DNA from: a virus
Reading direction: 5' to 3' (one strand)
Virus record (IMG/VR): IMGVR_UViG_3300023179_000180
Span: 1 to 45,287 of that record
Length of the DNA stretch: 45,287 bases
Shown: positions 1 through 45,287 of the stretch, piece by piece
Layout of the letters: every line of letters begins with the position of its first letter
Position numbering within the stretch: the stretch's first letter is position 1
Notes under the pieces: generated by a model
Told to the model about the DNA's origin: nothing
The model's database searches: none
Seen by the model: only the letters and a program-made list of their open reading frames with translations
Made by a program: the position numbers and the translations under genes

Positions 1-1
1 A

Positions 2-2545
2 ACTAAAACACGTCAAGCAGTTAGGGATAATAATAAAGAACAATTTTTTCATTTAATTCCTGATGTTAGTGAGGAAGAAAAACAACAAATATGGGATTTA
101 GTTTCTCCTGTTGTTAAAGAAGAAAAAGTAACAGAAGTAGGCGAGGCAAATCTTAAACCATATAAATGGAAAGAAATAAGACGTAATAGCGATTGGTGGA
201 CTGTTGCTGGATTTACAACAGATAGTGAAACTCAATATGTTATAAATTTAAAAACTACAACTTATATAGATGATGATTTAAATAATTACAAAGCTTTAGA
301 CATTGACTTTACCGCTAAACCTAAAGATAAACGTGGTAAACCATCATATAAAATAGTAGTTAATAAAGGCGAACTTTATAAAGTAATGTCTACTATAACC
401 GATATAATTAAACATTACGTAGAAAAATCTAAAGCTCAAGCTATAACATATTCACCATCAAAAAAATCAAGTGAGGAGGATTTTGGTACTCAAAGAGATA
501 ATTTATACAAAGCATTTATTTCTAAAGCAATACCAGACATAAAATTTGAAAAAAATAAAGAATCAATAGTAGCCATTTTACCTAATACTCAAATAAATGA
601 AGTAGGAGAGGCAAATCTTAAACCATACAAATGGAAAGAGGTTGATGCAGATGGTTATTGGGTTTATACTCGTTTTGTAACAGATAGTGAAACTGAATAC
701 GATGTAGATTTAAAATCAACTAATTATATTGATGATAACTTAAAAAATTTAAGAACTATAGAAGTTGAATTTTCGGCAAAACTTAAAGATGATTGGGGTC
801 CATCAGCTAAAATAGTAGTTAATAAAGGCGAACTTTATAGAGTAATGGCTACAGTTGCTGATATAGTTAAAAAATATATTAAAAAATCTAAAGCTCAAGC
901 TATTATTTATTCTCCATCTAAAAAATCAAATGAAGAAAATTTTGGAGTCCAAAGAGATAATTTATATAAAGCCTTTATTTCTAAAGCATTCCCTGGAGCT
1001 AAATTTGAAAAAATCGGAAACTTAATATTAGCTACATTACCTGATACCATTAATGAATTAGTAACAGATACAGAAATTATTTGTGATAATTGTGGTTGGG
1101 AATGGCCTATAGCAGATGGTGGAGATGATTTATACATCTGCCATAAATGTGGACACGATAATAATCCTGATTTAGAAGAAGGTAGAAAAAAGAAATCTGA
1201 CCCTAAAAAAGGAACAGGTAAAAAACCTGAAGGATCATCTCGTAGATTATACACAGATGAAGATCCAAAAGACACTGTTCGAATTAAATTTAAAACAAAA
1301 GAAGATATTGTTGATACTTTAAATAAAACATCTTTTAAAGCAAAATCACATGTTCGTCAATCCCAAGTAATTAACTTAATTCACCAACGAGTAAGAGCCG
1401 CTTACGGTAAAGCAAAAGATCCTGAAGTAAAATCAAGACTAAAACGTGCTTTAGATTATATCGAATCTCGTAAAGAATCATCAAAGGAAAAAACAGAACG
1501 TTTACGTAAAATGAAAGAAGCATCTGACCCACAAGCAGGAACAGCTTTACCTTATGGTTCAGGATTTGCCCCAGTTAAAGAAAATGACCCGTTTGGATTA
1601 AATGAATTGGCAAGACAATTTCTTAAAGAAGCTTTGATAGAAACTTGGAATCCCGAGGAATCTTTCGTATCTTTATCTCGATATATGATTGACAATGGAA
1701 TGAATATCAAACCATTGCCTAAAATTAAGGTTATAAAGGATGATGAACAAAACGCATCCAATCTTTTGGGTAAAACAGCTTACTATAATCCTGTTGAAAA
1801 ATCTATCACATTATACACAATGGATAGACACCCAAAAGATGTTTTACGTTCATTTGCTCATGAAATGATTCATCACGAACAGAATTTAGAAGGTAGATTA
1901 AATAATATTAATACTACTAACACAAATGAGGATGGTGATTTACCTGAGATTGAAAAAGAAGCATACGAGAAAGGAAATATGATGTTACGTAATTGGGAGG
2001 ATAAAATAAAAAATCCATTAAATGAATATTTTTTAGATATTCCTAAATTTAATTACCCAAAAACATTTGTAGATAAGTTACGTGAATCTCTCCATGAAAT
2101 TACTTTATCAAAAAACAATGCAGCTGAAATAGAAGGTGATTTATATAAGGGTATGTTCCGAGCAGGAAATAAAGTATACACTTATGATATCTACAGAATA
2201 AAAAGCCCATATAATGACAATAAAGAATTTTATAATGTAGAATTTCATCCTAAAAATAATCCTATTTCTACCCCTACAGGTGATACAACTAAAGAAGATT
2301 ATATAAAAATTTTAAATACAATGTATAAAATTATATTAGATCTTGCTGAAACTGACGAACCTGATTATATTGGTATAGCTTCAATGGATAATATAGGAGA
2401 TAAAAACTATCATACAATATATGCTAATTTAACAGACAACAAATATAATAGAATACCTGGGTATTTTAGAAAAGATGTTAATCTTGAATTTAATACCCCT
2501 CAAGGTAAAGGTCGATTTGTAGTATTAAAAAGAAAAGATGTATAA
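2..2545 (+). CDS. Large modular phage protein, 5'-truncated; duplicated domain, zinc ribbon and HExxH metallopeptidase-like region
   Basis: The frame is open from base 2, so the ATG at 386 is internal (it lies in VMSTITD) and the true start is outside the window. Visible order: a unique segment; a domain of about 150 residues present twice (from 137 and from 602); a four-cysteine zinc ribbon, CxxC...CxxC, at 1082-1150; a Lys/Arg-rich segment with GTGKKPEGSSRRLYTDE; a short helix, ELARQFLKEALIE, near 1610-1645; and a metallopeptidase-like segment with FAHEMIHHEQN, whose HExxH motif is at 1859-1873. About 135 C-terminal residues are of unknown fold. The duplicated domain resembles one I associate with marine T4-like virion proteins. 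HExxH suggests zinc-dependent proteolysis, but a third ligand was not identified. The stop overlaps the next start by 8 bases. A packaged, host-directed protein is an inference; I cannot name the family. Confidence 0.75.
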   Translation, partial: TKTRQAVRDNNKEQFFHLIPDVSEEEKQQIWDLVSPVVKEEKVTEVGEANLKPYKWKEIRRNSDWWTVAGFTTDSETQYVINLKTTTYIDDDLNNYKALDIDFTAKPKDKRGKPSYKIVVNKGELYKVMSTITDIIKHYVEKSKAQAITYSPSKKSSEEDFGTQRDNLYKAFISKAIPDIKFEKNKESIVAILPNTQINEVGEANLKPYKWKEVDADGYWVYTRFVTDSETEYDVDLKSTNYIDDNLKNLRTIEVEFSAKLKDDWGPSAKIVVNKGELYRVMATVADIVKKYIKKSKAQAIIYSPSKKSNEENFGVQRDNLYKAFISKAFPGAKFEKIGNLILATLPDTINELVTDTEIICDNCGWEWPIADGGDDLYICHKCGHDNNPDLEEGRKKKSDPKKGTGKKPEGSSRRLYTDEDPKDTVRIKFKTKEDIVDTLNKTSFKAKSHVRQSQVINLIHQRVRAAYGKAKDPEVKSRLKRALDYIESRKESSKEKTERLRKMKEASDPQAGTALPYGSGFAPVKENDPFGLNELARQFLKEALIETWNPEESFVSLSRYMIDNGMNIKPLPKIKVIKDDEQNASNLLGKTAYYNPVEKSITLYTMDRHPKDVLRSFAHEMIHHEQNLEGRLNNINTTNTNEDGDLPEIEKEAYEKGNMMLRNWEDKIKNPLNEYFLDIPKFNYPKTFVDKLRESLHEITLSKNNAAEIEGDLYKGMFRAGNKVYTYDIYRIKSPYNDNKEFYNVEFHPKNNPISTPTGDTTKEDYIKILNTMYKIILDLAETDEPDYIGIASMDNIGDKNYHTIYANLTDNKYNRIPGYFRKDVNLEFNTPQGKGRFVVLKRKDV
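137..1055 (+). repeat. Tandem intragenic duplication, two copies, period about 460 bases
   Basis: Copy 1 begins with codons for VGEANLKPYKWKE at 137 and copy 2 with the same residues at 602. Both continue with TDSET.Y, YIDD.L, KIVVNKGELY, KSKAQAI.YSPSKKS and QRDNLYKAFISKA. The offset is 465 bases at the start and 459 in the middle, so two codons differ by indel. The proteins are near-identical in motifs while the codons have drifted. This is an in-frame domain duplication, older than a recent assembly artefact would be. Confidence 0.9.
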
Positions 2546-3083
2546 GTTAACAGATTTATATAAGCAATTAAAAGAAGAAGAAGCAGTTCCTGCTGAACCT
2601 TTCCATCACTATGAGTTATATTGTGATATGGATGGTGTTTTAACTGATTTTGATAAACGTTTTAAATCACTTAATCCTGAACATTTAACAGCAGCTCAAT
2701 ACCAAGCTAAAAATGGTGTAGAAAAATTTTGGGATTTTATTGATGTTGATAACAAAATTAAGTTTTGGGTAGGAATGGAATGGATGCCTGATGGAAAGGA
2801 ATTATGGGACTATATTAAAGATAAACAACCAACTTTATTATCAGCCCCATCAAGAAATCCAGCTTCTCGTTTAGGAAAAAGGTTATGGGTTAAAAATAAT
2901 ATACCTGGAACTAAACTAATTTTAGCATCAGCTGAGAAAAAACAGAATTATTCTGGTACAGATAAAATACTTATCGATGACCGCCCTGACAACATTGAAC
3001 AATGGAGAGCAAGAGGTGGTAAAGGAATTTTACACGTAAACGCACAAGACACAATTAATCAATTACAAAACTTAGGACTATAA
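2538..3083 (+). CDS. HAD-superfamily 5'(3')-deoxyribonucleotidase-like phosphatase
   Basis: A 181-residue protein of the haloacid dehalogenase superfamily. Motif I is CDMDGVLTDFD, with nucleophile D30 and general acid D32. A Ser-containing motif II lies in TLLSAPS, the lysine motif is in RLGKRLWVKNN, and motif IV is LIDDRPDNIEQW. The arrangement is that of phage and bacterial 5' nucleotidases, which dephosphorylate (deoxy)nucleoside monophosphates, so a role in nucleotide salvage or pool control is likely. It starts inside the end of the previous gene (8-base overlap, ATGTATAA). The N-terminal helix MYKLTDLYKQLKEEEA precedes the catalytic domain and resembles the leader helices of its neighbours, so it could be a packaging signal rather than part of the enzyme. 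Substrate is not decided by sequence. Confidence 0.85.
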   Translation: MYKLTDLYKQLKEEEAVPAEPFHHYELYCDMDGVLTDFDKRFKSLNPEHLTAAQYQAKNGVEKFWDFIDVDNKIKFWVGMEWMPDGKELWDYIKDKQPTLLSAPSRNPASRLGKRLWVKNNIPGTKLILASAEKKQNYSGTDKILIDDRPDNIEQWRARGGKGILHVNAQDTINQLQNLGL

Positions 3084-3085
3084 AA

Positions 3086-3877
3086 ATGGCAGCACCAATA
3101 ACATACAAACGACTTGTTTTATCTGGAGATAATGCAAAAGCAACAGCCGATGAGGTTAAAGCAAAAATGGCTAAAGATTGGAAAAGAGATTTTCCTGACG
3201 GTAAATTAGACATTAAAACTGGACTGGAAGGTAAAATGGTGATTGATGTTACTACTAAAGATACATCAGCTGCTTCTTTAGCATCTAAAATTAAAGATGT
3301 TGCCTCTCGTAATAAAGTAACTGTTGTTACTAAAGACAAACCTACACTAAAGGCAGTTAAAGAAAACGATACTAAAAAACCTGCTATATCAGATGAAGAG
3401 TTGATGAAGAGAATTAAATCATCTTTATCAAATCAAGTATCAGGAGGTAAAAAAGGTAAACCTGGATTACAGGAAGGACCTATAGACAAACGTGTAGCTA
3501 TTGTATTTTTAAAATACAAAGGCAAATCATTTCCAATGGACTATAAGCCAGATTCTACGTTTGCTAGATTTACAAACGATTTAGAAAAAACTGGTGCTTT
3601 TATGGATGAAGATGCTGTTGCCGATTTCATGTCAAGTGATGATTTTAACTATTATGCAAAATCATTTGGTGTTGAAATTGAAGATGCAATAGACAACGAT
3701 ATGTTATCTATAGCTCCTAAAAAACAAATGGAACCACAAGATATGATTCCTGGTAGGGCTCAAGGTGATGTTAATCCTAATGCTCCTCATAGGTCAACAG
3801 ATATTTATGAGTTAATGAAAAAAGGCAAAATGAAAAAATCTGAGCTAAAAGAAATCATCAAAAAATTCAGTAAGTAA
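3086..3877 (+). CDS. Conserved phage protein, unknown function
   Basis: A 263-residue soluble, lysine-rich protein without a family I recognise. Residues 1-90 look like a small alpha/beta domain (LVLSGDNAKATADEVKAKM, then alternating strands). A Lys-rich linker containing KPGLQEGP leads to a second acidic alpha/beta domain, and the C terminus is a basic helix, MKKSELKEIIKKFSK. That helix is strikingly like the N termini of other genes in this block (for example MKKSELKAEIKEYI at 17191). LQE-G matches the T4 prohead-protease consensus (L/I)-x-E-(A/G/S). The start follows the previous stop by 2 bases, and the stop overlaps the next start as TAATG. Membership of the inferred packaged-protein block is likely but unproven. 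Confidence 0.75.
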   Translation: MAAPITYKRLVLSGDNAKATADEVKAKMAKDWKRDFPDGKLDIKTGLEGKMVIDVTTKDTSAASLASKIKDVASRNKVTVVTKDKPTLKAVKENDTKKPAISDEELMKRIKSSLSNQVSGGKKGKPGLQEGPIDKRVAIVFLKYKGKSFPMDYKPDSTFARFTNDLEKTGAFMDEDAVADFMSSDDFNYYAKSFGVEIEDAIDNDMLSIAPKKQMEPQDMIPGRAQGDVNPNAPHRSTDIYELMKKGKMKKSELKEIIKKFSK

Positions 3878-4449
3878 TGAGCAACGATTCGGTTTTAAAA
3901 AAAGAGTTCAAGCATAATGACGTGCAGCGTCTCCGTAACCTTGTTCAAGGCAAGTATGGGGACAAAACCACTATGGGGACTGGTTATGAAAAAGCAAAGG
4001 AATTTCATGCCGAGGGAGATATTTGGGAAGAAGATGGTCGTCAATGGACTATTAAAAACGGATTAAAACAAAATATTACTAAACTAGATAAGGCAAAAGA
4101 AGGTATTGTATTACCTATTTTTTGCCCTAAATGTTCAAAAGCAACCAAACAACATTTGGATAAAAAATGGTTTGTAATGTATGGTCATTGCTTCAATTGC
4201 CAGGTAGACCATGAACATCAATTAAGAAAAGAAGGTAAATTAGATGCCTTTGAAAAAAATATTATCAACCAACACTTAGAAGGAGTAACTAAAGATTTTG
4301 AGGTTTGGTTTGATGAATTAATTAATACCAATAATACATTTGTAACGGAACAAGGTGATGTTGAAAAATGGGATGGTGATGGTAAAAATCAGTTGTTAAA
4401 GTATAAAGAGGAAGCACTAGAGTATCTTAAAAAACAGAAAAAAGAATGA
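3877..4449 (+). CDS. Phage zinc-ribbon protein
   Basis: A 190-residue protein with a clear four-cysteine zinc-binding pair: FCPKCSKATKQH, then GHCFNCQVDHEHQ, around residues 83-112. Upstream is a conserved-looking stretch with GDIWEEDGRQWTIKNG, and the C terminus is acidic and helical. The ribbon could bind nucleic acid or protein, or simply stabilise the fold. Its codons are less AT-rich at the 5' end than those of its neighbours. The start overlaps the upstream stop (TAATG) and the stop overlaps the next start (ATGA), so it is translationally coupled on both sides. I recognise the type from T4-like phages but know no function for it. Confidence 0.75.
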   Translation: MSNDSVLKKEFKHNDVQRLRNLVQGKYGDKTTMGTGYEKAKEFHAEGDIWEEDGRQWTIKNGLKQNITKLDKAKEGIVLPIFCPKCSKATKQHLDKKWFVMYGHCFNCQVDHEHQLRKEGKLDAFEKNIINQHLEGVTKDFEVWFDELINTNNTFVTEQGDVEKWDGDGKNQLLKYKEEALEYLKKQKKE

Positions 4450-5063
4450 CAACGTTAGCAATGCTTACAACCATCCTTGTAGCCCTTATTACTGCTGTAA
4501 TAGGACCTTTACTAATGACATGGTTTAAAAATAAATTAGAAAAGGAACCTAAAATATCCTCAGTAAAAGAAGCAATTGATTTAAATGAATTAGTTGACCA
4601 TCAATTAGATATAATGATGGATGAGTTAGACTGTGATAGAATTTGGATTGGACAATTTCATAATGGAGGCCATTTTTATCCTACAGGTAAATCAATCCAG
4701 AAATTCTCTATATTTTACGAAAAATTATCTCCTAATACATCAGGAATACAACATATTTTTCAACAAATCCCTGTCTCATTATTTCCAAAATCATTATCCA
4801 AATTATATAAAGATGGTGAATTAGGTATAACAAGTTATGAAAATGATGAAACTTATGACTTACATTTATTTTCTAAAGAATATAATACAAAATCATTTTA
4901 TATGTTAGCTGTAGATGATCTTGATGATCATTTTATTGGTGTTATGGGAATTGCGTTTAACGAACAAGAACATAAATTATCTAAAGAAGAGTGGATATTT
5001 ATACGACAGAAGGTAGGGGCGATTGGTTCGCTCTTAACTGACTATTTAAGAACTAAAAAATAA
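4446..5063 (+). CDS. Membrane-anchored GAF-like protein
   Basis: A 205-residue protein with one N-terminal transmembrane helix (about residues 4-25, rich in L, I and V), followed by a basic stop-transfer stretch, FKNKLEKEPK. The remainder is a soluble alpha/beta domain containing DRIWIGQFHNGGHF, FSIFYEKLSP, SFYMLAVDDL and IGVMGIAFNE, the order of strands seen in GAF-like sensor domains. The expected topology is a short outside tail with the domain in the cytoplasm. A role at the host membrane during infection is an inference. It overlaps the upstream gene by 4 bases (ATGA) and joins the next gene by TAATG. No catalytic residues are evident. Confidence 0.65.
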   Translation: MTTLAMLTTILVALITAVIGPLLMTWFKNKLEKEPKISSVKEAIDLNELVDHQLDIMMDELDCDRIWIGQFHNGGHFYPTGKSIQKFSIFYEKLSPNTSGIQHIFQQIPVSLFPKSLSKLYKDGELGITSYENDETYDLHLFSKEYNTKSFYMLAVDDLDDHFIGVMGIAFNEQEHKLSKEEWIFIRQKVGAIGSLLTDYLRTKK

Positions 5064-6412
5064 TGAAAGACATTCAAAAAATAAAAGAATTTTTCTCTCA
5101 ACCTATGAAAGAATCATTAACAGGAGGATACCCTCATACAAAAACATCAGGTGAAAATTTTGAAAAAATTACAATTACAGAACCAATAGATGATGCTACT
5201 AAAAATAAAATGATTCAAAATTTTAGAGCAGCAGGTTGGGATGCTAAACCTAATAATGGTGGTGGTATTACTGCTATTAAAAAATCAATAATGGAAGGTA
5301 ATAAAGAATATTTTAAACCATCAATCCGCAAGGACAAATCAAATCCTAACTTTTTATATGTTGACATCACATATCCAGAAGGATCAGACGTTTTATCTGT
5401 TGGTGGATCTAAAACTATGGGTGGTCAAGATAGAGAAGAAGGTGCTGCTAAAGCAATGTCAATGGGTAATGCGATTGTTAAAAAATTACAAGCAAAATAC
5501 AATATTGAGGATATTGAGGTAAAGGATTTAAAAAATGGTAAAGTAGAAGTATTTGCTGTATCAGATGATTTTATTAAAATGGCTTCTCCTTCATTAGATG
5601 AAGCTAAAAAAGAAACAGCGGTTGATATGGCTAAAAAGCAATTAGATGCTTTAGGTGTTAAATATGAACTAGGTAATGAATTTAAACCATTTAAAGTAAT
5701 TTATAAACCAACAGGCCAATCAGATAAATTTTATGATACATTTGAAGATATTGTTGATTTATTTAACTTAAAAGGTGTTGTAAAATCAACAATGAGTGAA
5801 GCTAAAGAAGAAGATAAAGTAGATACCATTACAATGGATATTCCTTTGTTTATTCGTATGTTAGAATATTCAAGAGAAGATGCTGCTGAAGATATGGATC
5901 TACATGATGTTACTGAAAAAGCAATTGCATTAGGTAAAGAAAGAGGTATCTTACAAATGGATGATTATGATGAAATTATAGGTACTACTGAAAAAGTAAA
6001 TGAAGTTAACTTAAAACAAGCTAAATTATCCTCAGCTGAATACCAAAAAGCTAAAAAATTAAAAGATTTTAAATCAAGTGATTGGAAATGGAATGCTGAC
6101 GAGGATTTATATACTAAAGTAACTGAAGCTACTGACTACATGAAACGTAGGAAAGCTGAAGATGATTACGCTACAAAAAAACCTAAACAACCATCTTATA
6201 CAGGTAAAACAGATTACATGAAGCGTAGAGAAAAAGGTTTAGAGGAAAAAATCGATGAAGCATTAAATAAAATTAACGAGGAACTTTGCCCTGCAGGTAA
6301 AGCATACATTAAAAGAAGACAAGCCGCTGGTGAAAAATCATCTGCTTACCTTTCAGGTCGTGGTGTTAAAGTATGTAAAGGTCAAATGTCAGGCAAAGCA
6401 AAGAAAAAATAA
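5063..6412 (+). CDS. Multi-domain phage protein, candidate packaged protein
   Basis: A 449-residue, lysine- and glutamate-rich protein. It begins with the helix MKDIQKIKEFFSQPMKES, like several neighbours. Recognisable blocks are a domain with NFLYVDITYPEGSDVLSVGG; a second domain with KKQLDALGVKYELG; an acidic helical block, LFIRMLEYSREDAAEDMDLHD, which I associate with marine T4-like virion proteins; and two copies of a TDYMKRR(K/E) motif (near 6135 and 6210). The C-terminal tail is basic with two cysteines (ELCPAGKAYIKRR...VKVCKGQ). The C-terminal Cys/Lys tail resembles small nucleic-acid-binding tails, but this is not proof. It is coupled to both neighbours by TAATG. The architecture suggests a fusion of small modules; function unknown. 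Confidence 0.7.
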   Translation: MKDIQKIKEFFSQPMKESLTGGYPHTKTSGENFEKITITEPIDDATKNKMIQNFRAAGWDAKPNNGGGITAIKKSIMEGNKEYFKPSIRKDKSNPNFLYVDITYPEGSDVLSVGGSKTMGGQDREEGAAKAMSMGNAIVKKLQAKYNIEDIEVKDLKNGKVEVFAVSDDFIKMASPSLDEAKKETAVDMAKKQLDALGVKYELGNEFKPFKVIYKPTGQSDKFYDTFEDIVDLFNLKGVVKSTMSEAKEEDKVDTITMDIPLFIRMLEYSREDAAEDMDLHDVTEKAIALGKERGILQMDDYDEIIGTTEKVNEVNLKQAKLSSAEYQKAKKLKDFKSSDWKWNADEDLYTKVTEATDYMKRRKAEDDYATKKPKQPSYTGKTDYMKRREKGLEEKIDEALNKINEELCPAGKAYIKRRQAAGEKSSAYLSGRGVKVCKGQMSGKAKKK

Positions 6413-6702
6413 TGGATATAAATCGTCTACAAGAACTAGTATCTGAATCATTACGTAACTGGTTTAAAAAAGAGGACTGGGTGCGTATTGATACTCAAGG
6501 TAATATTACTGGTCCTTGTGGTTCGATGAAAAAAGGTGGAGCTACAACACGTTGTTTACCTCGTAAAAAAGCTCAATCATTATCTAAAGCCGAAAGAGCA
6601 AAAACCTCTAAGAAAAAAGCTGCTGGTTCTCGCAAGGGAAAACAATTTGTAAAGAATACAGAAAAAGCAGAATATAAAAAAGGCACATATAATAAAAAAT
6701 AA
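6412..6702 (+). CDS. Small basic two-cysteine phage protein
   Basis: A 96-residue protein beginning with the amphipathic helix MDINRLQELVSESLRNWFKKE, then GPCGSMKKGGATTRCLP and a strongly basic tail, SLSKAERAKTSKKKAAGSRK. The PCG...RCLP...SKAERA pattern recurs in small phage proteins of unknown role. The positive charge makes DNA or RNA binding plausible. It starts on the upstream stop (TAATGG) and is followed by an intergenic TATTTAT element before the next gene, so it probably closes a translationally coupled group. VSE-S in the leader helix is a weak match to the prohead-protease site. Confidence 0.7.
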   Translation: MDINRLQELVSESLRNWFKKEDWVRIDTQGNITGPCGSMKKGGATTRCLPRKKAQSLSKAERAKTSKKKAAGSRKGKQFVKNTEKAEYKKGTYNKK

Positions 6703-6704
6703 CA

Positions 6705-6711
6705 TATTTAT
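6705..6711 (+). promoter_or_regulatory. TATTTAT element (variant of the recurring octamer)
   Basis: TATTTATC lies in the 20-base gap before the gene at 6723. It is one base short of the octamer TATTTATA found upstream of at least nine other genes here. Promoter or initiation-enhancing role is inferred from recurrence only. Confidence 0.35.
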
Positions 6712-6722
6712 CAACATATATT

Positions 6723-8204
6723 ATGGCAAAATTTGATTTAAAAAAAGCAATATTAGAAAATAAAGCTACCTTCTTTGGCTCACTAAACGAAGGTCAATTC
6801 TCTTGGATAACTCAAGATACAGGACAACAAATTGGATCTGAAGATGAAAACAGGATTCCTGTTTACATGTTTGATAATAAAGGCAATTATTATTATGAAA
6901 ATAGATATGATGGGTATGGTGATTTTGGTGGTAAAGATTACTACGAATTATTAGCCCAAATGAATGGTTATGCTAAAGGTGATAGAATGGATGGAATTGA
7001 TATGGCTTTTGGTAAAATGAAAACCCCAAATGGAGGTCCAGTATTATTCCCAGCATTAGTTACTAAACCAAACGAGTTTAATTTTAAAACCCACGATTTT
7101 ACTAAAGAAGCAGAAAGCGATCCTAACCAATCTTGGTACGCCCCAGAAGAAGAAGAAGATTTTATTGATCAAAACGATGAAGAAGTGTTTGGAGATAATG
7201 AGGATGAAGAGGATGATATGATGGAAGGTAAAAAAGAATATTACAAAGACGCAGAAGCAGATGATGCCGAGCATATTAAAGCACTAGAAAAAGACATGAA
7301 AGACGATAAAACATCAGGCAAAATGAAAATGTCTGAATTTAAAGCTAAAATCAAAGAAATGATTTTAAAGGAAATGGAGGATGAAAAGGTAGATGACATC
7401 AATGATGAGACTCCCGAATCTGAAGAAGATTTCTTAGCCGAATTAGAAGGCATGTTAGATGAAGCTAAAGGTGATGAAGAAGTTACAGACGATGTAACAA
7501 CAGATGCTTCTACAGATGCGGCTCCAGCAGACGATACAGAAACTATTGATACTACAACTACTACAGAAGTTAATCCTGACGTAAAAGCAGTTCAAGATGC
7601 TTTAACACAAGCTCAAGCCGCCGCTCAACAATTAGGAGACCAAAAATTAACAGACCAAATTGGTAATACAATTACTTTCTTTACTCGTGCTCACGTAGTT
7701 GAAAAAGGTGCTGTAGCTGAAGTTGAAGAAAAAGTAAATGAAGCTTTAGGTTTAGTATCATTGATTACCATTCTTATAGCTTCCCTACTACTTAATCCTA
7801 TATCAGGACCATTATTAATGGGTTTATTTAAATACCTTTTCCAAGATCTTCCTGAACAAAGAGCTAAAGCAAAAGAATTAAAGACATACAATGGACCTGA
7901 TAAGAAAGAACAAGTTTTAGCTTTAGCTAAAGAAATTGAATCCCAACTATCTCCAGGTAAAAAGAAATATTTAACTTCACTAGTTAATGCAATTGGTAAA
8001 TCAAAACTTGAAGATGAAGCTAAAGCATACCAAGAACTAGATTCATATGCTAAAAGAGAAAAAAATCTAATGGCTCGTGAATTAAATGAAAACATAAATG
8101 TTGATCTTGAAAATGCTCTAGAAGATCTTCCTATTCCAATGGATATGGAAGAAGAAACATTAAATGAATCAATGTTCCCAATGTTAAAGAAAATTTTAAA
8201 ATAA
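6723..8204 (+). CDS. Large acidic phage protein with hydrophobic segment, candidate ejection protein
   Basis: A 493-residue protein. The leader MAKFDLKKAILENKATFFGSLNEG carries L-N-E-G, a good prohead-protease site. A compact domain follows (YYYENRYDGYGDFGGKDYYELL...NGYAKGDRMDGID...). Next is a very acidic linker and a second leader-like helix, KMSEFKAKIKEMILKEME, near residue 200. A Thr/Asp-rich spacer is followed by a hydrophobic segment, LVSLITILIASLLLNP, around residues 343-375 and flanked by amphipathic helices. The hydrophobic stretch could cross a membrane, which would suit an ejected protein that conditions the host envelope. Two leader-like helices suggest that two ancestral genes have fused. 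No homologue is named. Confidence 0.7.
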   Translation: MAKFDLKKAILENKATFFGSLNEGQFSWITQDTGQQIGSEDENRIPVYMFDNKGNYYYENRYDGYGDFGGKDYYELLAQMNGYAKGDRMDGIDMAFGKMKTPNGGPVLFPALVTKPNEFNFKTHDFTKEAESDPNQSWYAPEEEEDFIDQNDEEVFGDNEDEEDDMMEGKKEYYKDAEADDAEHIKALEKDMKDDKTSGKMKMSEFKAKIKEMILKEMEDEKVDDINDETPESEEDFLAELEGMLDEAKGDEEVTDDVTTDASTDAAPADDTETIDTTTTTEVNPDVKAVQDALTQAQAAAQQLGDQKLTDQIGNTITFFTRAHVVEKGAVAEVEEKVNEALGLVSLITILIASLLLNPISGPLLMGLFKYLFQDLPEQRAKAKELKTYNGPDKKEQVLALAKEIESQLSPGKKKYLTSLVNAIGKSKLEDEAKAYQELDSYAKREKNLMARELNENINVDLENALEDLPIPMDMEEETLNESMFPMLKKILK

Positions 8205-8210
8205 AAGTAT

Positions 8211-8381
8211 ATGAACACACAAGAATTAGTAGAAAAAATGGAGTTATTGTTTGAGGAATTCAAAGCAGAACATGCTAAGGTTTCTAAAGCAGCTCATGGT
8301 CGCGCTCGTAAAGCATTAGGTGAAATCAAGAAATTGGTTACTGAATACCGTAAAGCTTCTATCGATGAGGACAAAAAGTAA
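8211..8381 (+). CDS. Small histone H1-like (Hc1-type) protein
   Basis: A 56-residue gene from ATG 8211 to TAA 8379-8381, ending one base before the next ATG at 8382. The protein reads MNTQELVEKMELLFEEF, then KAAHGRARKALGEIKKLV and TEYRKASIDEDKK. The pattern of an acidic/hydrophobic N-terminal helix followed by a basic R/K helix with A-x-G-x-R-A-R-K-A-L-x-E-I-K-K-L matches small histone H1-like proteins (Hc1 family) typical of Bacteroidetes and also carried by phages. It is likely a DNA-binding or nucleoid protein; packaging with the genome is possible but not shown. The size, reading frame and tight spacing support a real gene. Confidence 0.65.
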   Translation: MNTQELVEKMELLFEEFKAEHAKVSKAAHGRARKALGEIKKLVTEYRKASIDEDKK

Positions 8382-9677
8382 ATGAACAAAAAAGATTTAC
8401 AAAACGCAATAAGAGAGTTCCTGTCAAAAGACGGGAACTCCCCTATTACCGAAGCTAATCTAACCAAAGCTCAATTAGACAAGAGGGAAGATTATCTTAA
8501 ACAATTAAAAAAGAATAAAAAAGAATTAGTAAAACGATACGGTAAGGATGCCGAATCGGTTATGTATGGTAGAGCAACAAACTTAGCTAAAAAAGCCGTA
8601 TCAGAAATGGATAAACAAAAATTAAAAGAACTAGTTAGAAACTCGTTAATGAACGAGAATAAAGAATTTACTGAAGAAGAAATTCAAGATACAATGGATG
8701 CCTTTCACATGTCTAGAGAAGATGCTATAACTCATTTACAACAAACATATGAAGACTATAAACAGTTTGATATGAAAGAAGGTAAAAAAGAGGATATGGA
8801 TGGGGATGGCGATATTGACTCTAAAGATTATCTTTTAAAACGTGATGCCGCTATTAAAAAAGCAAAAGGTGAAATGAAAGAAGCAAATATGTTTTCAACC
8901 GGAGGTAATATTAACCCTGAATTAGTTAAAAAAGTAGAACAATTTGTTAAAGGTGTAGCCAAATACTATGACTATAGCGTTGATGATGCTTTCTCAAGTA
9001 TTATGACTATCCTTAAAGGTGGTATAGCCAAAGAAGGAGTAAACGAAGATATTGATTTAGGTCATCAAGATGATGAACCACATATGATTAAAGGTGATTT
9101 ATACCAAATTGGTAAATACGCTATGGAATTATATGCTATGCTAGAAAAATATGATGAAATGAATCAAGAAGTTGATTTTCCAGCTTGGTGGCAGTCAAAA
9201 ATTACAGTAGCTAAAGAAAATATGGATGGTGCTAAACACTATTTAGAATTTGAATTAAAAGAACCAGCTATTGATGCCGCAGTAGATATTGCAACAGGTG
9301 AAACTCCAATGATGGAAGCAGAAATTGGCAAAGATGAAATTTTAGCAGGTAAAATTGCTAAAGCGCTTAAAGATATGGCTAATAAAGATGCTTCAGACCA
9401 ACATAACCTTAAACAAGCTAGAATAGCTTTAAACAAAGGTAATATTGATGCCGCTAAAAAAATTGCTGATCCTTATTTAGAAGAAGGTTTACCTAAAGGA
9501 TTTTGGGATAAAAAAATGAAAGCCAAAGATGAAACTAACGAATCATACGAGACTTTAAAGAAAAAAATCCAAAGCCAAGGCAAATCAGCTAAAGCAGCAG
9601 GTGCTATTGCCGGTGCTGTAGCAGCATACAAAGCAAAAGGTGGCGGATCAGGTCCAACAGCTAAACAGAAAAAATAA
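8382..9677 (+). CDS. Modular virion-type protein with EF-hand-like loop
   Basis: A 431-residue protein. The leader MNKKDLQNAIREFLSKDGNSPITEA contains I-T-E-A (residues 22-25), a textbook prohead-protease site. Then come a basic motif, LKKNKKELVKRYGKDAESVMYG; a second leader-like helix, DKQKLKELVRNSLMNE (residues 77-92); and a short acidic loop, DMDGDGDIDSKD, with the spacing of a calcium-binding EF-hand or dockerin loop. A helical domain follows, with HMIKGDLYQIGKYAMELYAML and VDFPAWWQSKI, which I recognise from structural proteins of marine T4-like phages. The C terminus is basic and Ala/Gly-rich. The starting ATG abuts the previous stop and the stop overlaps the next ATG. It looks assembled from reusable phage modules. 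Confidence 0.72.
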   Translation: MNKKDLQNAIREFLSKDGNSPITEANLTKAQLDKREDYLKQLKKNKKELVKRYGKDAESVMYGRATNLAKKAVSEMDKQKLKELVRNSLMNENKEFTEEEIQDTMDAFHMSREDAITHLQQTYEDYKQFDMKEGKKEDMDGDGDIDSKDYLLKRDAAIKKAKGEMKEANMFSTGGNINPELVKKVEQFVKGVAKYYDYSVDDAFSSIMTILKGGIAKEGVNEDIDLGHQDDEPHMIKGDLYQIGKYAMELYAMLEKYDEMNQEVDFPAWWQSKITVAKENMDGAKHYLEFELKEPAIDAAVDIATGETPMMEAEIGKDEILAGKIAKALKDMANKDASDQHNLKQARIALNKGNIDAAKKIADPYLEEGLPKGFWDKKMKAKDETNESYETLKKKIQSQGKSAKAAGAIAGAVAAYKAKGGGSGPTAKQKK

Positions 9678-10129
9678 TGACTAAAAACGAATTAAAGGAG
9701 AAAATCAAAACGATTGTAGGTAATATCTACAATCCAGAAACCTTAACTGGTAAGGAAGAAATTACCTTAGATGCTCCTAAATTCCCCGTTTTAGCTAAAT
9801 TTCCAGAACTTAAAGATATTATTATTGATTTGTTAACAGACCAATATGAAATATTTGTAACTGATATTCAATGGGTTGCTCCTCGTCCTACAACATTTAG
9901 AATTGTTTTGGGCAATGGTGAACCATTTTTATTAACTTACACTCCAAGAAGTTGGATTGCTCAAGTAGAAGGTAAAAAGTATTACTTATTAAACTTAAGC
10001 GAGGAAGAACAAGCAGCACAAGCAATAGCTAGAATGTTAGCTTATGGTGTAACAGAAGAAAAACCAGGTGGAACAGAAACACCAGAAGAAACACCAACAA
10101 AAACTCCTGAAGAAACACCAGCAGCTTAA
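9677..10129 (+). CDS. Phage protein, unknown function
   Basis: A 150-residue protein. It starts with the leader-like helix MTKNELKEKIKTIVGNIYN, followed by a compact alpha/beta domain (PKFPVLAKFPELKDIIIDLL, then DIQWVAPRPTTFRIVL and SWIAQVEGKKYYLLNL). The C terminus is a low-complexity tail of ETPEETPTKTPEETP repeats, probably unstructured. It overlaps the upstream stop as TAATG and is followed 2 bases later by the next gene. No family was recognised. The domain is not obviously enzymatic. Confidence 0.65.
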   Translation: MTKNELKEKIKTIVGNIYNPETLTGKEEITLDAPKFPVLAKFPELKDIIIDLLTDQYEIFVTDIQWVAPRPTTFRIVLGNGEPFLLTYTPRSWIAQVEGKKYYLLNLSEEEQAAQAIARMLAYGVTEEKPGGTETPEETPTKTPEETPAA

Positions 10130-10131
10130 TT

Positions 10132-11364
10132 ATGGATGCACTAGATTTATTTTTTAAAGAAGTTAATTATAAATTTCCAAAAGGATTTTGTGATACAAAT
10201 GATGCACAAGATATTTTGTTATTAGAAAAATTAATTAAAAATTTAGTTCCTGAATTTAGCTTTGCAATATTAAAGGAAACCTTATTGTTAGAAGTTACAG
10301 ACAAAGAAATTAATAACAACACTAAAAAAGCAATTGAATCTATTGTAAGTAATGCTGAATCTGAATTAGGATTTAAAACACAAAGTGATACAAATCGTTT
10401 AGGTAATCCTAATAAAATAGAGCCTGAAAAAATGACTCAACTTTTTAAAGATTTATTAGGTGTTGAAAACATAACAACTTATGGTCCTAAACAAGGACCT
10501 AATCCTTCAAGTAAATTTACAATGTATGAAATGGATACTGATAAATTTGGTATGGTTAGAATTATTGTAAGTGGAGGAGGAAATGTTGGAGAAAAATATG
10601 AACAGGAATTTGTTGCTAAAGCTAAAGCCAATGCTGGTAAATCAAATGATGAATTACCTAATGATTTAAAAACATTATATAATACTTTAGGTATAGACAA
10701 TAGTAAATTAACAGCTGAAAATATTAAATTTGCAGGTGCTACAGATACTAAAAGAAGTTTATCTTTAGAAGGTCCTCAAGATATAGGTAAAACTATATCA
10801 GACCTGACTATAACTTATGGTGGTAAAGAGTATTATATTTCTTTAAAAAATGTATCCGGTAGTGGAGTTTATAGTGGTCCTAATGTTCCTTTTATTTATG
10901 AAAAGGATGGCAAAGTTATTTATGATGATAGCAAGAAAAACTCAACCCCACCAATAGCTTTATTGTTTGATATTTTTAATATTGATTCTCAAAAGTTAGC
11001 AGATGGGTTAAATGGATATGTAACTAAAGAAGGTACAGAAGATACTTTTTCAAAAGTAAAAATCGATAGTAATAAATTTAAAAAACTATTAGCTTCATCT
11101 TTAGGATATGGTTACTATTATGTTAGAGAAACAAAACCAGGTGAAGTAAAAGTTATACCTTTACTTTCAGCTAAAGACTCTGAAAATGCTATTGGTAATA
11201 TTACTAACACAGAAATTAAATACCCTGGTCCTAATACAAAACAATTAACTATGAAAATAGATACTGAAAGCCCTATATTTGGTAGTTCTCAATACCAGGT
11301 TTCAGTTAGAAATACTGCAGGTAAATTGTTACCTTTATCGTTAAGAGTTAGTAAAACTAAATAA
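10132..11364 (+). CDS. Phage protein with possible nuclease-like core
   Basis: A 410-residue protein, of which residues 1-90 are helical. The centre contains GKTISDLTITYGGKEYYISLKNVSG, split here as SDLTI and YYISLK. An Asp on one strand and S-L-K on the next, after a Gly turn, is the pattern seen in some phage proteins of the PD-(D/E)xK nuclease-like fold, although the usual acidic residue before the lysine is a serine. The C-terminal half is beta-rich. No leader helix with a clear (L/I)xE(A/G) site is visible. A nuclease assignment is only a possibility; a structural protein is equally compatible. The next gene is preceded by TATTTATA right after this stop codon. Confidence 0.6.
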   Translation: MDALDLFFKEVNYKFPKGFCDTNDAQDILLLEKLIKNLVPEFSFAILKETLLLEVTDKEINNNTKKAIESIVSNAESELGFKTQSDTNRLGNPNKIEPEKMTQLFKDLLGVENITTYGPKQGPNPSSKFTMYEMDTDKFGMVRIIVSGGGNVGEKYEQEFVAKAKANAGKSNDELPNDLKTLYNTLGIDNSKLTAENIKFAGATDTKRSLSLEGPQDIGKTISDLTITYGGKEYYISLKNVSGSGVYSGPNVPFIYEKDGKVIYDDSKKNSTPPIALLFDIFNIDSQKLADGLNGYVTKEGTEDTFSKVKIDSNKFKKLLASSLGYGYYYVRETKPGEVKVIPLLSAKDSENAIGNITNTEIKYPGPNTKQLTMKIDTESPIFGSSQYQVSVRNTAGKLLPLSLRVSKTK

Positions 11365-11372
11365 TATTTATA
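11365..11372 (+). promoter_or_regulatory. TATTTATA element
   Basis: This octamer begins immediately after the TAA at 11362-11364 and ends 3 bases before ATG 11376. Such a short distance would give a leaderless transcript if it acts as a -10 element. A translation-enhancing role is the alternative. Confidence 0.45.
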
Positions 11373-11375
11373 ACC

Positions 11376-12449
11376 ATGGATTTAAAAAAATTAATTAGGG
11401 AAGTATTAGAAAACAAGGATTGTTGCACTGCAACAAAACCTACTAAAGCACCTATATTAAACGAAAATCTTCAGTCGCGTGTTTTGATGACTGAAAATAT
11501 GCAATACCATATAGACAATAAAAAACCGCTATATGAAACAACATTACCATATGGTTCTAAAGAATATTTAGATTTATGGGTTGAAGCAAGATACTTGTAT
11601 TCTCGTGGTGCTTTAAACGTTGAAGGTATTGATAAAGAAAAAATTACCGAAACTCATTTAGGTGAATATGGAATATTTGAAGGCCAATTAGTTCCTTTAG
11701 ATATGCCTATGCTTGAAGAAAATTCAATTGAGGAAATAAAATTAACGAGTGCGGGAACTATGGATATGATTCGCCGTGTATTTAAAGACCCTAAACTATT
11801 AAATTTTTTAGATTTTAAATCTTTTAAAGACTTTTTAGCATTTATTAAGGGGGGTTCTTTAAGTGATTATGATGAAGTTAAAAGTGATATTCAACAATAC
11901 GATCAACAACTTGCTGAAGGTATATTAACAGAAGATAACATCGCTGAATTAGAAAAAATTAAAAAAGAAGTTGAAGCTTTAATGCCAAGTCTTAGTTGGA
12001 TAGATGATGTTACTGTTTCTAATTATAGTGGTGATCTAGATATTGAATTAGATTATAAATTAGATCCTCAAGAAATTAAACAATTATCTCAACTTGCTTC
12101 TAAGTATAATATGGATTTAATATACAAAACAGGTAAAAATGCTACATTAACAAAACGTAGAGTTCCACCAAAATATGAGGAATTAAACGAAGCCGAATAC
12201 CAAGGACGTAAAGTTCAATTAGGTAAACCAATGCAAGGTGATAGTAAAAAGTTTAAAGTATATGTTAAAAACGATAAAGGTAAGGTTGTAAAAGTTAACT
12301 TTGGATTTGGTGGTAAATCAGCTAAAGGTAAGCGAATGGTAATTAAAGCCAAAAACCCAAAAAGACGTGCCGCCTATAGAGCAAGACACCATTGTGACAA
12401 TCCAGGACCACGTTGGAAAGCAAATTATTGGTCTTGTAAAAAATGGTAA
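11376..12449 (+). CDS. Virion-type protein with C-terminal CDNPGP...YWSCKKW domain
   Basis: A 357-residue protein. The leader helix MDLKKLIREVLENKDCC is followed by ILNEN. Further (L/I)xE sites occur internally, notably ELNEAEYQG near residue 275. The C-terminal approximately 85 residues (KVQLGKPMQGDSKKFKVYV...KVNFGFGG...NPKRRAAYRARHHCDNPGP...YWSCKKW) form a basic module that I know as a recurring C terminus of marine T4-like phage proteins. The conserved Cys pair, His residues and basic patch could bind metal or nucleic acid. TATTTATA precedes the gene, and the next gene starts one base after the stop. Role unknown; packaged or head-associated protein inferred. Confidence 0.7.
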   Translation: MDLKKLIREVLENKDCCTATKPTKAPILNENLQSRVLMTENMQYHIDNKKPLYETTLPYGSKEYLDLWVEARYLYSRGALNVEGIDKEKITETHLGEYGIFEGQLVPLDMPMLEENSIEEIKLTSAGTMDMIRRVFKDPKLLNFLDFKSFKDFLAFIKGGSLSDYDEVKSDIQQYDQQLAEGILTEDNIAELEKIKKEVEALMPSLSWIDDVTVSNYSGDLDIELDYKLDPQEIKQLSQLASKYNMDLIYKTGKNATLTKRRVPPKYEELNEAEYQGRKVQLGKPMQGDSKKFKVYVKNDKGKVVKVNFGFGGKSAKGKRMVIKAKNPKRRAAYRARHHCDNPGPRWKANYWSCKKW

Positions 12450-12450
12450 T

Positions 12451-12864
12451 ATGATTAACTTACTTGACATATTAAGCGAAGCAGAGGTATCAAAATGTCC
12501 TGCCCCTACTCAAAACATTGAATTAAACCTTCAAAACAGACAGAAGGCAATTAATGAATATGGATACGGTCCATTGAATCCTAATGAACCTAATGATAAG
12601 TTCTGGCAGGCTAAAGTTGATATGTGGAAGCTTGATTCTGTAGAAGAAGCAAAGAAATCACGTTGTGGTAATTGTGCTGCTTTTGATCAAACTACTAAAA
12701 CATTAGATTGTATTGCTAAAGGAATTGGTAACGATGAAGGTAGTGAAGATCCTTTTGATGTTATTAAAGCTGGTGATTTAGGTTATTGCAGATTTTTAAA
12801 GTTCAAATGTGCGGCTGCTAGAACTTGTGATGCTTGGGTTGTTGGTGGTCCTCTAACTGATTAG
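12451..12864 (+). CDS. Cysteine-rich phage protein
   Basis: The start chosen is ATG 12451, one base after the upstream stop, giving 137 residues. A longer frame to 12367 lies wholly inside the previous gene and is unlikely. The protein opens with MINLLDILSEAEVSK, which contains L-S-E-A, a near-ideal prohead-protease site at residues 8-11. The body ends with a cysteine-rich domain: RCGNCAAFDQ, LDCIAKGIG, then GYCRFLKFKCAAARTCDAWVVGGP. The CxxC...C...YC pattern resembles small metal-binding domains and loosely the high-potential iron-sulfur fold, but I cannot decide between zinc, Fe-S or disulfides. A small packaged protein is the favoured inference. Confidence 0.7.
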   Translation: MINLLDILSEAEVSKCPAPTQNIELNLQNRQKAINEYGYGPLNPNEPNDKFWQAKVDMWKLDSVEEAKKSRCGNCAAFDQTTKTLDCIAKGIGNDEGSEDPFDVIKAGDLGYCRFLKFKCAAARTCDAWVVGGPLTD

Positions 12865-12873
12865 AAAATAATA

Positions 12874-12881
12874 TATTTATA
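12874..12881 (+). promoter_or_regulatory. TATTTATA element
   Basis: This octamer lies in the 21-base gap before ATG 12886, 4 bases from the ATG. It sits in an AT palindrome (12873-12887) that reaches the start codon. Confidence 0.45.
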
Positions 12882-12885
12882 AAAT

Positions 12886-13521
12886 ATGGATAACTTTAAC
12901 TTAAGAGCATACTTACAAAGCCAAATACTATTTGAGGCCGAAGGTGCTGATGAGGCAGAATTAGATCTTTTAGATAAAGAAATTGAATCGGCTTTTGCCT
13001 CTAGTTTAGGTGCTTTACAAGGTCAAGTAGCAGAAGTTAAAGGTCAAGTTGATGAAGCCGAAACAGATTTAAATGAGGCTGTTGTCTCACTTTTAGTTTC
13101 ATTATTATTGTCTGCTCCTAAATTATTAGAAATTATTGGGGGTATGGTTAAAAAAATTGCTACTAAATTTTCTAAAGAAAAAGGCAAAGTAGCAGCCGGA
13201 GATGGTTTTATTCATGCTGGTCATCACTTAGAGCAAAAATATTTAGGATTACTTAAAAAAGTAATTAAAGTAACAGGTATTGCTAAAAAAGCAAACCTAA
13301 AATCAGAGGCCGAAATAGATAAAGCAGCAAAAGTAATGCTTTACACTGTTTTAGGAGCAGCCGCTGTATCCGCTGGTTTTGCTTCAGTTGAAGCTATTGG
13401 TGGTGCTTTAGCAGGTAAAGGTGTAAGTGCTGCCGTTTACGGTGCTGCTAAAGGAGGTTTAGCTCATCTAAAAGGAACAGAAGTTGTTGATGGAGTTAAA
13501 AAATTAATAGCAAAAATATAA
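12886..13521 (+). CDS. Hydrophobic phage protein, candidate membrane-active packaged protein
   Basis: A 211-residue protein. The leader MDNFNLRAYLQSQILFEAEG contains L-F-E-A (residues 15-18), a strong prohead-protease match. After an acidic helical region come a hydrophobic helix, AVVSLLVSLLLSAPKLLEI (about residues 65-83), and an Ala/Gly-rich hydrophobic segment, VLGAAAVSAGFASVEAIGG (about 155-173). The first is similar in style to the LVSLITILIASLLLNP segment of the gene at 6723. The combination of a cleavable leader and membrane-seeking segments would suit a protein ejected with the DNA to permeabilise or bridge the inner membrane. That role is an inference; a prohead component is the alternative. 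Confidence 0.68.
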   Translation: MDNFNLRAYLQSQILFEAEGADEAELDLLDKEIESAFASSLGALQGQVAEVKGQVDEAETDLNEAVVSLLVSLLLSAPKLLEIIGGMVKKIATKFSKEKGKVAAGDGFIHAGHHLEQKYLGLLKKVIKVTGIAKKANLKSEAEIDKAAKVMLYTVLGAAAVSAGFASVEAIGGALAGKGVSAAVYGAAKGGLAHLKGTEVVDGVKKLIAKI

Positions 13522-13531
13522 ATAAAAACGG

Positions 13532-14260
13532 ATGGCATCTATTTTTATAACCGGAGTAGGACAATCCCTAACATCATCTTTTGATACGTTTTGGGATGCT
13601 AAAACTATAGCTAATAACTATGGTTACGGTTATTTAGGATCATACCCTCCAGCATCACCAAATGTTAATTATACTTTAGATTCAGGAAGTGGTGCAAATA
13701 CTACTTCTAAACCTTTACAAATGTATACTCCTTACCCTACATCAACAGTAAGGGGTAAATTATATTTTTTAACAGGTACTAACTTTGCATCTGATTATGC
13801 TGCTTTAAATACAGCAGGATTAAATCCAAATTTATTTACAGAAATTCAAATCCCATCAACAGGTCAATATTATGTTATTACACCTTCTTTAGAAAGTGCT
13901 GTAGGGTCAACTCAACAGTATGTAGTACAATATGCTTTTACTGATGAGGATGATTTATATAATAATGCTTGGAGGATTCAAGCCCATGGTAGTACTACAG
14001 ATCCAATAACAACCCAAGCTAATTGGATAGCATTAACTGTAGGAGGAGGATGGACTTTAGCCCCTTATAATTTAAATTTATCTACTACTGGTGATAAAGC
14101 AAAAATTGTAGCCTCAATTTTAGGATATACTCCAAAAAGTATTACTTTGCAAGCATCAATTAACCCAAAAGTAAAAGGAGCAATGGTAGTTGCGGGTGCT
14201 GGAACTCCTTTTGACAACATATCATATAATAATATTGTTCCTTTAGTTTATAAAACTTAA
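13532..14260 (+). CDS. Beta-rich virion-type protein, unknown
   Basis: A 242-residue protein rich in Thr, Ser, Tyr, Asn and Gly, starting MASIFITGVGQSLTSSFDTFWD. There are no membrane segments and no leader helix. The composition (TGTNF, YYVITPSL, WTLAPYNLNL) is typical of phage tail, fibre or decoration proteins. It is the last gene before a terminator at 14321-14356, so it closes the long left-hand transcription unit. I do not recognise a family and offer only a structural role. Confidence 0.6.
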   Translation: MASIFITGVGQSLTSSFDTFWDAKTIANNYGYGYLGSYPPASPNVNYTLDSGSGANTTSKPLQMYTPYPTSTVRGKLYFLTGTNFASDYAALNTAGLNPNLFTEIQIPSTGQYYVITPSLESAVGSTQQYVVQYAFTDEDDLYNNAWRIQAHGSTTDPITTQANWIALTVGGGWTLAPYNLNLSTTGDKAKIVASILGYTPKSITLQASINPKVKGAMVVAGAGTPFDNISYNNIVPLVYKT

Positions 14261-14320
14261 TAGGAATAAATTTATAGACGGATTCATAGCCCGTTGCTAA
14301 ACCTTAAAAAAATGACAGCT

Positions 14321-14356
14321 GTGGCGTCACCAAATTTGGAGATGTCACTTTTTTTT
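14321..14356 (+). terminator. Rho-independent terminator
   Basis: Stem GTGGCGTCACC (14321-14331) pairs with GGAGATGTCAC (14338-14348) through 10 pairs including two G-U and one mismatch. The loop is AAATTT, followed by eight T. It ends the left-hand gene block before the FAD oxidoreductase gene. Confidence 0.8.
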
Positions 14357-14365
14357 ATTATATTA
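14356..14365 (+). promoter_or_regulatory. TATTATATTA element
   Basis: This 10-mer immediately follows the terminator and lies 13 bases before ATG 14379. The identical 10-mer precedes the genes at 15783 and 44672. A candidate promoter core for accessory genes; inferred. Confidence 0.45.
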
Positions 14366-14378
14366 ACGTGTTAAACAT

Positions 14379-15746
14379 ATGAACAAGAAAATTGTAATTG
14401 TAGGATCAGGTGTAGCAGGTGTAAATGCTGCCACCAAATTAGTAGACAATGGTTACGATGGTAAATTAATTACCATTATTGATATGGGTAAAGACCCTTA
14501 CAACAGAAAACCTGAGGAAGTAATGACAGGTTTCCTAGGTGCTGGAGGTTGGTCTGATGGCAAATTGACTTACCATACAGCTATTGGAGGTCAATTATCT
14601 AAATATACAGGTGAAAAGAAAGCAATGGCTTTAATGGATGAAGTTATTACTAACTTTAAACGTTTCCATCCTAAACCAGAGGAAGTACAATGTTCAAATC
14701 CAATTGAAGAACCAAATTTTATTAAACCATATTTTGGTTTAAGATTATTTCCTGTTTGGCACGTAGGTACAGATTATTTATCTGAAATTGCTAAAAATTG
14801 GTATGATTATTTAGTATCTAAAGGTGTTAATTTCCATTGGGAAGCTAAAGTAACATCTATTGTATTTGATAAAAATTTAGTATTTGTTAAAGAATTAAAT
14901 CAATATGTTATTGATAAACAAGGATTTCCTGATTTTGAAATATCTTATGATGAACTTATTTTTGCTGTAGGTAAATCAGGTATTGATTTTGCTCAACAAA
15001 TACAAGATGATTATAAATTAGAAACTGAACCTAAATCAGTACAAATTGGAGTTAGATTTGAAGCACCACAACATCACTTCCAGAAACTAATTGATATTAG
15101 TTACGATTTTAAATTGTATCGTAAGTTTGATACAGGTGTTTCATTACGTTCATTTTGTACAAATAATAATGCCGCTTACGTTGCTGTAGAGGAAACATAT
15201 GGTGATGTTACTTACAATGGTCATGCTAAAAAAGATCCTAAATACCTAAACGGAATGACTAATTTTGGTATTATTATGGAAATTAAGGACATTGAAGATC
15301 CATTTGCTTGGTCTCGTAAAGTAGTAAATAAATTACAATCAAATGGTACTGGATTATATTATTCACCATCCAGAACTTCATCAACAACATCAGAAGGTGA
15401 AAAAGTTAGCTCAATCCAAATTGATAGTTTAGATATAGTAAGACGGGGAATGGGTAAATATTGGAATTACATAGAGGATTTTATTGAGGATATGAAGAAA
15501 GTATTTCCAACACTTAAAGATGATTGGGGTGTTTATGTTCCTGAAGTAAAATATTTGTCACCTGAACCATTAGTTTATCCTAAAGATTTAGCATTAGTTG
15601 ATTTTCCAAATGTTCACTTTGTAGGAGATGCCTTATCAGCTAGAGGAATTACAGTTTCAGGAGCACAAGGTATTTTAGCTGTAGAAAAATTTGTAACCGA
15701 AGATGAATGGGATAACATTCATGGGGATATGACTTATTGGAAATAA
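14379..15746 (+). CDS. FAD-dependent dehydrogenase-like oxidoreductase
   Basis: A 455-residue flavoprotein. An N-terminal Rossmann fold has IVIVGSGVAGVNAA (G9-x-G11-x-x-G14). A C-terminal FAD-contact motif, HFVGDALSARGITVSGAQG, is followed by a helix, ILAVEKF. The overall layout resembles uncharacterised FAD-dependent dehydrogenases (the COG2509 type) rather than thioredoxin reductase: no redox CxxC is seen and the middle is a long substrate domain. It is presumably cytoplasmic; the substrate is unknown. The gene stands between a terminator and its own TATTATATTA element, so it is an independently expressed accessory metabolic gene, not part of the virion operon. Confidence 0.8.
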   Translation: MNKKIVIVGSGVAGVNAATKLVDNGYDGKLITIIDMGKDPYNRKPEEVMTGFLGAGGWSDGKLTYHTAIGGQLSKYTGEKKAMALMDEVITNFKRFHPKPEEVQCSNPIEEPNFIKPYFGLRLFPVWHVGTDYLSEIAKNWYDYLVSKGVNFHWEAKVTSIVFDKNLVFVKELNQYVIDKQGFPDFEISYDELIFAVGKSGIDFAQQIQDDYKLETEPKSVQIGVRFEAPQHHFQKLIDISYDFKLYRKFDTGVSLRSFCTNNNAAYVAVEETYGDVTYNGHAKKDPKYLNGMTNFGIIMEIKDIEDPFAWSRKVVNKLQSNGTGLYYSPSRTSSTTSEGEKVSSIQIDSLDIVRRGMGKYWNYIEDFIEDMKKVFPTLKDDWGVYVPEVKYLSPEPLVYPKDLALVDFPNVHFVGDALSARGITVSGAQGILAVEKFVTEDEWDNIHGDMTYWK

Positions 15747-15767
15747 TTAGGAAAATTAAAGAATTTT

Positions 15768-15777
15768 TATTATATTA
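15768..15777 (+). promoter_or_regulatory. TATTATATTA element
   Basis: Identical to the 10-mers at 14356 and 44657. It lies 5 bases before ATG 15783, in a 36-base gap after the oxidoreductase stop. Confidence 0.45.
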
Positions 15778-15782
15778 CAATT

Positions 15783-16031
15783 ATGAAAACTAAATACGAA
15801 CCAAGTAGAAAATTAACCAAAGATGATGGCACTATTGCCTATGTTTGGGAAAATAAACTACACAATTGGGAAGGTCCAGCATACATTCCACAAGGTGATA
15901 ATCGTAAACGTGAATATCATCTCCATGGTATTCCATATACAGAAGATGGTTGGAAAGAAGCTCGTCGTAACCGTGAAGGGTTACCATGGTTTAAAACCAA
16001 TTTAGGCCAAGCAGGTCAAAACAGACATTAA
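15783..16031 (+). CDS. Small phage protein with LHNxEGPA-type repeat motif
   Basis: An 82-residue protein. VWENKLHNWEGPAYIP followed by REYHLHGIPYTEDGW has the rhythm of the short repeats (NGxxHxxxGPA...YxxxGxxx) seen in many phage and bacterial proteins related to MORN-like sequences. Here there are one to two copies only. Function unknown. It has its own upstream TATTATATTA element and is followed by a hairpin before the HNH gene. Confidence 0.6.
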   Translation: MKTKYEPSRKLTKDDGTIAYVWENKLHNWEGPAYIPQGDNRKREYHLHGIPYTEDGWKEARRNREGLPWFKTNLGQAGQNRH

Positions 16032-16039
16032 AAGAAAAA

Positions 16040-16068
16040 GGATTTCCCTTAATTTTTCAAGGAAGTCC
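16040..16068 (+). promoter_or_regulatory. Hairpin upstream of the HNH endonuclease gene
   Basis: GGATTTCCCTT (16040-16050) pairs with AAGGAAGTCC (16059-16068), with one bulged C and one G-U. There is no T-run afterwards, so it is not a classic terminator. It ends 15 bases before ATG 16084. Hairpins upstream of free-standing homing endonuclease genes in T4 limit their expression; a similar role here is inferred. Confidence 0.45.
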
Positions 16069-16083
16069 TAATATGTATAATGG

Positions 16084-16644
16084 ATGAAAAAATGTGCTAA
16101 ATGTAATATAAACTATGATTTAAATCAATTTCCAAAAGATTGTTCTAAAAAAGATGGACATAAGTCTTATTGTTTTCCTTGTAATAGACAAGTAGTAACT
16201 AAATCTACTTTAAAACGAAAAGATAAAAGACATATTGAAAACATAAATAACAGGGAAACTATTAGTGAATATAATAAAAGTTATTATAATAAAAATAAAA
16301 ATGTATTTCAAGAAAATTATAAAAGATATTTACAAACAAATCCATCTTTTAAAGTAATACATAATACTAGAGTAAGAATAAATAAAGCCTTAAAATTAAA
16401 TCTAAAATATTCTTCGACTGAGGAATTATTAGGATGTTCTTTAAACGAATATAAACAATATTTAGAAAAACAATTTACTCCAGAAATGAGTTGGGATAAT
16501 TATGGTTCTTATTGGGATATAGATCATATAATTCCTTGTGCTTCTTTTAATTTAGATAGCTTGGAAGCACAAAAGAAATGTTTTATATTTACAAATACAA
16601 GACCGTTGTCTAAAATAGAAAATCAAAGAAAAAATAAATATTAA
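16084..16644 (+). CDS. HNH homing endonuclease (free-standing)
   Basis: A 186-residue protein. A zinc-binding pair CAKC (C4, C7) and CFPC (C30, C33) lies at the N terminus. The HNH core is YWDIDHIIPCASF (D147-H148), then N171 in TNTRPLS and N180 in IENQRK. The segment LEKQFTPEMSWDNYG just before it is typical of phage HNH enzymes. It makes a site-specific nick or double-strand break that promotes spread of its own gene. It sits between a small accessory gene and a kinase-like gene, with a hairpin upstream and only 4 bases downstream, consistent with insertion into an existing gene string. No intron boundaries are visible. Confidence 0.88.
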   Translation: MKKCAKCNINYDLNQFPKDCSKKDGHKSYCFPCNRQVVTKSTLKRKDKRHIENINNRETISEYNKSYYNKNKNVFQENYKRYLQTNPSFKVIHNTRVRINKALKLNLKYSSTEELLGCSLNEYKQYLEKQFTPEMSWDNYGSYWDIDHIIPCASFNLDSLEAQKKCFIFTNTRPLSKIENQRKNKY

Positions 16645-16648
16645 TAAT

Positions 16649-17179
16649 ATGAAGATAGGTTTATGTGGAACAATGAGTGTAGGTAAAACTACATTAGTAA
16701 ATGCTTTAATGAATTTACCTGAGTTTGAAGGGTATAATTTTGCTACTGAGCGTTCTAAGTATTTACGTGATTTAGGTATTCCATTGAATACTGATTCTAC
16801 ATTAAAAGGTCAGTTTGTATTTTTAGCTGAACGTTGTGCTGAATTAATGGGTGAAAATCTTATTACAGATCGTACAGTTATTGATGTAATGGCGTTTACT
16901 AAAGCAGCTAAATCAATTGATTATTATGATGCTGAGGCGTTTTGTGATGCTGCTTATAAGTTAATTCCAGAATATGATTACATATTTTATGTATCGCCTG
17001 TTGGAGTTGAAATGGAGGATAATGGAGTTAGAGAAACTGATTTAAAATATAGAGAAACTATTGATAGTATTATTAAATTAATATTATATAGGAGTAATCA
17101 TAAAATTAAACATTTTACTGAGTTATCAGGTACAACTGAGGAACGTATTGCAAAAATGACAGAGACAATTTTTGGTTAA
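16649..17179 (+). CDS. P-loop NTPase / nucleotide kinase-like (AAA_28/NadR type)
   Basis: A 176-residue protein. A Walker A motif, GTMSVGKTT, lies at residues 7-15. NFATERSKYLRDLGIPL follows, and NLITDRTVIDVMAF looks like a Walker-B-like segment with a catalytic Asp. Later, DYIFYVSPVGVEMEDNGVRETD resembles the lid region of NadR/AAA_28-type kinases. It likely phosphorylates a nucleoside, nucleotide or nicotinamide compound; the substrate cannot be read from the sequence. The next gene begins 11 bases after its stop, with TATTTATA between them. Confidence 0.8.
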   Translation: MKIGLCGTMSVGKTTLVNALMNLPEFEGYNFATERSKYLRDLGIPLNTDSTLKGQFVFLAERCAELMGENLITDRTVIDVMAFTKAAKSIDYYDAEAFCDAAYKLIPEYDYIFYVSPVGVEMEDNGVRETDLKYRETIDSIIKLILYRSNHKIKHFTELSGTTEERIAKMTETIFG

Positions 17180-17187
17180 TATTTATA
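17180..17187 (+). promoter_or_regulatory. TATTTATA element
   Basis: This octamer overlaps the end of the kinase gene's stop region and lies 3 bases before ATG 17191. It marks a switch from accessory genes back to virion-type genes. Confidence 0.45.
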
Positions 17188-17190
17188 ATC

Positions 17191-17646
17191 ATGAAAAAAT
17201 CTGAATTAAAAGCAGAAATTAAAGAATACATTGTAGAAATTTTATCTGAAATAGATGAAGCGACTTATGTTGGAGCAGGAGCTGTAGCAGATATGCAAAA
17301 GGATCCTAATTTTTCTAAAGTAAAAGACAAACCAGCAGCAATTAATACCCTAAAACAAGGTGAAAGCGTTACTTTAGAGGAAGAAGATGAAGATAGAGAA
17401 CCTACCAAAGCAGAATTAGAAAAGGAAAAAGTTAAAACCGTTTCTAAGTTTAAAATTCCTAACGACCAATTTGAAGACTTTAAATCTAAACTTAAAACTT
17501 TAGTTACTAAAGTAAAAGGTATGGAAAAGGGAGTTGAAAAAGATAAAAAGATGGCTGCCCTAAAACAATTTATTCACAAACCAGAATTAGTTAAAGCGTT
17601 TAAAGAAAGAGACGTCAAAATTGATACTGGTGATTTAATCGGATAA
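17191..17646 (+). CDS. Small charged phage protein, candidate packaged protein
   Basis: A 151-residue protein, very rich in Lys, Glu and Asp. The leader MKKSELKAEIKEYIVEILSEIDEA has two candidate protease sites (L-S-E-I and I-D-E-A) and is almost the same as the C-terminal helix of the gene at 3086. The rest (FKIPNDQFEDFKSKLKTLV, KKMAALKQFIHKPELVKAF) looks helical. No family is known. The leader, size and charge fit an internal head protein; this is an inference. Confidence 0.62.
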   Translation: MKKSELKAEIKEYIVEILSEIDEATYVGAGAVADMQKDPNFSKVKDKPAAINTLKQGESVTLEEEDEDREPTKAELEKEKVKTVSKFKIPNDQFEDFKSKLKTLVTKVKGMEKGVEKDKKMAALKQFIHKPELVKAFKERDVKIDTGDLIG

Positions 17647-17647
17647 T

Positions 17648-18217
17648 ATGAAAAAAGGTTTTCCTTATATAGTTATATCAATTTTAGTTTTTATTATCAT
17701 TTGGCTTACCAAATGTTCGGGAGAAACTATTGTTACTGGTATTGATACTTTAGTTAAAGTATCTTATGTTCATGATACAATTAAAGTAAAAGGTAAAACC
17801 AAAATTAAACCGGTTCCTGTAGTTCATTGGATACATGATACTATTATTAACTCAACAGGTAATATTACTATTGTAGATCATAAAAAATATACAACAAACG
17901 ATACTTTTGAGTATAAAACTGATTCATTTACTGCTATTTTTTATACAAAAATATATTCTGAGTCCCCTATTGATTCTATAAATAATAGTTTATTATCTAG
18001 AATTAGACATAAAATTATAGAAACTACTATAACAAAACAGGTTGTTAGAAAGTATGCTTTATTTGCTGGTCCTTCTGTTGGTTTAAATTTAACCCATATT
18101 TCTTTAGATGGGTTATATGAAAGAGAGGGAAAGATTATTTATAGAGCAGGAATAGGAGTCAATAACAAGCTTCAACCAATGTTGAGTGCTGGTATTTATT
18201 GGCAAATTTCCAAATAA
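17648..18217 (+). CDS. Membrane-anchored protein, unknown (possible lysis or envelope role)
   Basis: A 189-residue protein. A single N-terminal hydrophobic helix, FPYIVISILVFIIIWL (about residues 5-20), is followed by TKCSGE; the Cys is not in a canonical lipobox. The periplasmic-facing part repeats D-T-(I/L) dipeptides (IDTLVK, HDTIKV, HDTIIN) and ends in a beta-rich region (AGPSVGLNLTHISL, AGIGVNNKLQPMLSAGIYW) resembling a short outer-membrane-like barrel portion. Similar one-helix proteins occur in Bacteroidetes phages. A spanin-like or envelope role is possible but not supported by motifs. It lies 2 bases after the upstream gene and one base before the terminase start. Confidence 0.6.
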   Translation: MKKGFPYIVISILVFIIIWLTKCSGETIVTGIDTLVKVSYVHDTIKVKGKTKIKPVPVVHWIHDTIINSTGNITIVDHKKYTTNDTFEYKTDSFTAIFYTKIYSESPIDSINNSLLSRIRHKIIETTITKQVVRKYALFAGPSVGLNLTHISLDGLYEREGKIIYRAGIGVNNKLQPMLSAGIYWQISK

Positions 18218-18218
18218 T

Positions 18219-19784
18219 ATGAGTCAAGACTTAAAACAAATAATAAGAGAGGAATATTTAAAGTGTGCCCAAGATCCGGCTCACTTTATGAAAAAATATT
18301 GTAATATTCAGCACCCACAACGTGGACGAGTAATATTCAATTTATATCCTTTCCAAGAAAAAACATTACGCTTATTTAGAGATAATCCATACTCAATTGT
18401 ATTAAAATCTCGTCAGTTAGGTATTTCAACTTTAGCTGCTGGTTATTCTTTATGGTTAATGTTATTCCAAAAGGATAAAAACGTGTTGTGTATTGCTACA
18501 AAGCAGGAAACAGCCAAAAACATGGTAACTAAGGTTAAGTTTATGTTTGATAACTTACCTTCATGGCTTAAGATTCCAGCAGACGAACATAACAAATTAA
18601 CATTAAGATTAAACAACGGATCCCAAATTAAAGCCACTTCAGCATCAAGTGATGCAGGTCGATCAGAAGCCGTTTCTCTATTGATTATAGATGAGGCAGC
18701 GTTTATTGAAAGTATTGGTGAGATTTGGGCCTCAGCTCAACAAACCCTGGCTACAGGTGGTGGTGCTATTGTATTATCTACTCCTTACGGTACAGGTAAC
18801 TGGTTCCATAAAACATGGGTTTCAGCAGAAAACCAAGAAAATGATTTTTTACCTATTAAATTACCTTGGTTTGTTCACCCTGAACGAGACGAGGCTTGGA
18901 GAAAACGCCAAGATGAATTATTAGGAGACCCTAGATTAGCAGCACAGGAATGTGATTGTGATTTTAGTACTTCAGGTGATATAGTATTCTATAACGAGTG
19001 GTTAGAATTTATCACCCAAACAACAATAAAAGATCCTCTTGAAAGAAGAGGCGCTGACCAGAACTTTTGGGTATGGGAACCAGCAGACTATACAAGAGAT
19101 TATATGGTGGTAGCTGACGTAGCTAGAGGTGATGGTAAAGATTTTTCAACTTGTCACGTAATTGATATTGCAACCAACGTGCAAGTTGCTGAATATAGAG
19201 GACAATTACCTACTAAAGAATTTGGATATTTTCTAGTAGGTGTTGCCACAGAATATAATCAAGCATTATTAGTAATTGAAAATGCCTCTATTGGATGGGC
19301 TACTATTGATGCTGTAATTGAAAGAGGTTATCGTAATTTATACCAATCACCTAAATCAGACCAATTCACAGCAGAGTCGTATTTAAAGACATATGAGGGT
19401 TCATCCGATATGACCCCTGGATTTACGATGTCAATGCGTACTAGACCGTTAATTGTCAATAAATTTCGAGAATTTGTTGGGGACCGTTCCGTAACTATTC
19501 GTTCAAGACGTTTAGTTGAGGAAATGAAAGTATTTGTATGGAAAAACGGTAGACCAGAAGCCCAAACAGGTTATAATGATGATTTAGTTATGCCATTTGG
19601 TATTGCTATGTATTTAAGAGACACGTCACTAAAATTCCAACAACAAGGTCATGACATGACTCGCGCTACACTAGGCAATATGAGTAAAATTTCGTATATT
19701 GGGTCTTATAATACAAATCAAGTAAAAAATCCATACCTTGTACAAACAGATAAAGGGATGGAGGACATTAGTTGGATTCTGTAA
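18219..19784 (+). CDS. 17: Terminase large subunit (T4 gp17-like)
   Basis: The start ATG 18219 is one base after the upstream stop; an earlier in-frame ATG at 18186 lies inside the neighbour. The protein has 521 residues. The ATPase part contains a Walker A-like SRQLGIST (residues 64-71), Walker B LLIIDEAAF (D158-E159) and the coupling motif VLSTPYGTGN. The RNase H-like nuclease part has MVVADVARGDGKDFS (D300), an acidic residue in LLVIENASIG and a late acidic cluster, YNDDLV. It pumps DNA into the prohead through the portal and cuts concatemers. It is shorter than T4 gp17 (610 residues). No small terminase is visible in this window. Confidence 0.97.
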   Translation: MSQDLKQIIREEYLKCAQDPAHFMKKYCNIQHPQRGRVIFNLYPFQEKTLRLFRDNPYSIVLKSRQLGISTLAAGYSLWLMLFQKDKNVLCIATKQETAKNMVTKVKFMFDNLPSWLKIPADEHNKLTLRLNNGSQIKATSASSDAGRSEAVSLLIIDEAAFIESIGEIWASAQQTLATGGGAIVLSTPYGTGNWFHKTWVSAENQENDFLPIKLPWFVHPERDEAWRKRQDELLGDPRLAAQECDCDFSTSGDIVFYNEWLEFITQTTIKDPLERRGADQNFWVWEPADYTRDYMVVADVARGDGKDFSTCHVIDIATNVQVAEYRGQLPTKEFGYFLVGVATEYNQALLVIENASIGWATIDAVIERGYRNLYQSPKSDQFTAESYLKTYEGSSDMTPGFTMSMRTRPLIVNKFREFVGDRSVTIRSRRLVEEMKVFVWKNGRPEAQTGYNDDLVMPFGIAMYLRDTSLKFQQQGHDMTRATLGNMSKISYIGSYNTNQVKNPYLVQTDKGMEDISWIL

Positions 19785-19785
19785 A

Positions 19786-19793
19786 TATTTATA
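19786..19793 (+). promoter_or_regulatory. TATTTATA element
   Basis: Between terminase and portal, within the palindrome TAAATATTTA (19782-19791), 20 bases before ATG 19814. This spacing would leave a short leader, so it is one of the more promoter-like copies. Confidence 0.5.
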
Positions 19794-19813
19794 GTATATA
19801 ATAAAAAATAAAA

Positions 19814-21715
19814 ATGGCTGATAAAAGTTTATTTACCCGATTACAACGACTGTTTTCAACAGATGTTATCATTAGAAATCAGGGTAACAGTGAATTAAAA
19901 GTAATGGATGTTGACTCAATTCAACGTTCGGGAGACATAGCAACTAATTCTTTAGTAGATAGATATAATCGTCTATATTCTCCAGCAGCATCTTCCTTAT
20001 TAGGAGCCCAAATCAATATAAACTGGCAGTACTTACGTACTATGGTTTATTCGGACTATGATAATATGGATTACGATGCTATTGTTGCTTCTGCTCTTGA
20101 TATTGTTGCAGATGAATCTACTCTTAAAAATGATATGGGAGAGGTGCTTCATATTAAAAGTAGTAACGAGGATGTTCAACAAATCCTTTATAACTTGTTT
20201 TATGATGTACTAAACATTGAATTTAATTTATGGTCTTGGATTCGCCAGATGTGTAAATATGGTGACTTTTTCCTTAAATTAGAGATTGCTGAAAAATATG
20301 GTGTTTACAATGTAATTCCTTATACTGCATACCATATTGAACGTCAAGAAAATTACGATAAAGAACACCCAAATGCAGTAAGATTTAGGTATTCACCTGA
20401 AGGTATTTACGCTGGAGGATCTGGTTATTATGGTACTCCTACTTTAGGACAATTCCAAGACCAACAACCAGGTATTTATTTTGACAATTATGAAATGGCT
20501 CACTTCAGGTTATTAACTGATGTTAACTATTTACCTTATGGCCGTTCATATTTGGAACCAGCTCGTCGTATCTTTAAACAATATACTTTGATGGAGGATG
20601 CTATGTTGATTCATAGAATTTCACGTAGCCCTGATCGTCGTATATTCTACATTAACGTTGGTTCTATTCCTCCAAATGAGGTAGAAAACTTCATGCAGAA
20701 AACAATTTCTACTATGAAGCGTACTCCGTTAATGGATAACCAAACAGGCGAGTACAACTTAAAATACAACATGCAAAACTTATTGGAAGATTTTTATATT
20801 CCAATGAGAGGTAATGATACTACTACTAAGATTGAAACAGCTCCTGGTTTACAGTACGATGGTATTCAAGACGTTACATACTTACGTGATAAATTGTTTG
20901 CCGCTCTTAAAGTACCTAAAGCATTTATGGGTTACGATAAGGATTTAAGTGGTAAAGCAACATTGGCTGCTGAGGATATTAGATTTGCTCGTACAATTGA
21001 TCGTATCCAGCGTATTACATTATCTGAATTATATAAAATTGCTTTAGTACACTTATATTCTCAAGGTTATACAGGTGAGGAATTAACTAACTTTGAGTTA
21101 GATTTAACTACACCTTCTATTATCTACGATCAGGAAAAAATTGCATTATTAACTCAAAAGGTTGATTTGGCTCAAAAGATTATGGAAGCTAAATTATTAC
21201 CTACTGACTGGATTTATGATAACGTATTCCACTTTAGCCAAGATGAGTATGATGAATATAGAGATTTATTAGCTGAAGACCAAAAACGTGCTTTCCGTTA
21301 TAATCAGATTGCTGAGGAAGGAAACGATCCTAAAATGACAGGCAAATCATATGGTACGCCACACGATTTAGCTTCATTATATGGTAAAGGAAGAATGTTT
21401 GACCAACCAGAAAATGTACCTGTAGGATATGGTAGTGATTTAGAATTAGGTCGTCCTGAAGAAAATCCAACAGATCGTAATACACAAGATGATAATTTTG
21501 GTAAAGATAGATTAGGCTCTAAAGGTATGAAGAACGATGATAATGAATCAGATTCTATCCGCCCTCAATATAAAGGAGGTTCTCCATTGGCTTTAGAGGC
21601 AAAACAAATTTATCTTAAGAATAAGACCTTAATTGAAAGTTTAGGCAAGAGAGTAACAGCCGAGGTTTCAACGTTAGGAGATTCATTGTTAGATGAAAGT
21701 AAGTTAAAGGAATAA
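19814..21715 (+). CDS. 20: Portal protein (T4 gp20-like)
   Basis: A 633-residue protein. It matches the T4-type portal family through LVDRYNRLYS, DIVADESTL, a central FDNYEMAHFRLLTDVNYLPYGRSYLEPARR, which I cite only in part (YLPYGRSYLEPARR), RISRSPDRRIFYINVG and KVPKAFMGYDK. Twelve copies form the ring at the capsid vertex, the seed of prohead assembly and the channel for DNA. The C-terminal extension after about residue 520 is polar, Asn/Asp/Gly-rich and probably flexible, which makes it longer than T4 gp20 (524 residues). It follows the terminase, as expected for the module, but tail sheath and tube genes that lie between them in T4 are absent. Confidence 0.95.
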   Translation: MADKSLFTRLQRLFSTDVIIRNQGNSELKVMDVDSIQRSGDIATNSLVDRYNRLYSPAASSLLGAQININWQYLRTMVYSDYDNMDYDAIVASALDIVADESTLKNDMGEVLHIKSSNEDVQQILYNLFYDVLNIEFNLWSWIRQMCKYGDFFLKLEIAEKYGVYNVIPYTAYHIERQENYDKEHPNAVRFRYSPEGIYAGGSGYYGTPTLGQFQDQQPGIYFDNYEMAHFRLLTDVNYLPYGRSYLEPARRIFKQYTLMEDAMLIHRISRSPDRRIFYINVGSIPPNEVENFMQKTISTMKRTPLMDNQTGEYNLKYNMQNLLEDFYIPMRGNDTTTKIETAPGLQYDGIQDVTYLRDKLFAALKVPKAFMGYDKDLSGKATLAAEDIRFARTIDRIQRITLSELYKIALVHLYSQGYTGEELTNFELDLTTPSIIYDQEKIALLTQKVDLAQKIMEAKLLPTDWIYDNVFHFSQDEYDEYRDLLAEDQKRAFRYNQIAEEGNDPKMTGKSYGTPHDLASLYGKGRMFDQPENVPVGYGSDLELGRPEENPTDRNTQDDNFGKDRLGSKGMKNDDNESDSIRPQYKGGSPLALEAKQIYLKNKTLIESLGKRVTAEVSTLGDSLLDESKLKE

Positions 21716-21726
21716 GAATCTTTATA

Positions 21727-21734
21727 TATTTATA
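21727..21734 (+). promoter_or_regulatory. TATTTATA element
   Basis: This octamer lies 12 bases after the portal stop and 16 bases before ATG 21751. Confidence 0.5.
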
Positions 21735-21750
21735 ACAAAACCTTTGGGGA

Positions 21751-22608
21751 ATGAACATTAAACATTCGAAGTATAAAAATACAGGAATCCTGTTTGAATT
21801 GTTGGTAAGACAAATTACGGCAGATACTCTGTCGGGAAAAGATTCGAAAGCAACACATATATTAAAAAAATATTTTGTAAAAACTGAGTTAGGTAGAGAG
21901 TATAAATTATATGAATCAATAACTAAGTATAAAAATCTAACAGAAGGCAAAGCAGAGGTTGTAATTAATTCCGTAATTGAATCTTCTAAAAATTTAAATA
22001 GAGGAGCATTAAAAAGACAAAAGTACAATTTAATTCAAGAAATTTCTAAGCATTATAACTTAGAGGAATTTTTTCAAACTAAATTATCTAATTATAAGTC
22101 TTATGCTGCATTATATACGTTAGTAGAAATATATAATAGCGAATTATTATCTACACCCGACCAAATTATTTCTAACAAAATTGCTATCTTAGAAAACTTA
22201 ACTACAAAACAAGTTGATAAGAAAAAGGTTGAGGATGATTTGTTAACCGAGTTCCAATCATACGATAAAGATTTACGTATTTTAACTTATAAAGTGTTGT
22301 TAGAGAAATTTAATGGTAAATATGCTTCATTAAATAATAACCAAAAATCAGTACTAAAAGAATTCATCAATTCAGTTGATTCAACTCCTAAATTAAGAGA
22401 TTTTTATAATACTAAAGTTGAAGAAATCAAAGAACAATTAACTAAATTAACTAAAAAAGTAACTGAAAAAGCTACTCAAATCAAGTTAAATGAGGTTAAC
22501 AAAATGATATCTCCTTTAGGTAAAACATCTAATGTAGGTAATGATGATTTAGTAAACTTATTACAATATTTTGCTTTATTAGAAGAAATTGAAAAAGTAA
22601 ATGGCTAA
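21751..22608 (+). CDS. Conserved T4-like phage protein between portal and protease
   Basis: A 285-residue, almost wholly helical, lysine-rich protein. It begins MNIKHSKYKNTGILFELLVRQITADTL, of which KNTGILFELLVRQIT is the recognisable block, shared in my experience with proteins at the same position in marine T4-like phages. No enzyme motif is seen. The position between portal and prohead protease suggests a head-assembly or core function (where T4 has gp67 and gp68), but sequence similarity to those is not visible. It is preceded by TATTTATA, and its stop is overlapped by 8 bases with the next start. Confidence 0.7.
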   Translation: MNIKHSKYKNTGILFELLVRQITADTLSGKDSKATHILKKYFVKTELGREYKLYESITKYKNLTEGKAEVVINSVIESSKNLNRGALKRQKYNLIQEISKHYNLEEFFQTKLSNYKSYAALYTLVEIYNSELLSTPDQIISNKIAILENLTTKQVDKKKVEDDLLTEFQSYDKDLRILTYKVLLEKFNGKYASLNNNQKSVLKEFINSVDSTPKLRDFYNTKVEEIKEQLTKLTKKVTEKATQIKLNEVNKMISPLGKTSNVGNDDLVNLLQYFALLEEIEKVNG

Positions 22609-23344
22609 TTTCAAATATAAGTTAAAGGAGCTTAAAGTAGGTGATACCGAATCACATAATGGAAGAAAATCCACTGTCACTGCTGTTGATCCTGAAACTG
22701 GAGCTATTACTTGGTCTATTGAGGACGTAGCTGATTTTGAAAATGCTCACAATACTTTAGTTAAAGCAAAAAATTATTTAGACAGTTTAATATCATCTCC
22801 TGAGGCAAAAGGTGATTTTCAATTAAGAACCATTGCTAAAGAAATTAGAGACGCTTACAACCAATACCGTACTCATTTAAGAAAACATTACCCAGAGGAA
22901 TATAAAAAAGTATCTTCAGTAACTGAGGAATCTACTATATCCTCATCTTCAGGATTTACCTCAGGCGGTGAAGGTGAAAACCATACAGGTCCTTCTCCTC
23001 GTAAATCCACGTACGGTGCTTATACACAAGCTGGGTTTAAAAAAGTTAATGAATTTAAGTATAAATTAGCAAAAACACCTCTTAAAGAAGAGGATACTAA
23101 TGTTGAACAGTACTTACAGGACTTAAACGTACAAAACCCTGACAACAAACAATTCATTGCCTCTCGTTTAATGGGGTTTGATGAGGTTGAAAGAAAATTA
23201 AACCAATTATTACCATTATTACAACAAGCCAAACACGAGACTATGGATTATTATAGACAAAATCCAGAATCATTTAGTATTGTTTATGGTACTGATTTAG
23301 CAAACGATTATTTAAACGACTTAATAGAACTATTTAAAAAATAA
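22601..23344 (+). CDS. Head-region phage protein, unknown
   Basis: A 247-residue protein. The N-terminal part has FKYKLKELKVGDT followed by KSTVTAVDPETGAITWSIEDV. The middle is Ser/Gly-rich and flexible (STISSSSGFTSGGEGE), and the helical C-terminal part has FIASRLMGFDEVERKLNQLL. The segment FKYKL occurs twice (residues 4-8 and again near 152), the second followed by PLKEED, so the protein may be an internal duplication of a leader-like piece. It starts within the end of the upstream gene (8-base overlap). A role in the prohead is inferred from position only. Confidence 0.65.
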   Translation: MANFKYKLKELKVGDTESHNGRKSTVTAVDPETGAITWSIEDVADFENAHNTLVKAKNYLDSLISSPEAKGDFQLRTIAKEIRDAYNQYRTHLRKHYPEEYKKVSSVTEESTISSSSGFTSGGEGENHTGPSPRKSTYGAYTQAGFKKVNEFKYKLAKTPLKEEDTNVEQYLQDLNVQNPDNKQFIASRLMGFDEVERKLNQLLPLLQQAKHETMDYYRQNPESFSIVYGTDLANDYLNDLIELFKK

Positions 23345-23347
23345 AAC

Positions 23348-23614
23348 ATGGCAAATTTACCAGTAAATCCAACATCAAGAATATTAATCCAAGGTCAAAC
23401 CCTTACTGGCTCATTTGCTGGTTTTGTTGTATGTCCTAATACATCCACTACTCCTCAAGGAACAGTAGCTCATTTTCGTGGGTTAAAAGACGCATCAAAT
23501 GGTGAACTAGTAACATCTGGTTCTTCTTTATTTTTTGTTCCTGGATATTATCCTCTTTTTGTTACTAGTGCTTCATTAGATGCTACTAGTAATAACGTAT
23601 TATTCTTTACATAA
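23348..23614 (+). CDS. Small beta-rich virion-type protein
   Basis: An 88-residue protein, rich in Thr, Ser, Gly and Phe (ILIQGQTLTGSFAGF, VVCPNTSTTPQG, VPGYYPLFVTSAS), predicted all-beta. It has no leader, membrane segment or catalytic motif. Size and composition would fit a capsid decoration or minor head protein. It lies three bases after the upstream stop and just before a TATTTATA element. The gene at 31443 has a similar composition, but I cannot show homology. Confidence 0.6.
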   Translation: MANLPVNPTSRILIQGQTLTGSFAGFVVCPNTSTTPQGTVAHFRGLKDASNGELVTSGSSLFFVPGYYPLFVTSASLDATSNNVLFFT

Positions 23615-23622
23615 TATTTATA
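23615..23622 (+). promoter_or_regulatory. TATTTATA element
   Basis: This octamer starts right after the TAA of the upstream gene and lies 5 bases before the ATG at 23628. Confidence 0.45.
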
Positions 23623-23627
23623 AGAAA

Positions 23628-24551
23628 ATGAAAACCTTACAACAAGAATATCAATTAATAAAAGAAGGTAAAGGTAATAAAGACCACTTCTTAAAAGTAG
23701 CTAGGAATTTATTTCCTGAGTTCATTACATCAGGTAATGATTTTACTTCGACCGTTCATATTTTAACAAGTAAAAGTCTTTTAAGTGAGTCTGCAGGTGG
23801 TATAGTAACTACTGGTCGTAAAGATTGGCAGGCTATTTTTGACACTAATTTAAAAGAAGCCGTAGGTGTTAAAAATACTAAAGAATATGGTGACCAAAAC
23901 GAGTTTGAGAAACCAGCCCCAGAAGTAACTAAAGATTTAGAAAGTAATTTTGATAATAATAATCCTGATAATATTGACAACGTTTATGGTCAATCATTTT
24001 TAATGGGTTTTTATACTGAAATGCAGGATGAAAAGAATAAAGATAAGAGTGTATATGAATTAAAACAAATCGTGTTGAAAAACATGGTTAAAGATATTAA
24101 TTATTATGCTACTAATGCTTCATTTGGTATTAAAGGAATTGGATACACTAAAGATGTAGTTGGAGGTGGAGAACCAGTAGCACCTAAAGGCAAATACAAA
24201 TCATCAGGATATGGTGATATGCCTAAAGCTGTTAAAGAAGGTTTAAACGAAGCAAAACGTCCTTCAATTAGCGACCATATTAAAGAAGTAGAAAAAACAT
24301 CTCAAGCCGTTGCTTTAGAAGCTAAATTAACCGCTATTGATGATGCAATTGAAAAACGTAAAAACAAATTAGCCTTAGCTGAATCAGATGAGTTGGCAGA
24401 AATGATTGACCAATCTATGGTTAAGACCCTCAATAAAGAAATCAAAGAACTTGAAAAACATAAAGCAAAAACCCAAAAAATCTATGAAAAGATGACTGGT
24501 AAAGCTAAAGAAGAAGTGATTGATGAGGATGACGATATGATGTCTTACTAA
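23628..24551 (+). CDS. Prohead core or internal head protein candidate
   Basis: The start ATG 23628 is chosen because upstream codons overlap the previous gene and the octamer; this gives 307 residues. The N terminus MKTLQQEYQLIKEG closely resembles the capsid-targeting leader of T4 internal proteins (MKTYQEFIAEA), with I-K-E-G as the cleavage site. The body has SFLMGFYTEMQDEKN and GIGYTKDVVGGGEP. The C-terminal third is a highly charged coiled coil with a DEDDD tail, reminiscent of core proteins. Located directly before the protease gene, with the next start one base after the stop. I infer a core or packaged protein that the protease processes. Confidence 0.7.
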   Translation: MKTLQQEYQLIKEGKGNKDHFLKVARNLFPEFITSGNDFTSTVHILTSKSLLSESAGGIVTTGRKDWQAIFDTNLKEAVGVKNTKEYGDQNEFEKPAPEVTKDLESNFDNNNPDNIDNVYGQSFLMGFYTEMQDEKNKDKSVYELKQIVLKNMVKDINYYATNASFGIKGIGYTKDVVGGGEPVAPKGKYKSSGYGDMPKAVKEGLNEAKRPSISDHIKEVEKTSQAVALEAKLTAIDDAIEKRKNKLALAESDELAEMIDQSMVKTLNKEIKELEKHKAKTQKIYEKMTGKAKEEVIDEDDDMMSY

Positions 24552-24552
24552 T

Positions 24553-25158
24553 ATGAAACAGGTACTAATTGAAACTATACCATTTAAAGTTGCTCCAATG
24601 CAACTTACTGAAGGTTTAAAAGCCCCTTCCGGTAATCCTTTAGTTGAAGGTATTTTAGCCACAGCCGAGGTAAAAAATGGTAATGGTAGATATTATCCTA
24701 AAGATTTGTGGGAACGTGAAATTGACAAATACAACCAAATTGTATCTGAAAACAGAGCCACAGGTGAATTAGATCACCCTGATTCTACTATTATTTCTCT
24801 TAAAAACGTATCTCATATTATTAGAGAATGTTGGTGGGATGGAGATAAAGTAATGGGTAAGATTGAAATTTTACCTACAGTATCTGGTAATATCTTAAAA
24901 GCACTTATTGAAAATAATGTTCAAGTAGGTGTTTCGTCTCGTGGAATGGGTTCATTAAAAGAAATGAACGAAGGTACTTTAGAGGTACAAGATGATTTTG
25001 AATTATTATGCTGGGACTTTGTATCAACCCCATCCAATCCAGGTTCATATATGCAGTTAGTAAGAGAAGGTAAAGAAATTCCTAAAAATTCTTATCTTAA
25101 GGTTAATTCAATTTTAACCGAAATACTTTGTGCAAACGGAACTTGCCCTATATTCTAA
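24553..25158 (+). CDS. 21: Prohead core protease (T4 gp21-like)
   Basis: A 201-residue serine protease of the T4 prohead type, which has the herpesvirus-assemblin-like fold. The catalytic His is in GELDHP (H75) and the nucleophilic Ser in VGVSSRG (S128 or S129). VEGILATAEVKNGNGRYYP is the usual N-terminal strand block (cited as GRYYP). The protein carries its own L-T-E-G at residues 18-21, a likely self-cleavage site. It cleaves core, capsid and internal proteins after (L/I)-x-E during head maturation. A terminator follows at 25187-25219, so the protease unit ends before the scaffold. Confidence 0.94.
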   Translation: MKQVLIETIPFKVAPMQLTEGLKAPSGNPLVEGILATAEVKNGNGRYYPKDLWEREIDKYNQIVSENRATGELDHPDSTIISLKNVSHIIRECWWDGDKVMGKIEILPTVSGNILKALIENNVQVGVSSRGMGSLKEMNEGTLEVQDDFELLCWDFVSTPSNPGSYMQLVREGKEIPKNSYLKVNSILTEILCANGTCPIF

Positions 25159-25186
25159 CCCCTCTTAGGATAGTATCCTTTGACCG

Positions 25187-25219
25187 ACCCTCCCCTAAAA
25201 GGAGGGTTTCTTATTTTTG
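25187..25219 (+). terminator. Rho-independent terminator
   Basis: ACCCTCC (25187-25193) pairs perfectly with GGAGGGT (25201-25207). The loop is CCTAAAA, followed by TTCTTATTTTT. It separates the protease gene from the highly expressed scaffold-capsid pair. Confidence 0.85.
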
Positions 25220-25296
25220 CATTCTTAAAAAATCCCCATATACGTATATTCGTAATATGCGGTTTTCTTATATCGCATTTAAATAAAATATTTTAT

Positions 25297-25327
25297 TACG
25301 CTTCGACATTAGTCAACAATAAGCGTA
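25297..25327 (+). promoter_or_regulatory. Leader hairpin upstream of the scaffold gene
   Basis: TACGCTT (25297-25303) pairs with AAGCGTA (25321-25327) across a 17-base loop. It ends 35 bases before ATG 25363. Upstream, TATATTCG at 25245-25252 is one base off the Bacteroidetes -7 consensus TAnnTTTG, with a TTTG at 25216-25219; the spacing is a little long. Leader structure and promoter are both tentative. Confidence 0.4.
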
Positions 25328-25362
25328 TTTCCAACAAAAATTATTTGAGGACAAAAAACAAA

Positions 25363-26577
25363 ATGGTAAACAGAGATTTATTAAAAGAAGCCATTGCCGA
25401 TGCTAAAGCAGTTAAGGAAACTGCCATTGTCAATGCAAAAGCCGCTCTTGAAGAAGCTTTTACTCCTTATCTGAAAGAAAAGTTAGCTGCAAAGTTAGCC
25501 GAAATGGATGAAGAGGATGAAGGTAAAGAAACAATGGAAGAAGCCGATTTAACCCATGACACATATGGTAAAATTGATTTAACTGTTGATGATTACAGCG
25601 ATGACTATCCTAAAAACAAAACATCAATTGCCCAGTATGGTGATGATGAAACTAAAAAAATGGGTGGTGGTACAGTTAGTGAAGAGGAAGAAATGGATGA
25701 AATGGATTTAGATGAACTCCTTCGTGAATTAGATGACATGGAAGAAAACATTAATGGAACAGACGTTAAAGACACCGAAAAAGAATTAGGTGATCACGGT
25801 AACATTGTTGCTATTGATGAAGCCGAAGAAGCTGAAGAAGAAGAGTACACAGACGAAGATGCAGACGGTATCGAAGATTCAGAAGATGAAGAAATCGATA
25901 TTGAAAACATGGACGAATCAGATCTTAAATCATTTATTGAAAGCGTAATTGCCGACATGGTAGCCGCTGGGGAACTAGAAGGTGGTCATGAAGGTATGGA
26001 AGGTGAAGAAGGTGAAGAACATGCTGAACCAGATGCAGACAACATGGGTGGTCCAAGTGATCACGATGCTGATAATGCATACATGGAAGGTAAAGGAATT
26101 AACGAACGTAAAAAGTACGGTGGTAACAAAGGTGATGTTCCTGCTTCAAAGCGTGGTGATAAAAAAGACACTGCTGATGAAGAAGGAGTTGAAGACTACA
26201 AGAAGAAACTTAAAGAAATGAAAGAAGAACTTGATGAGGCTTACAACGCATTAACTACTATCAAAACTGAATTACAAGAAGTTAATTTGTTTAACGCTAA
26301 ATTACTTTACACAAACAAAATCTTCAAAGCTAAAAATTTGACTGAAAGTCAAAAAGTAAAAGTATTGGCCGCTTTTGACAAAGCCGCTAGTGTTAAAGAA
26401 GCTAAATTGGTATTCGAAACCTTATCTGAAGGTATGAAGGAAACTAAGAAAACTGTTAACGAATCAATGTTAAGAGGATCTGCTTCTAAACCCGCTGGCG
26501 TTGCTGCTAAAGCACCGATTCTTGAAGTAAACGATCAATTCTCCCGTTGGCAGACATTGGCCGGAATTAAAAAATAA
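25363..26577 (+). CDS. 22: Prohead scaffold protein (T4 gp22-like)
   Basis: The start ATG 25363 is taken because the upstream in-frame part would run through the terminator; the leader ACAAAAAACAAA is A-rich, as in strong Bacteroidetes initiation sites. The protein has 404 residues. It begins MVNRDLLKEAIADAKA, which has L-K-E-A, continues with an extremely acidic middle (long Glu/Asp runs) and ends with AKNLTESQKVKVLAAFD, which matches the T4 gp22 block DLTESQKEKVSAL. It forms the internal core on which the capsid assembles and is then degraded by the protease. It is co-transcribed with the capsid gene, 39 bases downstream. Confidence 0.88.
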   Translation: MVNRDLLKEAIADAKAVKETAIVNAKAALEEAFTPYLKEKLAAKLAEMDEEDEGKETMEEADLTHDTYGKIDLTVDDYSDDYPKNKTSIAQYGDDETKKMGGGTVSEEEEMDEMDLDELLRELDDMEENINGTDVKDTEKELGDHGNIVAIDEAEEAEEEEYTDEDADGIEDSEDEEIDIENMDESDLKSFIESVIADMVAAGELEGGHEGMEGEEGEEHAEPDADNMGGPSDHDADNAYMEGKGINERKKYGGNKGDVPASKRGDKKDTADEEGVEDYKKKLKEMKEELDEAYNALTTIKTELQEVNLFNAKLLYTNKIFKAKNLTESQKVKVLAAFDKAASVKEAKLVFETLSEGMKETKKTVNESMLRGSASKPAGVAAKAPILEVNDQFSRWQTLAGIKK

Positions 26578-26616
26578 TAAACAACAAAAAACTAAAAACA
26601 AAAAAACAAAACAAAA

Positions 26617-28374
26617 ATGTCAAACGTACAACAATTATTAGAAAGCGCTGCTGGTTCTTGGAAGAACTTGCAAAGCGATGCCGCTAAATTAGCTGGCAAA
26701 TGGTCTAAGACCGGATTGTTAGAAGGTTTGGTTGAGGTTGATAAAAACAATATGTCATTATTGTTGGAAAACCAAGCCAAACAGTTGGTAACTGAATCAA
26801 ACCAAATTACTTCTAACTCATTCTACACTTCAGGCGGAACAGGCGAAAACTGGGCTGGTATTGCATTACCTTTAGTTCGTAAGGTATTCGGTACAATCGT
26901 AGCTAAAGAATTCGTTTCAGTTCAACCAATGAACATGCCTTCAGGACTTGTGTTCTTCTTGGATTTCCAATACGGTAACGAGAAAACTCCATATGCTGCT
27001 GGTACTTCTTTGTATGGTAACCGTAACACTGCTTCTCAGTTCCCATTCTCTACAGTTGATGCAACTGGTGGTTTGTATGGTGGTCCTTCAGGACGTTTCA
27101 CTTACGCTACTAACACTTTTTCAGCTTCTTTCCAAATGTCAGCTTCAGTAGCTAACACTTTGACTAGAACTGCTGCTGGAACTGGTTCTATCGTATCTGC
27201 TTCATGGGCTGATTGTAATTTTGATTCTGATTACTCTGCTTCTGTAGCATCAGGTCAAATGTACAAAATGACTATCACTGCCTCTAACAGTACCTTACCT
27301 AGCTTTGACCAAGACGCAGTTCGTGGTTTTATAATGGCTTCAGGTTCTAACTTCGGTGTTACTACTTTAGTACCTGCTTTTACAGACTACAACTACACTG
27401 CTAATACTATTAGCTTCGTATTTACTGGTTCAGCTAACTTTGCTACAACTCCTCAGTCTGGATCTACTTTCATCGTTACTTATGAAAAAGCAACTTCTCA
27501 AGATGGTTTGAACGTAACTTCTGGTGACAACGTAACTACAGGTAACTACTCAGGTCGTGGTGATTTCGAAGCTTCTGGTTCTTTCTCATTACCTTCTAGT
27601 GCTTCTGCTACTCAGATCGTTATCCCTGAGATCAACGTAAGAATGCAATCACAGCCTATCACTGCTAAAACCAAGAAATTGAAAGCAGTATGGACTCCTG
27701 AATTCGCTCAAGATTTAGCTGCTTACCAAAACATCGATGCTGAAGCTGAATTGACTAACATCATGTCTGAGTACATTTCAATGGAAATTGATTTGGAAAT
27801 TTTGGATATGTTGATTGAAGATGCTTCTGCTGCTACTGAGTACTGGTCTGCTATTAACAACACTGTTTACTCAAACGGTAACTTCGCTACTGCTGCTTCT
27901 GGATTCTACAACACTCAAGGTCAATGGTTCCAAACTTTAGGAACTAAGATCCAAAAGGTGTCCAACAAGATCCACCAGTTGACTTTACGTGGAGGTGCTA
28001 ATTTCTTGGTTACTTCTCCTACAGTAGCAACTATCTTGGAATCAATCCCAGGATTTGCTTCTACTTCAAACGGTGAGGCTGATCAAATGGAATATGCTTT
28101 CGGTGTACAGAAAATCGGTACAGTAAACGGTCGCTACAAGGTTTACAAGAACCCTTACATGACTGAAAACTTGATCCTTATGGGTTACAGAGGTTCTCAG
28201 TTCTTGGAAACAGGTGCTGTATTCGCTCCTTACATTCCTTTAATCATGACTCCTCTAGTTTACGATCCAGAAACCTTCACACCACGTAAAGGTTTGTTAA
28301 CTCGTTACGCTAAGAAGATGTTACGTCCCGAATTCTATGGTAAGATCTACATCAGTGGATTGAACACCATCTAA
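26617..28374 (+). CDS. 23: Major capsid protein (T4 gp23-like)
   Basis: A 585-residue protein. GIALPLVRKVFGTIVAKEFV and SVQPMNMPSGLVF match the T4 gp23 block with VQPMNSPTG, and AEAELTNIMSEYISMEIDLE matches the T4 segment around DADAEL. A removable N-terminal peptide probably ends at QLVTE-S (after E60; T4 gp23 is cut after residue 65); LLE-S and LLE-G sites lie earlier. An extra Ser/Thr-rich domain around residues 160-330 is likely a surface insertion. The leader is A-rich and lacks Shine-Dalgarno. Codon use differs from the neighbours (many C-ending codons, TTG for Leu), typical of a very highly expressed gene. Confidence 0.97.
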   Translation: MSNVQQLLESAAGSWKNLQSDAAKLAGKWSKTGLLEGLVEVDKNNMSLLLENQAKQLVTESNQITSNSFYTSGGTGENWAGIALPLVRKVFGTIVAKEFVSVQPMNMPSGLVFFLDFQYGNEKTPYAAGTSLYGNRNTASQFPFSTVDATGGLYGGPSGRFTYATNTFSASFQMSASVANTLTRTAAGTGSIVSASWADCNFDSDYSASVASGQMYKMTITASNSTLPSFDQDAVRGFIMASGSNFGVTTLVPAFTDYNYTANTISFVFTGSANFATTPQSGSTFIVTYEKATSQDGLNVTSGDNVTTGNYSGRGDFEASGSFSLPSSASATQIVIPEINVRMQSQPITAKTKKLKAVWTPEFAQDLAAYQNIDAEAELTNIMSEYISMEIDLEILDMLIEDASAATEYWSAINNTVYSNGNFATAASGFYNTQGQWFQTLGTKIQKVSNKIHQLTLRGGANFLVTSPTVATILESIPGFASTSNGEADQMEYAFGVQKIGTVNGRYKVYKNPYMTENLILMGYRGSQFLETGAVFAPYIPLIMTPLVYDPETFTPRKGLLTRYAKKMLRPEFYGKIYISGLNTI

Positions 28375-28404
28375 TTCTAGTAAAGAAATAACATTTCTGT
28401 AAAG

Positions 28405-28432
28405 AAGCCCCGAGAAATCGGGGCTTTTTTTT
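28405..28432 (+). terminator. Strong Rho-independent terminator after the capsid gene
   Basis: AAGCCCCGA (28405-28413) pairs with TCGGGGCTT (28418-28426). The loop is GAAA, a stable tetraloop, followed by eight T (28425-28432). It is the clearest terminator in the window. Confidence 0.93.
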
Positions 28433-28486
28433 ACTAGTATAGGCCTACACCATATGTATACCAAAACGTTATATAATTAGTTACTT

Positions 28487-29401
28487 ATGAAAGAGACTCC
28501 AAGTCAGTTACCCATCCAAAGTTTTGTTATGAACTTTCCATTCTCATTGTCTACAGCAGATCCAAATAATATTTGGATGCAGGAATTAACAGATGATGAA
28601 TTAGCAATTAATAAACCTAAAGCATACAAACAGTTTATGGATTTGTATAACTTTGTTGCTGGTGGGGCTGTAGTTAATCTATTACCTTCGGAAGGTAATT
28701 TTCAAGACCAAGTTTATGTAGCTAATTTAGGTATTTATTTACCTCATATTAAAGACGAAAATCATATTATTTTATCTAACTTTACTTCTGATCCTCGTAA
28801 AGGTGAGGAATTGGTTGGAGAAAAATATTTTAACCAAATGGGTTATAAAACAGCAATATCTCCCTTTAAATGGGAAGGCGAGGCTGATTTAAAGTACCTT
28901 TACGGAAACAAATATATTGGTGGTTATGGTATCCGCTCTAACATCAAAGCATATGAGTGGATGGAAGAAACTTATGGTATGGACATCCTTAAAGTAGCTA
29001 TGGTTGATGAATATTTGTATCACTTGGATTGCTCTATTTTTGCTTTAAATCAAGAACAAACATTAGTTTGTACTGAATTGTTTGATGAGGAAGAATTAGT
29101 TGAAATGGAAAAATATACTGAAATAATTAACATTGATGTTGATGATGCTTTAGGAGGAATAACTAATTCAGTCCGTTTAGGTAATATGATCATGTGTGCT
29201 TCAAACATTTCCGAATTAAAGAAATCACATGAATATTATGCAGGTGAGGTTCATAAAATTAAGACATTAGAAAAGATTTGTAGTGATGCTGGTATGGAAC
29301 CAGTTATCTTTAATCTTTCAGAATACATGAAATCAGGTGCTATGTTATCTTGTATGATGATGCACTTAAACCGAGTTGACCATAACAGAACCTTATTATA
29401 A
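28487..29401 (+). CDS. Guanidino-group-modifying enzyme (arginine deiminase/DDAH/amidinotransferase superfamily)
   Basis: A 304-residue protein. FQDQVYVANLGIYLP (residues 72-86) matches the superfamily motif PDxVFxANxG. KWEGEAD (128-134) holds the substrate-binding acidic residues, YGIRSN follows, YHLDC holds the catalytic His (H179), and the C-terminal SGAMLSCMMMH holds the nucleophilic Cys (C289). All catalytic positions are kept, so it should hydrolyse or transfer a guanidino group via a Cys-amidino intermediate; the substrate (arginine, methylarginine, agmatine or other) is undecided. It opens a new unit after the capsid terminator, with a weak TATAAT at 28472-28477. It is coupled by TAATG to the PSD-like gene, suggesting joint action. 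Confidence 0.82.
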   Translation: MKETPSQLPIQSFVMNFPFSLSTADPNNIWMQELTDDELAINKPKAYKQFMDLYNFVAGGAVVNLLPSEGNFQDQVYVANLGIYLPHIKDENHIILSNFTSDPRKGEELVGEKYFNQMGYKTAISPFKWEGEADLKYLYGNKYIGGYGIRSNIKAYEWMEETYGMDILKVAMVDEYLYHLDCSIFALNQEQTLVCTELFDEEELVEMEKYTEIINIDVDDALGGITNSVRLGNMIMCASNISELKKSHEYYAGEVHKIKTLEKICSDAGMEPVIFNLSEYMKSGAMLSCMMMHLNRVDHNRTLL

Positions 29402-30129
29402 TGGCTCAAACATTACAAGAATGGATAAGTACTGAGGTTAAACAACTTCAGAAGATGCCTGTAGGGGAATTATCTAATACATTTTTCTTTAGAGATCCAA
29501 TTCGTCCAAATTATATTGACCATGAGCACTTTTACGCACCAGCTGATGGAACTATTTTATACCAAAAGTTTATTAAAGATCCTTCTGAACCTATAGTTGA
29601 AATTAAGGGTATGAATTATACTCTTCAAGATGTTGTTGGTGATGATGAATATAATAAACCTTCACTAGTTATCGGTATATTTATGTCATTTTATGATGTT
29701 CACATCAATCGTATACCTTACGGAGGTCTGCTGTCATATAAACCACTAGACGCGATACAATCAACTAACAAACCAATGTTAGCGGTTGAAAAAGATATAT
29801 TAAATAAGAAAATTAATCCCGCAAACATGGAGTACTTAAAGTATAACGAGAGGATGTGGAATAAAATTTATTCACCTTCCTTAGATTATACTTATTACTT
29901 AATTCAGATTGCTGACGAGGATGTAAACGTTATTGCTCCATTTACTATGGCTCAAAACGATGTTTTTGCTCAAAACGAAAGATTTTCTTTAATAAGATGG
30001 GGTTCACAAGTAGATTTAGTGTTACCATTAGATGACAGATATGATTTCGAGTTATGTTTAGATGATGCCATGCATGTTAATGCTGGTATAGATGCGTTAA
30101 TAAAGATTAACTTTAATGAATATTTATAA
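29401..30129 (+). CDS. Phosphatidylserine decarboxylase-like protein
   Basis: A 242-residue protein of the pyruvoyl-dependent decarboxylase family. FFFRDPIRP opens the family block. YAPADG (Asp49), SFYDVHINRIP (His101) and RWGSQVDLVLP (Ser202) line up with the E. coli Psd Asp90, His147 and Ser254 triad that self-cleaves and turns Ser into the pyruvoyl cofactor. EIKGMNYTLQDVVG is also typical. It is shorter than bacterial Psd and lacks a hydrophobic N terminus. Converting phosphatidylserine to phosphatidylethanolamine, or decarboxylating another amino compound, is expected. It is coupled to the guanidino enzyme by TAATG. This is an unusual phage cargo. Confidence 0.85.
   Translation: MAQTLQEWISTEVKQLQKMPVGELSNTFFFRDPIRPNYIDHEHFYAPADGTILYQKFIKDPSEPIVEIKGMNYTLQDVVGDDEYNKPSLVIGIFMSFYDVHINRIPYGGLLSYKPLDAIQSTNKPMLAVEKDILNKKINPANMEYLKYNERMWNKIYSPSLDYTYYLIQIADEDVNVIAPFTMAQNDVFAQNERFSLIRWGSQVDLVLPLDDRYDFELCLDDAMHVNAGIDALIKINFNEYL
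30121..30128 (+). promoter_or_regulatory. TATTTATA element
   Basis: This octamer overlaps the last codons and stop of the PSD-like gene and lies 4 bases before ATG 30133. It forms a weak AT hairpin with the start region (TATTTA with TAAATG). Confidence 0.4.
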
Positions 30130-30132
30130 TAA

Positions 30133-30669
30133 ATGTTTACTAAAATATATTTAGTTGAAAATTGTTATGATAATCCTAATTGGGTTTATATAGGTAAAAC
30201 TAAAAATTGTAGAAAAAATGATCATAAACAAAAGTTTGGAAAACAAATTACCTATACTATAATTGATGAAATAAGTAGTAATAATAAAAACGATTGGACT
30301 CCTATAGAATCTTATTGGATAGAACAATTTAAAGTTTGGGGTTTTAAGGTATTAAATAAAAATACTGGAGGTGGTGGTCCTGCTTATAGAACTAAAGAAT
30401 TTATAGATAACCAAATTAAAAGACAAACCGGTTCTAAACAGACTCAAGAAACTTGTAAAAAAAGAAGTGAATCAACTAAAGGAAAACCCAAACCAGAAGG
30501 ATTTGCTGAAAAATTAAAAAATAGAAAATATTCTCCTGAAACTTTAGAAAAAATGAGATTAGCTAAAATAGGAAAATCTTCAGGTCATAAAGGAAAATCA
30601 ATAAGTGAAGAACATAAAAAAGCTATTAGTCAAGCTTTAAAAGGAAGAATAAGCCCTAATAAAAAATGA
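30133..30669 (+). CDS. GIY-YIG homing endonuclease with NUMOD3 motifs
   Basis: A 178-residue protein. KIYLVEN and VYIGKTK (YIG at residues 19-21) form the GIY-YIG core. Glu59 in PIESYWIEQF is the metal-binding catalytic residue, and N75 lies in LNKNTGGGGP. The C-terminal third has NUMOD3-like DNA-binding repeats (SPETLEKMRLAKIG, SEEHKKAISQALKG). It cuts phage DNA at a specific site to spread its own gene, as T4 Seg proteins do. It overlaps the start of PhoH by 4 bases (ATGA) and has inserted between an accessory pair and PhoH. Confidence 0.92.
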   Translation: MFTKIYLVENCYDNPNWVYIGKTKNCRKNDHKQKFGKQITYTIIDEISSNNKNDWTPIESYWIEQFKVWGFKVLNKNTGGGGPAYRTKEFIDNQIKRQTGSKQTQETCKKRSESTKGKPKPEGFAEKLKNRKYSPETLEKMRLAKIGKSSGHKGKSISEEHKKAISQALKGRISPNKK

Positions 30670-31403
30670 ATACAAAACCAACCCATGAAGATGATATCTT
30701 TCAAGAAAAGCGTAAGCCAAAAAATCCTATTAAGTTTAAAATCCAATTAAACGAGGAACAAAAAGCCGCTAAAGCTAAAATATTAGAAAGTACAATTACA
30801 TTGTTAGCCGGAGCCGCTGGTTCAGGTAAAACATTACTTGCCTGTCAGATTGGTTTAGAAAAACTATTTATGAGAGATGTTGAAAAGGTAATTATTACCC
30901 GACCAACAGTATCTAAAGAGGAAATAGGATTCTTACCAGGTGATTTAAGGGAAAAAATGGATCCTTGGGTTCAACCTATTTATCAAAACATGTTCTTGCT
31001 TTACGATAAAGTAAAAGTAGAAGAACTTATTAAAGAGGGTAAAATAGAGATTGTTCCTGTATCGTTTATGAGAGGTAGAACGTTTGTAAACTCTGTAGTA
31101 ATAGTAGATGAGGCTCAAAACGTAACACACGAACAAATGGAAATGATTGTTACCCGTATTGGTAAAGGATCAAAAATGATTATTTGTGGTGATGATGGCC
31201 AGGTAGATTTAAAACAAAAGCGCGATTCTGGATTTAAGTTTTTATACTCAGCCGCTAAAAAAATTAAAAACCTTTGTGCCATATCACTAAAACAAAACCA
31301 CAGAGATCCAATCGTAGAGGATTTAATTAATCTATACAACGATGCATATGAACAGGGTATTAGTCTAAATACTACGGGTTCAAACGGAAATTCTAAAAAG
31401 TAA
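30666..31403 (+). CDS. phoH: PhoH family P-loop ATPase
   Basis: A 245-residue protein. A Walker A motif, GAAGSGKT (residues 49-56), is followed by VIITRPTVSKEEIGFLPG, MRGRTFVNSVVIVDEAQN with Walker B, and GDDGQVDL, all family signatures. SLKQNHRDPIVEDLI closes the domain. PhoH is frequent in T4-like phages of marine and freshwater bacteria. In hosts it belongs to the phosphate-starvation regulon, and RNA-related ATPase or helicase activity has been proposed for the family. Its phage role is unsettled. Its start overlaps the homing endonuclease stop, so expression is tied to upstream transcripts. Confidence 0.96.
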   Translation: MNTKPTHEDDIFQEKRKPKNPIKFKIQLNEEQKAAKAKILESTITLLAGAAGSGKTLLACQIGLEKLFMRDVEKVIITRPTVSKEEIGFLPGDLREKMDPWVQPIYQNMFLLYDKVKVEELIKEGKIEIVPVSFMRGRTFVNSVVIVDEAQNVTHEQMEMIVTRIGKGSKMIICGDDGQVDLKQKRDSGFKFLYSAAKKIKNLCAISLKQNHRDPIVEDLINLYNDAYEQGISLNTTGSNGNSKK

Positions 31404-31409
31404 GTTAGA

Positions 31410-31447
31410 GCCATACTTTTTCAATATTTATACGAAAAAGGTATGGC
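31410..31447 (+). promoter_or_regulatory. Hairpin with TATTTATA in the loop and the start codon in the stem
   Basis: GCCATACTTTTT (31410-31421) pairs with AAAAGGTATGGC (31436-31447) through 12 pairs with one G-U. The loop contains TATTTATA (31425-31432). The ATG of the next gene (31443-31445) lies inside the 3' arm. RNA read through from PhoH would hide the start codon. RNA started at or after the octamer would lack the 5' arm and expose it. Confidence 0.65.
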
Positions 31448-31865
31448 CACTTTTACTTCCCAAATATTCGAAATTTTAACACTTAACGGAGATGATGTAG
31501 GATCTTCTGTTAGTAACACTATTACTGGTATAAATTACTTAGATAATAGAATTTTAAGCATTCCTACAGGCTCAGTTACTACCCTTTTTAGAATGGATGG
31601 AACTCCGGGTGCAGGTACTTTTGTAACAAGCAGTATTCAATATGTTAGGGTAACTAATAACTCAACTGTTGCTCCTGTTAAATTAATTATATCTTCATCA
31701 GCCGAGGCAATGAGTTATTTGATTGCTACTGGAAGTTCATATATGATTTCTACTAGTAAAATGACTGGTAGCGAATCAGGATTTGCTTTTAAAGATATAC
31801 AATCAGTGAAAGCAGAACCTTCTGGTTCAAACGCAAGTATAGAGTATTACATTGTAACCACTTAA
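31443..31865 (+). CDS. Small beta-rich virion-type protein
   Basis: A 140-residue protein, rich in Thr, Ser, Ile and Gly, starting MATFTSQIFEILTLNGDDVG. It is likely all-beta (ILSIPTGSVTTLFRMDG, SIQYVRVTNNSTVAPVKLIISSSA). It has no known family or catalytic residues. Its position next to the neck genes suggests a minor head, neck or decoration protein. The start codon is buried in the hairpin at 31410-31447, so it may be made only late. It lies 9 bases from the gp13-like gene. Confidence 0.62.
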   Translation: MATFTSQIFEILTLNGDDVGSSVSNTITGINYLDNRILSIPTGSVTTLFRMDGTPGAGTFVTSSIQYVRVTNNSTVAPVKLIISSSAEAMSYLIATGSSYMISTSKMTGSESGFAFKDIQSVKAEPSGSNASIEYYIVTT

Positions 31866-31874
31866 TAAAATAAT

Positions 31875-33089
31875 ATGTCTAATATTCCAATTTGGCCTGG
31901 TTCCTCCTCATTTGCTCAAGTTTCAGCATCATATGCTAATGGTGTTTGGCCACCGCCAACCCCATTTGGATTTTATGATAACGATTCTCAATTCCAAACA
32001 GATGCTAATAAAGTAGCTAACTTTTGTGCTTTACGTTTAGGTTATCCTATTGAAAACGTAGAATTACAAGATATTAACTTTTGGGCTGGGTTTGAAGAGG
32101 CAACTACTATTTACGGAAACGAATTATATGCTTTCCAAACCAGAGACAATTATTTGTCTTTAGAGGGAGCTTCTACAAGTTTAAATGTTAATAACTCTGT
32201 ATTTACTCCTACAATGGCCACTATTGTTAGATTATCTCAACAATATGGTGAGGAAGCAGGGGCCGGAGGTAATGTAAACTGGTTAAAAGGTAGATTACCT
32301 TTAACTCCTGGACAACAACGTTATGATTTAGCTAAGTGGGCTGAGGATGAAGGAATTGTAGGTGGTATTGAGATTAAAAACGTTTACTATCAATCCCCTC
32401 CAGCAATCAGTCAATTATATTCTCCTTCTTTATTAACAGGGCAAGGTGGTTTAGGAGGTGTTCCGGCCGCTGGTTTATATGGATTTGGATATGGTTCTGC
32501 TACTTATTTGATGATGCCCACAAGTTTTACTATGCAAAACATGCAAGCCATTGAGATGCAGAACCAAGTAACTTTATCTAACTATTCCTTTAATATTATA
32601 AACAATATTATTTCTGTATTTCCAATACCTGGTACAGGTGCTTTTGGTGAGACTGAAGGTGGATTAGATTATGGTATTTATTTAGTATTTGATTTTATTA
32701 AAATACAAGACAGATTAGATTCTGTTGTAGCAAACGGTACTAACAAAATTGTAAATACCTCTAACGTTCCTTATCAAAACCCAATATACTCTAAAATCAA
32801 TTCAATTGGTAGGGCTTGGATATTTGAATATACTTTAGCTAAAGCTAAAGAGGTACTAGGACTAGTAAGAAATAAATATTCCACTATTCCTATCCCAGGA
32901 GCAGAAGTAACTTTAAATGGAGATAATTTAGTATCTTCGGCCGCTACTGAAAAAGATGCTTTAATTATAAGATTAAGAGAATACTTTGATCAAACCTCTC
33001 GTCAAGCTTTGCTTGAAAGAAGACAAGCAGAATCTGTTGCTCGAGTAGCTGAAATTTCACAAACCCCAATGACAATTTTTATAGGATAA
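31875..33089 (+). CDS. 13: Neck protein, T4 gp13-like
   Basis: A 404-residue protein. NFCALRLGYPIENVELQD, followed by FWAGFEEATTIYGNEL, matches the N-terminal block of T4-type gp13, and WIFEYTLAKAKEVLGLVRNKY with IPGAEVTLNGDNL (TLNGD) matches its C-terminal block with the QLPGGVTLNGQ motif. In T4, gp13 and gp14 form the neck that closes the filled head and accepts the tail. A Gly-rich insertion sits in the middle (GGLGGVPAAGLYGFGYG). The gp14-like gene starts one base after the stop, the same order as in T4. Confidence 0.75.
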   Translation: MSNIPIWPGSSSFAQVSASYANGVWPPPTPFGFYDNDSQFQTDANKVANFCALRLGYPIENVELQDINFWAGFEEATTIYGNELYAFQTRDNYLSLEGASTSLNVNNSVFTPTMATIVRLSQQYGEEAGAGGNVNWLKGRLPLTPGQQRYDLAKWAEDEGIVGGIEIKNVYYQSPPAISQLYSPSLLTGQGGLGGVPAAGLYGFGYGSATYLMMPTSFTMQNMQAIEMQNQVTLSNYSFNIINNIISVFPIPGTGAFGETEGGLDYGIYLVFDFIKIQDRLDSVVANGTNKIVNTSNVPYQNPIYSKINSIGRAWIFEYTLAKAKEVLGLVRNKYSTIPIPGAEVTLNGDNLVSSAATEKDALIIRLREYFDQTSRQALLERRQAESVARVAEISQTPMTIFIG

Positions 33090-33090
33090 T

Positions 33091-33675
33091 ATGGCTTTAT
33101 ACGGAGGTGCTCGCGATATTTCAATGTTTAGAAGAGTCAACCGTGAGTTGATGGGGAGCATTATATCTCAAGAAGTTATTTATTACAAGTATAAACTTAC
33201 TCAAACTAAAACAAACATGTATGGGGAGGCCTATGAAGGTAGAAACTATGCTGATCCTGTTATATTATTTTCTTTGATAGAGGTTGGTCCTCAAGAAGCC
33301 CCAACAAGTGATTTAGGGGTTGATTTTAGTTGGACTATGACTTTTAGATTCTTACGTGATGATTTGTTAAGTAAATTAAATGAAGCTAACCAAGGAGGAT
33401 TTGGTACATACCAACAACCCTTTATTCAGTACGGAGCTAGTATCCACCCAGAGGTAGGCGATGTAATACAGTATCAAAACGGTTATTGGGAAGTAGATAA
33501 TACAAACGCTACCCAATACTTTGTAGGTAAAGATCCTGACTATCCTTATACTGATGATAATGGAAACAATCCCTTAAATCCTGGATTAAGTCAGTTTGGT
33601 TATAATGTAGAAGTAAGGTGTGATTGTCACTACGTGCCTTCAGATCGTTTGAACATAATTAATTCAAGAATGTAA
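33091..33675 (+). CDS. 14: Neck protein, T4 gp14-like
   Basis: A 194-residue protein. The N-terminal helix has REL(M)GSIISQEVIYYKYKL. NMYGEAYEGRNYADPVILFSLIE follows the gp14 pattern, quoted in part (GEAYEGRNYADPV). FSWTMTFRFLRDDL and HPEVGDVIQYQNGYWEVDN are strand blocks near the C terminus. It pairs with gp13 in the head-tail connector. The gene lies between the gp13-like and gp15-like genes, spaced 1 base upstream and overlapping downstream as TAATG. The assignment relies on order plus motif similarity; identity to T4 is clearly low. Confidence 0.72.
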   Translation: MALYGGARDISMFRRVNRELMGSIISQEVIYYKYKLTQTKTNMYGEAYEGRNYADPVILFSLIEVGPQEAPTSDLGVDFSWTMTFRFLRDDLLSKLNEANQGGFGTYQQPFIQYGASIHPEVGDVIQYQNGYWEVDNTNATQYFVGKDPDYPYTDDNGNNPLNPGLSQFGYNVEVRCDCHYVPSDRLNIINSRM

Positions 33676-34634
33676 TGGCTCAAGTTAGAAAACCTATACC
33701 AAAAACCCAAAAACAGCTGTCCAATGAACAGCATGTTCCTACCTATAGTCCAGCAGGTGATCCTAATAGTTTTAATCCAACCCCTACTAACAATAGAGCA
33801 TTAAATACTTCTTTTAAAGGAGATACTACTAAACCTTTTAGTGTAGGAATTCAAGACATAGATGAGGCTGTTTTTTATTATTTTCAAAACGTAATTCAAC
33901 CTTCTGTTATACAAAACGGACAAAGATTACCTGTTCCTATTGTTTATGGTTCTCAAGAAAAATGGAAATCATTTCAAAAAGACGGGTATTATAGGGATCA
34001 GCTCGGAAAGATACAGGCTCCGTTGATTATGTTTAAGCGTAACAGTATAGACAAAAATAGACAGATAGCTAACAAACTAGATGCCAACCAGCCCAACCTT
34101 CTTCAAGTATTTACTAAAAAATATACTCCAAGAAATGCTTACGATAATTTTAAGGTATTAAACAACAGAACCCCTCAACAGGAATATTATGCTGTTATTA
34201 TGCCTGATTATGTTACTGTAAGTTATACTTGTGTTGTGTTTACTTATTACGTAGAACAATTAAATAAGATTATTGAGGCTATGGAATATGCCTCGGATGC
34301 TTACTGGGGAGATCCTCAACGCTACCAGTTTAAATCCATGATTGATTCGTTTGGTTTTCAAACCGAGTTAGCAGACAGAGAGGAGCGTATTGTTAGAAGT
34401 ACTTTTGATATTAAATTAAACGGGTATATTATACCTGATATATTACAAAAAGACATAACAGCCTTACAGAAATTTTCTAATAAAACTAAAGTTATATTTG
34501 ATATGGAAACATCTTCAAACCCTTATTACTATGAAAATAAAGCTTTTGTAGATAGAGCAACTTATGAGGAACCAATTAACCATAATAAAACCTCATTTAA
34601 CGATCCTACAACCCCAAACCCAGTTACTACTTAA
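33675..34634 (+). CDS. 15: Tail terminator/completion protein, T4 gp15-like
   Basis: A 319-residue protein. LPVPIVYGSQEKWKSF resembles the gp15 block with VPITYASKEHF. VTVSYTCVVFTYYVEQLNKI matches the IYELSIFTRYEDDMFQI region, and STFDIKLNGYIIPDI matches the LTFEVNGWMYP strand. In T4, gp15 caps the tail tube and sheath at the neck. The N- and C-terminal tails are polar and probably disordered. It lies directly after the gp13- and gp14-like genes, conserving T4 order; sheath and tube genes do not follow here. An AT-rich gap of 75 bases precedes the fibre gene. Confidence 0.7.
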   Translation: MAQVRKPIPKTQKQLSNEQHVPTYSPAGDPNSFNPTPTNNRALNTSFKGDTTKPFSVGIQDIDEAVFYYFQNVIQPSVIQNGQRLPVPIVYGSQEKWKSFQKDGYYRDQLGKIQAPLIMFKRNSIDKNRQIANKLDANQPNLLQVFTKKYTPRNAYDNFKVLNNRTPQQEYYAVIMPDYVTVSYTCVVFTYYVEQLNKIIEAMEYASDAYWGDPQRYQFKSMIDSFGFQTELADREERIVRSTFDIKLNGYIIPDILQKDITALQKFSNKTKVIFDMETSSNPYYYENKAFVDRATYEEPINHNKTSFNDPTTPNPVTT

Positions 34635-34689
34635 TTAATAGTTTTTGTTAAGTATTGATAAAAGTTAAAATTAAATTAAAAGTTTTTAA

Positions 34690-34697
34690 TATTTATA
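34690..34697 (+). promoter_or_regulatory. TATTTATA element
   Basis: This octamer lies inside the perfect palindrome TTTAATAT-TT-ATATTAAA (34685-34702), 12 bases before ATG 34710 of the giant fibre gene. The rest of the 34635-34709 gap is plain AT-rich DNA. Confidence 0.5.
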
Positions 34698-34709
34698 TTA
34701 AACATCGGA

Positions 34710-37700
34710 ATGGCTGAGAATAGAAATAGAGGTAATAATCGTTTAGACAACCCAAACCAAGGTAGAGGTTTTTTTGATAGGTCATTAGCTTTTAATAAAT
34801 TTAACTTACCTATTGTAACTCAAGGATGGGAAGGTTATGTTTTAACTATAAATGATGATGGAGTTGTATCTTTAGTTTTAGGAGTAGGAAATGGTACCGC
34901 GGGTACTTCAGGTACTTCAGGCTCTTCAGGCTCAGCAGGTTCAAGTGGTTCTAGTGGTTTATCTGGTTCTAATGGCACTTCAGGCATAAATGGTTCTTCA
35001 GGTACTTCAGGTACAACAGCTGGTACTAGTGGTACATCAACTACAGCAGGTTCTTCAGGAACAAGTGGTAGTTCAGGTTCAACTGGTTCTTTTGGTACAA
35101 GTGGTATAGCAGGTACTTCAGGTACTAGTGGAGGTACAAGTGGTACTGCTGGCTCTAGTGGTTCTGTTGGTTCTTCAGGAACAGCAGGTACTTCTGGCTC
35201 AAGTGGTTCTAACGGTTCATCAGGTAATGGTGGTAACTCAGGCCAATCAAGCACTTCAGGTACTTCAGGCTCATCAGGCTCAGCAGGTACCTCAGGATTA
35301 AGTCAATCAAGTGGTACAGTTGGTACCTCAGGTCTAGCAGGTTCTTCAGGTTCATCAGGAACTGGTGGTTCTTCAGGTTCAAGTGGTTCAAACGGTTCAT
35401 CAGGTAATGCTGGAAACTCAGGCCAATCTAGTACTGCAGGTACTAGTGGGTCAAGCGGTTCAACAGGTACAAGTGGTTTATCACAAACAAGTGGTTCAAA
35501 CGGTACTTCAGGCAGTTCAGGTTCTTCAGGTTCAATAGGAACTAGTGGAGCTAGTAATACATCAGGCACAAATGGAACAAGTGGTTCAAGTGGTTCTTCA
35601 GGCTCTACAGGTACATCAGGTGTAGATGGAGGTTCAGGTGCTTCTAGTACTTCAGGTACAAGTGGCTCTTCAGGTTCAGCAGGCTCATCAGGTACTTTTG
35701 GTACTTCAGGTAATGCGGGTACTTCAGGTTTAAGTAATACAAGTGGTTCTAGTGGTTCAGCAGGATCCTTTGGTACAACAGGTAATGCAGGTACTTCAGG
35801 TTCTAGTAACACTTCAGGAACTAGTGGTTCAGGTGGTTCTAACGGAACAACAGGAAATGCAGGTAACAGTGGACAAAGTTCTACATCAGGCACTTCAGGT
35901 TCAAGTGGTAGTACTGGTACATCAGGACTATCTCAATCTTCTGGTTCAGCTGGTTCAAGTGGTTCTTCAGGTTCTACTGGAACATCAGGCTCAAGTGGTT
36001 CTTCAGGTTCTTCAGGAACATTTGGTTCTAGTGGAGCTGACGGCTCTTCAGGCTCTTCAGGCACTTCAGGTTCATCTGGTTCTACAGGTTCATTCGGTAG
36101 TTCAGGAGCAGCAGGTACATCAGGTAACTCAAATACTGCAGGTACATCAGGATCAGGAGGTTCAAATGGAACAACCGGAAACGCAGGTAACTCAGGTCAA
36201 TCAAGTACATCAGGTACAAGTGGCTCTTCAGGCTCAGTTGGTACTTCAGGTTTAAGTCAAACTAGTGGTACTAATGGTACCTCTGGTACTTCTGGTTCAA
36301 CAGGTTCAGCAGGCTCAAGCGGTGGAGATGGTACTTCAGGTTCATCAGGCACTTCAGGATCTAGTGGATCAACAGGTTCAGCAGGTTCTTCAGGCAATAG
36401 TCAAACATCTGGTTCATCTGGAAGCTCAGGCTCTTCAGGTTCATCAGGTACAACAGGTACATCAGGACTAGCAGGTGCTAGTGGTTTATCTAATACAAGT
36501 GGAACTTCTGGTTCAGGAGGTTCTAATGGAAGTTCAGGAGCAGCAGGTTCTGCAGGTACATCAGGTACAGCAGGTACATCTGGCTCTTCAGGTACTTCAG
36601 GTTCTAGTGGTTCTACAGGTTCTTCAGGTTCAAGTGGTGGAGATGGTACTTCTGGTTCTGCTGGAACAAGTGGTTCAAGCGGATCTACAGGTACTTTTGG
36701 TACTTCAGGTAATGCAGGTACTGCTGGTAACTCAAATACTTCAGGTACTTCAGGATCAGGTGGTTCTAATGGAACAACTGGAAACGCAGGTAATAGTGGA
36801 CAAAGTTCCACATCAGGTACTTCAGGTAGCTCAGGTTCAACTGGTACTTCAGGATTAAGTCAAACAAGTGGTACTAATGGTACTTCCGGTAGTTCAGGTT
36901 TATCAGGATCTGTAGGTACTTCAGGTTCTTCAGGCACAGCTGGTTCAACAGGTACAAATGGTTCATCAGGTAATGCTGGAACTTCTGGATCTTCAAACAC
37001 TTCAGGTTCTAGTGGTAGTTCAGGTACATCAGGTATAGCAGGTGCCGCTGGTTTTTCTGCTCAAAGTGCAACCTCAGGTACAAGTGGTTCAGGTGGTTCA
37101 AATGGAACTACAGGAGCGGCAGGTACATCAGGTTCAAGTCAAACTAGTGGTTCAGCAGGTAGTTCAGGTTCTCAAGGTAGTACTGGTGCTGCAGGCACTT
37201 CAGGATTAAGTCAAACAAGTGGTTCTAGTGGATCAAGTGGTTCACAAGGTAGCACAGGAGCAGCAGGTACATCTGGAACTTCTAATACAAGTGGTTCATC
37301 TGGTTCTGCAGGTTCATTTGGAACAACAGGAGACGCAGGTACATCAGGTAATTCAAATACCTCAGGTACAAGTGGGTCAGGTGGTTCAAATGGTACTACA
37401 GGAAACGCAGGTCAATCTAGTACTTCAGGTACTAGTGGTTCTAGTGGTTCTTCAGGTTCAGCAGGTTCAACAGGTTCTGCAGGAACAAGTGGAGCAAGTA
37501 ATACAGCAGGTTCTTCAGGCTCATCTGGTTCTTCAGGCAACTCAGGTACTGCTGGTACTTCAGGTTCTAGTGGTTCTTCAGGTTCAACTGGTACATCAGG
37601 TGTAGATGGAGGTTCAGGCGTTTCAGCAACTTCTGGTACATCAGGTTCTAGTGGTTCTCAAGGTAGCACAGGAGCAGCTGGTACTTCAGGAGCTTCTAAT

Positions 37701-40700
37701 ACAAGCGGATCAAGTGGTTCAGGTGGATCATTTGGTACAACAGGTAACGCAGGTACATCAGGTCTATCTAATACATCAGGTTCTTCTGGTTCTGCAGGAT
37801 CAAACGGTACTACAGGAGATGCAGGTATCTCAGGATCAAGTAATACTTCAGGTACTAGTGGATCAGGTGGTTCAAACGGAACTACAGGTGCTGCTGGTAT
37901 ATCAGGTGCTTCAAATACTTCAGGAACTAGTGGTTCAGGAGGTTCAAACGGAACTAACGGAGCAGCAGGAGCCTCAGGAGCAAGTAATACTTCAGGCACA
38001 TCAGGTTCAGCAGGTTCTTCAGGTACTACAGGTACTTCAGGTCTAGCAGGTGCTAGTGGTGTTTCAAATACCTCAGGCACAAGTGGATCAGGTGGTTCTA
38101 ATGGTACAGGAGGTGCAGCAGGTACTTCAGGAAATTCAAATACTTCAGGTACTAGTGGTTCAGGTGGATCACAAGGTACTACAGGGGCAGCAGGTACTTC
38201 AGGTGCCTCTAATACAAGTGGTTCAGCTGGTTCAGGAGGTTCTAATGGAACAACTGGTAATGCTGGTACTTCAGGTTCATCTAATACATCAGGCTCATCT
38301 GGTTCTTCAGGAACTTCAGGTATAGCAGGAGCAGCAGGTTTTTCTGCTCAAAGTGCAACTTCTGGTACTTCAGGTTCAGCTGGTTCTAACGGAACAGGCG
38401 GAGCAGCAGGTACTTCAGGAGCAAGTAATTCAAGTGGTTCTAGTGGTTCAGCTGGTTCTCAAGGTACAACAGGTAATGCTGGTACTTCTGGAGCAAGTAA
38501 TACTTCAGGATCAAGCGGCTCGGCAGGTTCAAACGGAACTTCAGGAGCAGCAGGTAACTCAGGTTTTTCAAATACAAGTGGAACTTCTGGTTCAGGTGGT
38601 TCTAACGGTACTTCAGGTGCTGGAGGAGCTTCAGGAGCAAGTAACACTTCAGGTACAAGTGGTTCAGGAGGTTCTAATGGAACTAATGGAGCTGCAGGAG
38701 CTTCAGGTGCATCAAATACTAGTGGTACTTCTGGTTCTGCAGGTTCATCTGGTTCTACAGGAACTTCAGGTGTAGATGGAGGTTCAGGTGCTTCTGCTAC
38801 CTCTGGTACTTCAGGTAGTTCAGGTTCTAATGGAACAACAGGAAACGTAGGTACTTCAGGTTCAAGTCAAACTAGTGGTTCAAGCGGGTCAGGTGGATCT
38901 TTTGGTACAACAGGTAATGCAGGAACTTCAGGCGCCTCAAATACTTCAGGAACTAGTGGTTCAGGTGGTTCTAATGGAACAACAGGAGCAGCTGGTGCTT
39001 CAGGTGCCTCTAATACTTCAGGAACCTCAGGTTCAGGAGGTTCAAATGGTACTTCAGGTGCTGCAGGAGCCTCAGGAGCAAGTCAAACAAGTGGTTCAAG
39101 TGGTACAAGTGGATCAGCAGGATCTTCTGGTACAACAGGTACTTCAGGACTAGCAGGAGCAAGTGGTATATCAAATACAAGTGGTACTTCAGGATCAGGC
39201 GGTTCTAACGGAACAACAGGTGCAGCAGGAGCTTCAGGTTCATCTAATACATCAGGTACAAGTGGTTCAGGTGGTTCAGTAGGAACCTCAGGTGCTGCTG
39301 GTGCCTCAGGTTCAAGTAATACAAGTGGTACTAGTGGATCAGGTGGTTCAGCAGGTACTACAGGAGCAGCTGGAGCCTCAGGCTCAAGCAATACTAGTGG
39401 TACTTCAGGTTCAGGTGGTTCTAACGGAACAACAGGGGCAGCAGGTACTTCAGGTTCATCAAATACAGCAGGTTCAAGTGGTTCATCTGGTACTTCAGGT
39501 ATAGCAGGTGCTGCAGGTTTTTCAGCTCCTTCAGGCACTAGTGGTACCTCAGGTTCAGCAGGTACTTCAGGACTAACATTTAATGGTTCTTCAGGAATAA
39601 GTGGTGGTACATTTGTTAACCAACCAAATTATTTAGTAAGAACTACAGGTACTACTACTATACAAAGTGTATCTTTCTTATATTCAGATGTTACTAACTG
39701 TAGATTAGGTGTAAATTGTACATCTCCAACAGTAGCTATTGATACAGCAGGTGCTATTAAGTCTACCTTAGATTCAGCATTTAATAGTGTTAGTATTGGT
39801 TTAGGAGGAGGAAGTGTTTCAACTAATACTAGAGTAGGTGTTAATACTTTAGCAGCAAATACAACAGGTGCATATAACACTGCTTTAGGTATTTGCGCCT
39901 TAAGATATAACACAACAGGTTTAGCTAACACCGCTATAGGTAGATTAGCGGCTCGTGATAATACAGTAGGTAGTGGTAATGTTGCTATTGGTAATTTTGC
40001 TTCCGGATTTAATTCAGCAGGTAATAATAACATAGCAATAGGTTCTGTAGCTTTACTAAATAACCAAACGTCAAACAATATAGGAATAGGCTCTTATTCA
40101 TTATGTACTAACACAACAGGTTACAGTAATACAGCTATTGGTTCTAGTGCATTGCAGAATAATACAACAGGTAATAATAACGTAGCTGTAGGTGTATCAG
40201 CTCTTTGTACTAATACAACTGGTAGAAGTAACGTAGCAGTTGGACAACAATCACTTCAACAAAATACAACAGGTATTTGTAATACTGCTTTAGGAGCATT
40301 ATCACTTCGAAATAATACTACCGGTGCATTTAATACAGCATTAGGTCGGGCATCACTTTATGCTAATACAGGCGGTAGTAACAATACCGCACTTGGTTAT
40401 AATGCACTTGTTCAAAATACAGCATCAAATAATGTAGCTGTCGGTAAAGAAACATTACCTAATAATACTACAGGAACTTTAAATACCGCTGTTGGTACTC
40501 AAGCACTTTTTTCTAATAGCGCCGGTAATAACAATACAGCTTTAGGATATCAATCACTATTTTGTAATACAGCATCAAACAACACAGCAGTTGGTTTCCG
40601 TGCATTGAGAAGTAATACAACAGGAACTCAAAACGCAGCTTTAGGTAGAGCTTCTTTAAGAAATAATACAACAGGAGATTTTAATACAGCTTTAGGGGAT

Positions 40701-43700
40701 AGTGCTTTATATAACAACACTACAGGAGCAAGTAACACAGCCGTAGGATTAAATGCTATGGTATTTAATACCACAGGTATTTGTAATACAGCCGTAGGTC
40801 GTAACGCTTTATATACTAATACAGGAGGTGTATTTAACTCAGCTTTTGGTAATAACGCATTATTAACAAACACAACAGGTAATTTTAACTCAGCTTTTGG
40901 TCAAGCAGCACTTAGACAAAATACTGTTGGTTCTTATAACTCAGGATTTGGTAGATATGCTTTATTTTATAATGTAAGTGGAGGAAAAAATACTGCTGTA
41001 GGACATCAAGCATTATGTAAAAACTTAGCATCAAACAATACAGCAATAGGGTACAGCTCTTTAGCAAACAATACAACAGGTATCTACAATACTGCTGTTG
41101 GTAGGACATCAATGCAGTCTAACACAACAGGTACTAGAAATACGGCAGTAGGTTATAGCTCTCTTAGATGTAATACAATAGGCAATTACAACGTAGCTTT
41201 AGGTAATAGAACTTTATTACTTAATACTACAGGTACAGGTAATACCGCGGTTGGGTATCGTAGTATGGAAGCTAACATAGTTGGTGTTAATAACACAGCA
41301 TTAGGAAGGTATTCTTTATTCTGTAACACAGCTTCAAACAATACAGCAGTTGGTTTTCAATCATTATTTTGTAATACAACAGGTAGGTACAACACAGCAG
41401 TAGGTAATAGTACTTTATTAAATAATACAACAGGATGTAGAAATACCGCGTTAGGTTTAGAAGCTCTAAGGTGTACTACTACAGGAAATAATAACACAGG
41501 ACTTGGTTCTGGAACACTATATCTTAATACAACAGGTGCTAATAATACTGCTGTAGGTACTTTTGCATTAAATCTAAATACAGCCTCACGCAATACAGCT
41601 GTAGGTTACTGTGCATTAAGAAATAATACAACCGGTACACAAAACGAGGCTGTAGGTTTTAGAGCAATGAAATCAAATACTACTGGATTTGATAATATTG
41701 CAATGGGTTCCTATGCTTTACATAGTAATCTTAGCGGTTGCGCAAACGTAGCTCTTGGTCCAGAAGCTCTTGGCAGTAATACAGCCGGTAATAATAACGT
41801 AGCTGTAGGTAGAAATGCTTTACTCTGTAACACAGCCTCAAACAATACAGCAGTAGGTTTCTGTGCTTTAAGAAGTAATACAACAGGAACATATAACGTA
41901 GCAGTTGGTTGTGGTGCTTTAAGATGCAACACAGTTGGTCTTCGTAATTCAGCTTTTGGTCGTGAAGCATTAGCTGTTAATACAACAGGACAACAAAACT
42001 CTGCTTTTGGTATTAATGCTTTATTGTTTAATAATGCTAATTACAACTCTGCATTTGGAGCTTACTCAATGCAGGGCACAACAACGGGCGGTAGTAATAC
42101 TGCTTTAGGATCCGCAGCTTTATTTAGTAATACAACCGGTGCTAATAATACAGCTTTAGGAAGAAATGCTTTAAACAGTAATACAACTGGCACCAATAAC
42201 ACAGCCGTTGGTCTTCAATCCTCTAATAACAACACTACAGGTACTAATAATACATCTTTAGGTGTTAATTCTTTATTTTCAAACACAACCGGAGGTAATA
42301 ACATAGCTTTAGGTATAAATTCATTATGTTCTGCTACTGTAAATAACTACAATGTAGGTGTAGGTTCAAATACATTACGAGTTAATACAAATAACTATAA
42401 CACAGCCCTTGGTGGTGCTGCTTTATGTTCAAATACAGGTGGTGCTAGTAACGTGGCTGTAGGAACCAGTGCAATGCAGGTTGGAAATGCTGGTTCAAAC
42501 AATACAGCTGTTGGTTTCCAATCAATGTTGTATAATACTGCTAATAGTAATACTGCTGTAGGTTTTTGTTCATTAAGACAAAATACAACAGGAGGTAATA
42601 ATACAGCTTTAGGATTTTGTTCTTTAAGAGCTAATACAACAGGAGCTTACAATACAGCTGTAGGTTTTAATTCATTAAGAGAAAATACAGTAGGTAGTTT
42701 TAATACTTCAGTTGGTAGAACAGCTATGTACTGCAATACTACAGGTAGGTATAATACTTCACTTGGATACAGTGCTCTACGAAATAATACAACAGGAGAT
42801 AATAACACTTCAGTAGGTAGAAGCGCACTTGAATGCAATTTAGCCTCAAACAATACAGCAGTAGGCTTCTGTGCATTAAGAAATAATACAACAGGAACAG
42901 CAAATACAGCAGTTGGTACATCAGCCTTAGGATCTAATACAACAGGACTATATAATACTGCTTTCGGATGTCGTGCATTAGCAGCTAACACAACTGCTAG
43001 CAACAACACAGCAATTGGTGAAGCAGCTATGCTTAACAATACTACAGGAGCTGGTAACAGTGCATTCGGTAGATTAGCATTGTTGAATAATACAACAGGA
43101 TACCAAAATACAGCATTAGGTGTAAGTGCTTTAAGATATAATACAACTGGAGCAAACAATACATCAGTTGGTGTTTTTGCTCTACAGAAAAACACAAGTG
43201 GAGCTAGAAACATAGCTGTTGGTTTAAGTGCTTTAATTAACAATACCACAGGTGTTGAAAACGTAGCAATGGGAGTTAATGCTATGTATGGAAATACAAG
43301 TGGATATTCTAATGTAGGTATAGGATATAGAGCTTTAGTATTTGCTAGCGGTATTAGAAATATAGCAGTAGGTCAAAATGCTTTAGCCAATGCAACCGGT
43401 ACTAGAAATATTGGAATAGGTATTGCTTCTGGTTGTTGTATTACTTCAGGTGCTTGTAACGTAATTTTAGGAGGTGCAAGTGCTAACGGATTCGGTACTC
43501 AAAACTGTAACATCTTCATTTCAGACGGAGCAGGTAACATAAGAATCTTTGCTACCGGATCAACAGGATTTGTTGGTGTTGGACCAGGATTTACATCCCC
43601 TACATATCCATTACACGTTTCTGGTTCTTCAGGTGGTATTTCAATTTATGCCACTAACGATATAGCTGCTTTTTCAGATGAATCTGTCAAAACTGATTTA

Positions 43701-43946
43701 CAAGTTATAGACAATGCTTTAGAAAAAATTGAACAAATCCACGGATACACATATGTTCGTACAGACGATGAAACAGGTACAAGAAGAGCAGGTGTTATAG
43801 CCCAAGAAATACAAAAAGTGTTGCCTGAGGTTGTTACACAAAACCCGGACGGTACTTTAAACGTTGCTTATCCTAACTTAGTAGCTTTGTTAATTGAGGC
43901 AATTAAGGAATTAAACGAGGAAATAAAAGAACTAAAAAGTAAATAA
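34710..43946 (+). CDS. Giant tail-fibre/adhesin with Gly-X-Y repeats, beta-roll repeats and S74 chaperone
   Basis: A 3078-residue protein. Residues 1-61 form a virion-attachment-like domain (FFDRSLAFNKF, LPIVTQGWEGYVL). About residues 62-1632 are triplets G-X-Y with Ser, Thr, Ala and Asn but almost no Pro, a collagen-like shaft. About residues 1708-2909 hold roughly fifty repeats of about 23 residues centred on NTAxG...AL..NTTG, like the beta-roll heads of trimeric adhesins. A final beta domain leads to a peptidase-S74 intramolecular chaperone, FSDESVKTDL, with Ser2989 and Lys2994 at the spacing of the self-cleavage dyad, then AGVIAQEIQKVLPEVV. Cleavage before Ser2989 would release 90 residues after trimerisation. 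It is the likely receptor-binding fibre. Confidence 0.92.
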   Translation: MAENRNRGNNRLDNPNQGRGFFDRSLAFNKFNLPIVTQGWEGYVLTINDDGVVSLVLGVGNGTAGTSGTSGSSGSAGSSGSSGLSGSNGTSGINGSSGTSGTTAGTSGTSTTAGSSGTSGSSGSTGSFGTSGIAGTSGTSGGTSGTAGSSGSVGSSGTAGTSGSSGSNGSSGNGGNSGQSSTSGTSGSSGSAGTSGLSQSSGTVGTSGLAGSSGSSGTGGSSGSSGSNGSSGNAGNSGQSSTAGTSGSSGSTGTSGLSQTSGSNGTSGSSGSSGSIGTSGASNTSGTNGTSGSSGSSGSTGTSGVDGGSGASSTSGTSGSSGSAGSSGTFGTSGNAGTSGLSNTSGSSGSAGSFGTTGNAGTSGSSNTSGTSGSGGSNGTTGNAGNSGQSSTSGTSGSSGSTGTSGLSQSSGSAGSSGSSGSTGTSGSSGSSGSSGTFGSSGADGSSGSSGTSGSSGSTGSFGSSGAAGTSGNSNTAGTSGSGGSNGTTGNAGNSGQSSTSGTSGSSGSVGTSGLSQTSGTNGTSGTSGSTGSAGSSGGDGTSGSSGTSGSSGSTGSAGSSGNSQTSGSSGSSGSSGSSGTTGTSGLAGASGLSNTSGTSGSGGSNGSSGAAGSAGTSGTAGTSGSSGTSGSSGSTGSSGSSGGDGTSGSAGTSGSSGSTGTFGTSGNAGTAGNSNTSGTSGSGGSNGTTGNAGNSGQSSTSGTSGSSGSTGTSGLSQTSGTNGTSGSSGLSGSVGTSGSSGTAGSTGTNGSSGNAGTSGSSNTSGSSGSSGTSGIAGAAGFSAQSATSGTSGSGGSNGTTGAAGTSGSSQTSGSAGSSGSQGSTGAAGTSGLSQTSGSSGSSGSQGSTGAAGTSGTSNTSGSSGSAGSFGTTGDAGTSGNSNTSGTSGSGGSNGTTGNAGQSSTSGTSGSSGSSGSAGSTGSAGTSGASNTAGSSGSSGSSGNSGTAGTSGSSGSSGSTGTSGVDGGSGVSATSGTSGSSGSQGSTGAAGTSGASNTSGSSGSGGSFGTTGNAGTSGLSNTSGSSGSAGSNGTTGDAGISGSSNTSGTSGSGGSNGTTGAAGISGASNTSGTSGSGGSNGTNGAAGASGASNTSGTSGSAGSSGTTGTSGLAGASGVSNTSGTSGSGGSNGTGGAAGTSGNSNTSGTSGSGGSQGTTGAAGTSGASNTSGSAGSGGSNGTTGNAGTSGSSNTSGSSGSSGTSGIAGAAGFSAQSATSGTSGSAGSNGTGGAAGTSGASNSSGSSGSAGSQGTTGNAGTSGASNTSGSSGSAGSNGTSGAAGNSGFSNTSGTSGSGGSNGTSGAGGASGASNTSGTSGSGGSNGTNGAAGASGASNTSGTSGSAGSSGSTGTSGVDGGSGASATSGTSGSSGSNGTTGNVGTSGSSQTSGSSGSGGSFGTTGNAGTSGASNTSGTSGSGGSNGTTGAAGASGASNTSGTSGSGGSNGTSGAAGASGASQTSGSSGTSGSAGSSGTTGTSGLAGASGISNTSGTSGSGGSNGTTGAAGASGSSNTSGTSGSGGSVGTSGAAGASGSSNTSGTSGSGGSAGTTGAAGASGSSNTSGTSGSGGSNGTTGAAGTSGSSNTAGSSGSSGTSGIAGAAGFSAPSGTSGTSGSAGTSGLTFNGSSGISGGTFVNQPNYLVRTTGTTTIQSVSFLYSDVTNCRLGVNCTSPTVAIDTAGAIKSTLDSAFNSVSIGLGGGSVSTNTRVGVNTLAANTTGAYNTALGICALRYNTTGLANTAIGRLAARDNTVGSGNVAIGNFASGFNSAGNNNIAIGSVALLNNQTSNNIGIGSYSLCTNTTGYSNTAIGSSALQNNTTGNNNVAVGVSALCTNTTGRSNVAVGQQSLQQNTTGICNTALGALSLRNNTTGAFNTALGRASLYANTGGSNNTALGYNALVQNTASNNVAVGKETLPNNTTGTLNTAVGTQALFSNSAGNNNTALGYQSLFCNTASNNTAVGFRALRSNTTGTQNAALGRASLRNNTTGDFNTALGDSALYNNTTGASNTAVGLNAMVFNTTGICNTAVGRNALYTNTGGVFNSAFGNNALLTNTTGNFNSAFGQAALRQNTVGSYNSGFGRYALFYNVSGGKNTAVGHQALCKNLASNNTAIGYSSLANNTTGIYNTAVGRTSMQSNTTGTRNTAVGYSSLRCNTIGNYNVALGNRTLLLNTTGTGNTAVGYRSMEANIVGVNNTALGRYSLFCNTASNNTAVGFQSLFCNTTGRYNTAVGNSTLLNNTTGCRNTALGLEALRCTTTGNNNTGLGSGTLYLNTTGANNTAVGTFALNLNTASRNTAVGYCALRNNTTGTQNEAVGFRAMKSNTTGFDNIAMGSYALHSNLSGCANVALGPEALGSNTAGNNNVAVGRNALLCNTASNNTAVGFCALRSNTTGTYNVAVGCGALRCNTVGLRNSAFGREALAVNTTGQQNSAFGINALLFNNANYNSAFGAYSMQGTTTGGSNTALGSAALFSNTTGANNTALGRNALNSNTTGTNNTAVGLQSSNNNTTGTNNTSLGVNSLFSNTTGGNNIALGINSLCSATVNNYNVGVGSNTLRVNTNNYNTALGGAALCSNTGGASNVAVGTSAMQVGNAGSNNTAVGFQSMLYNTANSNTAVGFCSLRQNTTGGNNTALGFCSLRANTTGAYNTAVGFNSLRENTVGSFNTSVGRTAMYCNTTGRYNTSLGYSALRNNTTGDNNTSVGRSALECNLASNNTAVGFCALRNNTTGTANTAVGTSALGSNTTGLYNTAFGCRALAANTTASNNTAIGEAAMLNNTTGAGNSAFGRLALLNNTTGYQNTALGVSALRYNTTGANNTSVGVFALQKNTSGARNIAVGLSALINNTTGVENVAMGVNAMYGNTSGYSNVGIGYRALVFASGIRNIAVGQNALANATGTRNIGIGIASGCCITSGACNVILGGASANGFGTQNCNIFISDGAGNIRIFATGSTGFVGVGPGFTSPTYPLHVSGSSGGISIYATNDIAAFSDESVKTDLQVIDNALEKIEQIHGYTYVRTDDETGTRRAGVIAQEIQKVLPEVVTQNPDGTLNVAYPNLVALLIEAIKELNEEIKELKSK
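34893..39606 (+). repeat. Low-complexity Gly-X-Y coding repeat (GGT ACT TCA type)
   Basis: About 4.7 kb built of 9-base triplets such as GGTACTTCA and GGTTCAAGT. Larger blocks recur: the GVDGGSG block near 35621, 37600 and 38772, and the GIAGAAGFSA block near 37030, 38320 and 39500. Also recurrent is the unit NTSGTSGSGGSNGT. Synonymous codons differ between copies, so selection keeps the amino-acid pattern. Prone to length change by recombination. Confidence 0.93.
39831..43435 (+). repeat. NTAxG beta-roll repeats (about 69-base period)
   Basis: Roughly fifty degenerate repeats of 22-24 codons with core N-T-A-(V/L)-G-x-x-(A/S)-L-x-x-N-T-T-G. A shorter variant, N-T-A-S-N-N-T-A-V-G, recurs several times (for example near 40570, 41330 and 41840). 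This makes a higher-order pattern in which blocks of repeats seem duplicated. Confidence 0.9.
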
Positions 43947-44629
43947 TGGCTGTTCCTACTTCAAACGTAAAATTTAGTGATATTTGGAGCGAGGCAAATG
44001 GTGCTTATAGTTCTGGTTTGCTTACTTTAAATAGTATGAGTTTCTTTTCATATTTTGCAGGCCCAAACGGATCAAATTCCGTTCCTGACAATAACTGGGG
44101 ACAAGGTGAAGCATCAGGAGCTAACAGAATATATGGTACATCAGCTAAAACCACAAATATTGCGGTAGGTGATTTTGACGGATTAACTTATTTTTACGAT
44201 AATTCTACTTTTCAAGTAACTTTAGAAGTTGTCAATAATAAGGTAAACCCACCTCCATTCCCACCTCCTCCAGTAGATAATGCTGTTAACGTAAACGTTG
44301 AATTATGGGATTCTTCATTTTCTTATCAATACTTAAGTGGTGGTGGTATGGCAATGGCCCCTGGTACTTATGGACCAACAGCAGTAAGTCAACCTACTGG
44401 AGATCCTATTATTTTTAGGGGTTATTGGAAAGTAACAGTATCTGGAGCTAATCCTACTTTTGCTGGAGGTACAACTAATATTGTTATAAACGGAAATGCT
44501 AAAGTTACTGGAGGTATAGTTCCTGCAGGTCCTGGAGGTGCTACTTTTGATTCTACTACTTATGGAACCGAGGATGTTGCTATTTATGGAGGTTATACAG
44601 GTTTATATTTTCTGGTAACAGTTAATTAA
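43946..44629 (+). CDS. Fibre-associated virion-type protein
   Basis: A 227-residue protein. The N terminus VKFSDIWSEANGAYSSG followed by LNSMSFFSYFAGPNG resembles N-terminal modules of phage tail-associated proteins (short SDI...LSEYY-like blocks). There is a proline hinge, NPPPFPPPP, near residues 109-117, then a beta-rich domain (VNVNVELWDSSFSYQY, FRGYWKVTVSGANPTF). No enzyme motif is seen. It overlaps the fibre stop as TAATG, so it is translated together with the fibre and may be its partner, tip or adaptor. Function inferred from context only. Confidence 0.65.
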   Translation: MAVPTSNVKFSDIWSEANGAYSSGLLTLNSMSFFSYFAGPNGSNSVPDNNWGQGEASGANRIYGTSAKTTNIAVGDFDGLTYFYDNSTFQVTLEVVNNKVNPPPFPPPPVDNAVNVNVELWDSSFSYQYLSGGGMAMAPGTYGPTAVSQPTGDPIIFRGYWKVTVSGANPTFAGGTTNIVINGNAKVTGGIVPAGPGGATFDSTTYGTEDVAIYGGYTGLYFLVTVN

Positions 44630-44656
44630 AAATAATTTGGTTTTTTAAAATAAACC

Positions 44657-44666
44657 TATTATATTA
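44657..44666 (+). promoter_or_regulatory. TATTATATTA element
   Basis: The third identical copy of the 10-mer, 5 bases before ATG 44672 of the glycosyltransferase gene. It again precedes an accessory rather than a virion gene. Confidence 0.45.
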
Positions 44667-44671
44667 ATATT

Positions 44672-45287
44672 ATGCGTAGAGTTCTAATTGGAACACCATC
44701 TTATGATGGCCGAATTGATGTTTGGTTTGCTAATAGTTTAGTTCAAACCGTAAAAATAGCTGAAAAGGAAGGTATTTTTGTACATGCTATTTATACAAGC
44801 TATGATTCTTTAGTTCAAAGAGCAAGAAACAGTTTGATTAAACTAGCTATTGATGGAGGATATGATGATTTATTCTTTATTGATTCAGATACTGAATGGG
44901 AACCAGAATGGTTTTTTAATATTTTAAACAGACCAGAACCAATTGTTGGAGGTGCTTTAATTAAAAAAACTGATAAAGAAGGTTATACAGTAAAACTTGT
45001 AGACAAAAAACTTAAATACTCTGAGGATAAAAAGTTATTAGAGGTAGATGGTGTAGGAACAGGTTTTATGAAAGTATCAAAGTTTGCTTTTGATAAATTA
45101 TGGGAGGCAAGCGATGAATATACAAGTGAGGGAGAAAAACACAGAATGGTATTTGATATTAAGGTAGAAAACGGAGACTTAATTTCAGAGGATTATGTGT
45201 TATGTAATAAATGGAAAGCCTTAGGATATAAAGTATGGTTAGATCCTACAATTACTTGTAATCATATTGGTATTAAGAAATTTAAAG
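44672..45287 (+). CDS. GT-A type glycosyltransferase, 3'-truncated
   Basis: The reading frame runs from ATG 44672 to the window end without a stop (205 codons seen). The N-terminal strand MRRVLIGTPSYDGR is followed by LVQRARNSLIKLAID and LFFIDSDTEW, with the metal-binding DxD motif at residues 71-73. EPIVGGALIKK follows, then VGTGFMKVSK. This is the pattern of family 2-like glycosyltransferases found in T4-like phages. A nucleotide-sugar donor is expected; the acceptor (fibre, host surface glycan or DNA) is unknown. It is preceded by TATTATATTA and a 42-base AT-rich gap. The position next to the fibre genes is suggestive of virion glycosylation, but this is inference. Confidence 0.78.
   Translation, partial: MRRVLIGTPSYDGRIDVWFANSLVQTVKIAEKEGIFVHAIYTSYDSLVQRARNSLIKLAIDGGYDDLFFIDSDTEWEPEWFFNILNRPEPIVGGALIKKTDKEGYTVKLVDKKLKYSEDKKLLEVDGVGTGFMKVSKFAFDKLWEASDEYTSEGEKHRMVFDIKVENGDLISEDYVLCNKWKALGYKVWLDPTITCNHIGIKKFK

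Follow-up and report, generated by a model that had tools for sequence, protein, structure and literature searches.

About ten proteins of a probable Far-T4 phage appear to carry short, removable and exchangeable head-steering leaders

In phage T4, the internal proteins IPI, IPII and IPIII and the protein Alt, all processed by gp21, carry a short N-terminal leader that ends in L/I-x-E, and the genes of the internal proteins are located away from the T4 head genes. IPIII itself influences head morphogenesis, as described in PMC9026906. The same source and PMC5694885 describe head-protein propeptides in SPN3US and other giant phages of the phiKZ type, which are cut by the prohead protease after x-x-E; these propeptides mostly exceed 100 residues and have the site S/A-x-E or A-x-E, whereas the leaders considered here have 9-24 residues and end in [LIV]-x-E. 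Among the literature on the capsid targeting sequence, with most subscription papers outside our scope, no title dealt with Far-T4, Bacteroidetes or uncultured phages, and the main text of the Far-T4 genome paper (PMC4360716) contains none of the terms prohead, protease, internal, leader and gp22. We found no paper on Mel-JY01, and no title on the immuto virion among the literature naming immuto-like terms.

The window analysed here, a stretch of 45,287 nucleotides (IMG/VR record IMGVR_UViG_3300023179_000180), derives from an uncultured T4-like myovirus, most likely one of the Far-T4 group, which comprises RM378 and freshwater or marine contigs. In a search with the major capsid protein (MCP), RM378 ranked as the best isolate after Flavobacterium phage immuto 2-6A, whose record names Flavobacterium sp. 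LMO8 as host, and Mel-JY01 (E 2e-82, 96% covered), and RM378 also resembles the window at the C-terminus of its scaffold-position protein, which reads RIKRLAGL. Upstream of the terminase large subunit gene (TerL; 18186..19784, phrog_2 E 6e-51), for which we claim no leader role, about ten different proteins appear, from their sequences, to have been given short removable leaders that would steer them to the head. As in T4, the leaders are N-terminal and end in L/I-x-E, one leader type has the 10-residue T4 geometry, and a gp21 homologue adjoins scaffold and MCP. Unlike T4, in which four tagged genes are scattered, the window has about ten in one block; several unrelated leader types are present and are swapped between cargos, and in relatives a tag is common to the scaffold C-terminus and the leaders. 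The preliminary description had assigned leader helices to many neighbouring genes of this block and proposed a T4-like internal-protein set. Leader-like N-termini occur in about ten of the 20 genes of 2538-18185, and the translations of the other ten (3086, 3877, 4446, 10132, 13532, 14379, 15783, 16084, 16649 and 17648) lack one. The proposed set, which agrees with the motif enrichment, the T4 geometry, the exchange of leaders and the scaffold peptide described below, is thus narrowed to about ten proteins rather than the whole block.

The leaders were read from translated sequences and comparison with relatives; all features lie on the plus strand, predicted cuts are marked by a slash, and a strict site denotes [LI]xE[AGS] near the N-terminus. 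The deoxyribonucleotidase gene (2538-3083) opens with a 13-residue leader, MYKLTDLYKQLKE/E (2538..2576); its orthologue in relative G004 has the site IKE/A, and the NT5C profile match starts at residue 28. PDB matches for this nucleotidase comprised only short repeats of designed proteins and were discarded. Gene 5063-6412 has a type V leader of 17 residues (PMKE/S; 5063..5113), with a clean site, PLNE/G, in the G004 orthologue, and type V also heads an unrelated cargo in relative G005. The basic protein encoded at 6412-6702 has 12 leader residues (LVSE/S; 6412..6447) and a clean site, LISE/S, in its G003 orthologue. Gene 6723-8204 has a 23-residue type II leader (SLNE/G, E23; 6723..6791), with the site in 5/5 family members and no match by tblastn against annotated phages, while gene 8382-9677 has 24 residues (ITE/A, E24; 8382..8453) and a family of 10 with a strict site in just about 10%. 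At 9677-10129 a type I helix lacks a clean site (9677..9718), about 7% of 14 family members have one, and the same unit also occurs fused within an immuto protein with the type I helix retained. Gene 11376-12449 begins with a type I leader of nine residues (LIRE/V; 11376..11402). The Cys-rich protein of 12451-12864, whose start is an ATG internal to the mechanical open reading frame 12367 and directly past the stop of the preceding gene, has a type III leader of 10 residues with T4 CTS geometry (MINLLDILSE/A, E10; 12451..12480), and L-x-E is aligned in 6/6 of its family. A type II leader of 17 residues (LFE/A, E17; 12886..12936) heads the helical product of 12886-13521, which has hydrophobic stretches; predicted structures of the 12451 and 12886 cargos had mean pLDDT of 44 and 51, too low for a fold search. 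Finally, gene 17191-17646 carries 23 residues of type I (LSEIDE/A, E23; 17191..17259), and 45% of its 89 family members have a strict site. The five sites named in the preliminary description (in 6723, 8382, 12451, 12886 and 17191) and its four further helices (in 5063, 6412, 9677 and 11376) were all recovered; the absence of a clean site, assigned to all of the latter four, held for 9677 but not for the orthologues of 5063 and 6412, and 11376 has LIRE/V.

Strict sites were compared with shuffled sequences. In the window by itself, 5/20 island genes had the motif, against a mean of 1.33 and a maximum of 5 in 200 shuffles, a marginal excess. Across seven genomes, the counts were 40/139 in the islands (shuffled 10.5, sd 3.0, largest 19), 26/61 in TerL-to-MCP genes (5.0, sd 1.9) and 64/851 in all remaining genes (52.4, sd 6.6). 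When non-redundant families were counted, about 32 of 108 upstream of TerL had a strict site (shuffled 9.4, largest 18), whereas families downstream did not differ from chance; head families, at 6.5/31 against 2.6, did not exceed their largest shuffle (8). Among the upstream families, the T4 CTS 10-residue geometry was found in 9.7/108 against 0.24 (largest 2 among 300 shuffles), and the type I (strict) and type II patterns, both composed after leaders had been seen, in 6.9/108 against 0.02 and 11.1/108 against 0.35, respectively. A repeat on records outside rule-finding, one of them only in part, gave 17/361 against 1.85 in the 268-kb relative G001 and 9/52 against 0.22 near the head genes of the distant 484-kb phage LR756508. 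The tag is not confined to the island, because types II and III also exceed chance in genes distant from it (4.0/152 against 0.30 and 4.5/152 against 0.38); a K/L/E helix of similar kind starts the baseplate-region genes G003 165189 and G006 64132. The site rule put forward earlier, (L/I)-x-E-(A/G), captures an enriched site and is too narrow, with V also found at P1' in the scaffold tail and at P3 in the MCP. The strict count is probably too low, since sites with V, I or M at P1' may also be cut, as in the scaffold tail.

Comparison among relatives indicates that the leaders are exchangeable between cargos. The 12886 cargo was found with at least four leader types and the 12451 cargo with two, and in proteins with exchanged leaders similarity picks up again past the predicted cut. 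One leader type also occurs on different cargos, and one enzyme occurs both with and without a leader. Such exchange is indirect support for leaders that would by themselves suffice for head entry. Cargo content differs from relative to relative and includes enzyme-like proteins, namely a deoxyribonucleotidase, a Zeta-toxin-like kinase (in relatives) and a nucleotidylyltransferase.

The head genes contain comparable sites. Gene 23628-24551, which by comparison with T4 occupies the gp68 position, begins with 13 residues and the site LIKE/G (23628..23666). It precedes a gp21-like prohead protease (24553..25158), recognized in the preliminary description and matching phrog_207 (E 2e-56) and the T4 gp21 structure 5jbl (E 3e-17). 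Its His and Ser, which we take to be the catalytic residues of gp21-type proteases, are retained in 87/87 aligned sequences including T4; C-terminal self-cleavage is not claimed, as 72/87 have no strict site in their last 50 residues. The gene between protease and MCP is acidic, has several protease sites and thus resembles a gp22 core scaffold, with no PHROG family match; its first nine residues end in LLKE/A (25363..25389), and T4 gp22 likewise has LIAE/A at residue 9. The MCP (26617-28374) has a presumed propeptide of 60 residues ending in LVTE/S (26617..26796), with the site Glu in 48/49 aligned sequences, the exception being T4; we do not claim homology to the T4 site, which the gp23/MCP alignment put elsewhere.

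The C-terminal tail of the scaffold, VNDQFSRWQTLAGIKK (26527..26574), follows the site PILE/V and matches type IV leaders of relatives. An I/L-x-E site precedes the tail in 70/70 scaffolds, most frequently with V at P1', and a search with the tail profile recovered nine N-terminal leaders, of which only two lie upstream of TerL and none in the window. Two island proteins, G005|113 (score 7.3) and L048|0 (4.2), have a weak form of this tail at their end and were left uncounted, the best shuffled score being 10.8. Since at least one leader type in relatives has the very peptide, xRxQKLAGI, with which scaffolds end, scaffold and cargo probably use one binding site.

We consider it likely that these are T4-style capsid-targeting leaders which are cut by the gp21-like protease. 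About ten unrelated cargo proteins, each with a leader of 9-24 residues, would attach during assembly, ahead of DNA entry, to the core of the prohead or to its inner shell. The protease would then cut after [LIV]-x-E and free the cargo in the maturing head, as with the T4 CTS, and freed cargo, such as the nucleotidase or, in relatives, the Zeta-toxin-like kinase, would most likely be ejected with the DNA into the next host. The support concerns the signature itself and the most probable reading of it: packaging driven by the leaders, with cleavage, is probable, and ejection into the host is favoured by a small measure. A broader reading, in which Far-T4 phages have an open packaging system whose few interchangeable leader cassettes load diverse late proteins that are then cut free and injected, one cassette having passed from the scaffold's C-terminal docking tail to the cargo or in the opposite direction, is in our view evenly balanced.

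The tagged proteins could instead be mainly extra parts of the prohead core or scaffold, comparable to T4 gp67, gp68 and gp22, which give the head its shape and are degraded or retained rather than acting in the host. The similar N-terminal sites of the scaffold and of the gene before the protease, the scaffold tail common to cargo leaders and the influence of T4 IPIII on head morphogenesis (PMC9026906) would fit such a role; we nevertheless think it rather unlikely, given that some cargos are enzyme-like and that cargo content varies among relatives, unlike a structural core. It is improbable that the leaders are real and mostly uncut, targeting proteins to the core while staying on, with the strict site mattering for some only. 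Gene 9677 and its family do retain the helix without the site, and fewer than half of the 17191 family have a strict one, but the protease may also accept V, I or M at P1', as at the scaffold tail, in which case many sites without A, G or S there would be cut as well, and L-x-E is invariant in the 12451 family.

More improbable again is that the helices act as signals for a different late structure (the tail, the baseplate or a membrane) or serve general assembly, with [LI]xE a by-product of K/L/E-rich helices. The helices that open baseplate-region genes and the remoteness of some tagged genes from the head genes point in that direction; the excess, however, is absent from composition-matched shuffles and from downstream genes of the same genomes, the peptide and its adjoining site are common to the scaffold, and T4 internal-protein genes too are apart from the head genes.

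If leader-driven packaging and ejection are correct, an N-terminal tag would predict the proteins injected by a widespread aquatic phage group, and many genes of no known role would become testable early-infection effectors. Sequence alone would then show which proteins abundant uncultured phages inject, nucleotide enzymes and a Zeta-toxin-like kinase among them; a docking signal common to scaffold and cargo would be indicated, and the leaders would offer a natural tag set for loading proteins into phage heads.

We rejected the idea that island proteins are polyproteins cut at many internal sites, as the interior density of [LI]xE[AGS] in 552 distinct proteins was that of shuffles (164 against 171, sd 13). 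Internal segments combining leader and site were slightly over chance in counts that include redundant sequences (9 upstream where chance gave 1.8, and 12 in the head and 6 downstream where it gave 2.2 each), and one such segment is a fusion junction in immuto.

The window, a viral record 45,287 bases long, carries a T4-like head gene cluster with TerL at 18186, portal at 19814, a gp21-like protease at 24553, a scaffold in the gp22 position at 25363 and the major capsid protein at 26617. Among isolates, its capsid protein is most similar to those of Flavobacterium phage immuto (54%) and Microcystis phage Mel-JY01 (48%), with a weaker match (35%) to Rhodothermus phage RM378, which a passage of PMC4360716 treats as the Far-T4 reference phage. 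Close relatives are common in IMG/VR, with at least 80 matches in each of two scans.

The preliminary description had proposed a candidate packaged-protein island at 2538-17646, where many neighbouring genes start with a short amphipathic helix, followed in several by an (L/I)-x-E-(A/G) site that the prohead protease would cut. All the motifs it quoted are present in the genes it named. A leader-like N-terminus occurs in about 10 of the 20 genes of 2538-18185; genes without one are 14379 (an oxidoreductase), 16649 (a P-loop protein), 17648 with its hydrophobic N-terminus and seven more. Requiring [LI]xE[AGS] within the first 40 residues, we found the motif in 5 of these 20 genes against 1.33 in shuffled sequences (largest 5, 200 shuffles), an excess that is suggestive only when judged from the window alone. 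We also counted the motif in the corresponding region of immuto and of five long records from IMG/VR, with island borders drawn by us and ORFs called from the first ATG, so that some starts are misplaced: 40 of 139 island genes carry the motif (10.5 shuffled, sd 3.0), as do 26 of 61 genes from TerL to the capsid gene (5.0, sd 1.9) and 64 of all 851 remaining genes (52.4, sd 6.6). In island genes the excess lies within the first 30 residues and weakens farther in, and the profile of the other genes is flat. To limit redundancy we clustered the proteins of 164 sources, 117 of them with TerL, into families. Upstream of TerL the motif occurred in 31.6 of 108 families versus 9.4 in shuffled sequences (sd 3.1, largest 18); the counts were 6.5 of 31 for head families (2.6 shuffled, largest 8), 29.1 of 344 downstream (24.0, sd 4.7) and 17.9 of 152 further away (12.7, sd 3.3).

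The leaders fall into several sequence types. A passage of PMC9026906 gives the T4 tag as 10 residues, with residues 4 and 7 for targeting and 8 and 10 for processing. A pattern of this geometry derived from IPIII, M..[FYWLIMV]..[FYLIMV][LI].E (type III), matched 9.7 of 108 upstream families versus 0.24 shuffled (largest 2, 300 shuffles), 2.4 of 31 head families versus 0.04, 3.1 of 344 downstream versus 0.77 (largest 6) and 4.5 of 152 far families versus 0.38 (largest 4); in the window it matches gene 12451 (MINLLDILSE/A, the slash marking the predicted cut). Of 246 T4 ORFs it recovered four, IPII, IPIII, gp24 and one unrelated, and since IPII shares its first ten residues with IPIII, gp24 is the sole independent recovery. 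It missed seven other listed T4 head proteins, gp67, gp68, gp21, gp22, gp23, Alt and IPI; with a looser motif, a site lies within the first 65 residues of 8 of the 10 listed. The type I (MKKSELKxxIK, strict) and type II (MxNFDLKKFL) patterns, composed after inspecting the leaders of this very set, matched 6.9 and 11.1 of 108 upstream families versus 0.02 and 0.35 shuffled; downstream, they matched 0.0 and 3.0 of 344 families (type II, 0.83 shuffled), and type II matched 4.0 of 152 far families (0.30).

A further type, IV, resembles the scaffold C-terminus, [DN]QFxRWQKLAGIKK or similar. We trained a profile on 37 distinct scaffold tails and ran it on the 2,781 other proteins (79 scaffolds excluded), where 14 matches exceeded the best shuffled score of 10.8: nine N-terminal leaders (15.0-34.6), one internal match and four C-terminal tails, these last belonging to scaffold-like head genes overlooked by the first filter. 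Two of the nine leaders lie upstream of TerL, two adjoin the scaffold in the relative L098 and five lie elsewhere. An I/L-x-E site precedes the tail in 70 of 70 scaffolds, followed by V, A, S, I or M, and L-x-E/A stands near the scaffold N-terminus in 60 of 70, with LKQ/A in some others. The RM378 and Mel-JY01 scaffolds end in RIKRLAGL and RMKKLAGIVK; those of T4 and three cyanophages end in other short segments. Because the tail peptide is common to scaffold and leaders, the scaffold and the cargos with this leader probably dock at one place. No window gene carries a type IV leader; the window is tied to this type through its own scaffold and the cargo family of gene 12886.

Leaders are exchanged between cargos. 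A profile of the 12886 cargo alone, built with distant members left out, matched immuto (E 6e-10), Mel-JY01 (7e-22), L098 (6e-7) and G005 (2e-11), the best non-member scoring 0.002. On this cargo, immuto has a type I leader (MKKSELVKLIKE), the window and L074 type II (M.NFN), L008 and L098 type IV (LQKLAGIISE or MQLLAGVITE) and G005 type V (MKDLKIIQEFFSKPIYE), the last also found on window gene 5063, whose cargo is unrelated. The 12451 family has two leaders, MINLLDILSE/A and MNNFDLKKYLAENKLFE/A, each stopping a few residues short of a conserved CPxPTQ-like block, and L-x-E aligns in 6 of 6 sequences despite a 7-residue leader gap. Between L098 protein 13, whose type IV leader is predicted to be cut after residue 22, and immuto 103806, with a type II leader and a predicted cut after 24, similarity starts at residues 32 and 31. 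A nucleotidylyltransferase core is N-terminal in G005 and preceded by a 15-residue leader in G004, and window gene 9677 stands alone, its immuto counterpart, helix kept, being fused within an 841-residue protein.

The leader rules were then run on G001 (268,739 bases) and 41.6 kb of LR756508, a 484-kb uncultured phage, with the type IV pattern slightly widened beforehand; the sole type IV leader listed also satisfies the narrower form. In G001, a near relative (TerL 88%) whose 20.6-kb part L141, with 2 of the 17 matches, was in the earlier set, 17 of 361 proteins matched versus 1.85 shuffled (sd 1.42, largest 7): nine within 20.5 kb before TerL, seven elsewhere and TerL itself, a likely false positive. 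In the distant LR756508 (capsid protein 47%, TerL 27%), 9 of 52 matched versus 0.22 (sd 0.49, largest 3); eight are type I, seven of these at 1.4-10.8 kb of the 41.6-kb stretch, surrounding the protease gene at 4.5-6.3 kb. The frame that holds this gp21-like protease (4529-6253, about 574 residues) is matched in two separate parts, as though an insert lay between them. G001 also holds, besides its close head module at 25-35 kb, a divergent one at 228247-237947 (TerL 28%, portal 35%, protease 41%, capsid protein 42% to the window); either the assembly joined two phages or one phage has two head modules.

The cargos are varied. In the window they include a deoxyribonucleotidase, whose profile match starts at residue 28, one basic and one Cys-rich protein, a helical one with hydrophobic stretches, and proteins of no assigned kind. 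In relatives, a Zeta-toxin-like P-loop kinase (E 2e-16 in G004, 1e-15 in G003) follows the short leader MIGLISLLKE or MISLVQLLEE; the kinase genes at 14757-15581 in L187 and 9175-9978 in L179 adjoin the nucleotidase region. By analogy with T4 Alt and IPI, as passages of PMC9026906 describe them, the natural guess would be that the cargo acts early to take over the host or counters its immunity. The initial T4 internal-protein reading was correct in kind. The window system is best described as a probable variant of the T4 system that is larger and modular, its leader types being interchangeable and one tag being common to cargo and scaffold.

The 719-residue product of window 386-2545 matches DUF6934 and contains both a CxxC...CxxC stretch and HEMIHH, an HExxH-like sequence; a similar stretch, FSHEMIHH, occurs in a protein of immuto that weakly matches Peptidase_M91. 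We also observed TATTTATA on the coding strand at most 30 nt before the start codons of 8 of 40 window genes (0.3 expected; for example 11363-11373, 17178-17188, 23613-23623 and 30119-30129), 22 of 161 in G004 (1.4) and 21 of 213 in immuto (1.2). Its reverse complement is TATAAATA, the T4 late promoter, and the motif may be an initiation element or itself a late promoter; AATATTTATAA occurs four times in the window versus 0.25.

Follow-up and report, generated by a model that had tools for sequence, protein, structure and literature searches.

Two genes that lie side by side between the major capsid gene and phoH of a T4-like phage raise the question of which reactions their products catalyze, and whether they work as a pair. 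The window analyzed here, meaning the whole stretch of DNA, is a 45-kb IMG/VR fragment that also encodes a prohead protease, a portal protein, and TerL. The first protein belongs to the ArgZ/dimethylargininase-type penteins (NCBIfam E of about 1e-22) and is called here the guanidino-modifying enzyme (GME); the second belongs to the phosphatidylserine decarboxylase (PSD) family and is called PSD-like. The genes and their surroundings are listed in Table 1. The original prediction, made from this DNA alone, described two intact reading frames overlapping as TAATG and forming a unit behind the capsid terminator, and both points were confirmed. The GME stop codon TAA (29399-29401) has one base in common with the PSD-like ATG (29401), and a strong hairpin (arms 28401-28413/28418-28430; z = -6.9) follows gp23; a simple consensus terminator scan did not list this hairpin. 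The homing endonuclease after the pair is probably outside the pathway considered below. Downstream of the structural genes, positions 34710-43946 hold one 3078-aa ORF.

Table 1. Features of the gp23-phoH region of the window
Feature	Position	Strand	Length
gp23 (major capsid gene), bordering the cassette site upstream	26617..28374	+	
Terminator-like hairpin plus T run, after gp23 and before the pair	28401..28432	+	
GME/pentein enzyme, predicted to be arginine dihydrolase-like (phrog_12759)	28487..29401	+	304 aa
TAATG stop/start overlap from GME to PSD-like	29399..29403	+	
PSD-family pyruvoyl decarboxylase (phrog_12670), predicted soluble amino acid (ornithine) decarboxylase	29401..30129	+	242 aa
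Homing endonuclease (NUMOD3; phrog_314), adjoining the PSD-like gene	30133..30669	+	
phoH-like gene, bordering the cassette site downstream	30666..31403	+	

The gene pair is real, conserved, and linked, and among the viruses examined the two genes were inherited only together. Scanning IMG/VR with either protein yielded about 150 loci, and once duplicates were removed both genes were present in 96 distinct viral sequences, which rules out adjacency by chance. The one-base overlap was identical at 92 of the 95 junctions that could be scored. In one locus, L127, a homing endonuclease-like ORF (1919-2668), related to the endonuclease of the window, separates the GME and PSD genes. The four single-gene cases in this set were all located at contig ends. 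A search based on gp23, which gives a less biased sample, covered 60 loci in which 2.6 kb or more follow gp23: the gp23-phoH site carried the pair in 16, neither gene in 44, and one gene alone in none. No GME was found anywhere in two long contigs lacking the pair. Codon comparisons gave a dN/dS of about 0.06-0.08 for the GME and of 0.03-0.1 for the PSD-like gene. In most relatives without the pair, phoH directly adjoins gp23. The interval between them is a variable cargo site, as seen in six loci where small "MPNLPISGLP..." proteins or HNH-like endonucleases replace the cassette or lie beside it.

Both genes also occur in isolated phages, with 39 records from Campylobacter phages and 6 from Bacteroides phages. 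They are adjacent in the Bacteroides phages, and in Campylobacter Fletchervirus (NCTC12673) both are kept about 43 kb apart. Retention of both genes at separate sites argues for a functional tie, although the Campylobacter phages amount to one genus only. In trees addressing whether the phage pairs had one origin or several, the Campylobacter and Bacteroides rows sit on long branches. In the Campylobacter phages, Hef endonucleases overlap the PSD gene. Xanthomonas phage phiXF1 encodes a distant GME (23%) at 5977-6795, with an annotation as dimethylarginine hydrolase; its record gave no PSD match.

An ArgZ-type arginine dihydrolase converts arginine to ornithine, CO2, and 2 NH3. By its modeled structure, the GME looks like such an arginine dihydrolase and not like an amidinotransferase. 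Its AlphaFold model (pLDDT 94.6) had ArgZ/AgrE as its 13 best PDB matches (6jv0, E 1.6e-21, TM 0.89), followed by DDAH (1e-12), amidinotransferases (1e-11), and agmatine deiminase (1e-9), which places ArgZ/AgrE ahead of DDAH by about 7 orders of magnitude. Of amidine hydrolysis and transfer, both named in the original prediction, hydrolysis is the better fit. In the sequence alignment, N80 aligns to AgrE Asn71 and C289 to Cys264, and the titles of ArgZ/AgrE entries in the PDB name N71S, C264S, and C264A mutant structures. Asn71 is said, in work by Zhuang et al. from 2020, to distinguish dihydrolases. The GME is about 21% identical to ArgZ and scores 79.8 bits against NF052232, under the arginine dihydrolase equivalog-domain cutoff of 450, so it is not filed as a member of the ArgZ type, only as working like one. 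Its score against NF045659 (dimethylargininase) is 80.6 bits, with a cutoff of 300.

The residues N80, R104, E130, D134, R150, H179, D181, and C289 were invariant in 94 viral GME proteins. In ADI and DDAH, two arginines grip the substrate carboxylate (PMC11659421), and from their position R104 and R150 are candidates for this role in the GME. Their retention in all viral copies points to an amino acid substrate and not to agmatine. This bears on an alternative in which the PSD-like enzyme would convert arginine to agmatine, from which the GME would then make either putrescine or N-carbamoylputrescine. Pyruvoyl arginine decarboxylases of a different fold are indeed found in phages (PMC9992855), and an agmatine deiminase-like enzyme accompanies the GME in three cyanobacterial clusters. 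However, the GME retains both candidate carboxylate-binding arginines and is structurally much nearer to ArgZ than to the agmatine deiminase of C. jejuni (E 1e-21 versus 1e-9), and we regard a passage through agmatine as quite unlikely.

The second protein matches the Pfam family PS_Dcarbxylase (PF02666) with 84.2 bits, above the gathering score of 22, and retains the PADG, DVHxNR, and NER motifs and the GS cleavage site. The predicted self-cleavage site G201-S202 (codons 30001-30006) and the PSD catalytic residues were invariant in 90 viral PSD-like proteins. The catalytic residues that the original prediction had noted in this copy are conserved in both enzymes, and among viruses we saw neither their loss in close relatives nor an adjacency limited to this locus. 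The protein is under every NCBIfam PSD equivalog cutoff (best, 70 versus 183 bits), and no membrane segment was found in it (19-residue hydropathy maximum of 0.95), although the protein may bind membranes peripherally. Its model is of moderate quality (pLDDT 75), and the best fold match, PsiD, is weak (E 0.02, TM 0.47). The tryptophan decarboxylase PsiD is a PSD relative that uses a free amino acid as its substrate (PMC12099186). Specificity for ornithine is not readable from the sequence of the PSD-like enzyme. To our knowledge, no PSD fold has been described for ornithine decarboxylation.

One genome scan with the GME revealed relatives in bacteria. The actinobacterial loci have the PSD-like gene immediately before the GME, which is the reverse of the phage order. 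Few genomes carry the PSD-like subfamily of the pair type (3 of 299 within a single order), and three loci reached via the PSD profile alone had a GME next door in 3/3 cases. The outer neighbors of the bacterial pair differ (MATE, ABC exporter, amidase, and kinase), revealing the two genes as a conserved unit. In four cyanobacterial loci, the GME adjoins a PLP Orn/DAP/Arg-type decarboxylase and not a PSD-like gene, and three of the four additionally carry the agmatine deiminase-like enzyme. No PSD of the pair-type subfamily was found in the Tolypothrix genome. The swap between unrelated decarboxylases suggests that amino acid decarboxylation is the shared step, and the actinobacterial pair together with the cyanobacterial PLP partner favors an arginine-derived amino acid over a phospholipid. 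The cyanobacterial cluster consists, in three loci, of the PLP decarboxylase, the GME, the agmatine deiminase-like enzyme, and a transporter, and in one of them (L315) it adjoins long ORFs resembling NRPS/PKS. The scan also returned a relative on a Flavobacteriales MAG contig.

These partners weigh on the idea, raised in the original prediction, that the pair alters the head groups of membrane phospholipids; the PSD-like enzyme would then have phosphatidylserine as its substrate. The Pfam match and the conserved motifs agree with it, but the protein has no membrane segment and falls short of all PSD equivalog cutoffs, its partner is an arginine-type enzyme, and a PLP decarboxylase of the basic amino acid type takes its place in cyanobacteria. 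Phospholipid remodeling is, in our assessment, the least probable of the readings considered.

Five actinobacterial GMEs, including those of the three loci reached via the PSD profile, lack at least one catalytic or binding residue next to an intact PSD-like gene, and a plain two-step pathway leaves them unexplained. Judging from their sequences, they may be partner subunits (possible pseudoenzymes) or may be decaying. Together with the fixed pairing in phages, they are in line with a GME that is mainly a subunit of the PSD-like decarboxylase, as its partner or its arginine sensor, and not the preceding step of a pathway. However, the full catalytic set was found in 94/94 viral copies, in both isolated-phage families, and in 20 other bacterial copies, no viral copy examined showed a similar loss of residues, and the decarboxylase adjoining the cyanobacterial GME is an unrelated one. 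A subunit role comes second among the alternatives and is unlikely.

Taken as predicted chemistry, the pair probably turns host arginine into a small amine, for instance putrescine, and among the hypotheses of the original prediction the making of an amine or polyamine fits best. We infer the substrates, the products, the self-cleavage, and the benefit for the phage as follows. The GME would hydrolyze host L-arginine to L-ornithine as an ArgZ-type arginine dihydrolase, and the PSD-like protein would cut itself at Gly201-Ser202, generate a pyruvoyl cofactor, and decarboxylate ornithine to putrescine. Putrescine would thus be made during infection, with spermidine arising via host enzymes, and the phage supply would be independent of the host route from arginine through agmatine and N-carbamoylputrescine. 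That the pair is a two-step amine-making cassette of this kind, bypassing the host route, is our preferred reading, held at slightly less than even confidence.

The isolated relatives infect C. jejuni and B. thetaiotaomicron, in which putrescine is made via agmatine and N-carbamoylputrescine, and the last enzyme of the route, NCPAH, is inhibited in B. thetaiotaomicron by agmatine, spermidine, and putrescine (PMC10135574). A second route encoded by the phage would avoid that brake. The presence of NCPAH in both known host groups (PMC10135574) also suits another scheme, in which the GME would be an arginine deiminase producing citrulline, the PSD-like enzyme would convert citrulline to N-carbamoylputrescine, and host NCPAH would complete putrescine. 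Deiminases share the fold superfamily of the GME, and one actinobacterial copy adjoins an amidase. Yet double hydrolysis is favored by the Asn that the GME has where ArgZ has Asn71 and by the closest structure being that of ArgZ, and the deiminase route would still rely on the feedback-inhibited host step. We rank the deiminase scheme first among the alternatives, unlikely as it is.

The search for further members of the arginine-to-putrescine pathway covered the long contigs bearing the pair, where no SpeE, Orn/Arg decarboxylase (Orn_Arg_deC), or SpeD (AdoMet_dc) was found, a result that weighs against the two-step reading, and the contigs lacking it, where there was no SpeD as a substitute. 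An FAD/NAD dehydrogenase encoded at 14379-15746 was ruled out as a third member, being present in a contig without the pair (G009); it belongs to phrog_12409, which is common to Campylobacter Fletchervirus (about 25% identity).

Other conceivable roles of the pair are the modification of DNA bases, by way of 7-deazaguanine or thymine hypermodification, and the plain depletion of host arginine. The former finds some basis in the 7-amido-7-deazaguanine of Campylobacter phages of this group (cited in PMC6884629), but QueD does not track the pair: it was found in contigs lacking the pair, and searches of Bacteroides SJC03 and NCTC12673, which carry the pair, did not find it. A search for a 5-hmdU kinase, run without a positive control, gave no match, and no second thymidylate synthase-type gene was found. 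Arginine depletion alone leaves the decarboxylase unexplained. We consider both roles very unlikely.

If true, the two-step reading would give phages a self-contained arginine-to-putrescine module, where a survey of virus polyamine enzymes found no arginase (PMC9992855). It would also add a new fold for ornithine decarboxylation, assign a function to phrog_12759 and phrog_12670, which are unexplained families of Campylobacter and Bacteroides phages, and predict activities for a rare actinobacterial two-gene unit. The original prediction knew of no described phage system with this pairing. This stands for function, since the papers searched do not report the route of the pair in phages or describe the Campylobacter genes as a pair. 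It does not stand for the single genes, which were already annotated in Campylobacter Fletchervirus as "amidinotransferase" and "phosphatidylserine decarboxylase" and are homologous to the GME and the PSD-like protein (41% and 37% identity, respectively). The more specific claim of an undescribed phage route, in which a dihydrolase and a PSD-fold ODC form a gp23-phoH cassette that bypasses the feedback-controlled host route, is plausible but somewhat doubtful.

Compared with known systems, the GME resembles the dihydrolase domain of ArgZ (Sll1336)/AgrE (Alr4995) in its fold and at the Asn71, Cys264, His, Asp, and Arg positions, but it has no ornithine cyclodeaminase domain and is coupled to a decarboxylase. 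The PSD-like protein has the core motifs and the Gly-Ser self-cleavage site of the PSD family (including PsiD), from which it differs as a 242-aa member of a distinct subfamily that lacks a membrane segment and lies beside a GME. Among viruses, pyruvoyl ODCs of the AdoMetDC fold from freshwater myophages and the arginase and ODC route of Klosneuvirus, a giant virus, have been assayed, and the main text of that survey names neither a PSD nor a dihydrolase (PMC9992855). The pair shares with these published enzymes the logic of a virus-encoded conversion of arginine or ornithine to putrescine, whereas the GME and the PSD-like protein belong to families different from those of the AdoMetDC-fold enzymes, the PLP ODC, and arginase.
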